Source: Sinohyriopsis cumingii
Lineage: Eukaryota > Mollusca > Bivalvia > Unionida > Unionidae
Direction: 5' to 3'
Assembly (NCBI GenBank): GCA_028554795.2
Contig: CM068830.1
Location: 110,993,214-111,057,213 of the forward strand
Length of the DNA stretch: 64,000 nt
Positions 1 through 64,000 of the stretch are shown piece after piece. The notes under the pieces are model-generated. The model worked only from the letters and a program-made list of their open reading frames with translations. It was not told where the DNA came from and did no database searches. The position numbers were made by a program, and so were the translations under genes. Position 1 is the first letter of the stretch. Every line of letters begins with the position of its first letter.

Positions 1-1488
1 TAGCAGCGCTATTGGCAGCCACTTCTTTTCAGCCATGTGTCTACCGATCCAAATATAGCAACAGCGATGGAGTCCTGCCGCGAATTCAAATGATACTATG
101 CGAGCGAATCCGGTTAAATCAAAATCAGGCAGTGGTCCATTAATAGCAACACGAGTCATTTCATGTCTGGGGTGTCCAAATCGTTTGAAATACTCAGCGG
201 CGGATCCATACCCGAGAAAACTCGCTGGATAACAGGCAACCATATCAACGGAAATCATAGCGTCGCGGTTGTATTCAGTGTTCCATAGTCCACCGTGATA
301 GTATTCCAAACAACTGGATTGTACATCCGGTAGAAATTCCCTGCGCGTTGGTCTCCACGCATTTTTCCTTGCTGCAACATGAGCTACAACCGATGGAATC
401 GTAAAACAATTTGTTAGCAGTTGTTCATCATGCTCCTCAAATTCTATGGCGGTTTTTTTCATCCTGTTGTGAAATGCTTCAGTGCGATATAATTCGCCGT
501 TTGGTCTTACAAACTGATCAAAGGTATCCGCATCGTTTTCAGCGCTGCGAAGTAACCACACTGATACAGGGTCATTTTTACACAAGCAAGCAATAGCATC
601 AAATAGTTTCCTCTCCGCGAGAAAACCATCCCGGGAGAATTCTTCTCCCAAAAATTCCCCCGGGATATACTTTACTGTTCTATCCCGTGGAAATATTGTG
701 ATCGCGGGCGTCCATGCGTGTTCGTTATGATCAATAATTTTGATTGGGGTTCCCTTTGATTTATACTTTGATTCGTGTAATACTTCACCGGTTATCGTTG
801 TAACGGTTATTGGAAATCTCAACGACGTTTCTAATCTCGTTATGTCGCTGATGGTTGCTCCACGCTCTTTTACGGTTAGTTCCCACTGGTTGATTTTGCT
901 ACGTCGTAAATCAGTCAATTTGTTTCCTCGACATGCATTTGTAAAATGCTCTATTATTCGTTCTGCTACACAATTTATCCCAGTTGACTGTTTCATCGGT
1001 TTCAGTTTTCCGATATCAGGTTTCTTATTTAACGGGTATATTCCATAAACAACTGCTGTTTCAGGATACGCTCGTTCATAGTATGGTCTGTCAATTCCGG
1101 TTAACAACCCCGGCTTGGAGTCGCGGCTGACAGTGACTGTTTTCATGTCGCTGAGAACTGGTTCAAATTTATCACGTATGATCCAATCACCTGATTCCAC
1201 CCGGACAATGAATTTTACTCTGAAGAAATACCTTTTACCGTCAAGTTGTGATATTATCGTTGCTGCGCGGTTGTCGTTCATGATAGCATCAACAACACCA
1301 TCAATTCGAAATGTTGACCAACTATGAGATGCACCATCACGCTTGAATTCATTGATACAATCGCGTATTTTACTCAACAGGGTTCTATCGTTTATTAACG
1401 CTTTTGGTGTGTCCTTGAGGACTCTATCGAGATTGAATTTAATATTTTTCCAGGGCTTAATTGCTGCCAATCTCTCGAACTCATCCAT
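1..1488 (-). CDS. Family B DNA polymerase (protein-primed type), C-terminus cut by window edge
   Basis: An uninterrupted minus-strand reading frame of 496 codons starts at the ATG at 1488 (MDEFERLAAIKPW) and runs off the left edge. Near its visible end it carries DMVACYPASF (D at residue 415), which fits polymerase motif A, DxxSLYP, holding a metal-binding aspartate. Motifs B and C would lie outside the window. I see no clear DxE, NxxxYD or YxxxD exonuclease motifs in the first 410 residues, so this subfamily may lack the usual N-terminal proofreading domain or have a diverged one. It is divergent from the plus-strand genes, with a 21-bp AT-rich gap before the next start at 1510. Function by family: replication of the element from a protein primer. 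Confidence 0.8.
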   Translation of the reverse strand, partial: MDEFERLAAIKPWKNIKFNLDRVLKDTPKALINDRTLLSKIRDCINEFKRDGASHSWSTFRIDGVVDAIMNDNRAATIISQLDGKRYFFRVKFIVRVESGDWIIRDKFEPVLSDMKTVTVSRDSKPGLLTGIDRPYYERAYPETAVVYGIYPLNKKPDIGKLKPMKQSTGINCVAERIIEHFTNACRGNKLTDLRRSKINQWELTVKERGATISDITRLETSLRFPITVTTITGEVLHESKYKSKGTPIKIIDHNEHAWTPAITIFPRDRTVKYIPGEFLGEEFSRDGFLAERKLFDAIACLCKNDPVSVWLLRSAENDADTFDQFVRPNGELYRTEAFHNRMKKTAIEFEEHDEQLLTNCFTIPSVVAHVAARKNAWRPTRREFLPDVQSSCLEYYHGGLWNTEYNRDAMISVDMVACYPASFLGYGSAAEYFKRFGHPRHEMTRVAINGPLPDFDLTGFARIVSFEFAAGLHRCCYIWIGRHMAEKKWLPIALL

Positions 1489-1509
1489 ATAATTAAAACA
1501 AGTATTTAA

Positions 1510-1851
1510 ATGAAAGAATATAGTATAATGAATCACTGCAAATGGTTGATGATTGGGTCGATAACCCCGTGCAATAAATCATGTAGAGGTGAATTCTGCG
1601 GATATCATTTACAAAGCGTTCGTAATGGTTCTCTTGGCCCCCTCCCGTGCTTGGTTTGTCACGTCGGTGTAAGAGGAAAATCGCAGTTGTGTATTAATTG
1701 TGGCGGAAAGCGATACAGGGAACTAAAACGTTATTACGACAAGCGAATTAAAAACGCCGTCATTGACCCCACCGCCGACTTCGTTATCAAAACCCCTCAA
1801 GACTACGTTGAAAGATTCATAATTAAACCAAATAATAAATTAGACAAGTAG
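1510..1851 (+). CDS. Small Cys-rich, probably zinc-binding protein
   Basis: A 113-residue basic protein. Its middle carries spaced cysteines and histidines: CNKSCRGEFCGYH, then PCLVCHVG, then LCINCGGKRY, which could bind one or two zinc ions. A basic stretch (RYRELKRYYDKR) follows. Two starts are possible, at 1510 (preceded by gtatttaa) and at 1528 (preceded by tagtata). Both fit the A/T-rich start context seen across element A. It is the first plus-strand gene, divergent from the polymerase. A nucleic-acid-binding regulatory role is plausible but is inference only; I do not recognise a named family. Confidence 0.65.
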   Translation: MKEYSIMNHCKWLMIGSITPCNKSCRGEFCGYHLQSVRNGSLGPLPCLVCHVGVRGKSQLCINCGGKRYRELKRYYDKRIKNAVIDPTADFVIKTPQDYVERFIIKPNNKLDK

Positions 1852-1864
1852 TATTATTATACAA

Positions 1865-2398
1865 ATGGACCAAGAATTTCAGCCGCATCCTGTGCTCGTC
1901 AATTACGAGGCATCTCGCGACGGCATTGTTAGAAATCGTAGACTGAAGAAGCCGGTTGGATGGAAAAACAATCACGGGTATTTAATGTTTGGTGCCGGAA
2001 AGAAGAAGTATCTTGTTCACAGGGTGGTATATGAAGCGTTTAAGGGGCCAATCGAGGATGGTTTTGTTATTGATCATATTAATAATAATAAGACTGATAA
2101 TTCTCTTATAAACTTGCAAGCTATCTCTCAGAGTGAAAACAATAAAAAAGGCCAAACCGGTAAATACCCAAAGAAAGCAAGGGGCGTCAAATCGTTTGAT
2201 ACAACAACTCACGAAGAAAAAACATTTCAGTCGATGAATGAAGCCAGCAGATACTTTGACATTTGTAGAACCTCAGTTCGAGATGTTGCAGAGAATATAA
2301 CTAAAACAGCGATCTCAAAAAAGACGGGCCACAGAATTCGATTTTTATATATAGATACGAAGTCACCGGCGCCCATGGCGCTGACGAAGTCGCCATGA
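1865..2398 (+). CDS. HNH homing-type endonuclease with NUMOD1-like tail
   Basis: A 177-residue protein with an HNH_3-type nuclease core at about residues 45-95. The segments LVHRVVYEAFKG, GFVIDHINNNKTDN and LINLQAISQSENN give the HR, DH and N residues of the fold. A NUMOD1-like DNA-binding module follows (SFDTTTHEEKTF, then SMNEASRYFDI) at about residues 118-145. Family knowledge: such nucleases nick or cut DNA at specific sites and are common in phages and giant viruses, either as selfish homing genes or as part of replication. It stands alone between viral genes and is not inserted in a recognisable intron. The start at 1865 follows attattatacaa. Confidence 0.85.
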   Translation: MDQEFQPHPVLVNYEASRDGIVRNRRLKKPVGWKNNHGYLMFGAGKKKYLVHRVVYEAFKGPIEDGFVIDHINNNKTDNSLINLQAISQSENNKKGQTGKYPKKARGVKSFDTTTHEEKTFQSMNEASRYFDICRTSVRDVAENITKTAISKKTGHRIRFLYIDTKSPAPMALTKSP

Positions 2399-2504
2399 CA
2401 ATAAATTGTCCATTCCGGAAGAAAACGAATTATTAAACACCTTCGGAATTGATACACGGGGTTTCATTTTTTTTTATTTAAAAACAAGATGTTTTATAAG
2501 AATA

Positions 2505-2885
2505 ATGAATATCGAAGACATCAATAATATATTAGCCGAGATTTCAAAATTAAAAAATCAAGGAATTGAATTATCTGATGGTCTTGACAGTGAAAAAATA
2601 TTATCCGATTATGAGATTATTAACGAACAGTCGAAACGGGGACGTTTTACCCTGGCCCGCGAGTACTTTTTTATAAAACGATTACAACATACGATCAATG
2701 AAAACTTGTACCACAATGACGCAAATGCATTCATTGGACTATTCACTGCCGTTGAAATAATACGAAAAAAACTCGGACGTGTTTATGAACGACGCCGGGA
2801 GATTTCTAGTAAGATCAAAAACATTAGAAGGATCATAGACGAAAACTCCGGCGAGAAATTAGAAATTGCTTCGCAATTGCAATAA
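2505..2885 (+). CDS. Hypothetical helical protein
   Basis: The best start is the ATG at 2505 (MNIEDINNILAEI), preceded by ttttataagaata; an in-frame ATG 99 bp upstream lies in low-complexity sequence. The product is about 126 residues, charged and mostly helical by composition, ending in a basic stretch (YERRREISSKIKNIRR). No domain was recognised. The stop codon overlaps the ATG of the next gene (caataatgg), which suggests tight linkage. Confidence 0.55.
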   Translation: MNIEDINNILAEISKLKNQGIELSDGLDSEKILSDYEIINEQSKRGRFTLAREYFFIKRLQHTINENLYHNDANAFIGLFTAVEIIRKKLGRVYERRREISSKIKNIRRIIDENSGEKLEIASQLQ

Positions 2886-3829
2886 TGGTAGGCGAATCAC
2901 TTACTACTCGGCTAGCCAGAGAGCGGCTAGCAGCGCTTAAAAAGTTCATACCGTTACGAGACAGGGTCCGAGAACAACTTCAAACGCGGCAGCAACTACA
3001 AACCGATTTTACTGTTGGAAGCGAACAACTCTTTGCCCCGGTAACTAAAGCGACCAAAGATGTTACGGCGGCAACTGTGCCCGTCCTCGATGCGCTTGAA
3101 AAGATAGCGGCAGAGACAAAACAAACAAAAAAGTCTTTAGAAACACTCCCTGCGAAAATAGCGGCTGCTACAACACGGAGGCCACCACCACTCGCTATAA
3201 CCGAACCACAAGAACCTTATGTTACAATGGCCGATGAAGAAGAACTAGGCGCCACCGCAAGAGAACCAGAAGAAGAAATACCAGAAGAAGAAATACCGGA
3301 AGAAGAAATACCGGAAGAAAAAGAGGGGAATATACCCCGTATTGTACTCAAGAAGAGCACAATAGATCAAATTAGAGGCTTCAGCAACAGGGAAGAATTA
3401 ATTAATTTTGCTGCCAACAATTTTGCTAAGAGCATACGAGATAAGAAGCATATCAATAGCGGTTACGAGAAAAATATAAAGTCGTTAAAGGACTGGGCAA
3501 GAATAGTGTATTTAGCAAGTAAACATAAAGATGCATTACCACATCGTGGTGATCCCGATTACGATAAATTCCACAAGGAAGTTAAGAGTATAACACCAAA
3601 AAAAGGAAAAGGATACTCTGTTGGTAAAGAATCCTACGGCGTTACCTGCCCTGGTAGTGTTCTCAGTGATATATCACGGCTAGAGGTACTAATTGGAGGA
3701 AAACGAGCCGGAAATAACTCTCCGGAAATAATCAATGAGGCCGCTGATATTTGCAAGCGTTTATTTGCAGGCGGTATTATGGACATTAATGCATATCGAA
3801 CGCTCATAGACGAACTCGTGGATGATTAA
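2885..3829 (+). CDS. Hypothetical virion-type protein: coil, acidic repeat, globular C-terminus
   Basis: A 314-residue protein in three parts. Residues 1-105 are basic and helical with heptad-like spacing (RLARERLAALKKF; LDALEKIAAETKQTKKSLE). Residues about 125-150 hold an acidic repeat, EEEIP, three to four times. The rest looks globular and ends with RAGNNSPEIINEAADICKRL and a short helical tail. The C-terminal pattern reminds me of an unnamed protein recurring beside Polinton-like capsid genes, but I cannot confirm this. Its position directly before the minor and major capsid genes suggests a structural or assembly role (inference). Confidence 0.6.
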   Translation: MVGESLTTRLARERLAALKKFIPLRDRVREQLQTRQQLQTDFTVGSEQLFAPVTKATKDVTAATVPVLDALEKIAAETKQTKKSLETLPAKIAAATTRRPPPLAITEPQEPYVTMADEEELGATAREPEEEIPEEEIPEEEIPEEKEGNIPRIVLKKSTIDQIRGFSNREELINFAANNFAKSIRDKKHINSGYEKNIKSLKDWARIVYLASKHKDALPHRGDPDYDKFHKEVKSITPKKGKGYSVGKESYGVTCPGSVLSDISRLEVLIGGKRAGNNSPEIINEAADICKRLFAGGIMDINAYRTLIDELVDD

Positions 3830-3855
3830 TTGGAAAACTGGTGTTTTTAATAAGG

Positions 3856-4305
3856 ATGATCATACACTACAACCATGATAAACCAGTACTCGTCTACGTG
3901 GTAAACTCGCGATTGCCTGTTTACCGCGCGTACTATGGAGATGGTCTCGGTAGCACCATTGCGGGGTTATTTACAAGAATGGCTCCAAAAGTAGCGCCGT
4001 TAGCCAAACAATTAGGAATGAAGGCTATTGATGTTATTCGTGATAAGGGTATTAGTGCTATTGGAGACGTTGCCGGAAAGGCGCTTTCAGCCGCGCGGGA
4101 CAAACTAATGTCGTTGGTGAAATCTAGGGGATTTTCAAGAAAAAAACAAAAACCACCGGTGATGCCATCAACGACAGTGATGCCTGCAAATGTCAGTAAA
4201 GTAATAAATAACGCCGTGGAAGAAAAACTAGCGTCGTTGGTAAACAATAATCAAGATGACATCGCAAACATAATAGCGGGAAGTGGTTTAAAACCACGAC
4301 GATGA
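3856..4305 (+). CDS. pX-like minor virion protein
   Basis: The first ATG is at 3856, preceded by tttttaataagg; the product is about 149 residues. After a short leader comes YRAYYGDGLGSTIAGLF, then a helix with APKVAPLAKQLGMKAIDV and a basic segment (SRGFSRKKQKPP). The GDGLG start followed by a P-containing amphipathic helix and a basic patch resembles the small adenovirus-core-pX-like proteins of adintoviruses. The large Polinton has a counterpart at 28919-29335 (RGHGLGDMLKSAF...). It lies just before the capsid gene, as expected for a minor capsid, core or membrane-active protein. Confidence 0.65.
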   Translation: MIIHYNHDKPVLVYVVNSRLPVYRAYYGDGLGSTIAGLFTRMAPKVAPLAKQLGMKAIDVIRDKGISAIGDVAGKALSAARDKLMSLVKSRGFSRKKQKPPVMPSTTVMPANVSKVINNAVEEKLASLVNNNQDDIANIIAGSGLKPRR

Positions 4306-4335
4306 TTTAGATGCATCGGCGTATTATTAAATAAA

Positions 4336-5748
4336 ATGTTTAAACGAACAGCTGACCCGGCGTTTGATATGGACGCACCAGTGCACAAGGATGATTCTGT
4401 CCGTAATTATCAATTTTATTCCTATCATGCAGTACAACCCAACATACGATCGCGAATTGAACTTCAAGTCCATGATACCAGTAAATATTTTTTACCGTGT
4501 GAAGCGTTTATTGAAATCGAAGGAGAACTTGTAACAGAGGCCGATACTCCTGCTGTACCAGCACCGTATCCAGATGGTACCAAAGTTGGCTTAGTCAATA
4601 ACGGCGTAATGGCGCTATTTGAGAGCGCAAAATATCTCATTGACGGGCGAGAGATCGAGTCTATAGAACGCGATGTTGATGTTGCTACAACAATAATCGG
4701 GCTAGCAAGATATTCCGACGATTATACAAGATCAGCGGGTCCATCTATGATGTTTGCAAAGGATAATAAAAACACTGCTGGAAACTCGCAATTTGTGGTA
4801 AGACGACCAAGAAATAATGCTAATAACAATGACGCTGATGTTGAGAATATGATTATAAACAGCGATCCTAATTTCAACCTCGGAGCTGCAACACGCATAT
4901 CAATGTTAACAGGACCGCGTAGATCTTTCTCATGCGCGATTCCACTGCATCATATATTTGGATTTTGTAGGAACGTGCGAAAAGTTATCTACGGAGCAAA
5001 GCATACCGTGGTGCTTGTGCGAAAAGGTGATGATAGAAATGCAATTTGGAGAATTCCAGCGGATCTTGCAAATCCAAATAATGACCCTGGTAAAGTCGTT
5101 TTAACTAAAATATTATTGTGGATGCCAGTAATAACTCCATCCATTACCACAGAGGCACGATTGCTATCCTTTATGGAGCAGGGAGGAAAATCATTACTAA
5201 GTTGGCTAACAACAACAACAGATACTAAGCAATCAAATATCAATGGTATATTCACATGGAACCTGGCATCACAACAAGGCATTTCGGCTCCACGTCATAT
5301 ATTTGTCGCGTTGCAGGATATGACGAGAGTTGATAATCAATTATCCAGCCATATGATATTTGATCGATTAGGCGTTACTGACGTCTCGCTGAGAATAAAC
5401 GGTCAGCAGGAACCATCCGAGGATATACAGCTTAATTACGGTCAAAACCATATTGCACGCGTGTACCATCGGTTGCTGTCGTATATGAGTCGTGATCAAA
5501 ACGTCGACACTGGTTTGCAAATATCACAATATGATTTCAGAGAACTATATCCGATCTATTACTTTTCGCTGGAACATCTTGATTTAACGAGACAATCCGT
5601 CGTTGATATACACTTCCGAGCTAATGTAACTCGCGGCGTTATTGCTGATTATAGAGCTATTGCTGTCATCCTCAGCGATAAATCAATGCTGCTAGAAGGT
5701 GTTGGTGGACGAATGAGAATCGTTGATGCGCCAGTGGAAAACATGTAA
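4336..5748 (+). CDS. Major capsid protein, double-jelly-roll type (divergent hexon)
   Basis: A 470-residue protein rich in beta strands, without membrane segments or low complexity. Landmarks are NNGVMALFESAKYLIDG (about 90-110), CAIPLHHIFGFC (about 200) and LTKILLWMPVITPS (about 255). I associate this arrangement with a capsid family common in invertebrate Polinton-like elements. Length, composition and position between the pX-like, hydrophobic and protease genes all fit the major capsid protein. It is clearly different from the hexon of the large Polinton at 27.6-28.9 kb. The start follows gtattattaaataaa. The family call rests on recall, and a structure prediction would settle it. Confidence 0.7.
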   Translation: MFKRTADPAFDMDAPVHKDDSVRNYQFYSYHAVQPNIRSRIELQVHDTSKYFLPCEAFIEIEGELVTEADTPAVPAPYPDGTKVGLVNNGVMALFESAKYLIDGREIESIERDVDVATTIIGLARYSDDYTRSAGPSMMFAKDNKNTAGNSQFVVRRPRNNANNNDADVENMIINSDPNFNLGAATRISMLTGPRRSFSCAIPLHHIFGFCRNVRKVIYGAKHTVVLVRKGDDRNAIWRIPADLANPNNDPGKVVLTKILLWMPVITPSITTEARLLSFMEQGGKSLLSWLTTTTDTKQSNINGIFTWNLASQQGISAPRHIFVALQDMTRVDNQLSSHMIFDRLGVTDVSLRINGQQEPSEDIQLNYGQNHIARVYHRLLSYMSRDQNVDTGLQISQYDFRELYPIYYFSLEHLDLTRQSVVDIHFRANVTRGVIADYRAIAVILSDKSMLLEGVGGRMRIVDAPVENM

Positions 5749-5776
5749 TTGAAAGCACAAACACGTTTACAATAAA

Positions 5777-6253
5777 ATGTCGTATAGTGTCGTCAGTGTA
5801 GAGTTGACTGATGGTCAAGTCAAGAAATTACAATCAAAGTCGGCTAAACAATGCGGAACCACAATAACGCTGAAGCCGTCGCAGATGGCGGGTGGTAATC
5901 ATAAGATATCGTTGACGACGCGTCAAATAAAACATTTCAATGATGCGATGAAGAATAAAAAGGGTGTTCAAATAGATTTCTCGGCCGCAGCAATTAAAAA
6001 CATGGAAAAGACCGGTGGGATATTTCCGCTGTTAGCTGCGATTCCAGCGTTGATTGCCGCGGCCGCACCAGCAGTGGCTAAGGCGGCGGCGTTAGGAGCC
6101 GTTGGTACCGCGGCGGGGATGGCATTGAAGAAGGCAACCGGGAAAGGCTACAAAAAAAAACGACCCGTGGCCGGAAAGGGTCTAAGACTACCGGGAACCC
6201 CGTATTCATGGTACTCGGGAAAGGGTCTAAGACTACCGGGAACCGTTTATTAA
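5777..6253 (+). CDS. Hydrophobic minor capsid-type protein with repeated GKGLRLPG tail
   Basis: A 158-residue protein. An N-terminal beta-type region (MSYSVVSVELTDGQV) is followed at about residues 90-120 by an alanine-rich hydrophobic stretch (IPALIAAAAPAVAKAAALGA) that could insert into a membrane. A basic tail follows with two copies of GKGLRLPGT separated by PYSWYS. The nucleotide repeat aagggtctaagactaccg occurs twice (6176 and 6220), so the tail arose by a recent short duplication. Gly-rich GKGL tails after a hydrophobic segment recur in small proteins beside Polinton-like capsid genes. A vertex or membrane-lytic virion role is inference. The start follows tttacaataaa. Confidence 0.6.
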   Translation: MSYSVVSVELTDGQVKKLQSKSAKQCGTTITLKPSQMAGGNHKISLTTRQIKHFNDAMKNKKGVQIDFSAAAIKNMEKTGGIFPLLAAIPALIAAAAPAVAKAAALGAVGTAAGMALKKATGKGYKKKRPVAGKGLRLPGTPYSWYSGKGLRLPGTVY

Positions 6254-6264
6254 CGCAGGAGTCA

Positions 6265-6732
6265 ATGACTCCCATGTCTAATTTTGATTTAATAGACGCC
6301 GCAAACGCGCTAGCGATAAAAAACTTCAGAGGTGTTTTTATGAGGGATCAATTACCGGCGGCACCAAGGAATATTGAAACCGGTATAATTAACCTCGATG
6401 GGTCCTCCGGAGCGGGAACTCATTGGGTTGCATACGCGATCGATCCGCGTGCGATCGTCTATTTTGATTCATATAGGTTAGCCCCGCCGAACGAGTTTAT
6501 GCGGTATGTCCGGGCGTGTTCAGCCCGGGCGTGTTCAGCCCGGGTTTTTTATTCCACGCTGCCAACACAGCAGTTAAGTGACCCACCGATATGTGGCCGT
6601 GAGGTATTGAACGTACTTGCGGCGATTTCATCATCGCGAAAACCACCTCATGTGGTTGTAAACGAATACACTAGTGGGGTCGTAGAAGCTCAACGGATTT
6701 TAGAGAATAACATTTACAATAATAATGATTGA
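6265..6732 (+). CDS. PRO: Adenain-like cysteine protease
   Basis: Counted from the ATG at 6265 (MTPMSNFD), the product is about 155 residues and has the adenovirus-protease/Ulp1 catalytic order: H53 in GTHWVAYAI, D68 in VYFDSY, Q103 in LPTQQLS and C110 in ICGREVL. The Q-to-C spacing of 7 matches the protease of the large Polinton at 26.5-27.1 kb. By family it matures capsid proteins and is a hallmark of the Polinton/adenovirus lineage. Between D and Q sits a 15-bp in-frame tandem duplication (6511-6540) giving a doubled RACSA. The reading frame is open back to 6208, but that part overlaps the preceding gene, so 6265 is preferred. Confidence 0.85.
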   Translation: MTPMSNFDLIDAANALAIKNFRGVFMRDQLPAAPRNIETGIINLDGSSGAGTHWVAYAIDPRAIVYFDSYRLAPPNEFMRYVRACSARACSARVFYSTLPTQQLSDPPICGREVLNVLAAISSSRKPPHVVVNEYTSGVVEAQRILENNIYNNND

Positions 6733-8248
6733 TATCTGGGGGCGACCGGTTTCGGCGCTGAAAGAATCCACGGAAACGGCCGCCGCCGACATAAAAAAAC
6801 TAATTGAGGATGAAATCGCTGATACGTTGAATCTAACAAGTGTTGACCCGGGCGAAATAGTTGTATTTCAAGACCGCCAGGGTAAATTGAAATCCGGTAA
6901 TGTGTCACTGAATGACGTTTTAATACGACAGCGTAATGCCGCCGAGAACGCTATCGCGCTGTATACCAGCGACGGACGACTCAAACCGGGTGAAGATATA
7001 TCGATGATAGATGGAAGAATAAGTATACTTGGCAACAGTTATATAACCATTTCGAATTCGTTAAAAGGTTTACGTGGTGAATTTAACTTTCATGGAGAAC
7101 AGTTCAGGTCGGCGCTAATGCATTTCGACGATGTGAAACACATTGTCGATAGTTTTTTTCGGGGACCCCCGACGGCAACCGAACCAAATCTTGCAACAAT
7201 AACAAATGCTATTTCGGAACTTATGGCGCTGTCGGCCAATTTACAACCGTTGCGAAAAAATGTTAACAGGATCGATGACAACTTTGATAAATTCTTTGGT
7301 AAAAAAAATACCAAGCCGGATGAGATTACAATAACTATAAATGATATCACTGCGTATGGACAGGAAATAAAAACAATCAAAACTGATGTTGCAACAAACA
7401 AAAGGAGTGTAGACGCGCATGAACGGGAAATAGAAATAATCGGCGCTAATGTTGCAACGATCATAAATAATGTAGACTCGCATGGACGGAAAATAGAAAC
7501 AATCAAAACTGATGTTACAACGATCATAAATAATATGGACACGCATACACAAGAAATAGGAACAATCAAAACTGATATTGAAGCGAGCAAAAAGAGTGTG
7601 GACGCGCATACACAGGAAATAGGAACAATCAAAACTGATGTTGAAGCGAACAAAAAAAATGTAGACGCGTATTGGCGGGGAATAGGAATAATCAAAACTG
7701 ATGTTGCAGCGAACAAAAAAGGCATAGACGTGCATACATATGAAATAGGAACAATCAAACTTGATGTTGCAGCGAACAAAAAAAGTATGACCGAGAATAC
7801 ACGGGAAATAGAAACAATCGAAACTAATGTTGTAACGATCATAAATAATGTAGACGCGCATTGGCGGGAAGTAGGAATAATCAGAACTGATGTTGAAACG
7901 ATTAAAGACGGACTACCGAGAGTAGCAGAGCAATTCGAAAAAATAAAAACCCCTCATGAGAACATCATCAACACAGTATACACAATTCGGCATGGATCAT
8001 TCGATTGGACTCCTACACAGAATACAGTAAATATCACCGCAACTGTTAAGGGCATTTATCGACTGACACTGGTTTCAATGATGCAGTTTAATATATTATC
8101 GTCGAGTTCATCCGGGTTTAACAATACAATATCAACAATTATAGACAAGAACGCAACTGAACAGTTTACAATTTATGCCGTTGATGGAAATTTAACCAGG
8201 GCAAACATTACATGGTATGTGGAATTTGTAGCGAATCTAAGTAATTAA
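6725..8248 (+). CDS. Fibre-like protein with 21-residue coiled-coil repeats and C-terminal head
   Basis: A 507-residue protein. Residues 1-210 (MIDIWGRPVSALKES...) probably form the virion-anchoring base. Residues 212-400 are nine exact-length 21-residue repeats (three heptads each) of the form (EIgTIKTDVaaNKksvDAH), with I and V at heptad positions, giving a trimeric coiled-coil shaft. The last about 95 residues (YTIRHGSFDWTPTQN to EFVANLSN) are polar and beta-rich, with no cysteine, and are likely a receptor-binding head. The layout matches adenovirus fibres and phage tail spikes by architecture, not by detectable sequence identity. It overlaps the end of the protease gene by 8 bp, and its ATG follows tttacaataata. 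Confidence 0.75.
   Translation: MIDIWGRPVSALKESTETAAADIKKLIEDEIADTLNLTSVDPGEIVVFQDRQGKLKSGNVSLNDVLIRQRNAAENAIALYTSDGRLKPGEDISMIDGRISILGNSYITISNSLKGLRGEFNFHGEQFRSALMHFDDVKHIVDSFFRGPPTATEPNLATITNAISELMALSANLQPLRKNVNRIDDNFDKFFGKKNTKPDEITITINDITAYGQEIKTIKTDVATNKRSVDAHEREIEIIGANVATIINNVDSHGRKIETIKTDVTTIINNMDTHTQEIGTIKTDIEASKKSVDAHTQEIGTIKTDVEANKKNVDAYWRGIGIIKTDVAANKKGIDVHTYEIGTIKLDVAANKKSMTENTREIETIETNVVTIINNVDAHWREVGIIRTDVETIKDGLPRVAEQFEKIKTPHENIINTVYTIRHGSFDWTPTQNTVNITATVKGIYRLTLVSMMQFNILSSSSSGFNNTISTIIDKNATEQFTIYAVDGNLTRANITWYVEFVANLSN
7358..7924 (+). repeat. 63-bp tandem repeat inside the fibre gene (9 units)
   Basis: Nine direct units of exactly 63 bp, each encoding 21 residues, with a shared core ggaacaatcaaaactgatgt. 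Units 4 and 5 are the most alike. Unit length is a multiple of three heptads, so gain or loss of units keeps frame and coiled-coil register, a route to variable fibre length. Confidence 0.9.
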
Positions 8249-8273
8249 AAACACTAGCTCTTTTAAAATAAAA

Positions 8274-8783
8274 ATGACCACCAAGGAAATTGAATCAGAG
8301 GTATCACCGACGTCACATCAATATCGATTCGATACCGCAAAAGAATTTTCCGCGAACTTGAAAACGCTTTCCGAACAATACCGTGCAAAAATAAAAAAAT
8401 ACCGTCGTAAAATAACCGCCATCGACGCGGTCGTGTACTCAGTGTCGGGCATAGTAGCTGGCGCCGGTGTTATTTTATCCACGGTAACCACGATAGCCCC
8501 GATCGCTGTTCCAATCGTTGTCTCCGCAATGACAACAATTGCTGGAGTCGCCAACGCAATCACTAGGAAGATATCATCGTGTTTTCAGAAAAAACTCAAC
8601 GAGTATACAGTAAAACATCAAATAGTATCCGACGCGTACTCGAAATTATCCGGGTTGATCTCGTTATCGATTGATAATTTGTTCATATCCGATGTTGAAT
8701 TCTCCACGATGGTCCAGTTGTATAGCTCCGCGATGTCAAAAATCGAGGATTTTCAACTGGAACCGGAACCACCTGGTTGTTGA
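8274..8783 (+). CDS. Small membrane-hairpin protein of Polinton-like elements
   Basis: A 169-residue protein. A charged N-terminus with a basic helix (YRAKIKKYRRK) precedes two hydrophobic, Gly/Ala/Thr-rich stretches at about residues 48-95 (SGIVAGAGVILSTVTTIAPI and PIVVSAMTTIAGVAN), a probable membrane hairpin. A second helical region ends with KLSGLISLSIDNLFISDVEF. The order (basic helix, hairpin, then KL..LI...ID..ISD.EF) is one I have seen in unnamed proteins of similar elements in other invertebrates. Function is unknown; virion membrane or host membrane action is possible. The start follows ttttaaaataaaa. Confidence 0.6.
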   Translation: MTTKEIESEVSPTSHQYRFDTAKEFSANLKTLSEQYRAKIKKYRRKITAIDAVVYSVSGIVAGAGVILSTVTTIAPIAVPIVVSAMTTIAGVANAITRKISSCFQKKLNEYTVKHQIVSDAYSKLSGLISLSIDNLFISDVEFSTMVQLYSSAMSKIEDFQLEPEPPGC

Positions 8784-8814
8784 AATTAGACACTAAAAAC
8801 AACGAATAATAATA

Positions 8815-9685
8815 ATGTCGCTGAACCCCGAAGGGTCTCAATTACTTCAGCGGATCGCGGAGAATACCACTCCGGTACAAACAAATATGATATCGATAAC
8901 ATCAACGAAACCCGAATTCAGTGTGAACTTCCCATCACCGTTTCCAGTGAAGGAAATAGCGCTGGCAAAATTGCGAGTATATCACAGTTGGCCTAATATC
9001 CGAGCGGACGCATTTAACGGACAACAACCTAATAACTCGCTGGTTTTTGCATGGACGAATAAACCCGATGGGACCCCAGACTGGAAGGAGGTTACAATAC
9101 CAACTGGGTCATACCAAATAGAACAAATCAATAAGGAATTTCAACGCAGGATAAAATCGATCACAGGAAAAGAATCAAAAATCGCTATTACGGTTCATGA
9201 ACCGACGTTATCGTCGACGATTGAAATAAGCACACCGGGGACCGGGGTATATGGTTGATATCTATAACAGTTCAATAAGAACCATACTAGGATGGCCTAA
9301 GAATCCACCTCATGAAATCCCCGCGGACACCCCCCCATCAACTATCCTCAGACACGATAACGGAGATGGTGGTAGGCATATTGCTCCATACAACGTAAAT
9401 ATTGCATCGGTGATAGCGATTAATCTAGTGTGTGATGTTATCGAAGGGAGTTACCAGGTGGATACCAAGCAATCAAATCAAGCTCAACAGGGGTATATCC
9501 TTTATTCGTTTTCACCAACAGCCCCTCCGGGATTTTTGATCATTGAGAGTCCGATTAATCCGGTCTATATGCGATGCCATGATCGGTTTTTAACGAGAAT
9601 TAATTTCAGACTTACCGATCAGTCAAATAACCTAATTGATCTGCAAGAGGAGGAGTTAGTGATCACTCTGTTTGTAAGATCATAG
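8815..9685 (+). pseudogene. Penton-like minor capsid protein, split over two frames
   Basis: Two overlapping plus-strand frames cover what is one protein in related elements. 8815-9258 (147 residues) begins MSLNPEGSQLLQRIAEN and has a beta-rich first half. 9251-9685 (144 residues) ends with RINFRLTDQSNNLIDLQEEE followed by a last strand (LVITLFVRS). That ending is typical of Polinton penton-type single-jelly-roll proteins and matches the layout of the 294-residue counterpart at 29.3-30.2 kb. The frames meet at atggttga (9251-9258), just after a G-rich run at 9236-9245, so a one-base indel is likely. Translation of two proteins by an overlapping restart cannot be excluded. Confidence 0.65.
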
Positions 9686-9922
9686 CAGCAGAGGGGGCGA
9701 TGACATCGACGCGGTCGTCGATGTGCTTACCGGACGCTGACGACGCTGGGGATCGGCGCGCAGAAGGTGTTAATTAAACCAAATGACGTTTGGACGATCC
9801 CCCAACGACGACGTCGTTTTTTTTTTACCAGGCGCTGACGACACTAGATCGTTGAGTGCAGAAAGTATTAATTAAGCAAAATAACGATTGGACAAAATGT
9901 CCGATTCGCCCCCTCTGCTGCT
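9684..9922. repeat. Inverted-repeat-bounded terminal module of element A
   Basis: A perfect 16-nt inverted repeat, agcagcagagggggcg at 9684-9699 and its complement at 9907-9922, begins at the penton stop codon and encloses 207 bp. Inside are a 9-bp-stem hairpin near 9703-9724 (acatcgacg/cgtcgatgt) and two diverged direct copies of about 70 bp (about 9730-9800 and 9833-9902) containing cgctgacgac, gcagaa and ttaattaa. The ends read AG...CT as in Polinton termini. I see no 6-bp target duplication around 9684/9922, which fits 9922 being the outer end of the element rather than this being a small separate insertion. Confidence 0.5.
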
Positions 9923-10099
9923 CAATATTTATAGGGACAATGAAAATCTCAGTCAAAAAGGTCTTGGGTGTGTATAGGGACAATGGTACTTACCACTAAT
10001 ATAGGACGATAGGAATGGAACAGGTGAGGTGATGTCACGGTACTGGTCATTAGTATCAGTGTGCACTAGGCGTTCTGTAAAGTGATATATCCTGCTCCG

Positions 10100-10520
10100 C
10101 CAATCATTCTACCCAGTTACATGTCCCGCCGGGCCAATCATTGTTCTATTGGAATAGTTTATGAACCAGCTGAACTTACCCGCCTCCCGCTACCCGCTGA
10201 ACGAGTTGAACTTGCACGTTACCGGCTACCCGCTGTACTAGCTGAACTTATCCGCCACCCGCTAGATGCTAAACTAGCTGATCTTAACCGACTCTCGCTA
10301 CCCGCCAACCGTTGAACTAGCTGAATTTACCCGCCACCCGCTACCCGCTGAACGAGCTGAACTTAACCTTCCCACGCTACCCGCCACGCGCTACCCACTG
10401 AACTAGATGAACTTAACCGACAACCATTACCCGCTAGACTAGCTGAACTTAAATGCCATCCGCTACCCGCTGAAATAGCTGAACTTACCCGCTATCCCGT
10501 CACTATTTGCTGATTGGTCC
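10100..10520. repeat. Minisatellite in left inverted repeat of element B
   Basis: Degenerate tandem units of about 40 bp built from cccgctacccgctgaa and ctagctgaacttaccc. The same units occur in reverse orientation at 18,370-18,790, so the array belongs to the terminal inverted repeat. Confidence 0.8.
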
Positions 10521-10790
10521 GATTGAGGTCAGTTCCTTGCCATATTGTTGCCAATGTCTAGTACCATAACGTCACCTCACCTATTTCATTTCCCTTGTCG
10601 CTATGTCACCGTGAAAGTCTATAACGCTTGGAGGGGCGGGACTGACTGGATATATACATAGACATATAAAATATGTACAACACCAAATGAATAAAATCGA
10701 CTAAAAGAATGTTTAGGCAAGAAAGCCAATTTTTTCGAGGCATCTGAGTGGTCCTTAAAAATGGCCTTTGATTTTCTTCTATTCTTATAC
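10500..10790. repeat. Left inverted-repeat arm of element B (unique part)
   Basis: Reverse-complement matches to 18,070-18,370, with shared blocks such as gcaaatagtgacggg, ttggcaacaat, gaaatgaaatagg and gggcgggactg. The inner end holds a decayed histone-type stem-loop (10,750-10,766), opposite the copy at 18,095-18,113. The block tagcgacaagggaaat also resembles the TIR repeat of the large Polinton. Confidence 0.75.
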
Positions 10791-10829
10791 AAACACCAAT
10801 ATATACTATATACACATCGGAAGAGGAGA

Positions 10830-11090
10830 ATGAATAAAACACAAATATACATACTATCCACACAAACGTACGCTAACGCATGCAAATACACATTATACTA
10901 TCCACACACACACTCTATTATCCATACAAACGTACGCGCACTCGCACAACAACACTCTCTACTATACACACACACAAACTCGAACACATACAGACCCAGA
11001 ATATACTATCAAAAACCACAATATCTACTATCCACACGGAAGAGGAGAAGAAAACACAATATCTACTATCCATACAAACGGTTTGTGTAA
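10830..11090. repeat. Subterminal actatccacacaaacgtacg repeat, left
   Basis: Irregular tandem copies of a unit like actatccacacaaacgtacgc, rich in CA. Inverted copies fill 17,310-18,070, and single copies occur near 24.8 and 25.66 kb in the large Polinton. The sequence looks non-coding; the frames that stay open through it are low-complexity products of the repeat. Confidence 0.75.
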
Positions 11091-11362
11091 AGGGCTTTCT
11101 CTTGTAACCATCGCAACACTTGAGGTAAAAGGAGACTTTTCAGACGGGTTTTAGCAGCACGATACAATTTCGCACCTCCTCCGTAACCTGCAGGATGGGC
11201 TGGATCGTAATAAATGCTAGCTAACACCTTCTCTTCACTGATGCTACTTTGGATGGGGCGAAATGGTGGTTTGGAAACGGTTTTTCGTGTCCGATGAACC
11301 ACGGGAGTATTAGTCGAGGTCAGTATCGGTAATGGGATGGTTTTGGTCTTTTCTCTTTTCAT
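11090..11362 (-). pseudogene. Integrase N-terminal remnant (element B)
   Basis: The reading frame contains EKVLASIYYDPAHPAGYGG and KLYRAAKTRLKSL, nearly identical to residues 15-60 of the integrase at 30.7-31.8 kb. Everything after the N-terminal zinc-binding-like region, including the DDE core, is missing; the sequence instead runs into the subterminal repeat. An in-frame upstream extension resembles the end of the neighbouring polar gene, which shows gene fusion by deletion. Confidence 0.8.
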
Positions 11363-11379
11363 TTCTGGTTTTCCTTCTT

Positions 11380-11900
11380 ACTTTTTGACTTCTGTCGAAG
11401 GAGGAGTGGACATAATGTTTTTAATCCCAGCTTTCAATTAGTCTTGTTAGTGAGTGGGGAAAGGGGTCAACAGGGACGCTGAAATCTTACTAGGAATGGG
11501 AGCTGCTCGCTGTGTTTGAAAGACTTCTTCTTCCTCAGGCATTCGTAGCACTGCGTCTGTCTTGACCACTGGTGGTGGTGGTGGTGGTGAAGGACGTTTC
11601 ATCAGAACCATACAATATTTCAGAGTCGGTAGAGCTGTTTCGTCTACAGCTTTCTGGTGAAAGAATTGCAGTCAGTGGAACAGCTGATCATACCTTTTCG
11701 ATTTTTCTGTTTCGGACGGATTTTTGAGAGTCATCAACATTGCGATTGGTGCTGTAACTGGGACATATCGGTCAAACAAGGATTGGAAGGTAAATGCCGG
11801 GTTCGTTGTTCTTGCCACCGATGATATTCAATCCATTGTTTGTAAGACACAAAAGCCAGTTTTCGTCCTTCCATTCGATTCCAATGGTCACGTCTAAGAT
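11380..11900 (-). pseudogene. Remnant of the polar gene preceding integrase (element B)
   Basis: Nucleotide similarity to 31,850-32,430 is visible in blocks such as the stretch reading agagctgtttcgtct and ctttctggtgaaag. The proline-coding (ggt)n region is expanded here. Frames are interrupted and no protein is expected. Confidence 0.6.
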
Positions 11901-11903
11901 CTT

Positions 11904-12400
11904 TTAACTCCAGAGGTCCCTTTTGTTTTCTTGGTCCTGTTTTATATGTCTCCCATGAGTCCTCCCTGCACTGTTCCCGATATTCCTTTCTGCAAGGGTC
12001 CTAACAACATGAGTACAATTCCTTCGCGTTGCACCAACATCTTTTTCTTTTGACGAATGGGTATTTTCTTTTGAACCATTTGAAAAATAACGTGTTGATG
12101 CTTGGCTAAGCATTTTTTTCTGATGTGGAGACAAAGGTATCGTGCCTTTCAAGAAATTCAAACATTCGCATACGGTATCGACGACGTCTTTGGAGGCTGT
12201 TTGAATGAGTTGTTTTTGCATGAGCTTTGGACAGGACATGCAACATATCCCAATATTTGGCTTAACTGGGAGGCAGCCGTTTCATTTTCTTTCCTGTTTT
12301 GGCCTGAGGGTGGTGTGGAGTTATTTGAGGGGACATATCTGGGCGTTGATGATCACTGGAATGAATGCGTCGCCTTTTATTGTGTTTACGTCGTATCAAC
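11904..12400 (-). pseudogene. Remnant of the VCEC/LKGTIPLS-family gene (element B)
   Basis: A reading frame of 111 residues contains KQLIQTASKDVVDTVCECLN and LKGTIPLSPHQKKMLS, matching the gene at 32,478-32,906. It is frame-shifted before the C-terminal glycine-rich hydrophobic region, whose DNA is still recognisable nearer 11,930. Confidence 0.75.
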
Positions 12401-12419
12401 TTAATGACAGGTATCACGA

Positions 12420-13930
12420 GATGAAGCCGGGTTGGGACTGGATTAGGGAAAACACCAAAGGCTACTGCGTTTATAAGATGTTTATTTATAAACCCAAATT
12501 AAATATTAACAAATCTGACACCATTATAAACAAAAAGATAAGAAAAATTATAAAGTTCCTAACATTGAACTATCAACAACAATTAACTCAACGACAAAAT
12601 ACTCAAACATGAATTTAACAAATAGAATTTCAAACAAACGCGAATTAAGCCCTATCACCGATCAACACAATAAAAGTATACGATTTACACCCCTATATAA
12701 ACAAACTTGAATGTATCGTTCATATAACGATATTGAAATGCAAGTGAATTTTATTGTATCGTTCATATAACGATTTTGAAATGCATGCAAATTTGAATGT
12801 ATCGTTTAAATAACGATTTGAAATGCATCATATTATGAACCTATTCATCGTTCATATAACGATATTGCAATAGGAATGAATTAAATTATGAACCTATCGA
12901 TCGTTCATATAACGATATTGTAATAGGAATGAATGAAAATTTGCTCAGATAGCAATAGTGAAAATAACAACGTCGAATACAGTATATATAACTATCATGG
13001 CGCCCATTTGACGTCCAAAATGTAACACCCGTTCCACTCGCTCTAGTCAGTGGTCAGAGAAACGCCCACGCATGGTCCGCCCCTCTCAGTCTGTTGAAGG
13101 ATCCCTCGAGAGCCCTCACATTCAACACAGACCCGATGGTTCGAAGCCTTTGTCCCTCGCATTGAGAACACTAGTACACTCTTCCGAACCAACGTCACCA
13201 GACACAGCGCATACGTCACACGAAACCACACAGAGTTCTGTGACTCCACATCATACGATGCATAAGGCATGGCAGGCATGTATAAGGCAGCTCTACAGCT
13301 GGCGACTCCACATCAACCAATATACAAGGCATGCCATAAGGCAGCTAAAATTATAACAACTAAACCGTGTAGTACATATGACACGGTTAAGTACTTCTGC
13401 GTTGTTATATGTTGCGTATGCGCGCACATGATTTCGTTACCCATTACATCAATCGTTCAATGCATGCAGCGTATAATTAACTTCAATTTGTCTGTTCAGT
13501 TACAACAAATAGCTAACTCGAACCAGACTATAGTATTTCTAATATGGCGTTGTGTAACCTAGGTATTGACTCTCTGTAGAATTTAGAATAAATTCTAAAA
13601 CATCTAAAGCATGAAACAATTGTGTTATATAAAACGAATAGTAATAAAGAATACTTAAATTTCATTACCTCTACAACTTGAGATTTGCTCCCGTAAAGGA
13701 GTAAGCTTTCTGACAAGACTCGTCGTAATGTAATTTGGTTATTGAAAATTTGCTTTATATGTACACTAGCTGTGACAGATATGCGCAGGTAGGTACTTAG
13801 GTTTTCTCGCTGCATGCAATTCGCACATGCAGCATGGTCTGAGTTTCGCTCAGTATTTTGAAATAACTAGAGCCGAAAAATTATACCACCCTCGGCTGTA
13901 CGCGGCAATGAAACCCGAGTGAATTTTTTC
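12420..13930. other. Foreign AT-rich insert within the basic-gene remnant
   Basis: The basic-protein homology stops near 12,410 (cgtcgtatcaacttaatgac) and resumes near 13,960 (acaggcatcacacg), leaving about 1.5 kb unmatched to the large Polinton. It holds a five-copy palindrome array (12,715-12,916) and otherwise only short frames without recognisable domains. It is probably a later insertion; no clear terminal repeats or target duplication were found beyond a short similarity acaggyatcac at both edges. Confidence 0.5.
12715..12916. repeat. Array of five 17-nt palindromes
   Basis: Five copies of atcgttcatataacgat or a one- to two-base variant occur at 12715-12731, 12758-12774, 12801-12817, 12847-12863 and 12900-12916. 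Each is an inverted repeat (atcgtt/aacgat) around catat, spaced 43-53 bp apart, with partly repeated flanks (gaaatgcat; gaacctat; ataggaatgaat). Confidence 0.9.
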
Positions 13931-14810
13931 AAGATATACATATTTATATAAATCATACACAATTCCGTTACAACAGGCATCACACGCAGTGGACGGGTTC
14001 GCAACGGACTAAATCGCGACAGTTCTACCTTGAACAAATCCAAAATAACCTGTAACATGCCGGATCTCTCTTGGACTTTGATTTTGTAGGCAGGTACTTT
14101 GTGAGAAACTGCTGCTGAAGCTAAATAAGAGGAGGGTGTCACCGCTGAAGAAGTTCTTGGAGACGTGGGTTTCCATTGTTTCATCAACTGAGGAAGAACG
14201 GGTGTCAAATTGGGTTTGGCTGGCATCACTAGCAACGAAGAAGTGGAATAACCTGAGGCTACTGGAGACGCGGTCACCGTATCTGAAGGTGGTGGCCTCT
14301 TGCGGTTAGAAGCTGTTTTATAGGATTCTTTTCTGTGGGCTTTTCTTTTTATTTTTCTGTAGGCTTTTCTGTTTTGTGTTGCTGTGACCTGGTCTTGACA
14401 CCACTGCTCTTTTCTTCTCCTGGGTCTGTTTGTCTTTCTTAGAAGTGGTGTTTTCTTTGGGAGGACTTTGAGGGTATTGGGATCCTATTTTATGAGGAAA
14501 CGAATGATGACACCTCCTAGAGAACCGCTACCTCCATGTTTCAAAATGATTTGCTTTTTATTTTGAGTGTCGATACGAGGATCGGCCAGTTGTGTGAATG
14601 CTACTTTGTTTCTCTCAAACAAAAGCGCTGGGTTTGACGTGGAATGTGAATGATGCCTTGCAGTAAATAACGTGCTGTAACCGTAAACTGAATTCTAAGA
14701 CACGAGAACGTATTTGTGGATTTTTTCGCGGCTAATGCATTGCAAGGCACGAATCAATTTGACAGGAAGATGAGACCGAAGGGACGTCATGTTGACACTG
14801 TGTGAGACAG
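13930..14810 (-). pseudogene. Remnant of the basic Polinton protein (element B)
   Basis: The frame at 13,867-14,277 contains HKVPAYKIKVQERSGMLQ, LDLFKVELSRFSPLRTRP and RVMPV, matching the C-terminus of the protein at 32,967-33,896. DNA similarity continues to about 14,800 with frameshifts, including the aggtttcaaaatgatttg-like segment. It is non-functional. Confidence 0.75.
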
Positions 14811-14845
14811 ACCCAAAGTGCCCGAGATTTTTATATACATTTTTT

Positions 14846-15600
14846 TTATATTGTTGTTGTTGCTAAGTCGAATAATGGGCCGGGTACACGACAGGCCCTC
14901 CGTCTTGGCACCAATGGTGAAACAGATGGGTAAGAAATCGCAAATAAGCGTGGGTAGTGGGTTTTGAATCCACGAATAAATAGGCGTGTGGTATTGTCGT
15001 AAGCATGTGTGAGATAAGGCGTTCCTAACTGTTTGGCTAAGACTTGCACTTACAATTTATCTCTGGAGCTTTTAAACAATACCACGTACTGAGCATTGAT
15101 ACTGATGGTGCGATGGCCTTTACTTCGTTGAAACAAATTTTGAGTAATGTAAATAACACTGGCATTACGATGATGCCCTTTGCGCGTAAACTACACTTTA
15201 TTTTTTTTTCTTCTTCTACTTCTCCTAAAATGTCGTCGAAGATGACCATATCAGTTTGAGTGGGGTCAGACGTGATCCCATCGTCTTCGCTAGGAACGCC
15301 TTCGACAAACACGATGGAATCTTCTTTTTCTCTTTCTCTCAAGAGACTGTACGCCGATTGCCACTCTTTGTAACACCACAACACAACAGGTGGACGATCA
15401 GTCAGATGATGCTTATGTTTAATCAAACGTTTAACAAATTCGCTTTGGCCTGTACCGCTGTACCGCTAGGTCCGGCAATTAACATGCTAAAAGGATGGTG
15501 AAGATATAAAGCTTTCCAACTGGCACGATCTAATTGTTCGTCGATGACTTTAAAAGTGGAGAAAGAGGGAGCATAGACAGTAGAGATAGACATAGTGTAG
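14846..15600 (-). pseudogene. Packaging ATPase remnant (element B)
   Basis: Homologous to the ATPase at 33,949-34,683 but split into at least three frames. Recognisable parts are LDRASWKALYLHHPFSMLIA, VVLWCYKEWQSAYSLLRE and VQVLAKQLGTP. The Walker A loop is broken by a short duplication (tgtaccgc twice near 15,450), and the Walker B region shows VIFDDI. Frameshifts also fall near 15,040-15,240. Confidence 0.8.
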
Positions 15601-15634
15601 GGAATGTCAAGCAAAACAGACAAGACAAGAGTTT

Positions 15635-16130
15635 TTATAATTTTTTCAGGTCACGTTTAGTGCAAGTTAAAATAGAACAACACGACAGACAAAAATAAAT
15701 CAAAGCCACATGCTTATGTACAGCGATAAAATACACAACAAAACGATCAAAGTGGAATATAAACAAGTCTTTGTACAACATGTTTTTGCTAACAAAGGTG
15801 TCATAGGGACAGTGTGTAATGTTCTTACAGTCTCTACATTGAGTATAGTCACACATGTATCCTCCCGGAATGACCTTTTGGGAATGTCCATGACAGTCCT
15901 GTCTGGAGGAGTGATTTTCCTCGGTGACGGGTTCTTCTTCTTCTGGCACAGTCACTAACACAGGTTTAAAAGTTACTTTTTCACTGGACGTTTGAATTGA
16001 AGATCACAACTCTTGGGCATAATATACCACTTTTTTGGTCCATGACTCGAAACCACAACTTTTCTAGTCACGTATATCTGTCCAGTGAGGGTGTAAGTCA
16101 CAAGCTACACAAACATCGTCATACACATCT
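15635..16130 (-). pseudogene. Remnant of the small C-tail membrane protein (element B)
   Basis: Related to 34,767-35,160: VLVTVPEEEEPVTEE, FREDTCVTI and a hydrophobic C-terminus (LIVLLCILSLYISMWL) are present in two frames. The N-terminal part lies frame-shifted at about 15,960-16,120. Confidence 0.65.
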
Positions 16131-16229
16131 TCAAAGAGGTAGAGAATTATCCAGATGAAAACGCAAGACTTTTAAGATGAGTCTCTCGTGGACATTTAAA
16201 GGGACCACATTCATGCTTTATTTTGTGGC

Positions 16230-16905
16230 AAGTACTGTTCGTAAAGAGTCCACAAGGATCGACTGGTAAACGAAATCCCAGAAAGCAAGTCACTAAGACA
16301 CACCACACGTCGATCCCAAAATAATAGGCACAGTTCTTGTAATGAATAGTTGGTAATCCTCCACAGTTTGAATATTCTCATTGATTTCCTTCAATGGAAT
16401 CTGCTGTACCTTCTCTTACAAAGGTCATGACATGGTAGCCTGTTTTTTATACCTCTTTTTTGTCGGAGGCAATAAGTTTACTTTCTGCACTGAGATGATC
16501 GTACTCCAGTGGCAAATCTAAATGGTTTAGTCGCTAACATGCACTTCACAACACACCGTTCAGACGTTTCTTCTTGAACTAAGTTTACGTTGTGTTAATG
16601 ATTTTGGTAATCCTCTAACTCTTCCTCTGGGATTCGTTGCAGTAATTATACCTTGCAGTACATACAATCAGTAACAAACCAGTCATTCTCGCCCACGAGT
16701 AGTTAATCAATGTCTGACCACAGGAACACTTTAATCTGAATCAGTCCTCTTATAGCATTCAGTTACCAGTGGTTTAGACATCGGTGACGTAACGGATGCA
16801 ATTGCTCTTTGCGTTTCACTTTTATTTTGACTAGCTCTCGGTAAATGTGTTCTCTCAACTCCACAGGCAAAGTACGAATGTTCTTTTGCAAAGTATCCAT
16901 TCATT
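16230..16905 (-). pseudogene. F-box-like family gene remnant (element B)
   Basis: DNA and broken frames match the 35,245-35,923 gene, including the segment downstream of that gene's in-frame stop (conserved around 16,250-16,400). The N-terminal signature (LPVELREHIYRELVKI-like) lies near 16,820-16,900. It is disrupted by several stops. Confidence 0.6.
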
Positions 16906-17051
16906 GTACTCCAAAAATCAGAAATCGCAAGATCGTGGCTAATATAATCGATTTTATTTGTGACTAAAGCAGTGTCCTCCCAAAATCAGTTCTCATTTAC
17001 TTTGGAGAAGAGGATAGTTTAAAAATGGAGAAATGATTTTAAGTTTGCATT

Positions 17052-17330
17052 TCAATTGTATTTTGACCAATTTTTGTTAATGCGTTCTCTCAACGCCACA
17101 GGCAAACCATAAATGTTCTCTTGTAAAGTTTTAATCCAGAGATTACTGAGGTTGTCCCACTCAAGGTAGGTAGTGACAATGACAAGACCGTCGAGTACTT
17201 TCCAGGTAAGCGGAATATTTCTGCTCCCACTCATGAAGTGACACACCGCAACTGAAGCCCGTGGCTTTATCCCCTTAGCCCATGTAGAAAAATCAGTTTT
17301 GTGTGAGTGCGAGTAAGTTTTTGTGGATAG
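17052..17330 (-). pseudogene. Second F-box-like start fused to BIR remnant (element B)
   Basis: A frame contains TLQENIYGLPVALRERI (start of another F-box-like copy, near 17,060-17,130). Just upstream on the minus strand (17,190-17,290) is DNA matching the end of the BIR gene at 36.65-36.8 kb. Here the Cys-Gly of the BIR signature and the following Trp-Glu are in one frame, unlike in the large Polinton, which makes this copy useful for judging the frameshift there. The 5' part of the gene has been replaced by the subterminal repeat. Confidence 0.65.
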
Positions 17331-18070
17331 TAGATTTTGGGGTTTGTATGTGTTCGCGTACGTTTGTGTGGATATTAGATATTGTGTTTTTTTCTCCTTC
17401 CCGTATGTGGATAGCATATATTGGGTATTTTGTAGTACATTTTTGGTTCGTATGCTTGCACGTACGGTTGTATGGATAGTAGAGTGTGTGTTTGTGTGGA
17501 TATCAGAGTGTGTTTGTGTGGATAGTAGAGTTTGTGTTTGTATGCGTTCGCGTACGTTTGTGTAAATAGTATATTTGTGGTTTGTTTTTTCTCCTCTTTC
17601 GGTGTGTGAAGAGTACATATTGGGGGTTTTGATAGTATATTTGGGGTTTGTATGCATGATCGTATGTTTGTGACTATAGTAGAGTGTATGTTTGTGTGTT
17701 TGTATGCATATGCGTACGTTTGTGTGGTAAGTATTGTGTGTGTTTTGTGTGGATAGTAGAGTGTGTTTGTATGCGTTCGCTTATGTTTGTGTGGATAATA
17801 TATTTGTGGTTTGTTTTTTCTCCACTTCCGGTGTTGGGATAATATATATTGAGGTTTTGATAATATATTTTGGGTCTGCTTGCGTGCGTGTTTGTTTGTG
17901 TGGATAGAAGAGTTCGATTTTGTGTGTTTGTATGCATGCGCGTACGTTTGTCGGGATAGTAGAGAGTGTATATGTGTGAAAAGAGTGTGTGTTTGTGTAC
18001 GCTTGTGTGGATATTATATTTGTGGTTTGTTTCTTCACCAGAGTGTGTTAATATTAGATATTGGGATTTG
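17310..18070. repeat. Subterminal repeat, right (inverse of 10,830-11,090)
   Basis: About 760 bp of units like gtacgtttgtgtggatagtagagtgtgt, with frequent tttgtatgcgttcgc, in inverted orientation to the left copy and much expanded. No gene; open frames are by-products of the repeat. Confidence 0.75.
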
Positions 18071-18370
18071 TATAACAATATAAGAAACCCAAAAGGCCCT
18101 TTTTTTTAGGACCACTCATATGCCTCGACAAATTTGCTTTCTTGTTTAAAAATTGGTTTCGTAGATTTTATAGATTAGGTGTTGTATATGTTTTATATGT
18201 ATATGTCTATATCCCGCCAGTCCCGCCCTGCCAAGCGTTATAGCCTTTCACAGTGATATAGCGACCAGGGAAATGAAATAGGCAAGATAGCGTCACGGTA
18301 CTAGAAATTGGCAACAATAAGACAAGGAGCTGATCTCAGTCGGACCAGACAGCAAATAGTGACGGGGGTA
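18070..18370. repeat. Right inverted-repeat arm of element B (unique part)
   Basis: Inverse of 10,500-10,790, as seen in gcaaatagtgacgggg, attggcaacaat and gaaatgaaatagg. A decayed histone-type stem-loop, ggccct-t7-aggacc with cactca after it, lies at 18,095-18,113. Confidence 0.75.
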
Positions 18371-18790
18371 GCGGGTACGTAAAGCTTGTTCAGCGTGTAT
18401 TAGGTGGTGGGCAAGTTCATCTAGTGTAGCGGGTAGTGGGTAGTTGGTGGCGAGTATGTTCATTTAATTTAGTAGGTAACGGGTGGTGGGTAAGTTCAGC
18501 AGGTAGCGAGTTATGGTTAAGTTCAGCTAGTTCAGCGGGCAGTGGGTGGAAGGTATCCTCAGCTATTTCAGCGGGTAGCGAGTGGCAGGTTAGAGCAGCT
18601 AGTTCAGCGGGTAGCGGGCAATTTCAGCGGGTAGCGGGTGGCGGGTAAGTTCAGCTAGTGCAGCGGGTAGCTGATGGCTTGTAAATTCAGCTAGCTCAGA
18701 GGGTAGCTGGTTACGGATAGTAAGTGGCGGGTAAGTCCGGCTAGTGCAGTGGGTAGAGGGTGTTATGCAAGTTCAGCATGTTAGAAGAGA
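18370..18790. repeat. Minisatellite in right inverted repeat of element B
   Basis: Degenerate units containing gtaagttcagctagttcagc and gggtagcgggtgg, the reverse complement of the left array at 10,100-10,520. Confidence 0.8.
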
Positions 18791-19060
18791 TTGCATTTTT
18801 TGTTCGACATCTTAACTTTTGATTGATGATAAAGCTCATTCCTGTTGTCGAACATCTGAAGATTATGTCTCTGGCAAGTGTTTGCAAATTTGGAAGCGCT
18901 TGTTTTTGCAGCAGTATGTGCTTCAATCTGTGGTATGGTTTGAAGTTACACTGGCACGTATCAGATGGTCTGTCAGATTTGTAAGTCTGCGGGACACAAC
19001 CATAAGAACGCCATGAGATATGACATGTATTAGCTTGATAGGTCTAATGGGTACCACGGT

Positions 19061-19134
<74 letters not shown>

Positions 19135-19540
19135 AGTTCATTGCATTTTCACTAATTAAAGCGGACACGGTAAACAGTATAAGCAACATGTAGAACTGTA
19201 GCAAAGGAAATTTTCTCCATAATCCGAAACCTGTAATAAATGCTTTTAACGCACGTTAATAACGAATTGTCCTTATATAATATTTTGGTAAGTTTGTAAT
19301 TTTACAGATATGTAATTTGTTTGTCCTTCTAATATTATTTTCCAAGCCTTAAGCAATTTCCTTATACAGTTGGATGGAAAGTATATATTATGTTTATTAT
19401 ATATCTCATAATGGAATATATCAGAGGGCGAATATTTATAACAATACTAATAATAATGAGGACTTTGTATGGAGCCTAAGCTATGCAACATTAGATAACA
19501 CCTAAAAGATAACAAGAAAACAACATATTATGATATGATT
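18791..19540. other. Non-coding spacer with (TA)n tract
   Basis: No gene was recognised. A pure (TA)n tract occupies 19,062-19,131; the rest is AT-rich unique-looking sequence. Confidence 0.6.
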
Positions 19541-19549
19541 ACAAACACA

Positions 19550-20750
19550 AACACCATGACATTAGAAAACAAAGAAACACATTCTGTGAATAATTAAGGT
19601 AGGACATATTAGGTCTTTAAGATTGTTCTTGCATTCGAAATAAGTTTTGAGAGCGCTATTGAATGTGATCGCTTTGTCTTTGTGTCTAAGTTCCGTGGGC
19701 AATTTATTCCACGATGCAGGGCCTGGTATGCAAATGAACTCTGTCCATATGACTTTGTTTTCATAGTGGGAACAATGAGTATACCATTGTCAGAAGAGGA
19801 GCATAAGTATCTTGCTGGTGTGTACGCATCGGTGAGGTCGGATTGGTATGTTGGACTAGAATCCGTCAGTGAAACGTAGCAGAGAGAACAAATTTTGTGT
19901 TTGATTTTGGATCGAATAGATATCCAGTGTAGGACACAGAGCAGGGGGGGAGGTGTGCTCTAATCTTGGTACTCTAAGTATGATCCGAGCAGCTGTGTTT
20001 TGAACTTTTTGAAGTTTTTGGAGCTGATATTGAGATGAACCAGACAGAACTGAGTTACAATAGTCCAGTCCTGAAAGTACTAGTTAACACACAAGTGTTT
20101 TAGTGGAATCAACGGAAATATATTTCCGAATGGAGCTGATGCGTCTCAGCTCAAGATATGCAGCCTTGCATATATGTTCATGACATGTTGGTGCAGAATG
20201 AGAGTACTGTCCAGAGTAACACCTAGGTTGCATACTGACTGTGTGAATTTAATGTTGGTGTTGTTGATATTTATTGTTTGACGTAAAGGATGCGAATGAG
20301 AAAGTCTTTGTGTTGTGATCAGAACGGCCTTAGTTGTATCATCATTTATCTGCAGCTTGTTCCATGTCAATCATGATTTCACATCAGAAATGCACCTCTC
20401 TACACCTTGGATAGTAGCATCAACTTCAGTTGGGTGGCTAGATTTGTATATTTGGGTGTCATCAGCGTACAGTTGCAGAGACACTAGATGATGATCTACG
20501 ACACTTGAGAACGGCAGAGTGAATATAATGAAGAGAACATGTCCAAGAACAGACCCCTGTGGAACACCGCAACGTAGATCAACTGGGCTGGAGTGTATTC
20601 CATTTGCAGACACAATTTATGTCCAGTTGACCAAGTAGGACTTGAACCACAGTAAGGCTGTATCATGAATGCCAAATACATGCCGGAGACGGTGAAGTAA
20701 TATATCATGGTCTATTGTGTCAAATGCTGCAGAACAACCAAGAGGGTGAG
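19550..20750 (-). pseudogene. LINE reverse transcriptase, 3' fragment (CR1/L2/Jockey-like)
   Basis: On the minus strand, broken frames encode non-LTR reverse transcriptase motifs in order: [11 protein letters not shown] near 20,720; CGVPQGSVLGHVLF near 20,560; LQLYADDTQIYKS (the YADD catalytic motif) near 20,480; CNLGVTLDSTL near 20,230; and a C-terminal region with LHWISIRSKIK and SWNKLPTELR near 19,930 and 19,700. The 5' half, including the endonuclease, is absent, as is usual for truncated LINE copies. Several frameshifts make it non-functional. Clade assignment is by motif style only. Confidence 0.8.
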
Positions 20751-20779
20751 GACGGTAATCTTTCTACTATCCAAAGCAG

Positions 20780-22133
20780 AGAAAATTTATATCCCCAAAG
20801 CGGCGAAATGACATTTGGAACTTCTTCTTTTTCCCAATGAGGAAGTACAGCGTCATTATGTGTGATATTCAGACCCATATTGCAATATTTCATTTTATTC
20901 TACTTCTTTATCCTCTTCTCCCTGCCTTTTACATTCCCTTCCTCCACATCGCGATGCACAGGTCTATATATCCATCTTTTGCAGATTCCCTAGAGTGTAT
21001 TCATGCAATCAATTAGGTACCATCAGGAAATGCCAAAAAAAAAAAACCTAACTCTAAAAAGAAAAAGATAGACTTGAAACTTTTGGTGTAATTGGTTTTC
21101 TGCCTGAATCAAGCAAGTGATTGAATTTGCATGTGCTATTGATATTTGTTGCCCATATAGCATTATATACCTATAATAATCTACGACAAACGGTGCACAT
21201 TGTTTTAAAAAAAAATCATGATTAAATTTCTATAGAAAAACATATTGTTAAAAAGCATTTTTATTTCGCATCATAAGCTTATTTGAAAACGATGGATGTA
21301 ACGGGAATTTAATAGAGCCGATTGCAAACCGAAATTAAGTGAAACTCGAAAATTGGATACAGCGTCTACAACATAGCAAGTCTGCAAGCTTGCCTTGGTT
21401 ACACACACAATTGTACGCCTTAATGTAGAAATAAACAATACCAGGAACAAAAATTCTTACAAGAAAACTCTGAAGTCTGTCAAGGATACATCCCAACCTC
21501 TCTGTTATGTTTCTAATTGATTTTGCCCCAAAAGTATGCGTGTGTTTTGGACTTTTAACGTAGCTTGAATAATTTTTCAGTCATATCGCTATGATGTCCG
21601 CAGTATAACAGTTTATAGTGATGTCTAGCACTGGGGCATCATGCCGCAGACATGTAGCATAATGTCCCACCCAGTCACATTATCCTGACACCAGGCCAAC
21701 CAGTCATAACACTAACCTCTTAATGCTGAGCACCAAGCGAGGGAACTGTTATGACCATTTTTGTACGTCTTTGGTATGACCTCCCGCATCCGAGGCGGAC
21801 GCTCTAACCACTAGGTCACCGGGGCGGTCCAAAAAGTATCAACCCGCACATGAAATATGTTAACAAAAATATCCTCATTTCCTCATTTTCGTACGATTAC
21901 AGTCATAAATTTTGACAAAATGCACACTCAGAGAGACGATATATGCAAGCTAAATTTGTAAAATTTAGGAACGTTTTTGTCGATGTAGCACCTGTGCTGC
22001 TGTTCATCGCATTAGCAAAGAGTGGAGAATATGTACCACATACATTAAAAATATCATGGCTTTTTAATTGCATGTATAATGTAATTTGATATAGCAATAC
22101 TTATGTGCTCCGCCCATGGCGCATTAATACGCC

Positions 22134-22205
<72 letters not shown>

Positions 22206-22833
22206 TTTCAACAGTAGGCATATCTTCTATATTCTCTAAATCTGTGATGAATTAGCGATGTAATAAAATAATGATAAAATATATTAACAATCCCTGTCTT
22301 TTAAATTAATTAAAAATCAAACACAATTTCATCACAATCCTCTGTGCTTTTGTCTTTCTCTCTCATGCAAAAGGAACAGAATACGGAAAAGTCTTTGGAG
22401 TGAGATAAAAATGAAAACTGAACTTGCACCAAGTAGCGTACAAGAACCCTGGACTTCCTGATCGTTAGGTATAAGCGTCCCATGGGATTTAATAAAGTGT
22501 TCCAAATACCAATGATTCAAAGTTGCAATTGCGTGTCAAGATTACTGTACATGTTTTGGTTAGGCGAAAGAAACATTCATCTTCATTTGCTTTTTTTATA
22601 GCTTTTTTTCTTTTCTTCTTCTTCTTCTTATTTATAAAACCTATTAATAAAGGACTGAAAACAGATTATTTGATATTAAATGCCAGAAGGCCGCTTTAGA
22701 CCTCACCCCCAAGCCTTTCCCTCCTACTGAATTAGTTGGTAAATAGCAGAAAATTAGAAAAAAATGAAACAGTGATGGGCTATGAATAAAAGTCTTCATG
22801 GTAAGTCTCCCCATCCTCACTACCTCATCTATC

Positions 22834-22884
<51 letters not shown>

Positions 22885-23058
22885 GACCGTTGAAAGAGCA
22901 GCTTAAGACAAAACGGGATAAATCAATCGTGGTAAAATTTCGCCTGACATGCAATGATTTCACTAGACCTTATGAACGATACAAAATATAATCACAGAAA
23001 CAAACAGAAAGGGGAGAGAGAGAATTTGAAGATATAAACAACTGTGTGATCTGTAGTA
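20780..23058. other. Non-coding host DNA with SINE and simple repeats
   Basis: No gene was recognised. It contains a SINE (21,560-21,830), a (TA)n tract at 22,137-22,201 and a (CT)n tract at 22,838-22,880. The remainder is AT-rich. Confidence 0.6.
21560..21830 (-). repeat. tRNA-derived SINE
   Basis: Read on the minus strand it begins ccgccccggtgacctagtgg with ttagagcgtccgcc following, a tRNA-like head with an A-box-type sequence. It ends with a conserved 3' domain containing gacatcatagcgatatgac and attcaagctacgttaaa. The same 3' domain recurs at about 51,430-51,600 and 57,810-57,920. Family name uncertain. Confidence 0.65.
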
Positions 23059-23063
23059 ATGTT

Positions 23064-23668
23064 TGTCACAGAATTAGCCACAAAAAACAACTTTGTTTTG
23101 GCTTAGAACTATTTGACTATTTCTCGTTGTACATGCTTACAACGTTGTCTAGGGTGAATAAGCGTTTTTCCAGGTAAGCGACTGTATTAACATGTACCTC
23201 GCCAGAAATTACTTGCGACGAAGGGACATTAATACCATGATATGCACTGCTATTTTACCCTGGCGTTTGCTCACTCTCCTATGGATTTAAGTAAAATCGA
23301 TTTCTAAATTGGGACTGGTCGTTTTGGATGACGTTAAGGAGTGTACGCTCTCCATTGTTCTCCAACCATAGGGCTGATTGTGACTGTCGCTCTGATTGTG
23401 ACCGTGACTGCGATAGTGACTGTGACTAGAGCTGTCTGAAGCTGTCTAAATTTGTTTAAAGCTGTCTGGAGTTTCCAGAGTATTTAAGGCTGCATGCTGT
23501 TGATACGTATGCATATGTATGTATGTACGTATGTCTGTGCCACGGACGTAGACGTAGCAAATTCACAAGGGTGCTGTATGCTGTCTGTACGTGTGTATAC
23601 GTACATGTGGTGGATCCATAAAGGGTGCGATCAGCCGCTAAGAGTCTGGGCCAACCCAAGGAATCGTG
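23064..23668 (+). repeat. 5' LTR of the Gypsy element, first part
   Basis: Aligns by eye with 45,491-46,059 of the 3' LTR; for example, tgactatttctcgttgtaca, gcgacgaagggacattaat and gagtgtacgctctccattgt occur in both. It stops at the Polinton target duplication. Confidence 0.9.
23663..23668. other. 6-bp target-site duplication of the Polinton, left copy
   Basis: atcgtg directly precedes the TIR start agtagtaaa. The identical hexamer follows the right TIR at 43,563-43,568. The uninterrupted LTR at 46,054-46,059 has atcatg. Confidence 0.95.
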
Positions 23669-24000
23669 AGTAGTAAATTGGGGCACTAGAGCGACAATGG
23701 GAATTAGCATTACAGACCCCCCTGGGCAAATATAGCGACAAGGGAAATTTAACATGGAGAAAAATCGTGGGCAAATATAGCGACAAGGGAAATTTAACAT
23801 GGAGAAAAAATCGTGGGCAAATATAGCGACAAGGGGAATTGAACATGGGGGGAATAAAGTGTGGGTCTATCTAGGGACAAGGGGGAATTGAACATGGGAT
23901 TTTTTTATTTTTTTTTAAATTTTTTTTTAAAAAAAGGGGTAGGCAATCCAAAGTCATTCTCTTTTCGAGAAATGTGGGTGGCCCTGAAAAGGGCCTTTGG
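23669..24000. repeat. Left terminal inverted repeat of the Polinton (332 bp)
   Basis: Inverse of 43,281-43,562. It contains three tandem copies of a 45-46-bp unit (gggcaaatatagcgacaagg...), against two in the right TIR, an A/T homopolymer-rich block, and, at its inner edge, a histone-type stem-loop. Confidence 0.95.
23980..23995 (-). terminator. Histone-type 3' stem-loop (in left TIR)
   Basis: On the minus strand it reads GGCCCT-TTTC-AGGGCC, preceded by ccaaa and followed by acccac, then cgaaaagagaa about 12 nt on. This equals the metazoan histone mRNA 3' stem-loop with ACCCA flank and a purine-rich downstream element. It begins 25 bp after the stop of the gene at 24,020. Confidence 0.85.
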
Positions 24001-24019
24001 CTTTCTTCTGCTTCTTCTT

Positions 24020-24505
24020 CTATTTCCTCCATTTCCTCATCCAGCCCCTAATCTTTCCCCAAATTCCCTTCTTCTTTCTCTTTTCATTTTCCGGTATCCA
24101 GTCCGGGTGACCCATGGCTCGGAACTTCTGTTGGATTTTTATCCAGTTATTGTTCAGTCTCTCGTATTCTTCTTTTTTCTTTCTATTCTCTTCTTCTTTT
24201 CTATCTTTTACCCACCTGTCTTTAATTTTCTGCACTTCTTCCTCTATTATCTTTTTCATCTTTTCTTCCGCTTTCTTTAATTGTTCACTGCCCCTTTTCA
24301 CGAATTTCCACTCTGACCATTTCTCTAGCTCTTCTAAATAACATCTCACTGCTTTTACCTTGTCCATAGACTCTTTTATAGTCCCCACTCTTACATACTC
24401 TGGTTGAATCAATCCTCTCAATCTCTTAACTTCTTCCTCTATCATCTCCTCTATCATCTTCCTCGCTAATTGTAGCTCATTGACATAGTCAAGACTTTTT
24501 CTCAA
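24020..24505 (-). CDS. Coiled-coil accessory protein, end-proximal gene 1
   Basis: A frame of about 160 residues, strongly charged and helical. It has LQLARKMIEEMIEEEVKRLR, then VGTIKESMDKVKAVRCYLEE and a long Lys/Glu-rich helix; it ends in a Trp- and Lys-rich tail (GIWGKIRGWMRKWRK). The listed start codon is TTG; the first ATG in frame is at 24,457 (MIEEMIEE), and no upstream ATG is found, so the true start is uncertain. It shares style and promoter-side repeats with the genes at 25,045 and 25,860, suggesting a tandemly expanded family. A histone-type stem-loop lies just after its stop. Function unknown. Confidence 0.5.
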   Translation of the reverse strand: MRKSLDYVNELQLARKMIEEMIEEEVKRLRGLIQPEYVRVGTIKESMDKVKAVRCYLEELEKWSEWKFVKRGSEQLKKAEEKMKKIIEEEVQKIKDRWVKDRKEEENRKKKEEYERLNNNWIKIQQKFRAMGHPDWIPENEKRKKKGIWGKIRGWMRKWRK

Positions 24506-25044
24506 CCTCCATTCTCTTTCTATCCTTTAATAGTATATTCTCCATCCATCATCCAAAAGTAAACATTTCTTAAGTCATTAAACAACGCCGACACTTCCAT
24601 CTTGTATCTGTTATTCCGTAGAATGGTTCAAACGACGAACGTGGTGGGTTCTTATAGTGAAAGCGCGGACGTGATGGAAAACATCCCCCTAAAAACATAA
24701 AATTGATCTTACCTAGATCATGACCAAACAACGCGCGGACGTGAAGGAAAACATCCCCCTACTTTCTCATTTCATATAATAAAACCCAAACTATACTCTC
24801 CACATACGCTAAGAAACAATTAAGAAACCCATAATCTACTATTCACACTAACATACCTGAGCTCTTACAAACACGAACACACAAACACATACCCTCACAC
24901 TATTAAAAAAGAGTTAGTGTTTATATTCACACTACTCTACCTACACACATTGGCAAATTGATGGTTATTTCTTTTCTAGAGTATTGGGTAGCCCTGAAAA
25001 GGGCTGTTGGTTTGTTTTTTTTTTTGAACTCCAGATGCACCTAT
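24506..25044 (-). promoter_or_regulatory. Duplicated upstream/downstream cassette between coiled-coil genes
   Basis: Holds two copies of gcgcggacgtga(t/a)ggaaaa (24,663 and 24,733), a block aaaacataaaattgatctta with cctagatcatgacc after it, and a block cactattaaaaaagagttag with caaattgatggttatttc after it. All recur in the next spacer (25,324-25,859). No gene. Confidence 0.6.
24990..25005 (-). terminator. Histone-type 3' stem-loop
   Basis: On the minus strand AGCCCT-TTTC-AGGGCT followed by acccaatactctagaaaagaa. The outer pair is A-T instead of G-C; the loop, the ACCCA flank and the downstream purine element are kept. It follows the stop of the gene at 25,045 by about 40 bp. Confidence 0.8.
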
Positions 25045-25323
25045 CTAATGATGGCACCTTCCTGGCCTGGCGCCACACACGCATCTTCTTCCCCAGTCTC
25101 CTTTCACCTTTCTTCTTGGGAGTGCAGAGGCGGGATATGTGGCTTCAGAATCCCAATTTTCTGTCTCTGGGATTCTGAAATTTCCTCTCTCCTCTTCTTT
25201 GTTTCTTCTCTCCTCCTCTTCTTTTCTTCTTCTTTCCTCCTCCTCCTCTTTCATTCTTACTTCTTCTAGAATGGCCTCCGCGGCCAGTTCATTTAGTATG
25301 CGCCTGGCATATTCCAGGTGCAT
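25045..25323 (-). CDS. Coiled-coil accessory protein, end-proximal gene 2
   Basis: 92 residues: MHLEYARRILNELAAEAILE, an Arg/Glu-rich helix (about residues 24-48), then a short tail with RCVCGARPGRC. The N-terminal half resembles the LxxARxxxxEL...EE pattern of its neighbour at 24,020. It is flanked upstream by the GCGCGGACGTGA repeat and downstream by a histone-type stem-loop. Function unknown; the low complexity lowers confidence that the protein is made. Confidence 0.45.
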   Translation of the reverse strand: MHLEYARRILNELAAEAILEEVRMKEEEEERRRKEEEERRNKEEERGNFRIPETENWDSEATYPASALPRRKVKGDWGRRCVCGARPGRCHH

Positions 25324-25859
25324 CTGGAGTTATAGCAGTTTCACAGTTCTGGTATTCATTGTTTTGTCAACGAATGAATAGGGTAGCTAGACTGTCCAGC
25401 GAGTTTCAATTTATAGTGAAAGCGCGGACGTGATGGAAATCATCCCCCTAAAAACATAAAATTGATCTTACCTAGATCATGACCAAAACAACGCGCGGAC
25501 CAAAAAGAAGCACTCACTCACTTTCTTAATACTACCCATCACTATTCTAAAAAATTTTATTAAACAAATAATATACTATCCACATACGCAAAACAATCCA
25601 ATCCAACCCCAAATCTACTCTCCCACACCTCAAACACCAAAAAAATAATCTTAATCTACTATCCACACCAACGTACGTGAGCTGTTACAAACACAAACAC
25701 ATACACTCACACTATTAAAAAAGAGTTAGTGTTTATATTCACACTACTCTACCTACACACATTGGCAAATTGATGGTTATTTCTTTTCTAGAGTATTTGG
25801 GGTAGCCCTGAAAAGGGCTGTTTTTTTTTTTGGTTTTTTTTGTTTGCTATGGCAATCTT
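25324..25859 (-). promoter_or_regulatory. Second copy of the duplicated spacer cassette
   Basis: Repeats the elements of 24,506-25,044: gcgcggacgtgatgg at 25,422, a truncated copy at 25,493, and the aaaaaagagttagtgtttat block at about 25,716. The second part ends in a histone-type stem-loop at 25,804-25,819. No gene. Confidence 0.6.
25804..25819 (-). terminator. Histone-type 3' stem-loop
   Basis: Minus strand AGCCCT-TTTC-AGGGCT followed by accccaaatactctagaaaag. It lies about 40 bp after the stop of the gene at 25,860. Confidence 0.8.
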
Positions 25860-26345
25860 TTAGTTTCTAAGAATGCGATGTCCTCTGAGGATAGATTTTC
25901 TGGCGATAGGTCTGCTTCTTCGGAAAGAGAAGAAGAACTCTTTGGTGTCGATACGACAATCGACAAAGCCTCTGTCAGCTTCAGGTTGCTGCTGCTGCTG
26001 TTGTTGTTGCTGCTGCTGCTGTTGCTGCTGTCTCTGAAGACTGTACTTCTCTGTCCATTCTTCTTTCTCCCTGTTCACTTCTTCTCTGAAGAGCTCTTCT
26101 ATGAGGTCTTCAGTGACTTTTAGCATTCTCACATTCTCTATCTCTTCTGGCTTTGGTATCAGACTGTGTCTGACCCTATGCAAATTCACGTAGGCTTCGT
26201 TTAGCTTAGCTAGTTTGGAGCACATCTTCGTAGGAGGATGAGTCGACAATGGATGGTTAGACTGGAAACAACCCCGGTTCTTAAAGTCAAAGCGCGGACG
26301 TGAAGGAAAACATCCCCCACACGGATTTCGAGCCGCAACGTTCAA
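25860..26345 (-). CDS. Poly-Gln coiled-coil accessory protein, end-proximal gene 3
   Basis: A frame of 161 residues; the likely start is the internal MCSKLAKLNEAYVNL (about 26,222), since the first 40 residues cover the GCGCGGACGTGA repeat (26,292-26,318). The protein has a helix with LKVTEDLIEELFREEVNREK, a run of about 15 Gln (interrupted CAG/CAA codons), and a basic tail (RSRPIARKSILRG). Related in design to the two neighbours at 24,020 and 25,045. It ends close to a histone-type stem-loop. Function unknown. Confidence 0.5.
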   Translation of the reverse strand: MNVAARNPCGGCFPSRPRFDFKNRGCFQSNHPLSTHPPTKMCSKLAKLNEAYVNLHRVRHSLIPKPEEIENVRMLKVTEDLIEELFREEVNREKEEWTEKYSLQRQQQQQQQQQQQQQQQPEADRGFVDCRIDTKEFFFSFRRSRPIARKSILRGHRILRN

Positions 26346-26520
26346 TGAGTGTCATGAGAGGAATAGTAAGAAGTGAAAGAGCATCAATCAAACATTCTTA
26401 TAGGCAAACGAACCACAATGTCATTTTTTTTCAAAACACAACATATTTTAACAATAATCCAACACTATAACATCAAACATTTTTTTCTTCAAATGACAAA
26501 CATTTTTTTGAATTCACACT

Positions 26521-27105
26521 CTACTTTAAACAGGGCTGACAAAGTTGTGAATGAAATTGTGATTTCCACTGTTGGAAATCATTAGGCCATTGATGGACAC
26601 TACGTTTCCTAGCTTGAGACAAAAGATAAGCATAATGGTCACAAAACCATCTGTCTACTTTCACATCGTTTCTTGAAGAAGAACGTGGATCAAAATGAGT
26701 CACTAAATGTTCTAAGGAATAGCCCAGGCTGCGATGATGCAGAAAATACACACAGTACTGTCCACACACCAAGGAATCTGTGCCTTGTAATTTCACATTA
26801 TTGAATCGGGTGGTCTGAGCATTTCTTCTCATAAAGTCGATGATATCGTCTTCCAAAGGAGGCAATCCGTACGAATCGAAATATTCCACACATCCTTCTT
26901 GAGGAAAGTAGACGGCTACCCAGTGGGTTCCTGGGAGATGACTGTCGTCCGTGTTGATCACATAAGCTTGATGGTCTTGAGGTTTGCGATGAGGGAGTTC
27001 ATCTTTAGCACAGACGACAGGATTCCAAGAAGCCGTATACGAACTGTGGTTCAAAAGGTAATAAAGTTCCCAGGTATCCATTTGTGTGGGTTTTTTTTTC
27101 TTCAC
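26521..27105 (-). CDS. PRO: Adenain-like cysteine protease
   Basis: 194 residues from 27,105; the preferred start may be M9 (MDTWELYYLL). The catalytic set of adenovirus-type proteases is complete: H61 in GTHWVAVYF, D77 in VEYFDSYG, Q107 in LQGTDSL and C114 in VCGQYCVYFL. By family it cleaves capsid precursors during maturation. It lies next to the hexon block, and its stop is followed by AT-rich DNA without a clear AATAAA. The frame is intact. Confidence 0.92.
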   Translation of the reverse strand: MKKKKPTQMDTWELYYLLNHSSYTASWNPVVCAKDELPHRKPQDHQAYVINTDDSHLPGTHWVAVYFPQEGCVEYFDSYGLPPLEDDIIDFMRRNAQTTRFNNVKLQGTDSLVCGQYCVYFLHHRSLGYSLEHLVTHFDPRSSSRNDVKVDRWFCDHYAYLLSQARKRSVHQWPNDFQQWKSQFHSQLCQPCLK

Positions 27106-27584
27106 AGGTAATAATAAGTCGTCAATTCGATCCTGACTTTTTGCTTGAAAATGTCTGACAAATAACCGTTTCTTCGTTTCGTCTCCTCACTCTGATTCAG
27201 AAGAGCTTCGATACGATGGATCTCTTGAGTGGTTAATGGTGGACAAGAATGTTCACGCAAGTCTTTATACCACTGGTGCCACACGTCTTCGTCCGAGATG
27301 AGACTCCAAGCTTCGTCCAGATACTCGTCCAATTTTTCTTCTTGACTCAACATCAGGCATTTATCGTGTTGAATTTGACTGGGATGATCGTTTTGACATC
27401 CATAGCAATTTTTCTTGATCAATTCCGTATTTTTTTCGGCCAAGTGTTTGGCAAAACAGCAGACTAAATGGGCTTCTTGTTCTGGCCATCTCGACTTCAT
27501 CATGATCACTTCTTCTTCCACAGTCTCCTCACATTCCATGTCTAAAGTTTCTCCACTAGGTAAAGAGGGATAACAGTCTTCCAT
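27102..27584 (-). CDS. Conserved Polinton protein with Cys/His zinc-binding motif
   Basis: 160 acidic residues. A Cys/His segment (NCYGCQNDHPSQIQHDKC) at about residues 58-76 probably binds zinc. The motif CxxC..HPSQ..H..C recurs in unnamed proteins placed next to hexon and protease genes in other Polintons (recall). The start ATG at 27,584 is 6 bp from the hexon stop. Its stop overlaps the protease frame. Function unknown. Confidence 0.65.
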   Translation of the reverse strand: MEDCYPSLPSGETLDMECEETVEEEVIMMKSRWPEQEAHLVCCFAKHLAEKNTELIKKNCYGCQNDHPSQIQHDKCLMLSQEEKLDEYLDEAWSLISDEDVWHQWYKDLREHSCPPLTTQEIHRIEALLNQSEETKRRNGYLSDIFKQKVRIELTTYYYL

Positions 27585-27589
27585 GGTTT

Positions 27590-28904
27590 CTAGTAATCTA
27601 GAATAACTTCTCTCAAACTGTTGATTTCTATGGTATTATCGAATTCTGCATACAGGAGGACGTTCAACGTTGGATTAGCAACAGCGGGGTCTTGGATAGC
27701 AAACTGAATTTCCACACGAATCTGGCCGGATTTTATAGGGTGGAAATGTCCCTCGTCGCTGCCTTGGTCTGGAGTGAAATCGAAAGCCCACAAAGCGTAG
27801 CCTCCTGCATAATCCTCGTACGTAATGCCGTGACTGGTGTTGGTTCCTAACTGTCCCGTGGCTTCGTACAGGGACAAGTACGATCTCAAGTAATTTTTGT
27901 TGGTAAAGTCAGGTTCAAAAGGTCGGGTACACAAGGTCCATCGCGACTGACTTCGATCTTGGACACGTCAAAGTGTTTAAAGTAGAAAGGATTTTTAGCG
28001 ATAGCTCCGTTGAAGGCTTCATTCTCGACCATACCAATGATTAAACGTTTGGGTAGCTGTCCTTGGAACAGATGATCTTGGATCATGGATCGCTGTCCCT
28101 TGGGAATGGTGAAAGTTTTCACTTCCACGCGTCGTATGGGATACTTGGCGTCGTTCTGCTCAACGTCTGAATGATGTCGTTTCCCACTTTAGGTAACACT
28201 TCCACACGGCGTTCGTAGAGTCTGGCTTCTTGGATTTTGGTTTTGTAATCGTCAGCACCAGCCAATAAATGGAAAGTGGTACTGCTTCGATTCAGTCTCA
28301 GGTGGACATCCACCCCGTTCAGCAAATATTTTTCTTGCAACCACATGTCCAAATGCAAACGATCCATCAGTTCTAAACTCTTTCCATCTTTGATTCTGTC
28401 TCTTCGTTCTACAAATCCCGCATTGTTTGTACTTTTTGGATTAGTTTCGAATTCTTCAAACTGGCCTGCATCGTAAGCTTCCCATACCACACAGGCATTG
28501 AGATGAGTGTTCTTGGCGTCTATTCCGTACGTCAAGAGATTTTCCAGGTAGGCAGGATAAGGGTAAGTATCCATGCTGCTACTGACTAGTTTGTTATTCA
28601 AGTACAAGTCCACTCCGCTAAACAAGGAATGCATGAAATTGTTGACGGGAGCTACTGCTTCATCGTCTATAGCATTTCCATTCTTATCTACAACTTTGAC
28701 TTTCAGGTATAAGTAACTGCTATTCAGATCGATGTAATCTTCGGGCTGTCCTTTGATTTCAAACTCGATGGGAGCAGAATCGGTCAATGAGGAGACGGGG
28801 TGAAATTCCACCCATTGGGATTCTTGCATGGTCATCATGGTGGGTGGCATGGCAAACAGATCCAGTTCCGTCTTGGAACAGGCGCAAGATTCTCGGTGCA
28901 TCAT
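27590..28904 (-). pseudogene. Major capsid protein (hexon), broken by two frameshifts
   Basis: The Polinton/adintovirus hexon, expected at about 430-440 residues with two jelly-roll domains. The first piece (from the ATG at 28,904, MMHRESCACSK) contains WVEFHPVSSLTDSAPIEFEI, NFMHSLFSGVDLYLNNKLV and LNGVDVHLRLNRSS. The second (to about 27,890) contains KRLIIGMVENEAFNGAIAKN. The third (27,590-27,934) contains YALWAFDFTPDQGSDEGHF and the last strands. The three pieces lie in three different frames, with breaks near 28,120-28,160 and 27,900-27,935. This is the family often left unnamed in invertebrate genome annotations. Confidence 0.9.
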
Positions 28905-28918
28905 TTTTTTCTGTTTTT

Positions 28919-29335
28919 TCAATAATCGAAAACGTCTAAGTCTCGAACGGTTCTTCTTTTCTTGATCTTTCTCGCTTGATGTCTGGTGAAAGGGTGTTTT
29001 CTTCGTCGTCTCTTTCTGCCTTGTCCTTGCTGAATGCCTGACTCGGTAGCGTGCAGGGCATTTATAGGTGTTTCTCGTCGGCCCAAAATGTCTTTGTCCG
29101 TTTGCAGCAAGACATTTTTGCCTGCCCTCATGAAGGCTTCTTTAGGGTTTTGTTTGTCGATGATGACATTTTGGAGAAATTCTTTGCCTTGCGTCAGTGC
29201 CGCATCTTTCAAGGCGTGCAATCCGCGTGTCACCATCGGTTTCAACACCGGAGCCACCGAACGAAAGGCCGATTTCAGCATATCTCCTAAACCGTGTCCT
29301 CGCTGTCGAGCAACCCCTCGGTACACTGGATACAT
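28919..29335 (-). CDS. pX-like minor virion protein
   Basis: 138 basic residues: MYPVYRGVARQRGHGLGDML, then an amphipathic helix with a proline (SVAPVLKPMVTRGL) and a strongly basic Lys/Arg tail (QGRKRRRRKHPF; KIKKRR). The GHGLGD start followed by the P-helix is shared with the protein at 3,856 of element A and with pX-like adintovirus proteins. It lies 3 bp after the penton stop and directly before the hexon, consistent with a polycistronic or tightly packed late unit. Likely a core or membrane-interacting virion component. Confidence 0.75.
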   Translation of the reverse strand: MYPVYRGVARQRGHGLGDMLKSAFRSVAPVLKPMVTRGLHALKDAALTQGKEFLQNVIIDKQNPKEAFMRAGKNVLLQTDKDILGRRETPINALHATESGIQQGQGRKRRRRKHPFTRHQARKIKKRRTVRDLDVFDY

Positions 29336-29338
29336 GAC

Positions 29339-30223
29339 TTACGAATCGTGAGAGAACCGTTTTCGAAAATGGAGTTTCACCGTGACTTTTCCTTTGGTGA
29401 ATGGAATATTTTGTCCCAAATCTCCTTTTATAGTAATGTTGACCGTGTTCAAATATGACTTGCTGACAGGCAAATAGTGAGGATGTACAAATTCGCGGTG
29501 GACGTGATAAGTGTTTCCACCTTCCTCGTCAGCGTTCGTGGCAGAATCCACTTTGAAAGGAATGACACGCAGTAACGGTACGAAGGTGTGTCCCACCACG
29601 TTGTACTCCACCACATCGGAATACACAAACATCAATTTCAGTCCTTGATTCAGTTCTACCGGGGTACGAAATAACTTGCTAAAAGACTCGTTGTCGTAAA
29701 CGATGGGTAATTCGTTTTTCTTCATCATGGCCATTCTCATGTTCATGTCCCCGCCCAACATGTCAAAGAATTCAGGACAAAATAAGAAAGACATGATTTT
29801 ACCTCCCTCAGGAAATTTCATCAGGAAGCGAGGAGCTGTTTTGTGGTATTCCAGGGTGACACTTTTTTTGACACTGTCCAAAGCTCTAAGAAACACGCCA
29901 TTAAACCTGGAGGCTATGGCGCTGACCAAATGTTGACCACTAAAATAATAGCCTGGGGGAATGAACAAGTGATAGGTGGTGTACCTTTGATTTTGTGAAC
30001 GGGTTTTCTTGTCATATTTGACGTTGTCATCCAAGTTGCGTTGTATTTGTTCGTCATGAACTTCCACATCAAATTTATTTTGATTGGGAAGGACATTGAG
30101 GACTTGGGTCGGGTGAATGATTTCCACTAAAGCCGCTTCCCAATGGGCTTCGTGATCTAACGGGATGGCTTGAGGTAATTTGGCCGTGTAACAGCACAAC
30201 GTGTTGTGAGGAAACACATCCAT
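29339..30223 (-). CDS. Penton-like minor capsid protein
   Basis: 294 residues, frame intact. The N-terminus MDVFPHNTLCCYTAKLPQAI leads into a beta-strand with HWEAALVEIIHPTQ; the C-terminus has SYLNTVNITIKGDLGQNIPF and a last strand (GKVTVKLHF). This is the usual ending of Polinton penton-type single-jelly-roll proteins that occupy the fivefold vertices. It is followed immediately by the pX-like and hexon genes. Confidence 0.85.
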   Translation of the reverse strand: MDVFPHNTLCCYTAKLPQAIPLDHEAHWEAALVEIIHPTQVLNVLPNQNKFDVEVHDEQIQRNLDDNVKYDKKTRSQNQRYTTYHLFIPPGYYFSGQHLVSAIASRFNGVFLRALDSVKKSVTLEYHKTAPRFLMKFPEGGKIMSFLFCPEFFDMLGGDMNMRMAMMKKNELPIVYDNESFSKLFRTPVELNQGLKLMFVYSDVVEYNVVGHTFVPLLRVIPFKVDSATNADEEGGNTYHVHREFVHPHYLPVSKSYLNTVNITIKGDLGQNIPFTKGKVTVKLHFRKRFSHDS

Positions 30224-30266
30224 AGAACTGTCACTGGGTAAGTTTAAGTAAATTGGTTTTGGTGAC

Positions 30267-30686
30267 TCATAATTCCAGAGTTCTGTGGTTGTCCGAGGGG
30301 TTACTGGACGTCAGAGGCGTGTCTCCGCCCAAAATGGGGTTCTGGTTGTGCTTGTTGTTATTGGAGTGGTGACTGGCACTGGCACTGGACACAAGGTTCC
30401 CGTGGTTCCCGTTCGAAGAGAATTTCAGGGAGGGATTGGGAAGCAGGTAACCGATGCAACTGCTCAATAAAATGGTCCACAATTGTTTGTCTCCTTGTTG
30501 CAAACTCAAATTGGCAATGGCTGCTCCGATGACACAATACACCACGAAGATTTGGCAGAAAAAGACGATTTGCGTTTTAGGCACACGTTCTCCACACCAC
30601 ACCCACAAGGGTTGTTTTTGTAAATCTTGCACAGAAGAACTAGGTGAAGGAGTGGTCGACGTAGCTGCGTCTGTGTGAAAGGGCAT
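30267..30686 (-). CDS. Conserved Polinton two-transmembrane protein
   Basis: From the ATG at 30,686 (MPFHTDAATST) about 139 residues. Two hydrophobic segments (VFFCQIFVVYCVIGAAIANL and LWTILLSSCIGYLLPNP) form a membrane hairpin; the C-terminus is polar and Asn/Ser-rich. The pattern QIVFFCQ...NL...LWT.LLSSC.GYLLPNP recurs in small proteins beside penton and integrase genes of many Polintons (recall). Probably a virion or infected-cell membrane protein. It overlaps the integrase end. Confidence 0.75.
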   Translation of the reverse strand: MPFHTDAATSTTPSPSSSVQDLQKQPLWVWCGERVPKTQIVFFCQIFVVYCVIGAAIANLSLQQGDKQLWTILLSSCIGYLLPNPSLKFSSNGNHGNLVSSASASHHSNNNKHNQNPILGGDTPLTSSNPSDNHRTLEL

Positions 30687-30691
30687 GATGG

Positions 30692-31802
30692 TCACTTCTT
30701 TTTATAGTCGATGATTTGCGAAGCGTCGATCCAAGAATCAAAACTGGGTGGATATCCTTTCCAACGTACTTTGACTTCTTTGACAAGTCGTTTGCCCACT
30801 TTACGGGTTCTGCGTTCGAGAATGTTTTCGATGTCGTACACGTCGTCTTCATTTTTGGTGACACGTTGTAACTCGGGCAAATAAAACGTTCCTTTGAGCA
30901 CTTCTCCGTTCATGTCTTCCAATTTATAGACGGCAGGATGACGGCCATGCACTCGTCCAGGGACGCGAAACAATTCGGTCGTCCTAGATAGGTAAGTAAC
31001 CTTTGTCGAAAGTGCGTTTGGTTTTGCCAATGCGCACCCAATCTCCTACGGCAAACATTCCACTTTTCTTGGGGACAGCCCTCGTCGGGGACGTACCAAA
31101 CAGGCGCTCAAACACCAACACTTCGCTGTCGGGAGTCACGTCTTGCGGGGCACGTCCGATGCTTCGATGGTAAGATTGGTTGTACGCTTGCACCAGGTGC
31201 GGTAAGATGTCGATGTACTTCAGAGTGTGGTGATGCGTAAAATATTTCCACATGAGTTCTTTCAAAGTGCGTTGAAAACGTTCCACGATGCTGACTTTGG
31301 TTTCTGGATTGTCGGTGGTAAAAAAATGAATGTCACGTTTCTTTAATTCTTTTTGGAAATCTTGATTCAGAAATTCGGTGCCTTTGTCCGTTTGCCATCG
31401 AAGAGGGTGACGACCGCTTTGTTTCAACACCCGTTGCAGGGCTCGCACTAACTCGCTGCTCGATTTGGAAGTCAAGGGCACGACCCAGGCAAATTTGGAA
31501 AAGACGTCGATGACACAAAACAAATATTTGTAGCCACGATTGTAGCTGGCCAAATGAGAGACATCGGCTAAATCGGCTTGCCATTGATGATCGATGCCTT
31601 CCACTCGGGTGCGACTTCTGGCAAACTTGCGTCGAATGGGTTTGTGTAAAGTGTAGGTAGCTTGTTCTTGTAACCATCGTTGCACTTGAGGTAAACGGAG
31701 ACTTTTCAGTCGAGTTTTGGCAGCACGATACAATTTTTGAACTCCTGCGTAACCTGCAGGATGCGAGGGATCGTAGTAAATGCTGGCTAAGACTTTTTCC
31801 AT
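30692..31802 (-). pseudogene. INT: Polinton integrase (DDE) with chromodomain, one frameshift
   Basis: The start is placed at the ATG at 31,802 (MEKVLASIYYDPSHPAGY). The rve core carries D in WQADLAD, D in RWQTDKGTEF and E in SIVERFQRT, with about 34 residues between the last two. An SH3-like segment (KSGMFAVGDWVRIGKT) leads to a break near 31,000. The chromodomain (VYDIENILERR and VKVRWKGYPPSFDSW) continues in another frame to 30,692. By family it inserts the element with a 6-bp target duplication, matching the atcgtg seen here; the chromodomain guides target choice. As it stands the two parts cannot be made as one chain without frameshifting. Confidence 0.93.
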
Positions 31803-31825
31803 TTTTTTTTGTGTTGGTTGGTGTG

Positions 31826-32428
31826 TTAATAAGGCACCCACTCTTGGAGGATGCTACTCTTTTTCTCTTGGGGTATTTTCTTGGAATGCAATGCTTTGCG
31901 TGTGCGACCGACAATAGGTGTTGAAGAGGAGGATGTCTGAGCGGGGGATATCGGTTCTTGTTTCACTTCTGTCTTCACTTCTGTCTTCACTTTCTTTTTC
32001 TCTTGTGATGAAGAAGGGGTGGCCATCATCTTTTTAATCCATCCAATTCTGGAGGTAGGTGGTGTTGTTAACTTGCGTACTTTTTCTGGTGGAGTTTGAA
32101 ACCCTTCTTCTTCTTCTTCTCCTTTATCTGTCTTGGTCACTGGTAGTGATGGTACTGGTACTGGTACTGGTACTGGTGATGGTGCTGGACTTTTCATCAA
32201 GGTCTTAAAATCTTTCAGAGTGGGTAGAGCTGTTTCGTCTAAAGCTTTCTGGTGAAAGAGTTGCAGTCGTGGCAAGAGTTGACCGTACATTTGCGATTTT
32301 TCTGTTTTGGACAAATCTTGGCGATCCATCAAGGACTGCAATTCGTGTTGTAACTGGGACACCTCGTTCAAATTGGGATTGGGAGGTAAATGCGGGGTGC
32401 GTTGTTCTTGCCACCGATGGTATTCCAT
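31826..32428 (-). CDS. Conserved Polinton polar protein preceding integrase
   Basis: 200 residues. The N-terminal helical part has LQHELQSLMDRQDLSKTEKS followed by YGQLLPRLQLF, a pattern (L..L..D..L...EK...Y...L.R) found in unnamed proteins before the integrase in many Polintons (recall). The rest is low complexity: (PV)n, acidic run, TPPEKVRKL and Lys-rich segments. Start MEYHRWQEQRTPHLPP at 32,428. Function unknown. Confidence 0.65.
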   Translation of the reverse strand: MEYHRWQEQRTPHLPPNPNLNEVSQLQHELQSLMDRQDLSKTEKSQMYGQLLPRLQLFHQKALDETALPTLKDFKTLMKSPAPSPVPVPVPVPSLPVTKTDKGEEEEEGFQTPPEKVRKLTTPPTSRIGWIKKMMATPSSSQEKKKVKTEVKTEVKQEPISPAQTSSSSTPIVGRTRKALHSKKIPQEKKSSILQEWVPY

Positions 32429-32477
32429 CCATCGTTTCTAAGTCACTAAAGCCAGTTTTCGTCCTTCCATGGGGTTG

Positions 32478-32906
32478 TCAGGGGTCCATTCTGAGATCTT
32501 GGGACTTCCGAGGACCTTTTAATCTTGCTCCCACCACTCCTCCCAACATGGTTCCCAAGACTCCTTTCAGTATGGGGCCTAACAAGAGGGGTAAAATGCC
32601 TCCACGTTGGACCAACATCTTCTTTTTTTGACGAATGGGAATTTTCTTTTGAACCATTTGGCGAAGAACGTGACGATGTTTGCTTAAGCATTGTTTCTGG
32701 TGTTTGGACAAAGGGATCGTGCCTTTCAAAACGTTCAAACAACATTCGCACACGGTATCGATGACCTCTTTGGAGGCCGATTGAATGAGTTTTTTTCGTA
32801 GAGGTGGAGAAGCTTTGGACAGGACAGATAATATGTCCCCATGTTTGACTAAACGTGGTGGTAGTCCTTTCCTTTTCTTTCCTTGGGGTTTTCTGAAGGG
32901 TGACAT
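32478..32906 (-). CDS. Conserved Polinton protein with VCEC..NVLKGTIPLS motif
   Basis: The start is the ATG at 32,906 (MSPFRKPQGKKRKG); the frame open upstream to 32,957 begins with GTG and covers the TATA region. 142 residues, basic. The signature IDTVCECCLNVLKGTIPLS is followed by KHQKQCLSKHRHVLRQM and a glycine-rich hydrophobic end (GGILPLLLGPILKGVLGTM). This small family is very common next to packaging ATPase genes in animal Polintons (recall); its role is unknown. TATA at 32,963-32,971 lies about 60 bp upstream. Confidence 0.75.
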   Translation of the reverse strand: MSPFRKPQGKKRKGLPPRLVKHGDILSVLSKASPPLRKKLIQSASKEVIDTVCECCLNVLKGTIPLSKHQKQCLSKHRHVLRQMVQKKIPIRQKKKMLVQRGGILPLLLGPILKGVLGTMLGGVVGARLKGPRKSQDLRMDP

Positions 32907-32962
32907 CTTTAAGTCTTCAGGAGCAACAAAAAACACTGATACCCCCGACTTGGTCACAGGCC

Positions 32963-32971
32963 TTTTTTATA
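32963..32971 (-). promoter_or_regulatory. TATA box for the 32,478-32,906 gene
   Basis: Minus strand tataaaaaa, about 60 bp before the ATG at 32,906. Confidence 0.55.
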
Positions 32972-33896
32972 CTGGAACGCGTCGCCACTGATTGTCTTTA
33001 CGTCGTATTAGTTTGAGGACAGGCATGACACGTCGTGCAGGGGTACGTAACGGACTAAATCGAGCCAGTTCTTGCTTGGACAAATCCAGTAAACTTTGTA
33101 ACATGCCCGATCTTTCTTGGACTTTGATTTTGGAAGAAGGTACTTTGTGAGCAGCAACCACTGCCGCTAAATGGGAGGGTCCTGCCACTGGGGAAGTTCT
33201 TTTGGGGGTCATCAACGGAGAAGCTCTTGGTGTAATCAACGTCTCCAAGTACTCTTCAGTTCTTGGTGTCATCAACGGAGAAGTGGATGAACGTGAGGAT
33301 GCCGGAGACGCAGTCACTCGTTTGCGAGTGTAAGGTTGCGTCCTGGCCGAAGTGCCCCTCTTGTGACTAGTTTTCTTCTGTGGGCTTTTCTTTTTCTGGG
33401 AACTTTTTCTCTGTTTCTTTGTTTGAGGGCTTCTTTTCTTTTTCCGGGGTGGTGTCTGGTAAGAGGAGGGTCCCGCCACTGTAGAAGGTCTCCTTGGGGA
33501 CCTGGTCTTTTTCTTCTTGGGGCTTCGTTGGACTCTTTTCTTGGGTATAACTTTGGGGGCATTAGGAACCCATCTTAATAGAGAGCGAATGATGACCCCT
33601 CCTAGAGTACCGCTCCCTCCAGGTTTCAAAATGATTTGTTTTCTGGTTTGAGTGTCGATGCGGGGATCGGCCAGTTGGACCAAAGCGACTTTGTTTCGAT
33701 CGAAAAAGCGTTTGGTTTGATGAGGAATCTGAATGATTCCTTGGAGTATTTGACGTGCCGTCACCGTGAACCATGGTAAGACTTCTTTGAGACTAGCTTC
33801 TAAGACACGAGCTCGTATTTGTGGATTTTTTTCTCGACTGATGCCATACAAGGCACGAATCAATTTGACGGGAAGATGCGACTGAAGGGACGTCAT
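32967..33896 (-). CDS. Conserved basic Polinton protein
   Basis: 309 residues. The first 110 form a folded-looking region (VKLIRALYGISREKNPQIRA; QLADPRIDTQTRKQIILKPG; GTLGGVIIRSLL). Residues about 115-210 are a Lys/Arg/Ser/Pro-rich disordered segment typical of DNA-binding core proteins. The C-terminus has KIKVQERSGMLQSLLDLSK. A core or DNA-condensing virion role is inference. The short repeat SPLMTPK/R occurs twice. A decayed copy is at 13.9-14.8 kb. Confidence 0.65.
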   Translation of the reverse strand: MTSLQSHLPVKLIRALYGISREKNPQIRARVLEASLKEVLPWFTVTARQILQGIIQIPHQTKRFFDRNKVALVQLADPRIDTQTRKQIILKPGGSGTLGGVIIRSLLRWVPNAPKVIPKKRVQRSPKKKKTRSPRRPSTVAGPSSYQTPPRKKKRSPQTKKQRKSSQKKKSPQKKTSHKRGTSARTQPYTRKRVTASPASSRSSTSPLMTPRTEEYLETLITPRASPLMTPKRTSPVAGPSHLAAVVAAHKVPSSKIKVQERSGMLQSLLDLSKQELARFSPLRTPARRVMPVLKLIRRKDNQWRRVPV

Positions 33897-33934
33897 GTTG
33901 ATGTTGTGTGAGACAGACGAAAAAGGGTCTGAGG

Positions 33935-33942
33935 TTTTTATA
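33935..33942 (-). promoter_or_regulatory. TATA box for the basic-protein gene
   Basis: Minus strand tataaaaa, about 45 bp before the ATG at 33,896. Confidence 0.6.
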
Positions 33943-33948
33943 GATTTT

Positions 33949-34683
33949 TTATGTGGAGTGAAATGAAGTCGAGGAAGGAGACGTGTACATGACAGGCCCT
34001 CCGTCTTGGCACCAGTGGTGAAACAAGTGGGTACGAAATCGCAAATCCTCGGGGGTCGTAGGTTTCAAATCGACGAGTAAATAGGCGTGTGGCGTTTGAG
34101 TGGCATCATCGTACGCCTGAGTCAGCCAAGGCGTTCCTAACTGTTTGGCTAAGACTTGCACTTGCGATTGATCTCGAGGGCTTTTAAACAAGACCACGTA
34201 ATGCGCATTGAGACTGATGGTGCGATGGGCTTTACTTTGTTGAAACAAATTTTGGGTGACACTGGCATTACGGTGATGCCCTTTGCGCGTGAACCACAGT
34301 TTAATTTCTTCTTCGTCTTCTCCTAACATGTTGTCAAAAATGACCAAATGGGTTTGACGGGAGTCAGAGACGATGCCGTCGTCTTCTTTAGGAATGCCTT
34401 CCACAAACACGATGGAATCGCCTTGACTTTCTCGCAAGAGGCTGTACGCCGATTGCCACTCTTTGTAACACCACACGATCCGCTGAGGTGGTCGATCGAT
34501 CAAATGATGTTTATGTTCAATCAAGCGTTTGACGAATTCGGTTTTGCCTGAACCGCTAGGTCCAGCAATGAGCATGTTATAGGGATGGCGAAGATACAAA
34601 GCCTCCCAACTGGCACGATCTAAGTGTTCGTCGATGACTTTGACAGTAGAGGAAGAGGGAGCAGAGACAGCAGAGGTAGCCAT
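33949..34683 (-). CDS. ATP: Genome-packaging ATPase (FtsK/HerA type)
   Basis: 244 residues, frame intact. Walker A is G41 to T48 in LIAGPSGSGKTEF; Walker B ends at D117 in HLVIFDNMLGE (the second acidic residue is Asn). A conserved Q/N sensor follows in SVTQNLFQQ. By family it pumps viral DNA into capsids and is a core Polinton gene. It starts at 34,683 with TATA at 34,730-34,737. A fragmentary copy is at 14.8-15.6 kb. Confidence 0.92.
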   Translation of the reverse strand: MATSAVSAPSSSTVKVIDEHLDRASWEALYLRHPYNMLIAGPSGSGKTEFVKRLIEHKHHLIDRPPQRIVWCYKEWQSAYSLLRESQGDSIVFVEGIPKEDDGIVSDSRQTHLVIFDNMLGEDEEEIKLWFTRKGHHRNASVTQNLFQQSKAHRTISLNAHYVVLFKSPRDQSQVQVLAKQLGTPWLTQAYDDATQTPHAYLLVDLKPTTPEDLRFRTHLFHHWCQDGGPVMYTSPSSTSFHST

Positions 34684-34729
34684 AGTGTGAGAAATGTCAC
34701 TTGTGACACGAAAACAAACAAGACAAGAG

Positions 34730-34737
34730 TTTATATA
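34730..34737 (-). promoter_or_regulatory. TATA box for the ATPase gene
   Basis: Minus strand tatataaa, about 50 bp before the ATG at 34,683. Confidence 0.65.
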
Positions 34738-34753
34738 ATTTTTTCAGAACACG

Positions 34754-34759
34754 TTTATT
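34754..34759 (-). terminator. Poly(A) signal for the small C-tail membrane gene
   Basis: Minus strand aataaa, 8 bp after the stop codon at 34,767. This shows that some genes of the element use ordinary polyadenylation, in contrast to the end genes with histone-type stem-loops. Confidence 0.6.
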
Positions 34760-34766
34760 GAATGTT

Positions 34767-35160
34767 TCAAAGATGAATACGAAAGACAAAAATACATAAA
34801 AGCCAAAGGCTTAAGTACAAGGATAAAAGGCACATGATAACCATTAACGTGGAATAAAGACGAGTGTCTGTACAACATGTTTTCGGTAATGTTCTAACCA
34901 GTTCTATAGTAGGGGGTAAGGTCACACAAGTGTCCTCCCGAAAGGGTCTTTTAGGCCTGTCCACGACAGTCCCGTCCTGGGTGACGGGTTCTTCTGGCAC
35001 CGTGACTAACACGGGTTGAAAAGTAACTTTTTTCCTTGAACAACTCTCGTGCATACTGGACCACTTCTTGGGTCCAAGCCTCAAAATCCCATTCTTTCCA
35101 GGCACGGACATCTGTCCAATGGGGATGTAAGTCACAAGCCACACACACATCGTCATACAC
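34767..35160 (-). pseudogene. Small C-terminally anchored membrane protein, frameshifted
   Basis: Two overlapping minus-strand frames form one gene. 35,160 down to about 35,035 gives MYDDVCVACDLHPHWTDVRA with WDFEAWTQEVVQYARELF. From an A-run near 35,030 the other frame gives VTFQPVLVTVPEEPVTQDG and a C-terminal hydrophobic segment (STLMVIMCLLSLYLSLWLLC). The decayed copy at 15.6-16.1 kb supports the second half. Likely a tail-anchored membrane protein of the accessory block; function unknown. Confidence 0.55.
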
Positions 35161-35244
35161 GTCTGTTAAGGTCGAGAAGTATCCAGATGAAAACGCAAGG
35201 CTTTGAGCAAAAGGAGTTTTTCGTGACCATTTAAGGCCATGGAG

Positions 35245-35923
35245 GTGGTAAGTACTGATCGTAAAGAGTCCACAAAGAATCGGCTGGTAAACGAAATCCC
35301 AGAAAACAAGTCACTAAGACACACACCACTTGTCGACCCAAATTGAATGGATACAGTTCTTGTAATAATCGATGGTAATGATCCACGGTTTGAATATGGT
35401 CATTGAGTTCCTTCCACGGATCTGTTCAATAATATGTGACATAATCCGTGGCATGGCAACTTGATTTTATAGTGTCTTTGTTTCGGAAGCAATAAAGGTA
35501 ATTTCTAACTAAACATGTTCGTTCTCCAGTAGGGAATTTAAATGTTACATACTGTAACTGAAACGTCAGAGTTTGTCTAGATGTTTCGTCTTTTTCTAAG
35601 CAGATTCCATGTAACAAATGTTGGTAATCCTTTAACTCGTCTTCCTCAATACGTTGCAGTAAGTGAATCTCGAAGTAACCAAAATTACGAACGTCTAGTT
35701 CATCATCATTCACAAACTGAAAGTGTTCAACAAGGTCTGACCACTGAAAAAATTTCTGACGAATCAGTCCTCTTATACCTTTCAGGCACCAGTGGTTAAA
35801 GATCTGGTGACGTAACGGATGCAATTGTTCTTTACGTTTCACTTGTATTTTCACCAGTTCTCGGTAAATCCTTTCTCTCAACTCCTCAGGCAAGCCCAAA
35901 ATGTTCTCTTGTAAAGTATCCAT
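35245..35923 (-). pseudogene. F-box-like family protein, copy 3, with in-frame TGA
   Basis: Starts at the ATG at 35,923 (MDTLQENILGLPEELRERIY). The N-terminal LPeELReRIYrELvkI segment resembles the first helices of an F-box; the body has paired helices and scattered Cys. A TGA at 35,426-35,428 ends the open frame after 165 residues. The same frame continues open for 60 codons to 35,245 with sequence conserved in element B (16.25-16.4 kb), so the stop is probably a mutation, or less likely a readthrough site. Target of any ubiquitin-ligase role unknown. Confidence 0.55.
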
Positions 35924-36158
35924 AAGTATATACACTGTTTTTGGAATTCTTGGGTGGTGGCCAATAGCCTCGTTTACCCTTGTGCCTGATGTAATATCCA
36001 CTCATAATCAGTCTTCTTATACTTTGAAACAGAGCATAATTTAAAAACGGTTCAATAACTTTGAGTTTGCGTTTCACTTGTATTTTGATCAGTTCTCGGT
36101 AAATGCGTTCTCTCAACTCCACAGGCAAAGCACGAATGTTCTCTAGCAAAGTATCCAT
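35886..36158 (-). CDS. F-box-like family protein, copy 2 (short)
   Basis: 90 residues beginning MDTLLENIRALPVELRERIY; the shared N-terminus (about 32 residues) is followed by a diverged, truncated body. It overlaps the start of copy 3 in another frame, so it is probably a collapsed duplicate. Confidence 0.5.
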   Translation of the reverse strand: MDTLLENIRALPVELRERIYRELIKIQVKRKLKVIEPFLNYALFQSIRRLIMSGYYIRHKGKRGYWPPPKNSKNSVYTYGYFTREHFGLA

Positions 36159-36170
36159 GAATAGGTCATA

Positions 36171-36629
36171 CTAAATCCTCTTTGGTCTGACACAAGAAAT
36201 GTACTCTTTGCACAAACATGGTTTTACTTCAGTGTCGAATTTAAATCGTTTAGTCACTAATCTACACATTACAATTCGTTCAGAAGTTTCCTCTTTCACT
36301 AAGTTGACATTTTGTTCAAGATGTTGGTAATTCGTTAACTCTTCCTCTGGAATTCGATGCAGTAAGTTTACAATGATGTAGTAGATAGAATGGTCCATAA
36401 CAAACCAATCCTTTTTAAAACTAGGGGATCGTTGATCAATGTCTGTCCAATGGAACACTTTCAATTGAATCAATCCTTGTATAGCCTTCAGGTACCAGTG
36501 GTTCAAACACCGGTGACGTAACAGATGCAATTGTTCTTTACGTTTCACTTGTATTTTCACCAGCTCTCGGTAAATGCGTTCTCTCAACTCCACAGGCAAA
36601 GCACGAATGTTCTCTTGTAAAGTATCCAT
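36171..36629 (-). CDS. F-box-like family protein, copy 1
   Basis: 152 residues, start at 36,629 (MDTLQENIRALPVELRERIY). About 60 N-terminal residues are nearly identical to copy 3, including KIQVKRKEQLH and LRHR..NHWYLK. The rest diverges but keeps LLHRI.EEEL.NYQHL and a Cys-containing tail. Tandem duplication is evident. N-terminal F-box-like assignment is tentative; Polinton accessory genes here may act on host ubiquitin pathways (inference). Confidence 0.6.
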   Translation of the reverse strand: MDTLQENIRALPVELRERIYRELVKIQVKRKEQLHLLRHRCLNHWYLKAIQGLIQLKVFHWTDIDQRSPSFKKDWFVMDHSIYYIIVNLLHRIPEEELTNYQHLEQNVNLVKEETSERIVMCRLVTKRFKFDTEVKPCLCKEYISCVRPKRI

Positions 36630-36651
36630 GAACAGATTATGGTAAGTTACT

Positions 36652-37289
36652 TCAATGTGTCGGTCCCACTAAGGGTAAGTAATGACAATTCGGTGACCAT
36701 CGAGCATGTTTTACGTAGGCCGAATCTTGCGGTTCCCAGTAATGAGAGACACACCCCAACTGAAGCACTTGACTTTATCTCCTTCGCCCAAGTAGAAAAA
36801 TCCGGCTCTGGCTAATTCTTCAGGGGTCGGTCCTCCCAGATACTTAGGCCATTTTCCTTTGAACGATTGAAGACGATTTTCAAAGTCGCAGTATTCCGAC
36901 AAACGCACAGGAAACGAATATTCGTCTTTCACAGGTTCGTTTCGATGAGGGTTGAGTGACATGGGCAGGAGTTTGCTCAGGGCTGGATGACATCCGTAGG
37001 GGGGTAGACGTGAAGGTGAACATTCCCCTTTAAAACGAAACCCAGTAAAATGTCCAAGAGGACGAGCGGCATCACTTTCGCATCCCTCAGGTTTGACACG
37101 CACAACATCCCTTTCCATGATAGGGGTAGTGAGAACAAAGTTCCCATGATGCTTTACGGCATCGCTAAGGTCACAACGTACAGCATCGTACCCATAGCAA
37201 GGCTCACAATAGCATTCCACTTCAGAAGCCTCACACTTGAATTGTGCCTTTCTAAACAACTTGTTTTGTGTTTCTCTGAAAGTATTCAT
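36652..37289 (-). pseudogene. BIR-domain (IAP-like) protein, frameshifted within the BIR
   Basis: The open frame (192 residues, to 36,711) has a Cys-rich N-terminal part (CYCEPCYGYDAVRC) and, at about residues 139-180, the first half of a BIR domain: RLQSFKGKWP, PEELARAGFFYLGEGDKV and CFSWG (Trp replaces the second zinc Cys). The remaining BIR half, with the zinc-ligand His and Cys, lies in another frame at about 36,738-36,652 (WEPQDSAYVKHARW). The element-B copy near 17.2 kb keeps these parts in one frame, pointing to a one-base deletion near 36,740. By family, BIR proteins block caspases or bind apoptosis regulators. A TATA box sits in the PolB 3' end. Confidence 0.75.
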
Positions 37290-37334
37290 CTTGTTCGCTC
37301 GGTCTTGGTAGTCCCAATGAACTAACGATCTTGC

Positions 37335-40300
37335 CTAGGGTTCCTTTTTTATATACAGACCAATACCGACGTGTCCATACGGTAAGGTGAAATGATTGGG
37401 AAGTCGCACTCGCTTCTGGTACACGATCTGATAGACTTTTTCCAAGGGCCGACTGACGATGTGGTGAGTGGGTAAACGTACAATCTTGTTCGGTTGATAG
37501 GTGGTCACTTTAAAGTTTCCATCCTCTCCCGATTGCAAGGCTTCTTTCAATACCCCAAAGTTGACCACACGACTGGTACGATAATTCAGAGTTAGTCCTT
37601 TCACTTTGCACGTCGTGTGCACTTCTCCTTGTTTGTCACGGTATTCGTAGCCGTAATTTTTGGGACCGCCACTGACGAAACTTAGAATCTTGTCGTCGGG
37701 ATGCTCGTCTGTCCAGGCTCCTAAACGGTCTCCTTCGATGTCAGGGTGCTGTTGACTCGGGTGATGGATGTAAATGCAACTGTCCGTGTCAAAGTACAGG
37801 ACACGTTCCCCTAACAGCTCTAAAGCTTCGTACAATTTTAAGCGAGCATGAGCTGTCACGTAATCCGCAATAATGACATTTCCAAAGGGGTCGTTTTGTA
37901 AAAAGTCCAGATCTTCTTCGTAATTCACGACAATCAAATCTTCGCGAACGACGTCCACGTGTTTCATGAATTTAGTTTTGTCGTGAATCATCTGGAAGTA
38001 GCGGGAAGGTTCTGTCAAATATTCAGTCTTGGGTAAACACGGTCGTTGCGCCATTTTACCCCACAAGCAATTTAACATCACTTTGGCAAACGACCGCCTG
38101 CCTTCGTTTTTCTCGATGTGGTCTAAAGTGATGCCTTCTTGTTCATAGTATTTCTCTTTGAATTGTATTTGGTCTTCGGGAGTGTGACACCAGGAAGGAT
38201 AGCCGCTGGCTTCTTGTTTCAGTTTCAAAAAGGCATCCACGTAGTCGGCGAAAATGCCTTTCTGACTGGGATCACCCTTGTGGTATTGTTGTGTCTTGGG
38301 AAAGTGGCAAATTTCGTACACTTCTAACAGTTGGTATCCCATGTCCAGAGCTTTGAACAATTCTACGCTGACCCAGGTTCTCGTCAAGGCACGTTCTTCC
38401 TGGGTGTGCTGGCAAGGTTGGTCTTGGTTGCACGTTTCGGCACAAGTACGGCACAATGGAAACATCAGTTTGCCTTGACAATGGTGAGGTAAGACGGGAT
38501 GGTATAGGTTCGTGGGAGGCAAAACTTTACACTTGATCAAGCCTTCGTATTGTCGAATGTTTTTCAGGTCGATGTGTTCCGTTAACAATTGCGGGTGCCC
38601 TGCAGGAAAGCGACAATATTTGCACACGTAGGGATACAGCGAACACACGTCCAAGTATTTGATTTCTTCTCCTTTCTCTTCGTCGGCTTGGTACAGCAAA
38701 CAGGTGGCATTGGTCCTTCCTCCGTACAAACTATCCCTCGGGTTCAACCGGTCCATGAACTGGTAACTTTCCACGAGGCCTTTAAACTCGGGATCGGTTT
38801 TCATACGGTGATCGTACTCGTGTTCCCACATTTCCACCACTTGGTATCCTTGCTGTTCTAACTTTAGGCGTCGCTGACAAGTGTCCTGGTACAAGTCTTC
38901 CATGGTTCGTTGCAAAAACTGATTATTAGTGCCACGGTCAGGGTAACAGACGGGACATCCGTGAAATAAGCAACCGTTAAACTCGTACACAATCTTGGGG
39001 TTTTCCAAGTCCCAGCCATCGACCGAATACGTTCCGATGGTCTTTTCACCCCCTCCGTTGCGAGCATGTTGAATCCACTTGTCTTCCTTGTCGCACAAGT
39101 AATGTAACCAGCGTAGGGCTTTGACCGAGTATTGACGTTTGACATAGTGGGTCGTTTGAGGGCTGATGACAGCTACGGTGTTTTCAGGCATGAATCGTTG
39201 CCGGTACACTAAGGAACACGCTTTGGCAATGGTGCAAGCTTCTTTCAAAGGATCGACCCCTCCGTGTTCCATGAACAGTTCTCGAAATTTTCCACAGCAA
39301 CGCCGTAAAATGTCCACGTCGGAACGACAATACTTTAGCATTTCTTCCTGAAAGTCGAAAGGGTCCAAGGCGTGAGCCTGGTACCAAGCGTAGAAAGCTT
39401 CTCGTTGTTCGGTACGCATGTTGTCGGGGTCGTAATAGTGAGCCTCAGGTAAATGGGGTAGAACGGCGTGTTGATTGGCTTCCGTATTGAAAAAGTGTGG
39501 AAAGTACCCTTTAGCCATTTCTGTCATTCCAAACGTTTTAGGCATTCGACTCAAAGGCATGGCCAAATAGCTCATCGAATCTTTAAACTGTACTTGTCCC
39601 ACTTGCATGAAAATGATTTTGGCTCCGTTCAAAGTCACTTTAGGACGTTCGTTGCCTTGCTCCGTATAGTATCTGAGAAGAAACTGTCCATCGTATCCGG
39701 AGAAATTGTGAGCCATCACCGTGGCATGACGATGACAATCTCCGTAACGTTCGATGTCCTTTTGGCTCCACGTCTTGTCGATGGGGTCTAAGACCCATTG
39801 GGCAAAATCGGCTAACGTGTTCGGTCCCCGAAAGATTTTTTCCCGCCCTCCGGGAATCTTACTGCAGTGAGGGCAATGACTGAAAATAGGTTCTTGAATG
39901 CGCTTTTCGCACGCTCGATGAGCCACGAAGAAATTAGGAATGTGAATGCCAGTCTCTTGCATGCATTGGAAATCGAAAAAGAGGAAATTGCCTTTCTTCT
40001 TGTGACCATCCTCTTTCTCTGGTTGGGGTTGGTATTTTTGCACGTAGCATTGGTGTTCCAAGTCCACGATGTGGTGACAAATGTGACATTTTTTCTTTCC
40101 TCGACATACGTGTGCTTTGGTACTATTGGTACGTATGCCTTGTCCACAGGTAGGACACAGTCTCAGCAGTTGACAAGCACATTTCTGCTGTGAACCTTGC
40201 GTCTTCAGATGTTGTTGGTAACAGGTAGGGCTGACAAACATGCGCAGACAAGTTGAACAAGGCACTGGTCCTTCGCTCACACAGGGTGCAGAGGCCAAAC

Positions 40301-41369
40301 ATCCTGAGCATTTCAATCCACAATGCTTGTGTTGCTCTGGATTATTATGGCCATAGTCACATTTCTCACAGTAATAACTGTATCCCAGGAATCCAGTGAT
40401 ACTGGTAATGGTATCGAAATGGTCATCGTGATAATAGACATGAATGTATTTTCCGTCCTTAAAGTCTTGGCCTCGAAACAACAGAGGTCCGCGCACTTCT
40501 TGAGGGTGCACTTTCAAGGTGTATCGTGGAGCTAGGACATCTTGCAATTTTTGCATCTCAGGAATGCCACAGGGTGTGTCTTTGGACAGTCCGGCTTGTT
40601 GTAACAGGAGTTCTGCTTCGTTTCGCTGTTTGGCTCGATCGGATCGTTGAATAGTTTTCCAGGCTCTTTTCCATTCTGCCGTGTCGTTCTTGTTGGCATA
40701 GGTTCGTCCCACCACGATGGCTCGAGCTAAACACATCTGGTCTTGAGGACTGTGAATTTGGACAAGGCTACGCTTAATGCTGCTAAGCTCGTTCACCAAT
40801 AACATCTTTTTGCGTCCGGTCCCTTGAGGAGGAGAGACGTGGGTCATGTCCAATGTGGCTTTTCCATCGGTGATGCCAAACTGGTCATTAGATTGTTGCA
40901 CGTGTTGAATCTTGTCCTTGACTTTGGAAGCGGTCAATTCTGCAGGGGTGCTAAACTCGATCAAAACAGGGGATTTCAAACCGTCATGTTGTATGGAAAG
41001 TCTCAAGCGATCGTCTTCTTTGGGTTGACATTGTCGCTTGAGTGCGGTGAGCAAAGAATCCCACACCCCAGTGATGAACACTTCTGCTTTCTCTAACGGT
41101 AATTCAGCCTTGAAATCTTTAAACTTCACTGTGTATTTTCTAGAGGAGCGCTTTTCCGTCTCTCGAATGGAATAGTAATTTTCAGGGTTGACTAAGGGTG
41201 GTGAACTTGGTTTAGAGGGTTCGGATTCTGGTTCACTCATGTCCTCTTCAAAATCACTGGCATGAATTTGTGCCAAGACTTCAGCCCTGGTACGAGGCGA
41301 TAGATCACGTTTCTGCCTCTTTCTTTCTTCTTCTTCATCTTTCTTCTCGAATGAATAGGATCGTTTCAT
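37335..41369 (-). CDS. POLB: Protein-primed family B DNA polymerase of the Polinton
   Basis: 1344 residues, uninterrupted. The N-terminal 280 residues are polar and include LARAIVVGRTYANKND, common in Polinton polymerases (recall). Residues about 335-445 hold several CxxC zinc-type motifs (YCEKCDYGHN; LKCSGCLASAPC). Exonuclease motifs: Exo I FFDFQC (D466; the usual Glu is Gln468), Exo II HNFSGYDGQF (D560), Exo III YCRSDVD (D684). Polymerase motifs: A LDVCSLYP (D907), B KVMLNCLWGK (K1096), C YFDTDS (D1194, D1196), and GGPKNYGY (KxY). It replicates the element using a terminal protein. The Gln at Exo I (codon caa) may abolish proofreading. Confidence 0.97.
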   Translation of the reverse strand: MKRSYSFEKKDEEEERKRQKRDLSPRTRAEVLAQIHASDFEEDMSEPESEPSKPSSPPLVNPENYYSIRETEKRSSRKYTVKFKDFKAELPLEKAEVFITGVWDSLLTALKRQCQPKEDDRLRLSIQHDGLKSPVLIEFSTPAELTASKVKDKIQHVQQSNDQFGITDGKATLDMTHVSPPQGTGRKKMLLVNELSSIKRSLVQIHSPQDQMCLARAIVVGRTYANKNDTAEWKRAWKTIQRSDRAKQRNEAELLLQQAGLSKDTPCGIPEMQKLQDVLAPRYTLKVHPQEVRGPLLFRGQDFKDGKYIHVYYHDDHFDTITSITGFLGYSYYCEKCDYGHNNPEQHKHCGLKCSGCLASAPCVSEGPVPCSTCLRMFVSPTCYQQHLKTQGSQQKCACQLLRLCPTCGQGIRTNSTKAHVCRGKKKCHICHHIVDLEHQCYVQKYQPQPEKEDGHKKKGNFLFFDFQCMQETGIHIPNFFVAHRACEKRIQEPIFSHCPHCSKIPGGREKIFRGPNTLADFAQWVLDPIDKTWSQKDIERYGDCHRHATVMAHNFSGYDGQFLLRYYTEQGNERPKVTLNGAKIIFMQVGQVQFKDSMSYLAMPLSRMPKTFGMTEMAKGYFPHFFNTEANQHAVLPHLPEAHYYDPDNMRTEQREAFYAWYQAHALDPFDFQEEMLKYCRSDVDILRRCCGKFRELFMEHGGVDPLKEACTIAKACSLVYRQRFMPENTVAVISPQTTHYVKRQYSVKALRWLHYLCDKEDKWIQHARNGGGEKTIGTYSVDGWDLENPKIVYEFNGCLFHGCPVCYPDRGTNNQFLQRTMEDLYQDTCQRRLKLEQQGYQVVEMWEHEYDHRMKTDPEFKGLVESYQFMDRLNPRDSLYGGRTNATCLLYQADEEKGEEIKYLDVCSLYPYVCKYCRFPAGHPQLLTEHIDLKNIRQYEGLIKCKVLPPTNLYHPVLPHHCQGKLMFPLCRTCAETCNQDQPCQHTQEERALTRTWVSVELFKALDMGYQLLEVYEICHFPKTQQYHKGDPSQKGIFADYVDAFLKLKQEASGYPSWCHTPEDQIQFKEKYYEQEGITLDHIEKNEGRRSFAKVMLNCLWGKMAQRPCLPKTEYLTEPSRYFQMIHDKTKFMKHVDVVREDLIVVNYEEDLDFLQNDPFGNVIIADYVTAHARLKLYEALELLGERVLYFDTDSCIYIHHPSQQHPDIEGDRLGAWTDEHPDDKILSFVSGGPKNYGYEYRDKQGEVHTTCKVKGLTLNYRTSRVVNFGVLKEALQSGEDGNFKVTTYQPNKIVRLPTHHIVSRPLEKVYQIVYQKRVRLPNHFTLPYGHVGIGLYIKKEP
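37345..37355 (-). promoter_or_regulatory. TATA box for the BIR gene, inside the PolB 3' end
   Basis: Minus strand tatataaaaaa encodes the YIKK end of PolB and lies about 60 bp before the ATG at 37,289, so coding and promoter sequence coincide. Confidence 0.5.
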
Positions 41370-41415
41370 CTTGAGTGAAAAACGTCAAATGACTCAAGTT
41401 TAAACACCATAGACT

Positions 41416-41450
41416 AATTTATAGTCATGGCAGACCAGCGTATATAAAAA
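41416..41450. promoter_or_regulatory. Divergent promoters of PolB and the zinc-knuckle gene
   Basis: Minus strand tataaatt at 41,416-41,423 lies about 50 bp before the PolB ATG (41,369). Plus strand tatataaaaa at 41,441-41,450 lies about 55 bp before the ATG at 41,504. The two TATA boxes are back to back within 35 bp. Confidence 0.65.
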
Positions 41451-41503
41451 GGTGTGTGTCTTGCCCTTTCACTATTCATTTCACTCTCAAACCGAGCACA
41501 ACG

Positions 41504-41964
41504 ATGGAATAGACTAGCCAAATCGAACGTTTCGTCAGAGCTTTGCGAGGGGTCATTAGAAAATTCTCTTCAGACCAGCCCACGGACTACTCTCCTTCCT
41601 TTCGAGATAAAAGTCAAGATACTTGCTATATCTGTCAGAAGAAAGGGCATTGGTCTTCAGAGTGTCCAGACCGTCTAAAAAGAAAAAAGGGGCTAAAAAA
41701 GACAGAAGTCAAGATACCTGTTATTATTGTCAAGAAAAAGGACATTGGTCTCCAGATTGCCCAAAAAAGAAACAAGAGGAGTCAGAAGAAAAGAGGGATT
41801 CTTCAGAAGAGAGGGATTCTTCAGAGGAAGAAGAGGAAGAAAGAAGACAATTCTATTTACAAGAGGCAAAGAAAAAGAAACAGGAGAAGAAAAGAAGAAG
41901 GGAAAAAAGTGAGGAGGAGGAAGAGGAAAAGACGGTGAAGAAATTGAAAAAACAGAGAGACTAA
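41504..41964 (+). pseudogene. Two-CCHC zinc-knuckle protein with early stop and frame change
   Basis: From the ATG at 41,504 the third codon is TAG. The frame then stays open and encodes VRALRGVIRKFSSDQP and a first CCHC knuckle (CYICQKKGHWSSEC). A second knuckle (CYYCQEKGHWSPDC) and a Ser/Glu- then Lys/Glu-rich tail to 41,964 lie in the -1 frame. The frames overlap at A-runs (41,669-41,700) that include an A AAA AAG heptamer in the first frame. Either two indels or a -1 ribosomal frameshift is possible. CCHC knuckles bind single-stranded RNA or DNA. An aataaa follows at 42,045. Confidence 0.6.
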
Positions 41965-42044
41965 ACAATGAAACAGAAGAAGTTAATGAACTTTTTAAAG
42001 TGTTCTGTTGTGAATTGTGAATTGGATTGTTAATATTTATAAAG

Positions 42045-42050
42045 AATAAA
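42045..42050 (+). terminator. Poly(A) signal for the zinc-knuckle gene
   Basis: aataaa on the plus strand 80 bp after the stop at 41,964. Confidence 0.55.
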
Positions 42051-42195
42051 TTAATGATATAAGGTAAGTGTCTTTGAGTTTTGATTTTAAAATAAGAAGC
42101 TACACTCACGCACTCATATACACGTAATATAGGGGTAAAATGTTTTTTTGAGTTATTGGCAATTGAAATTGTATTTCTTTTCGAGAGAAGTGGGT

Positions 42196-42211
42196 GGCCC
42201 TGGAAAGGGCC
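42196..42211 (-). terminator. Histone-type 3' stem-loop
   Basis: Minus strand GGCCCT-TTCC-AGGGCC followed by acccacttctctcgaaaagaaa. The stem, ACCCA flank and purine element are intact; the loop has one change. It lies about 20 bp after the stop of the gene at 42,233. Confidence 0.8.
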
Positions 42212-42232
42212 TTTTTTGGTGAAGGGGTGAGT

Positions 42233-42769
42233 TTAAGCAATCAACTTTAACTGCCTTAAGCCTTTGCCACGGCCGAGGCCTACTTCTGGACTGCGTACTG
42301 TTGATGATGATGATTTGGTTGAAATCACTAAGGGTGGTACGATAGGCTTAGTCACAGGGTTGACGTGTTTAGCTCGGGAAGGTCGTATTCTCTTCCGTCG
42401 TAATAAAGAAGTCTGATACATTTGTTTCAGACTTCTTAACTCCGCTAAAATGTCCAACAGTACCGTGACCGTTTGATTTTCACCCTCTTGTTTCTTTGCT
42501 GCTACTTCTTCTTCTTCTTGTTGCTGTTGTTTTTTTCTTACCTCTTCTTCTTGCTGCTGTTGCTGTAGGAGAAAAGCTTGTTCCGCTTCCTTTTGTCGTT
42601 GCATAAATTTCTCCAATTCTTCTTTCTGTCTCTGTCTAAAATTCTCCACTTGCGGTAATGAAGAAGGTAACGAAGGTTCCGGAACAAATTCTTGCGAGGT
42701 AAGAAAATCCACAAAATCCCAATTTACCTCTTCTGAAAGTAAGTCCGGGTTCCCTTGGGTGGTCTCCAC
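42233..42769 (-). CDS. Gln/Glu-rich coiled-coil protein near the right end
   Basis: 178 residues, start METTQGNPDLLSEEVNWDFV at 42,769. The middle (about residues 45-100) is a long Gln/Glu/Lys coiled coil (RQRQKEELEKFMQRQKEAEQ); the C-terminus is basic and Pro/Ser-rich, ending in GRGKGLRQLKL. The acidic, hydrophobic N-terminus (WDFVDFLTS) could serve as an activation-type segment, but this is a guess. It has a TATA-like sequence at 42,860-42,866 and a histone-type stem-loop after its stop. Confidence 0.6.
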   Translation of the reverse strand: METTQGNPDLLSEEVNWDFVDFLTSQEFVPEPSLPSSLPQVENFRQRQKEELEKFMQRQKEAEQAFLLQQQQQEEEVRKKQQQQEEEEVAAKKQEGENQTVTVLLDILAELRSLKQMYQTSLLRRKRIRPSRAKHVNPVTKPIVPPLVISTKSSSSTVRSPEVGLGRGKGLRQLKLIA

Positions 42770-42859
42770 TGCTGGTGCACCCCAATGAATCGTTTTCTGA
42801 GTTTCCGTCTTGTTGAATCACTGTCACATAGATTGACTGCACACAGGCGCTAGCGAATC

Positions 42860-42986
42860 TATATAGACCACGTGACGTCACAAACTGCTCTCTTCGGATT
42901 GGATGCGGGCTGACTGAATTTTGTAACGCGTGTTCGGATTGGTGAATGAACTCAATCCGTTTCAATCCTTCCTCTACCTATAAATA
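42860..42986. promoter_or_regulatory. Bidirectional promoter with E-box/CRE and CCAAT boxes
   Basis: Minus-strand TATA-like ctatata at 42,860-42,866 (for 42,769) and plus-strand tataaata at 42,979-42,986 (for 43,031) flank cacgtgacgtca (42,869-42,880), where an E-box cacgtg overlaps a cAMP-response-type tgacgtca. Two inverted CCAAT boxes (cggattgg) lie at about 42,895 and 42,934. Confidence 0.55.
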
Positions 42987-43030
42987 AGCGCAGTTCACTG
43001 CATTGATTCACCTGTTCTCGTCGCTTCAAG

Positions 43031-43261
43031 ATGTGGACCACAGTCGAATCATCCATCCTTGTGTCTTCCATGATGTTTAGGACGGACATGCTCATGTATA
43101 TCCGGTCCAAGTGGACCGTTGTCGACAAGTCAGATACCAGTCTGTGGATACGAAGAGTGTATGTAGAAAGACAAGGTTGCCTCAAGAGGACACTGATTTA
43201 TGGCCCTCGAGTAAGACGCAGCTTGAGGACAAGAAGATGCCGCAGATGCCCTTTATGTTAA
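43031..43261 (+). CDS. Small basic Cys/Arg protein, right-end gene
   Basis: 76 residues, MWTTVESSILVSSMMFRTDM to RVRRSLRTRRCRRCPLC, with an Arg-rich C-terminus. Support comes from context: a TATA box 50 bp upstream and a perfect histone-type stem-loop 25 bp after the stop. The reverse strand is also open over 42,952-43,185 but lacks these signals. Function unknown. Confidence 0.5.
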   Translation: MWTTVESSILVSSMMFRTDMLMYIRSKWTVVDKSDTSLWIRRVYVERQGCLKRTLIYGPRVRRSLRTRRCRRCPLC

Positions 43262-43280
43262 TGGATACATTAACATAAAA

Positions 43281-43562
43281 CCAAAGGCCCTTTTCAGGGC
43301 CACCCACATTTCTCGAAAAGAGAATGACTTTGGATTGCCTACCCCTTTTTTTTAAAAAAAATTTTTAAAAAAAAAAATCCCATGTTCAATTCCCCCTTGT
43401 CCCTAGATAGACCCACACTTTATTCCCCCCATGTTCAATTCCCCTTGTCGCTATATTTGCCCACGATTTTTCTCCATGTTAAATTTCCCTTGTCGCTATA
43501 TTTGCCCAGGGGGGTCTGCAATGCTAATTCCCATTGTCGCTCTAGTGCCCCACTTTACTACT
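43281..43562. repeat. Right terminal inverted repeat of the Polinton (282 bp)
   Basis: Inverse of 23,669-24,000, with one 45-46-bp tandem unit fewer. Ends actact at 43,562. Confidence 0.95.
43286..43301 (+). terminator. Histone-type 3' stem-loop (in right TIR)
   Basis: Plus strand ccaaa-GGCCCT-TTTC-AGGGCC-acccacatttctcgaaaagag. Stem (6 bp), TTTC loop, 5' CCAAA and 3' ACCCA flanks all equal the animal histone mRNA consensus. Confidence 0.9.
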
Positions 43563-43568
43563 ATCGTG
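43563..43568. other. 6-bp target-site duplication of the Polinton, right copy
   Basis: atcgtg, identical to 23,663-23,668. Confidence 0.95.
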
Positions 43569-43933
43569 CGACTGTACAATGGGTATACGTTTGGTTCAAT
43601 TATTGTTCTAATTGCATAGTTGTGTTCATAAGATTATTTTGAATCTTAATCGGAGTTCATATTTGAGATTATGTGAATCTCTCTTGCAGTGTAGAATACG
43701 TTTCGAAACGTATATGCAGTCCATGAAGTTTCTTGGATCTGTACTTCATACTGATTTCATATTTTGTTTTTTTTTCAATGTGTGAATGTTGTGTAGAGTA
43801 ATTTGAGTCAATCGTATGCTGAGAGCGTGAGAGAATCATTGTATTGTTACATCATATCTTATTCTTTATTAATTCATTTCATAAATTTCCATCTTTCTCA
43901 TATTGTGTTTGTTTTATTCATTTAGTCCAAAAA
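43569..43933 (+). repeat. 5' LTR of the Gypsy element, second part
   Basis: Resumes the LTR after the Polinton, aligning with 46,060-46,430 (cgactgtaca, tacgtttggttcaattattg, cattgtgtttgttttattc). The last about 26 bp seen in the 3' LTR are missing; homology stops at tttagtccaaaaa. Confidence 0.9.
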
Positions 43934-45305
43934 TCCACGTGGGTGTTGCAAGGGAATGGGTAGGTCATGTCGATGTGAGTGCGGAGTTGACCAAAGAGCA
44001 GCGTCAACAAATTAATGCGCTTTTGATTAAATACTCGGACGTATTCACCGACAGACCAGGTTGTACAACCTTGATAGACCTTAGAATTAAACTGAATACA
44101 TCTTACCCCATTAGAATCAAAGGTTATCCGGTACCATACAACGCACGAGAAGCTGTGGACGAAGAGGTGAGTACAATGTTAGATCTGGGGGTGATTGACC
44201 CCTCCAACTCGCCATATTCTTCTCCTGTAGTGCTAGTCAGAAAATAAGATGGGACGAACCGATTCTGTATCGACTTCCGACAATTAAATAAAGTAACTGT
44301 GTTCGATACAGAACCAATGCCAGATATGGAGGGTCTATTTGCGAAGTTGTCGGGTAACCGATGGATTTCCAAATTAGATCTGTACAATGAATATTGGCAG
44401 GTTTCCATTTTTCAAGGGTCCCGTATTTTGACAGCATTTGCGACCCAGAAAGGATTATATCAGTTCAAGGTAATGCCATTCGGGTTAGTATGTGCCAGTG
44501 CCTCCTGTTGTCGTTTGATGCGCAAGTTGCTAAAAGGTTGAGCAAGCGTTGATAACTTTGTAGACGACATATTCGTGTACACGAATTCTTGGAGTGAGCA
44601 CGTGTCCGTCTTGGGGGAACTCTTCAATAGACTCCGCAGAGCGAACCTCGCTGTGAAACCCACTAAATGCAGTATTGGCTATACATTTTTATATTGTCTG
44701 GGTCATAGGGTCAGTGGTTCGGGTCAGGTGAAACCTCAACCCAAGCAAGTGGAAGCGATTAGAAACGCACCAAAACCGGATAACAAAACGCAAGTTCGTT
44801 CATTTCTAGGTCTAGTAGGGTTTTATAGAAAGTTTATACCAAACTTTGCAGCCATTGCTAGCCCACTGTCTGATATGACAAAGAAGGGGCAACCAAACAA
44901 AGTAGATTGGGGACTGCCACAGGATAGAGCTTTTTGCGCGCTGAAACAGAAATTAATCCGTGCACCTATATTAAAATTCCCAGATGTTAGCAAACCCTTT
45001 ATTTTATGAACAGACGCCTCTGAAACTGGGTTGGGGGCAGTTTTACTGCAATAGCAAGATAACAAGTTACCAGTAGCTTACTCGAGTAGGAAATTGCTAC
45101 TCAGGGAGAAAAAACTATTCCGTTATTGAGAAAGAGTGTTTGGCCATAGTGTGGAGAATTGAGAAGTATCATGCGTATCTTCTTGGGAGAGATTTCGTTC
45201 TCGAGACTGATCACCAACCCCTATTGAATTTAATCTAGGCCAAGGTCGCTAATGCCCGATTGATGCGTTGGGCGCTGACACACCGTGAGGAGTTGAAAAT
45301 ATAGG
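43934..45305 (+). pseudogene. Gypsy reverse transcriptase / RNase H remnant
   Basis: Ty3/Gypsy pol sequence with several stops. In order: AELTKEQRQQINALLIKYSD and FTDRPG (spacer before RT), a stop at 44,246, WISKLDLYNEYWQVSI, LYQFKVMPFGLV, a stop near 44,540, FVDDIFVYTNSW (the catalytic xxDD motif), FLGLVGFYRKFIPNFAAIAS, a stop at about 45,007, and decayed RNase H (NARLMRWAL near 45,260). Gag, protease and integrase are absent. Not functional. Confidence 0.9.
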
Positions 45306-45490
45306 GGCATACTAATTGAGTAGGGCATGAGTGGAAATTTGGATAATTTTTTACCCAGTATGGAAAATCCAGATTTCAGTATAACCAGTGTAAATATTGT
45401 AACATATCATTAGTAGTTATTTTTCTTTTATTCTTGAGGGTTTTTTTAAAAAAAAATGTGTACATTTGTTTCTTTTTTGGGGAGAGGTAT

Positions 45491-46456
45491 TGTCACACAA
45501 TTATAACTATGTGACTATTTCTCGTTGTACATGCGTGCAACGTTATCTAGGGTGAATAAGTGTTTTTCCAGGTAAGAGACTGTATTAACATGTTCATCTC
45601 AAGAAATTATTTGCGACGAAGGGACATTAATAACATGATATTCACGGCTATTTAACCCTGACTTAGGCTCACTCTCTTATGGATTTAAGTAAGATCGATT
45701 TCTAAATCGAGACTGGTCGTTTTGGATCACGTCAATGAGTGTACGCTCTCCATTGTTCTCCAGCCATAGGGATGATGTGACTGTCGCTCTGATTGTGACA
45801 GTGACTGTGAATATGACTAGAACTGTCTGAAGCTGTATAAAGTTGTTTAGAGCTGTCTGGAGTTTCCAGAGTATTTAAGGCTGCGTGCTGTCGATACGTC
45901 TGTATGTATATTCGTATGTCTGTGCCACGGACGTAGACGTAGCAAATTCAAAAATGGTGCTGTATTCTGTCTGTACGTGTAACGTATGACTGTACATGTG
46001 GTGGATCCATAAAGTGTGTGAGCGGCCGCTAAGAGTGTGGGCCAACCCAAGGAATCATGCGACTGTACAAGGGGTCTAGAAGCATACGTTTGGTTCAATT
46101 ATTGTTCCAATTGTATAGTTGTGTTCATAAGATTATTTTAAATCTTAATCGGAGTTATATTCGAGATTATGTGAATCTCTCTTATAGTGTAAAATACTGT
46201 TTGAAGCATATATGCAGTCCATGAGGTTTCATGGATCTGTACTTCATATTGATTTCATATTTTGGTTTATTTTCAATGTGTGAATGTTGTGTAGAGTGAT
46301 TTGAGTCAATCGTTTGTTGATAGCGTGAGAGAAACATTGTATTTTTACATCATATATTTTTCTTTATTAATTCATTTCATAAATTTCCATCTTTCTTACA
46401 TTGTGTTTGTTTTATTCATTTAGTCCAAAAACTTACTCGGTTTCTTTTCTGCGACA
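45491..46456 (+). repeat. 3' LTR of the Gypsy element (966 bp), with the empty Polinton site
   Basis: Begins tgtcaca after a purine tract and ends gcgaca, followed by atgtt. At 46,054-46,059 (atcatg) it is uninterrupted where the 5' LTR carries the Polinton. It shows many substitutions and small indels relative to the 5' LTR. Confidence 0.9.
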
Positions 46457-49400
46457 ATGTTATTAAATCATACTAATTACCTAGATCAGCTGTAATACAT
46501 TTAAATGTTTGAATTAGCTCCGACTTGTTCCTCATATTGCTTAGTTTATATTTCCCACTCTTTTCAATATGCGGCACGTTAAGTTTTCAAGCACATAACT
46601 ATGCTATGTTTGTAGTCCCTTACTTTATTCATTGAAACCATCTTTCATGGTTCAATAATAAGTGACATATGAAAAAAGTAGTTCAGAAAATAAAATAAGC
46701 AATAAAAGGAGATTGTGATTAGTCACTAAAGGTAAAGAACTACTTTTTCTAGCGGACAGACATTAAAGGTATCTGCAGACTGCATTTATTCCATTCATTC
46801 TGTAAATACACAGTTGCTTGCAGTCAATCGTAACTGCGTTGGAAATGCATGTATGTGTATTTGTATGTGATATACATAAAATATATGTATAGTAGATACA
46901 CTGTATCTCTGATATACTATATGCTGTATAACGTTTGTCATTAAAAGGAAACTCAGCAAGGCTTGTTTTCTTTCATGAAAATTTTATACTTATTTTACTC
47001 GTGACGGTAAGCATTTACTCAAAAAACGTAGATATGCTTTATATATTATTTTGATTCTGACATTGACATTGAATAATGTCTGCTCGTTTGCAATACCTGA
47101 TAATATTTTTTAAAAACAATATATTACAGGCTAGATGTGGCTTTTGTATAACGGTTGTATAAGCCTTTCAATAGTTTTAGCTTGACTTACTTTTCATACT
47201 TTTTAGGCCAGAGGAAGAGAAGGAAATTGATTGCATACATTATTTTTAAAACTGTCGAAACTAATGCTTTTCATCTATATTTGGCTGGTGAACTGTGATT
47301 TAGTTCCTAATAGTGCAGCACATTATGATATAAACATAATTGTCATTTCGAAAACAAATGCTTCAGTTTTTATTATTTGTGTTTTTATAACCTCAATAGC
47401 TTTCGCCAAAGCCATGAAAGCTTGACTTCTAAATAGTTTGAGTTCACTATGCAAAATATAATCACAGAATATTAGCAAAGGATAAAAGGACTCTAATTAT
47501 TACCATTTATCAGGTACTGGAGGAAGCAAATGTCCTGTTAGTTGCATTTGATTTGTTTGCTAATTGGAAGACTTGTTTTGAAAGCGAATACTGATTAAGG
47601 CATTTAGTGATTATTTTGTCATGATAGCTATATCTATAGTCTTTCAAAACGGTGTATATATTATTTGCTGTGTCAAAAGAGGAATAGTTAAAACCCAACA
47701 GTGCTATGAAAGCAGTGATGGTTTTTGAAAATATACTTTTATGGAAAAAAATTGTTTATGTTAGACGAGTGCATATTGTCAGATCTCGACATTTCACTCA
47801 ATAAATTGTAGTAAAGATAGCACTGCAAAATCATATTATGTGGAATATTGTTATAATAGTAAAAAGTCATTGTTTATATGACAAATATTCAACAATACCG
47901 GCAACACTTTATTGGGTATATTGGTCAGGTTATGTTTAACGCTGGTCTCGATCATGCTTGATCGCAAGAAGTAGAAACCTAGATTTGGATAAAAGTATGT
48001 CTGTCGTTTCTTTTAGAATGTTAATGGATTTAACAGTGACATGCATTGTACAGGCAGGTAAAATAAAAGTATGTTTCGGAAGTTGAATCGAAAACCCCAT
48101 GAACTCTGGTAATTCTTTTCGAGACGCCAATATCTAAATATTTATTCAATATCTAATCTTTAAAATCCATAGATCTCTAACTAGAAAAGAAAAGTGGAGA
48201 TTGCATTCCTCATATGTATCGTACTATATTGTCACAAGTATTAAAAACGAGATATAAAAGCGAATCAGTGTTTAATTAAGCATATTTGAGTCATGTCTCT
48301 AAATACTGGTACCTTTGCGGTAATTGTTTGAATGCTAACACAGATAGGTTTTGACGGATACGTTATGAAAGACTGAGTGAAATGTAGCAAACATTTCGTT
48401 ACTCAAGTATTGTAAATTATATGAAAATTGCTGCACAGATTAATAGTGTTATCACAGTATTATCCCATGTGTAGCCTCGTACAGCCAGCATAGTAATAAA
48501 TTCCGGTCATTCAATTTTCCATTAGAATATTTCTTTTGCAGACGAGTGCCTATTAACATGATCCATTTATGTTAATGTGGTTGTCTACCACTGATCAGAT
48601 GCATCAAGAGTTTCGGCAATTTCAAATGGAAATCTAGATTACAATTACGTTCATTGCATATTACGTGAAACAAATTATTTATTTATTTAAAGAATTTCTA
48701 TTTCTTTGCATCTAAAATGTTAAGTCCTGAACAACTCACTAATACAATTGTTTTTATCCCTATACTTGACCTCCATTTAAAGTAGAGAACTGTTTTGTCT
48801 TTTGTAATTTTTTTCGGTGTACGTATGGACCAGTTCAAAACCATGAATTTTCCTAAACATAATAACACGAATCCACAGGCCATTTAACTGCATGCATCTC
48901 TGATTGTCTTGATGCTATCAGTGATACATGGTTCATATGGTTAATGATATTGCTTAAGTAAGACCAATGATCGGGTTTATGTAGCACATCAACCAACATT
49001 TTTTTCTTTCATTCAACATCTATAATGTGGGCTGGCCTGGGCGTCATTTCAAATGACATTTCGACGATCAAACTCTATAAACTTTCATTGTATATGCATA
49101 TATTTATAGACACATTGATATATACACATACACACGTTCCTAGATAAATTATGAATAATTATAAATAATGCCCAAATTAATATTACACTTGAAACAATTA
49201 GCCATTCTCTATATTGTGATATCTACGGGCAGTGCTTATTACATTTACCATTAATGGGTTTCGAACATTTACTGGTTATATTTTTTATTCTTACAGCTAA
49301 TGTGGCTTACTAAATTTTCGGTTGAGGTTATTATATTAATGGGAGTTTATATTCATTATTGAAAGATGCATTATATTTATGGGAGTTTATTACATGGATA

Positions 49401-49464
49401 GTTTGACCACCCAATAATTGATAGCTTTATCCCATTTTATCCCACATCGATAGAGTGACCAAAC

Positions 49465-49575
49465 GCCATATGTCCAGAAGGACTCCTCATCAGAAAATGA
49501 TGGAAATATATTGCCGTAACAGGATTGTAGGCACAAAACAAACATTTTGTAAGATTCAAAATACAACTTATTTCC
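49465..49575. repeat. Dispersed repeat, copy 1
   Basis: The segment with actcctcatcagaaaatgat and tgtaagattcaaaata recurs at about 51,232-51,320 in the same orientation. Confidence 0.6.
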
Positions 49576-50733
49576 CTAAAATTAAAATTAACAGTTTGTA
49601 AATGAAATCATAGTTAGTCCTAAACGTTCTATCGCAAGTCTGAAACTATCGAGTAATCCAAATAAGTTCAAGTGGTTATACAAATTAAGTTCACTCTGTT
49701 GTGATATTGTGCCAATAGTTTTGATGTATCACAATTATAATCCTAAATGTTTTAAATGAATTCACACTGTTATATATAAGGACTTAAACTAACAGAACAA
49801 GACATGTTAAATCCAACAAGCGTTCAATTTTCCAAATATAAAATATTTAAATAAAATACAAAATTGCAAAATTGCTGTTTTTCTCATTTATATCTAATTT
49901 ATTTTAAAATTCTCTGAGTGTCTAATGCTAAAACAGATACAAAAATGAGATATATTATTTTGTTTCTCATTTTTCGTACTGCAACATGATGGAATACTGT
50001 TTTCTGTTTAATTTTCATCTCGTGTCTTTCGATCGCCTTCTGTAAGCAGTTGTCAAGGCAATTGCACCCTAACTAGTTCTTGTCCAAGGAGAGGGGTGTC
50101 TCATTTTTCCATAAATAAATCTGTATTTCTTTTGTCAAATACACTAATGAATTATCAAGTACATAATTCAGTATGGGCACACCATATACAATAATGGAGA
50201 TAAGTACATAGTATTCATATAAAACGAGTACTTTCACAGCCAAGGTTTTCAAACTTTATCCAGTTGCACAACCGTCAATATCTTTATTCACCTGTTTATA
50301 AGATGCTGATAATGTTTACACCCAAACTCTAATTAATACGATGTCGAAAATAATATCCAAGACGTATCAGTAAGATGAGATAATATTTACACCTGAAGAT
50401 GTGTTCTTAGAATTTATATAATAATATGAACCTAACCGGGTTTGTTTGTTTTAGAGATTTTAAGTCTTGAATCGCTTTACTTATTGAAAAGCCTTAAAAG
50501 TTAGAGGACATCAACATTATCGTAGTAATTATTATAATTTTGAAATTCAGCCGTGACTTTAAGCACGATAAATTTAATTTATGCATATTTAGATATCTAA
50601 TATCATTCTATATGTATAATTGCAAGAAATATTGTGCTAGATCACGATTTTTATCAAACTCAGATAACAAAACGCTTGAATACCTAACCCTGCAGAAAGA
50701 CAACAATTGTTCCGGTTCCCTGAATTTGGTGGA

Positions 50734-50774
<41 letters not shown>

Positions 50775-51231
50775 GTTTGTGTATTTATATATCTAGTTTA
50801 GTAATGATTTTAATTTATTTATTCGTTTGCTATTGGAAATAATTTCAATAAGTAACGAATCCACTATTTTTGTGATTCTATGTATTTAAATGCATTTCTT
50901 TTTTGTCTTAAAATCTTCAGAAAATGGAGGAATAAAAGAATATCATCATCATCCATGTTTGTGTATTTACGGATTATATTTCACTACCGTTTAATTTCAT
51001 GCCGTTTTACAAATAAATGTTATTCCTAACTATCTTAGGCTAGTTGATATCTTACGTACACATTCATTTTTGTGGTTTAGAATATCCAAATAAAAGATTA
51101 TGATGGTTAGAAATAACATTTAATTTATTTATTTCAAGCTGGTCATTTCATACTTTCAGCTGGGCACCATCTGTACGAGAATACAATAGTGATCCTTTGA
51201 AAAGTGTAAGAACTATCCTGGCATAAACAGA

Positions 51232-51320
51232 AGAACTCCTCGTCAGAAAATGATGGAAAGTTATTGCCGAAACATGATCATAGGCACAAACCAAAACATT
51301 GTGTAAGATTCAAAATATAG
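51232..51320. repeat. Dispersed repeat, copy 2
   Basis: Matches 49,465-49,575: actcctcgtcagaaaatgatgg, ttgccg, tgtaagattcaaaata. Confidence 0.6.
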
Positions 51321-51429
51321 TTTTTTTTTCCCTAAAATATAAAGTGTTAATTTACCGTCTACCAGTCCTTACAATCAAAATGGATTTATTTGTGGCGCGT
51401 GCAATTACTTTCAGCATGTGTGTGTGATT

Positions 51430-51600
51430 TCGATTTTTAATGTAGCTTTAAAATAATTCCAGTCATATCGCTATGATGTCTGCAGTGTGGCAGTTTATAG
51501 AGATGTCTAGCACGGGTGTATCATGCTGCAGATATGTAGCATGATGTACCACACAGTCACATTATCCTGAGACCAGGAAGACCAGTCCTAACATTAAATT
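51430..51600 (-). repeat. SINE 3' domain, second copy
   Basis: Contains tcatatcgctatgatgtctg and cacattatcctgagaccagg, matching 21,560-21,720. The tRNA-like head is absent. Confidence 0.6.
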
Positions 51601-52182
51601 TCAGGATGTAAAACCCACTGGCATGACCATCTATGATAACAACGATCTTACAACTTTCAATTCATACTATTTCAGTTGGCAAGGTACACTTCCACCTTTC
51701 TCAGCATTATAATTTAACAGTAATATGTCAAACAAATATTTAACTGGTCGGGAACAACTATAATATCATTATCCTGCCTGACTCGCAGCGATTCATCAAA
51801 TCCAATGAAAACGCAAATTTCCCTGACCTGGTGGATATTACAATAGCAAAAACAACAAAAACCCAACAAAAGGGAGTAAATGATGGGAAACATCTACGCT
51901 GGGACTCAAGTTTTAGCTGACCAGATTTAAACAACGTATGTGATGGAAGAAAAAGAAAGTACGAACTATTTGATCGTTTGTTTCTTGTTTGAGGTTTTTT
52001 TCCATAAATTTGGATATTAAATGTAGTTTGAAAAATGAAATTTATTTTATGAAATGTGTATAGAGTGCATGAAAAGCTTAAAAAAGCTTGCATTTGAAAT
52101 TATTTTACCTTGTGCCAACTCCAAATAAAAATTGGTTTTGACGGAGTGGAAATTTGCCTAATTTAGGTGAAAAGGAGTAGAA

Positions 52183-52254
<72 letters not shown>

Positions 52255-52687
52255 AGGAGCGGTTGAAATTATAATTCGGCAAGAATTTGATAAAAACTAT
52301 TCAATGTATCTTATAGTCAGACTTAATCTCATGTAAAACACGGTATCTGAAGGTTCCTTCATTTTCTTTAACTTTAGCTCATATAACTATGCTGGTAGTG
52401 TTAGAATTGTTTAATCGCTGTATTTATAAAGGTATCTGCCATATCAATTAGCATACAATTACTCTAGACAGAAAAGTTACTATTGGTATGAAATATCCAC
52501 AGCTGTGATAATACTTCACAGATTGTACGGATTTGACTTTTGCCGTTCTTGGCCCATAATGTCAATATTAACAAATTAAATTAATTTTCAACTGGTCTTT
52601 AGTTTAAGCAAAAACGTATTCCATATTTTCGACCACTTAAACAACATATACACGTTGTGCCTTTAAATGTAAGTACATATAAAGGGA

Positions 52688-52732
<45 letters not shown>

Positions 52733-53086
52733 CATTGGCTGTATTTGAGTTTTATTTTATTCTTGTTCTTATTAGACAAAAGTGTCTATAATTAAACAAC
52801 CAGAATATCAGTTTATTCTATCATAATCTCGTATTTAAAAAACTGGTAATAAAATCCCATCAATGTTGCACAAATAGTGATATGGGTGACTGATTAAAAG
52901 TCTTGCTTATGCAAGTCTTTTCTTTCGTCTGATTAAAATAGGAGTTACATCATACACAAATCAGCTGTGTAAGTATGAATTAATGGATCAGCCATAAGAA
53001 ATTATCTTGTAGATTATATGAATTTTTTCATTTTGAACTTTATTAATCTTACACATGTGATATACAATATATGTTTATTGTCTTTG

Positions 53087-53164
<78 letters not shown>

Positions 53165-54599
53165 AGAAAGCTAGTATTATTGTTTACTACATATAATAAA
53201 CACGATTGAGCTGAAATACAGTTGTTTTGTGAACAATGCAATTATTACTGTTAGAATAATGCAGTGTGAGTAACTGGAAACTTTCTTTGAAAACGAGATG
53301 TAAACCAGTTTGTTACACAGTTAACACTGAACGTTGGTCCCTTAAATAGTTGAAAGACAAGCATGTACAAAATGCTAATATAGCTGATCAATCTTAATGT
53401 ATGGTGTCATAAAACAAAACTAAGTACTGGTAAGAGTTGCCTCTGTCAGTCAAATATGTTCATAGAGAACAATCTTGTGACATGAACATTCATTTTTGAA
53501 TAGTACGATATCTTGCTTTTTACATGGTCACATTGATAGAAATTGCCACCTGCACCCTTCTGTACAAAAGTAACACTGACAAGTCAATGTCACCAAAATA
53601 CAATCAGCGTTTGGAAACCTCATAATGGATCTATACACCAAATTTCGTAAAGTTTCAATACACTATTACCTTGACAATCAGGTCTGGGTGTCACGGCCAC
53701 CAAGCCTTATTTAGATCTTGGAATCCTCTCAAGGTATCTTGACATTTAATTTGGTCTCGGGTTAACCTGCAATGGACTGGTCTCGAATCCAGGCAGGATC
53801 TTGAAGTCTTGATGCTTCACCTGATGGAATTTAAGAAAAAAGTTGGCCTCATAAATTGATTCAGAGTGAACTTTCATCACACATAAGGCCTCGGTTTCAT
53901 AACTATTTTTCCCCTTCTTAGTGTGTTTTTCAGTCATCACTGTTGGAGGTACTGGAAGATGGCGTTGGTCAGCATTTACATTATTTGAGCAAACAAAACA
54001 TTAGAACCAAATTTTGTAATGGAGATTTTGCTGTAGGATGTTTCTGTAATTTATATGACCATACAATTATAGGAATAGATTACATATTTAAAGGGAATAG
54101 CAATCATCCAACCAAACAGAATTACCAACATAGATGACAGGTAACAACAATTTATATTTGATTTTGCTTTGGCAATATATCCCTTTTGACTATGTCATCA
54201 GTAACTGTTTCCCCATTTAAGTATTACAAATATTCAGACTGAAGAACCCTTAGTCTGAAAAGGAACACAGTTACATAAAACTAATGTCTGAATGTCTGAT
54301 ATGCACACCAAAATAACTGCATTCTTGTTCTAAATGTTGGAATATGGATGTAAAGGTGCCAAATATTATATAAAGTAATGTTTATATAAGTAGAATTAAA
54401 GAGTACATCATCACAACCCTGGCTATACCAAACAGAGCAAAAGTTTATACAAATTGATGAAATTAACACCATGCTAAACTCTTAAGGAAGAAAAATTCTT
54501 CTATGGGTCTCATAACAATGGCTTAGAAAGAAAAAATAATTTTATAGTATGTTAAAGGAAATCAAAACACAATGTAATGTTATCTGATGTGTGCAGTTG

Positions 54600-54930
54600 T
54601 TGTACTGGTACCTCAGCTAGTGTAGTAATACCACAATTAGTGTAATTGTGCCTCAAGTAGTATTGTGGTTCCTCAAGTAATGTAGTAATACATCAGGTAG
54701 TTAAGTAATGTCTTAAGTAGTTTAGTAATACATCAATTAGTGCAATAATACCTCATTTTGTGTAGTAGTCCCCAGGTAGTGTAGTGATACATCAATTAGT
54801 GTTGCTATACCTTGATTAGTGAAGTAGTACCTCAGGTAGTGTAGTGATACATCATTTAGTGTTGCAATACCTTGATTAGTGAAGTAGTACCTCAGGTAGT
54901 GCAGTAATACATCAATTAGTGACGTAATAC
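54600..54930. repeat. Minisatellite (about 20-bp units)
   Basis: Degenerate units such as cctcaggtagtgtagtaata and catcaattagtgtagtaatac. Confidence 0.8.
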
Positions 54931-55089
54931 ATTCAGCCTATATGAACTGTTTTTTTTATTAGCATAACTTCATTTACATGTTATTGAAGGTGTCTGTGGT
55001 ATAAAAAAACGTTATGTCAGCACACCTGCATCATTTAATAAAGTGCAGAGTTGCCTCCCTTACCTCTTACAATAAGACATGCCTCCTGT

Positions 55090-55510
55090 ATGAAAACTTC
55101 CGCTCTGGCTTTAACCAGATTCCAGGTGGAATTTTAAAGCGGATTTCACCTAAAGCCTAGATTCTACTTAGTATAAACTTTAGGTGGATTCAGGGCAGAT
55201 TCAGGGTGGAATATGAACCGAAATATGCAAATTACTCCATGTATTATTAGGAGGAATGTTTTATTCATTTGTTTATTCCGTCTACTAGGCGGAATCTGTT
55301 TATTCCGCTTATTTCGCCTAGATTCCCCTTATTATCACTTTTAGGCAGATTCAGGGTGGAATATAGCTCGAAATATGCAAATTACTGTTACTAGGCGGAA
55401 TCTTTACTTCTGCCTAATTAGATGGAAATACCTGCAGAAAACCCATCCAATAATGAAAATGTCAACAAGGCGGATTTCAGACGGGTATTTTAAAGCAATT
55501 TCTACCTAAA
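55090..55510. repeat. Repeat region with ggcggaat/gattcagggtggaata units
   Basis: Two copies of gattcagggtggaatatg followed by cgaaatatgcaaattact (about 55,200 and 55,338) and several copies of ctaggcggaatct and its inverse. Type unknown; possibly a decayed transposon with inverted subrepeats. Confidence 0.5.
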
Positions 55511-57809
55511 CCATAAAAAATATACTTCAGATTTCTATTAAACTGCCTAATGATTTTTAGACATTATTGGGAATCAATGATAAATATTCACAGTAATATT
55601 GAAAATGGATCATAATTTATATTTTGACAGACGTTATCAAATAAGACTTCTTTTTTTTTGTCCTGAGGGGCAATTTCATTTTCTTTCCTCAAATCCATGA
55701 TGGCATCAGTTAAATATTTTTCATTTCACTTTAAAGTTTGGTGAGATTTCACAAATATTTTGACCAAAACCTTCACAGAAATTAAGTTGAGGTCTCACTA
55801 AAATTTTGATCATTATATATTATTTTACTGAAGTTTCAGTAGTTTTTCAGACATTTCAGTAGGTTTCAAAGAAATAATAGAAATGAATTAAACACTACTT
55901 CATTAACCAAGATGACATTTAAGTGTGCATGAAAACAATTATACTGATGTTGTAATTATATGACATCCTTTAGGCAATAGAGAAATGGGAGTTAATAATA
56001 ATAATAATAATAATAATGGCTTTATTTAGAGAAGGTAATTCAATTAGTTACAGAACAAATCTACCCTGAGGCCTTCTATCTGTTATGTACAATACATACA
56101 CAGTATATACAACATGATATGAAGAATCTGGCTGGCACTAAACAATTAAGTTGTTTTAAAATCAAAGTATCAAGCCTGGAACATCTGCACGGGGATCTGT
56201 GAACACATAAACATATATAAAATATTAATCTGCGTTGAAAAATGCAGCCATGAAAATAATGCAAAATTACCGAAAAGCATCCATCTGAGACACTGATTAT
56301 GAGAAGAAGAAAAGCTAGGAGCCTGCTTTATGTCACTTGTACTGTAGACTGGATTTTTTATTGCACATGATGCTGTTGTGGTATTTTGAATTAGTCCTTG
56401 TTCAATAAGCAGCCGTGACAAACGTTTATCATGAAATAATTACTCTTATTTTACACTGAATTCCAACACACCTAGAATATTTTGATAATATACACAATAA
56501 TGCCTCACGATATTGAAAGCAGATTCTACTTTTCAGCCAAGAACATTCCACAAATATATGACTATCTTTGACAGACATGGATATCTGGCAACAGTTCCAA
56601 ACGGTGGTCTACACGTTGTCCTTCCTTAAATTCTGAAGTTAATCAATTCGGAGTTGTATAACCTCGAAATCATCACCATTCCTGGTTAAATTCCTTGTCC
56701 TATGTAGCACTTTAGCCTCTGCTGTAGAGCTCTTTATGACACAAAAAGCAAAATTCATGTCATGGCGTTCAGTTTTCATACAGATTCACCAGTTACGTTC
56801 CCATCAATTTGCATTCAAGCTATTCTCACTGCCACACATTTTTCATATGGTATTCAATATCGTATCCCGCTCGAAAATTCGAATCGCCATGTTTAGCAAA
56901 CATGCTCTTTCCCATCCGTTTCTGTTACGCGACGATTTATTGGGCATTTACAAAATATTAACAATCGGAAAGCTTTATACAAGGATCCTCTGTTAAACAA
57001 TAAACGGAACAAATACTTATTTGAAAACTTGTTCCACAATGGGACCGGATAGAGCATTATTTTAAAAAAAAAAGTTTCGGAGACGATATTAAAAATTTGG
57101 TCCATATCGAGGAAATTCAGGTCAGGAGAAAAGCTGAGATCAGCAACATTTTTGTTTTGGACAAAGTCGACATCAAAAGAAGTCTTTTAGTGAAAACCCC
57201 ATGTTAATATGACCATCAACTGAAGGGTAGTGACATGATCTTTAACACTGTCACCATTGTGGCCATATTGTATGTCTGACAGGTGCCAGTTTCATTTAGG
57301 ATCAACTAGACTTCACCAGGAGCCTTTTGGAGAAAGCAAATGTTGGTCTGATCATCTGTTCTGGACGAATTTGACTTGCCATCAACCAAACATCTGAAAA
57401 CATCATGCAGTGAATACCAAGCATTGACATGGTTCATCCATTTAGGAAGAGTTGTGATGACATGATTTTCAAAATGCCTGACACCACGGGCATACCGGAT
57501 GTCCAAAATCATTTGTTTTTTTATTTAGGATCAACTAGAACCTCAGATGAATGAGTTTAGAAAGAATGGTGTCAACCTTCTCAGTAGCTCAGTGTAAAAT
57601 ATTATGTGCAAAGGATGATGGATGAAAGTCCACCACATAAACTCTTTATAATAATTACCTATTCAGTGCAGGAGAAATTATATTCCAAGGTGGGATGCAA
57701 GCTGCTTTCATCATATCTGAAAATATAACAAACAATTGAAAATAATGAAATAATGTCAAGTATAACAATCATCCTTAAAATGATATTTGTAATGTGTGTG
57801 CAATTTAGA

Positions 57810-57920
57810 TTTTTAATGTAGCTTGAACAAATTTAGTCATATCGCTATGATATCTGCAGCACAACTGTTTATAGTGATATCGATCACTAGGGCATCATGC
57901 TGCAGACTTATAGTTTGAAC
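57810..57920 (-). repeat. SINE 3' domain, third copy
   Basis: Contains tttttaatgtagcttgaaca and tcatatcgctatgatatctg, matching the copies at 21.6 and 51.4 kb. Confidence 0.6.
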
Positions 57921-58649
57921 CAACAAATTTCAGCATCCAAGGCAGATGTTTTAACTCTTAGGACAGCAGAGAGGTATCATCTGTAATGTGTTAAAATTAA
58001 AACTAAAACTAAAGGAGTTTGTAAAAGCAAAAATAAAATCTAGGCAACTTGTCTGACATTTTTACAAAGCTGACATATGTACAGTTAATACACATCTATC
58101 CAAGCAGTCTGAAATGTTTACCACAATTCAAAAAGACGTCATGAATGGTTTTGGTACGCTCTGAAAATGAAAGTTGAATTATTCATTGACAAAGAAACAG
58201 TAAGATGTCCACCATGCTTTATACAGAAATTTGAAATGCTTTGGAGTCATGCTCTAAAATAAAAAGTGTGATGCAAAAGGAAGGATGGAATGAAGGAATG
58301 AAGTGTGGATGAACGCATTTATATATATATTAAAGCCAACACAGTCTTAATAATAAAAAGCATTTGTGGACTACTGTTGTAATATGTTTATCAAGTTTAA
58401 AAAATGTACCTTGAATGGCTTTTGAGTTACAGTGAACCTGCCTTAACTTTTCACTTGTATTATGCAATCACCTTCTTCAAAAGTCGCTTTACTTAGATAT
58501 ATGATTGAAAACGGTTGCTGAAAACAACCTCCATGAAGCGACTGCCTGTTTTAGAAGTTCACTTGTCACTGCTGTCACAGAATTAAACTCTTTTATTTAT
58601 TGAATAATTGTACTCGGGTTTCCTTTTTTGTGTATAAAGATACCCGAGG

Positions 58650-60160
58650 GTGATTTATGTATATTACAGAAGGGGAAGATAAGAGTTAGAAAAACAAGCA
58701 GAGAGGGAAAAGATAGAACTCCTTCAAGAAGTAGAAGATCAGAAGTTAGAAAGGAAAAAACAAGTAACGTTAGAAACTTTGAAGATGGAAGATATAATTT
58801 AGGCAGAGGGAGCATCAAAGAAATTCTGAGCTTTTGCAAAGTAAAACGGAGGGGGAGCATGATGTTAAACAGAGAGGTCCAAAATTGCCCCCATTTGAAG
58901 ACAATAAAGATAATATGGATAGTTATCTAAACAGATTCGAAAAGTACGCCACGGTACAAAAAATGAAAGAAAGAAGATTGGTCGCTTCATCTTAGCGCGC
59001 TGTTGCAAGGTAAAGCGTTAGATGCTTATTCGTGGCGGATTCGCTGAATTATCTTGCGTTGAAAGATGCACTTCTGAAGAAATATAAGCTAACAGAGTAA
59101 GGGTTTTGCAAGACATTTAAGTATAGCAAAGGCATGACAGGTGAAACATTCACCCAGTTCGTCAGTAGGACGTGCAATTGCTTGCAGCAATGGGCGAAAT
59201 GTGGTAAAGTCGGTAAGACATTTGAGGGTCTTATCGATCTCTTGCTTCGATACCAATTATTGGCAATTTGTAGCAAGGAGTTATATTCGTTTTTGAGAGA
59301 AAAGTCCTTCATGAATATATATGACATGGCCACACAGGCGGATTTATTCGCTGGAGCTCGAGGATGTTTGCAGAATGTCATCACGCGAGTCAACAAAGGT
59401 GGGAATCAGGTCAAGGACCAGAAACCCAGGGAACCTGAAAAACGTAGTAGGGATAACCAGGGAAGGCACAAGGACAAGCAATGTTTCACTTGCAAGGAGT
59501 GGAGTCATGTCTCCCCAATTGTCCTAAGTGGAAGGGACCAGTCCAGAGAGTTGCGGTAGCCATTTAAGGCAGACGGTCGGTAGATGGGAAACTCGATGTT
59601 GCCCAGCAAGCTAAGCGGGAAGCGCTGCAAGAGCCAGTGTTGCGTTCAGAAATCAGTTGCAATGCGATTCAATCGATCGGCATGTGTACCAACGGCAAAT
59701 GGCACTGTCAACGGACAGGAAGTGACTGCTTTACTAGACACAGGGTGCACTACTGTTGCCATGGAACGGAGCCTAGTCCGCGATGATCAGTTGCATAGGT
59801 TTAAATCGCCTTGTATGCTACTGGACCAAAACAATCGACCACGTTTCTGTTGCAAGGATAGTTATCGAAACACCTTTCTTGACTGGAACCGTATAAGCGT
59901 TGTGCATATCCAACCCGATCTATGAACTTAGGATTGGCAATGTACAGGGATCTAGACTCCCAACCATGCCTGACTTCCGATTCCCGGTCATCCAAGCAGT
60001 CAAAACTAGGGCTCAGGTAAAGGAAGATAATAAACCTTTATGTAAATTAAAAGTACCAGAAGCCATTACTGGTATATCCCACAATGAATTTCAGAATGAG
60101 CAAAAACGTGACACATCTCTACGGGCAGTCTGCTTCAAGGACTTGCACATCTTCAGCTGA
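58650..60160 (+). pseudogene. Second Gypsy fragment: gag and protease remnant
   Basis: Plus strand, several frames. Gag-type segments: LPPFEDNKDNMDSYLNRFEK near 58,890, LSALLQGKALDAYSW near 59,000, a helical region (59,134-59,400), and a decayed zinc knuckle CFTCKEWSHVSPIVLS near 59,480 (the CxxC is kept, the His/Cys spacing is broken). The aspartic protease follows with VTALLDTGCTTVAMER near 59,740 (DTG active site). The reverse transcriptase is missing; a minisatellite follows. Different piece from the 43.9-kb copy; whether it is the same family is unknown. Confidence 0.8.
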
Positions 60161-60164
60161 AGAG

Positions 60165-60530
60165 CTGTCTAGTGTATGTGACCGGAATGTCTAGTGTCGA
60201 ATGTCCAGAGTGCCCAGAGTGTCTAATGTCCAGGCTGTCTGGAATGTCTACTGTCTGTGACTGAAGTGTATAATGTCCAGTATCCGGAGGGTCTAATATC
60301 CTGGGTATTCGGAATGTCTACTGTCTACTGTATAATGTATGGGGTGTCCGGAATGTCTACTGTCCGTGACCGGAGTGTTTCTGTATGAGACCAGAGAGTA
60401 TGTGTCAGTGACTAGATTGTATAATGTCCGCGGTGTCCCGAGTGTTTAATGTCCGGAGTGTCCGGAGTGTCTAATGTTTGTAGTGTTCCGAGTGTTTCGA
60501 AGCATTCCGAGTGTCCAGAGTCTATAGAAG
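60165..60530. repeat. Minisatellite (gtccggagtgtctaat-type units)
   Basis: Degenerate direct units of about 14-28 bp such as gtccggagtgtctaatgt. Confidence 0.75.
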
Positions 60531-61039
60531 CTGTGAACCTGAAACAGTGTACTGATGATGGAGTGTATCTCCGTACATGTAATTTGTTAGCCGTGGGCTA
60601 ATTTTGAGGTTTGTAAAATCTAGTGATTCTCTCGGGACTGTAAAGATAAGTATTAAATCTGTCCCTCTTTTTTATCACCATACTTTCGCTACCTGAATGA
60701 ATGCATATTACTACATGAGTAAAATTTTACATTGTTTACTACCTGAATAAACAGTATCCATCGTTTCATTATCAAAGTGTTGTGAACCATTCACCCCTTA
60801 TCTTTATATTTGCTAAATTACTTTATTTGTATTTCTTCATCATTAAGTCTGTGCGTTCTTATGTTAATCAAATCCAATATTTGGATTATATATATACGCA
60901 CATTTTCATAATTAGTTGCTCATTCAACTCTACCATTATTAAACATTGTATTTATATCATCGTCAAAAGTGTTCTGTTTTGAATCCGAAAATCCCACCCG
61001 GTTATCTTGTTACAGCTGCTTGGAATGGATTTGACTATA

Positions 61040-61205
61040 TTTCTTAGAAGGATTTGACTGTACTTTACTTAGAACGGATTTGACTGTACATTGCTTGGAA
61101 TGGATTTGGCTGTACATTACTTAGAATGGATTTGACTGTACATTGCTTGGAATGGATTTCACTTTACATTACTTGGAATGAATTGGACTGTAAATTACTT
61201 AGATA
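61040..61205. repeat. Minisatellite (about 28-bp units)
   Basis: Units like cttggaatggatttgactgtacatta, about six copies. Confidence 0.8.
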
Positions 61206-61938
61206 ATACATTTGTTATAATAACTGATGGATGTATGGAAAAATAAATGAGAATACAATAAGACTAGTGAAGCTGAAGAACTCTTGATAGCAAAGGTACA
61301 TGTAAAAAAAAAACAAGACTAAAGTGTTCATCGAGATTTAAAGATATCAGGGTTTGAGTTATGGTCTGTAAGCAAAATCTCATGGTAATTAATTGAATGA
61401 TGGAAAGTTAGATAAATAAACTAACAACAACAACAGGCACATATAGAGCACAAAACTTTTCACAGATATTTCTTGAATGTTTTTGAAGTTGTGCTCTTGA
61501 AAAAAAAGCATGAGAAACATATGTACAGAGTATACTTGATTCCAACTTGTTTAGCCTGAGGGAGAGGTAAAACCTTGCATAAGGTTGGTGAAGGCTGAAA
61601 GGTTATGTGTACATTAAAACAAAAGTCCCTCTAAGGGTCTGTAGCTCTAATGGCCAAAACGAATTTCCAGATTTTAAAGATGACACCACATTTATTCTTT
61701 TTAACTGCTGAGTGTTGAAACCATTTCTGATATTTCTAATGCAATTTTAAAATCAGCCATTGTATCAGCCATATTGGATGAAAGAAACCGAGTAACAATA
61801 AGATTTTCAAAATGGCCACTATATCAGACATATTTGATGCCAGACAGACATTATTGGTCAGACATTATTGGTCTTTTTGTGAAACCCATGCCAATATAAC
61901 CTTCCATTCAACTTTTGTATTCTGCATAAGATATGCTT

Positions 61939-61987
<49 letters not shown>

Positions 61988-62530
61988 ATGTGTGTGTGTC
62001 TGTGTGTGTTTGTGTTGCATACTGAATGGGTTTGGATTGTAATCTACAAATATTTTTGTACCAGAAGTTGCATATCTGTCTATCTATAAAACTTTTTAAG
62101 AAACAACGACTCATCTCATCCAAACATGAATATAACTGAGAATCAATAGACCTTTTCTCTGGCACACAATATGTATTATTCCGCAGGGAGAAAATATTTG
62201 TAATAATTTTCTTTTCTGATAACAAATTATAATTCATTCAAGCTAGCTGTAGGCTGAATGTTTTCTGATGGGGCAGGAATTACCAGATTCTGAATAGATT
62301 AGTTAGTTGACCATTTATCTAGAAAGAGAAAAGAGATAGCATGACACATATCTGTAATGCAATCAACAGACAGTTCTTGACATCACAACTGCCAGTGTAC
62401 ATTGTGTTTTTGTGAAATAAATCTCTTATCTTTAACTCAACCTCACGTATCTTCCAAAAGATGTGGATAGGTTAAAATTGTCACTGGATAAGGAATTTGG
62501 TACGTGACACATGCATATAAGAAAAGGTAA

Positions 62531-62704
62531 GATAGGGATATATCAAGGCCATCGAAACAATGCACATTCAACAAGATACGGATATATCAAGGCCATCAGG
62601 ACAATGCATATTCAAGAAGATAGGGATATATCAAGGCCATCAGGACAATGCATATTCAAGAAGATAGGGATATATCAAGGCCATCAGGACAATGCATATT
62701 CAAC
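62531..62704. repeat. 44-bp tandem repeat, four copies
   Basis: Units start gatagggatatatcaaggcc at 62,531, 62,575, 62,619 and 62,663; units 2-4 are almost identical, so the array is young. Confidence 0.9.
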
Positions 62705-63913
62705 TGCCATATCAGATGAGTTCATTGCACGATTCAGTGCAAAACAAGTATGCAGGCTGTATTTATAATATATGGTCTCATTTACACTTTGTAAATAGTG
62801 CTAGCTTTAAAGTGTTAATGAAATTCAAACATAAATGAGATCATACAAATCTGAGTAGTTGCATCTAAAATTCTTTACTTGCAGACATCAAAGAGAGCAC
62901 CTACATGTAACCAGGTTCAATTTGTGATACAAATATACGGATCAAACAAATATAATGAATGTCAAATCAACCACGCAATATTAAATGAACATACCTGCCC
63001 CCCCCAGATGTATAGGTGTAATTACTGCTATTATAAAGGGCAAAAAAAGCAAAACCTGGTTATGCAGCTCATATAAATCTATGTTTTCCTCTGAGGAATT
63101 ACGGTCTTTCTATTCTAATTCAGATCTCTGTCATCTAGATGATTTAAGTATAATCAGAAAATTTGGATTGATGCTGCTTAACTGGTGACATGTCAATCAC
63201 AGTGTACTCCATGAACCGTTGATTGTTGCAGCAGAAATTATTGCTCCTCACATCTCACTTTGATTTGCATTTCATCATCACACTCTTTATACAATAATTT
63301 CCCTGTTTTATTATACTGCCAGCACTTTGTAGTGGTATGTTACTGTGTTAATGTAGTGCAGACGTCGACGTCCCTTTTATTACCACTTCAGGGAGTAAAT
63401 TTCCTTTAGTCAGTGCCGCAGGCTGAGTCTGTTTTGCTGTTTCACAGAATCAACGATACTACTTCACCATTCTTAATATTTTTCTTTTGTGTTTGATGCT
63501 TGAATATATTTTGTCTTTACGGGGCCACAGTGACACACTATATTACTATTACACTGCAAATCACTATACACATTTCGGTTTGTTGATAGTATGGTATGAG
63601 TAATACGTCTACGTAAAAAAAATAAACATATGAATCATTGTAATACGGTACTTATATTGTGGTTAAGTCCGAACATTGCACCTGTAAAACAATGGGTGGG
63701 TGAGCTTAATAAATGAAATTTGATACCTTTTCCATGACAACATTGGTGCTTTATTAGAATGATACATAATGATGTAAAATGTTTTAATGGAACATGTCAG
63801 ATTGAACTACTTTAAGTAAAATGTGTCCTTTGAAGTAGCTATAAAGCATTTTCAGCAACACTTATACAAACCAAGTAACACAAATAGAAACCAAATAAAC
63901 TACATGCATAATA

Positions 63914-63957
<44 letters not shown>

Positions 63958-64000
63958 GGAATTAGCTCTGAAGTTGCCAGATGTATATATAACACTCGGC

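Follow-up and report, generated by a model that had tools for sequence, protein, structure and literature searches.

A bivalve Polinton whose terminal genes carry the signals of replication-dependent histone genes

The Polinton described here, from Sinohyriopsis cumingii, carries at both of its ends short genes that finish in the hairpin and downstream element of replication-dependent histone genes, and the genes of the left end also have a histone-type promoter element. These signals match those of the host's own histone genes, are conserved among copies of the element, and keep their strand, their place and their order within the cassettes. We consider it probable that the terminal genes are organized as replication-dependent histone transcription units, from which host factors would make S-phase mRNAs without poly(A).

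From these signals we infer factor binding, cleavage, the absence of poly(A) and S-phase timing, in the following steps. First, the three left-end genes (A, B and C) would be turned on by host histone transcription factors as S phase begins. Second, SLBP would bind the hairpin in the mRNAs of these genes and of the two right-end genes (D and E), and the U7 snRNP would pair with the GAAAAGA element. Third, CPSF73 would cleave a few bases 3′ of the hairpin. The mRNAs of genes A–E would then carry the hairpin in place of poly(A), would be stable and translated during DNA replication, and would decay once replication stops. Because such mRNAs would be coupled to S phase, we propose that the A–E proteins may be made when the element's own DNA can be copied.

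No description of histone-type transcription units in Polintons was found in the literature searched, and to our knowledge none exists for such units at Polinton ends. We lean towards regarding the transcripts of genes A–E as the first animal non-histone protein-coding mRNAs with histone-type ends, probably transcribed in S phase together with those of histones, though here our confidence is modest. If true, Polinton genes would be tied to the phase in which the host copies its DNA, with messages lacking the usual poly(A) tail, and the coordination of Polinton expression with host DNA synthesis would become open to direct test. Such mRNAs would escape RNA-seq that relies on poly(A) selection, and current estimates of how strongly these elements are expressed may therefore be too low.

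The element and its terminal genes

The window (i.e., the whole 64-kb stretch of DNA analysed) contains the Polinton at positions 23,669–43,562 (19,894 bp), recognized by its terminal inverted repeats (TIRs), its flanks, and matches to DNA polymerase B (PolB), an rve integrase and a chromo domain. A 6-bp target duplication, ATCGTG, lies on either side (23,663–23,668 and 43,563–43,568). The predicted polymerase (1,344 aa; 37,335–41,369, − strand) matches PF03175 (E = 1e-40), a family match that points to the protein-primed type of PolB expected of a Polinton. The integrase and chromo-domain frames lie at 30,692–31,841 (− strand; PF00665, 1.7e-14; PF00385, 1.4e-8). Two further genes are candidates, with matches below curated cut-offs: a packaging-type ATPase at 33,949–34,683 (− strand; FtsK, 8.3e-5, and Pox_A32, 9.4e-5, both slightly below) and an adenovirus-type protease at 26,521–27,081 (− strand; PF00770, E = 0.009). 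The element shares with Polinton/Maverick transposons the TIRs, the 6-bp target duplication, PolB, the rve integrase, and the candidate ATPase and protease; it differs from them in that both of its ends carry histone-type transcription units. Compared with IMG/VR viral contigs, PolB found two distant loci (25–26% identity) when used as an alignment and no relative when used as a single query. None of the frames submitted from 26.5–34.7 kb gave a Pfam match to a double jelly-roll (DJR) major capsid protein; by eye, the frames at ~27.6–28.9 kb could represent a disrupted gene for such a protein. A second Polinton-like element in the window (roughly 740–9,685) has a DJR capsid protein above the cut-off and a protease match below it; RF00032 finds nothing in it at E ≤ 1, and the promoter 23-mer (see below) is absent at ≤3 mismatches.

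Three of the terminal genes lie at the left end. Gene A (24,020–24,457, − strand) encodes a charged protein of 145 aa (pN 0.15, pS 0.51; 66 pairs, 12 loci); many of its relatives are longer at the start. Gene B (25,045–25,323, − strand) encodes 92 aa (pN 0.17, pS 0.44; 105 pairs, 15 loci), and gene C (25,860–26,225, − strand) a glutamine-rich protein of 121 aa with a close relative at locus L107. At the right end, gene D (42,233–42,769, − strand) is a 178-codon open frame (pN 0.039, pS 0.075) that begins at GTG, its start in the present copy lacking ATG; it has 20 related database proteins. Gene E (43,031–43,261, + strand) encodes a basic protein of 76 aa (pN 0.050, pS 0.257; 120 pairs, 16 loci) with one database relative. 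The starts of genes A, B and D appear altered in the present copy. No histone domain or family was found among the Pfam matches of the five products. Genes A–E would be histone-gene-like in operation, yet they are not histone genes.

Hairpins and downstream elements at the 3′ ends

The initial annotation had placed five histone-type hairpins shortly 3′ of the stop codons of terminal genes, each followed by a purine element, had read them as histone-type 3′ ends, and had proposed a search with the Rfam histone model. All five hairpins were confirmed in position and strand, they start 22–41 nt downstream of the stop codon, and RF00032 matches every one. The hairpins of gene A (23,980–23,995, − strand, in the left TIR) and gene E (43,286–43,301, + strand, in the right TIR) both score 40.8 bits, above the cut-off of 34 bits. 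Those of gene B (24,990–25,005, − strand; 31.7 bits, E = 3.3e-5), gene C (25,804–25,819, − strand; 31.4 bits, E = 4.4e-5) and gene D (42,196–42,211, − strand; 29.0 bits, E = 3.4e-4) score below it. Each of the five has a 6-bp stem and a 4-nt loop and fits the covariance model, which gave no further match at E ≤ 1 elsewhere in the window. A search with the hairpin pattern, allowing ≤2 mismatches, likewise returned only these five in 64 kb (0.06 expected; none of 100 shuffles reached five). In IMG/VR, the exact hairpin pattern had a single match (L009), antisense within an open frame, which we took to be chance.

Since two of the five hairpins lie inside the TIRs, they might be imagined to act in the DNA, in replication start, packaging or end recognition, with the likeness to histone ends being secondary. 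We regard this as extremely unlikely. The other three are not in the TIRs, every hairpin is on the coding strand of its gene directly past the stop, and such a role would leave a one-sided downstream element and a histone promoter without function.

The downstream element has a GAAAAG core, set 13 nt beyond the hairpin in genes A (23,961–23,966, − strand), B (24,971–24,976, − strand), D (42,177–42,182, − strand) and E (43,315–43,320, + strand), and 15 nt after it in gene C (25,783–25,788, − strand). The window has four perfect 6-bp/4-nt hairpins followed by GAAAAG at 13 nt; when its sequence was shuffled 11,664 times within 200-base blocks, the mean count was 0.015. We located the histone genes of the host itself in its genome, and they support the histone-type reading, with matching hairpin, spacing and downstream element: GAAAAG follows their hairpins at 13 nt (H3, H4 and H2B) or 14 nt (H2A and H1), and the hairpins stand 28–39 nt from the stop codon. 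By sequence and spacing, then, the downstream element of genes A–E appears to be that of the host's histone genes. With metazoan replication-dependent histone genes the Polinton genes share the hairpin sequence and loop, the 13-nt spacing to GAAAAG, a short 3′ UTR, and short intronless frames; they differ in that their products have no detected histone domain and that they reside on a mobile element. A report on the clam Lucina describes purine-rich elements in some histone genes only, at other positions (PMC6210712).

The host U7 RNA was sought in two ways. The Rfam U7 model gave no matches, as it did in every control genome. The pattern TCTTTT(0–12)AATTTGTCTWG gave 208 matches, against 104 in a reversed control; among the 100 of these that were listed, none of the 26 loci inspected (10 + 16) has a U7-like 3′ hairpin. 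The same holds for a match inside the host histone unit (inspected loci L072–L074), which is part of a palindrome and was rejected as a candidate.

We think that host SLBP and U7 most likely form the ends of the A–E mRNAs, which would lack poly(A) and be made in S phase. The mRNAs could instead be polyadenylated mostly further downstream, the hairpin's main role then being to bind SLBP for mRNA stability or translation. AATAAA follows the gene A hairpin by 71 nt and the gene C hairpin by 243 nt, and both kinds of 3′ end are known for H2A.X mRNA, according to one report (PMC7807067). By contrast, neither AATAAA nor ATTAAA occurs within 300 nt past the hairpins of genes B, D and E, and the downstream element, of use only in U7 cleavage, is kept at constant spacing; we judge such dual use unlikely. 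The claim that other genes of the element have AATAAA stood in part: counting AATAAA or ATTAAA within 400 nt after the stop, it applies to 3 of the 19 non-hairpin genes and fails for the rest, while hairpin genes A and C have a signal too. These counts weakly suggest that two 3′-end modes coexist in one element.

The promoter element and copies in the host genome

Upstream of genes A, B and C lies a 23-mer, GATGTTTTCCATCACGTCCGCGC. The gene A site (24,663–24,685, − strand) is identical at 23/23 nt to the host H2B promoter; a second copy upstream of gene A (24,733–24,755, − strand), the gene B site (25,422–25,444, − strand) and the gene C site (26,292–26,314, − strand) have one mismatch each. 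Host H1 also has one mismatch, and an inverted copy at H2A has four. These four sites are the only ones in the window, every one ahead of a hairpin gene, such that the element is found in three of the five hairpin genes and in none of the 19 other genes of the window (p = 0.005). A TATA-like box stands beside it in genes A–C, an arrangement these three share with metazoan replication-dependent histone genes. Having a histone-type promoter element as well as a histone-type 3′ end, the left-end genes imitate a replication-dependent histone gene at its start and at its finish. Among other left ends, 17 of 18 have the promoter element at ≤4 mismatches. Genes D and E lack it; their upstream regions were considered as histone-like promoters and rejected, with only CCAAT and TATA boxes and 6 shared 9-mers (4.7 by shuffle).

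The core of the element, ACGTCCGC, fits what we take to be the HINFP site. HINFP acts on replication-independent H1 genes as well, as stated for human cells in one paper, and a HINFP-type site alone is therefore no proof of S-phase control (PMC5283814). The 3′ ends might be histone-type while the promoter element is in general use in the host and uninformative on S phase. The promoter pattern does occur 30,558 times in the genome (0 in a reversed control). However, 88 of the first 100 of these places are clustered, with the spacing of genes A–C. Of 88 promoter places in the first 6.4 Mb, 47 have an exact hairpin–GAAAAG unit downstream on the same strand, compared with none on the opposite strand (the other 41 have no exact same-strand unit within 1 kb downstream). 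In addition, ACGTCCGC occurs three times in the 9.9-kb host histone unit, upstream of H2B, H1 and H2A. We find a general promoter rather doubtful.

Exact Polinton-type hairpin–GAAAAG units number 32,065 in the host genome, with none in a reversed control. If our reading is true, tens of thousands of sites may compete with the host histone genes, both for SLBP and U7 and for the promoter factor. The many natural variants within one genome also offer material for studies of SLBP, U7 and histone-promoter recognition. Such numbers also suit a different account, in which capture of histone flanks brought the signals in, or replication and gene conversion spread them over thousands of elements, and they have no function now. 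Most copies were fetched with the TIR hairpins, the most uniform ones, as bait, and copies could also stay alike through gene conversion. Four observations make passenger status very unlikely: (i) half of the synonymous sites differ among gene A relatives while hairpin and spacing are constant, a comparison biased by the bait; (ii) the gene B hairpin, never itself used as bait, ranks in the top 2.3% of 16-mers by conservation in a test of inner hairpins of the left end; (iii) 14 of the 75 units at 44 end loci have a paired stem change; (iv) the likeness to host histone genes is limited to working motifs, and the bases 3′ of the hairpin, ACCCA or ACCCC in the Polinton, differ from those of the present host's histone genes (ACACA, ACAAA, ATACA or ACTTT). 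Across the same 75 units, 74 have a spacing of 13 within a search range of 10–16. At the one locus that was picked by the promoter alone and read, all three of three cassettes are complete.

Histone-type 3′-end signals in a Polinton

The Polinton occupies positions 23,669–43,562 (19,894 bp), with inverted ends and a 6-bp duplication, ATCGTG. It encodes a DNA polymerase B (PF03175, 1e-40), an rve integrase (1.7e-14) and a chromo domain (1.4e-8); matches to an A32/FtsK ATPase and an adenovirus-type protease fall below curated cut-offs. Among polymerase relatives with an organism name, the nearest are from oysters (47–50% identity); closer relatives exist. The element also carries a BIR (inhibitor of apoptosis) domain gene (36711–37289; PF00653, 2.1e-10) and a tandem trio of related genes (35725–36645; repeat families D1 and D2), whose proteins start with MDTL-ENI-LP-ELRERIYREL; the one protein of the three that was scanned had no Pfam match. 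A zinc-knuckle gene (41,505–41,964) appears altered in this copy, having longer relatives in other Polinton copies, and the starts of genes A, B and D appear altered as well.

The initial annotation placed histone-type hairpins after five genes, and all five hairpins were confirmed: 23980–23995 (gene A, 24020–24457), 24990–25005 (B, 25045–25323), 25804–25819 (C, 25860–26225) and 42196–42211 (D, 42233–42769), all on the minus strand, and 43286–43301 (E, 43031–43261) on the plus strand. The products of these genes are not histones, and none matched a Pfam family over cut-off. All five sites match the Rfam histone 3′ stem-loop model, RF00032: both sites in the terminal inverted repeats (TIRs; A and E) score 40.8 bits, over the cut-off of 34, and the other three score below it (31.7, 31.4 and 29.0 bits). 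No other match at E≤1 was found in the 64-kb window, including a second Polinton-like element (740–9685, plus strand) that encodes a double jelly-roll capsid protein (PF21738, 5e-19) and an HNH endonuclease (2.4e-16) and has a weak match to a protease. The hairpins lie 22–41 nt past the stop codons and are followed by GAAAAG, at 13 nt for A, B, D and E and at 15 nt for C; the window holds four perfect hairpins with GAAAAG at a 13-nt spacing, where 0.015 would be expected. AATAAA lies 71 nt downstream of the hairpin for gene A and 243 nt for gene C.

As a yardstick, we searched the host genome (2.9 Gb, 1,138 contigs), which contains a full histone cluster, organized as a tandem unit of ~8.3 kb (150 matches scored among 662 candidates). 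In one or more units, the H3, H4, H2B and H2A ends read GGCCCTTTTNAGGGCC and the H1 end reads GGTCCTTTTCAGGACC. These hairpins lie 28–39 nt past the stop and score 35.0–39.4 bits, lower than the Polinton TIR sites. Because GAAAAG follows at 13 nt (H3, H4, H2B) or 14 nt (H2A, H1), the Polinton sites fit the host's particular downstream element; the initial annotation could not have known that element. By eye, a second stretch ~12 nt further downstream looks common to host H2A (CAATTTTGCC) and the Polinton (CAATTTGCC and CAATTGCC). No U7 snRNA was identified in the host genome by Rfam model or by inspection of 26 loci and a histone-unit site among 208 pattern matches; the model was also silent in control genomes.

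A promoter element shared with host histone genes

Gene A (with two copies), gene B and gene C are each preceded by GATGTTTTCCATCACGTCCGCGC or a variant differing at one base; in three places a TATA-like box comes no more than about 6 nt later. Within 3 mismatches, this 23-mer occurs four times in 64 kb, each time before a hairpin gene; it precedes 3/5 hairpin genes versus 0/19 others on the gene list (p=0.005). Host H2B carries the identical 23-mer, beginning 107 bp before the start codon; the H1 version differs at one base, H2A is preceded by an inverted version with four differences, H4 has only GGTCCGCGCG, and H3 has nothing comparable. This animal's H2B, H1 and (inverted) H2A promoters share a long motif of 23 nt, as at positions 4121–7235 of L072, a histone unit. 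Among the paper titles listed, none was relevant to a long histone promoter motif in bivalves. The core of the element, ACGTCCGC, presumably fits the HINFP site. PMC5283814 reports HINFP at two replication-independent H1 genes in human cells as well as close to the start sites of human H4 and H2B genes.

Genes D and E lack the 23-mer. They diverge from a shared stretch (42770–43030) with three CCAAT boxes, TATA-like boxes and a palindrome, GTGACGTCAC, an arrangement reminiscent of divergent H2A/H2B histone pairs.

Copies across the host genome

RF00032 gave at least 75 scored matches in the host genome; the 14 loci retrieved from among these each match this Polinton's ends. In a set of 38 end loci (L001–L008 and L010–L039; 19 left, 19 right; two of them this element's own), the promoter element was found within 4 mismatches at 18 of the 19 left ends, this Polinton's included (L034 lacks it), and at one right end, L032. 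A search of 44 end loci for hairpins with at least five pairs, GAAAAG being required at 10–16 nt, gave 76 units, one of which was judged a chance match. Spacing is 13 nt in 74 of the remaining 75, whose stems comprise 50 GGCCC/GGGCC, 14 with the paired change AGCCC/GGGCT, five with G-U wobble only and six with at least one mismatch.

The Polinton-type unit pattern (GCCCTTTTCAGGGCYACC, 10–12 nt, GAAAAG) occurs 32,065 times in the host genome (reversed control, 0) and fits 0/5 host histone ends. Matches to the promoter pattern, GATGTTTTCMWTCACGTCCGCGC, number 30,558 (control, 0), host H2B and H1 copies included. These exact matches, >30,000 to the promoter and 32,000 to the 3′ unit, point to well over ten thousand Polinton ends within this one animal genome. 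The first 100 promoter places, those that were listed, fall into 45 same-strand groups, with 88 in groups of at least two; gaps of 69–77, 662–747 and 806–938 bp, plus ten of 1.2–2.1 kb, are much like the layout of genes A–C. Of the 88 promoter places in the first 6.4 Mb, 47 are followed on their own strand by an exact unit no more than 1 kb away (43 at 392–498 bp), none has one on the opposite strand, and 41 have none at all. L107, the first listed group and the only one retrieved, was picked by promoter alone. It holds three consecutive cassettes, each ordered promoter, TATA-like box, open frame, stop, hairpin 25–28 nt on and GAAAAG at 13 or 14 nt; in the third, AGCCA replaces ACCCA.

In animals, as outlined in PMC1924863 and PMC7614891, the hairpin is bound by SLBP, the downstream element base-pairs with U7 and CPSF73 cuts 3–6 nt past the hairpin, leaving an mRNA without poly(A). 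Because the host's own signals are present and suitably spaced, the most straightforward reading of the sequence is that mRNAs of genes A–E would be processed by this host route, without poly(A), and that genes A–C would be transcribed along with the host histone genes. We consider this reading likely, and no more than likely since three of the five sites fall below the Rfam cut-off and an exact unit is missing from roughly half of the promoter places. To our knowledge, histone-type transcription units have not been described in Polintons. A search of open-licence PMC full texts likewise turned up no such description; each component is known, and what seems new on that search is their occurrence together in a mobile element.

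Conservation of genes and hairpins

Gene A relatives (12 loci) are as little as 56% identical (pS 0.51, pN 0.15). A hairpin lies within 130 nt past the stop in 11 of these 12 (at the end locus L008 the frame runs through it), as it does for gene B (14/15), gene E (16/16) and gene D (12/18, several frames being truncated). At another end locus, L002, the hairpin after gene E lacks a GAAAAG behind it. Because they served as bait for these loci, the TIR hairpins are biased witnesses of conservation. The gene B hairpin, which did not serve as bait, has a mean column identity of 0.91 versus 0.76 overall, a value attained by 2.3% of interior 16-mers. For gene D, all 20 relatives in the databases lie on short contigs (925–2,286 bases) from metagenome-type sources.
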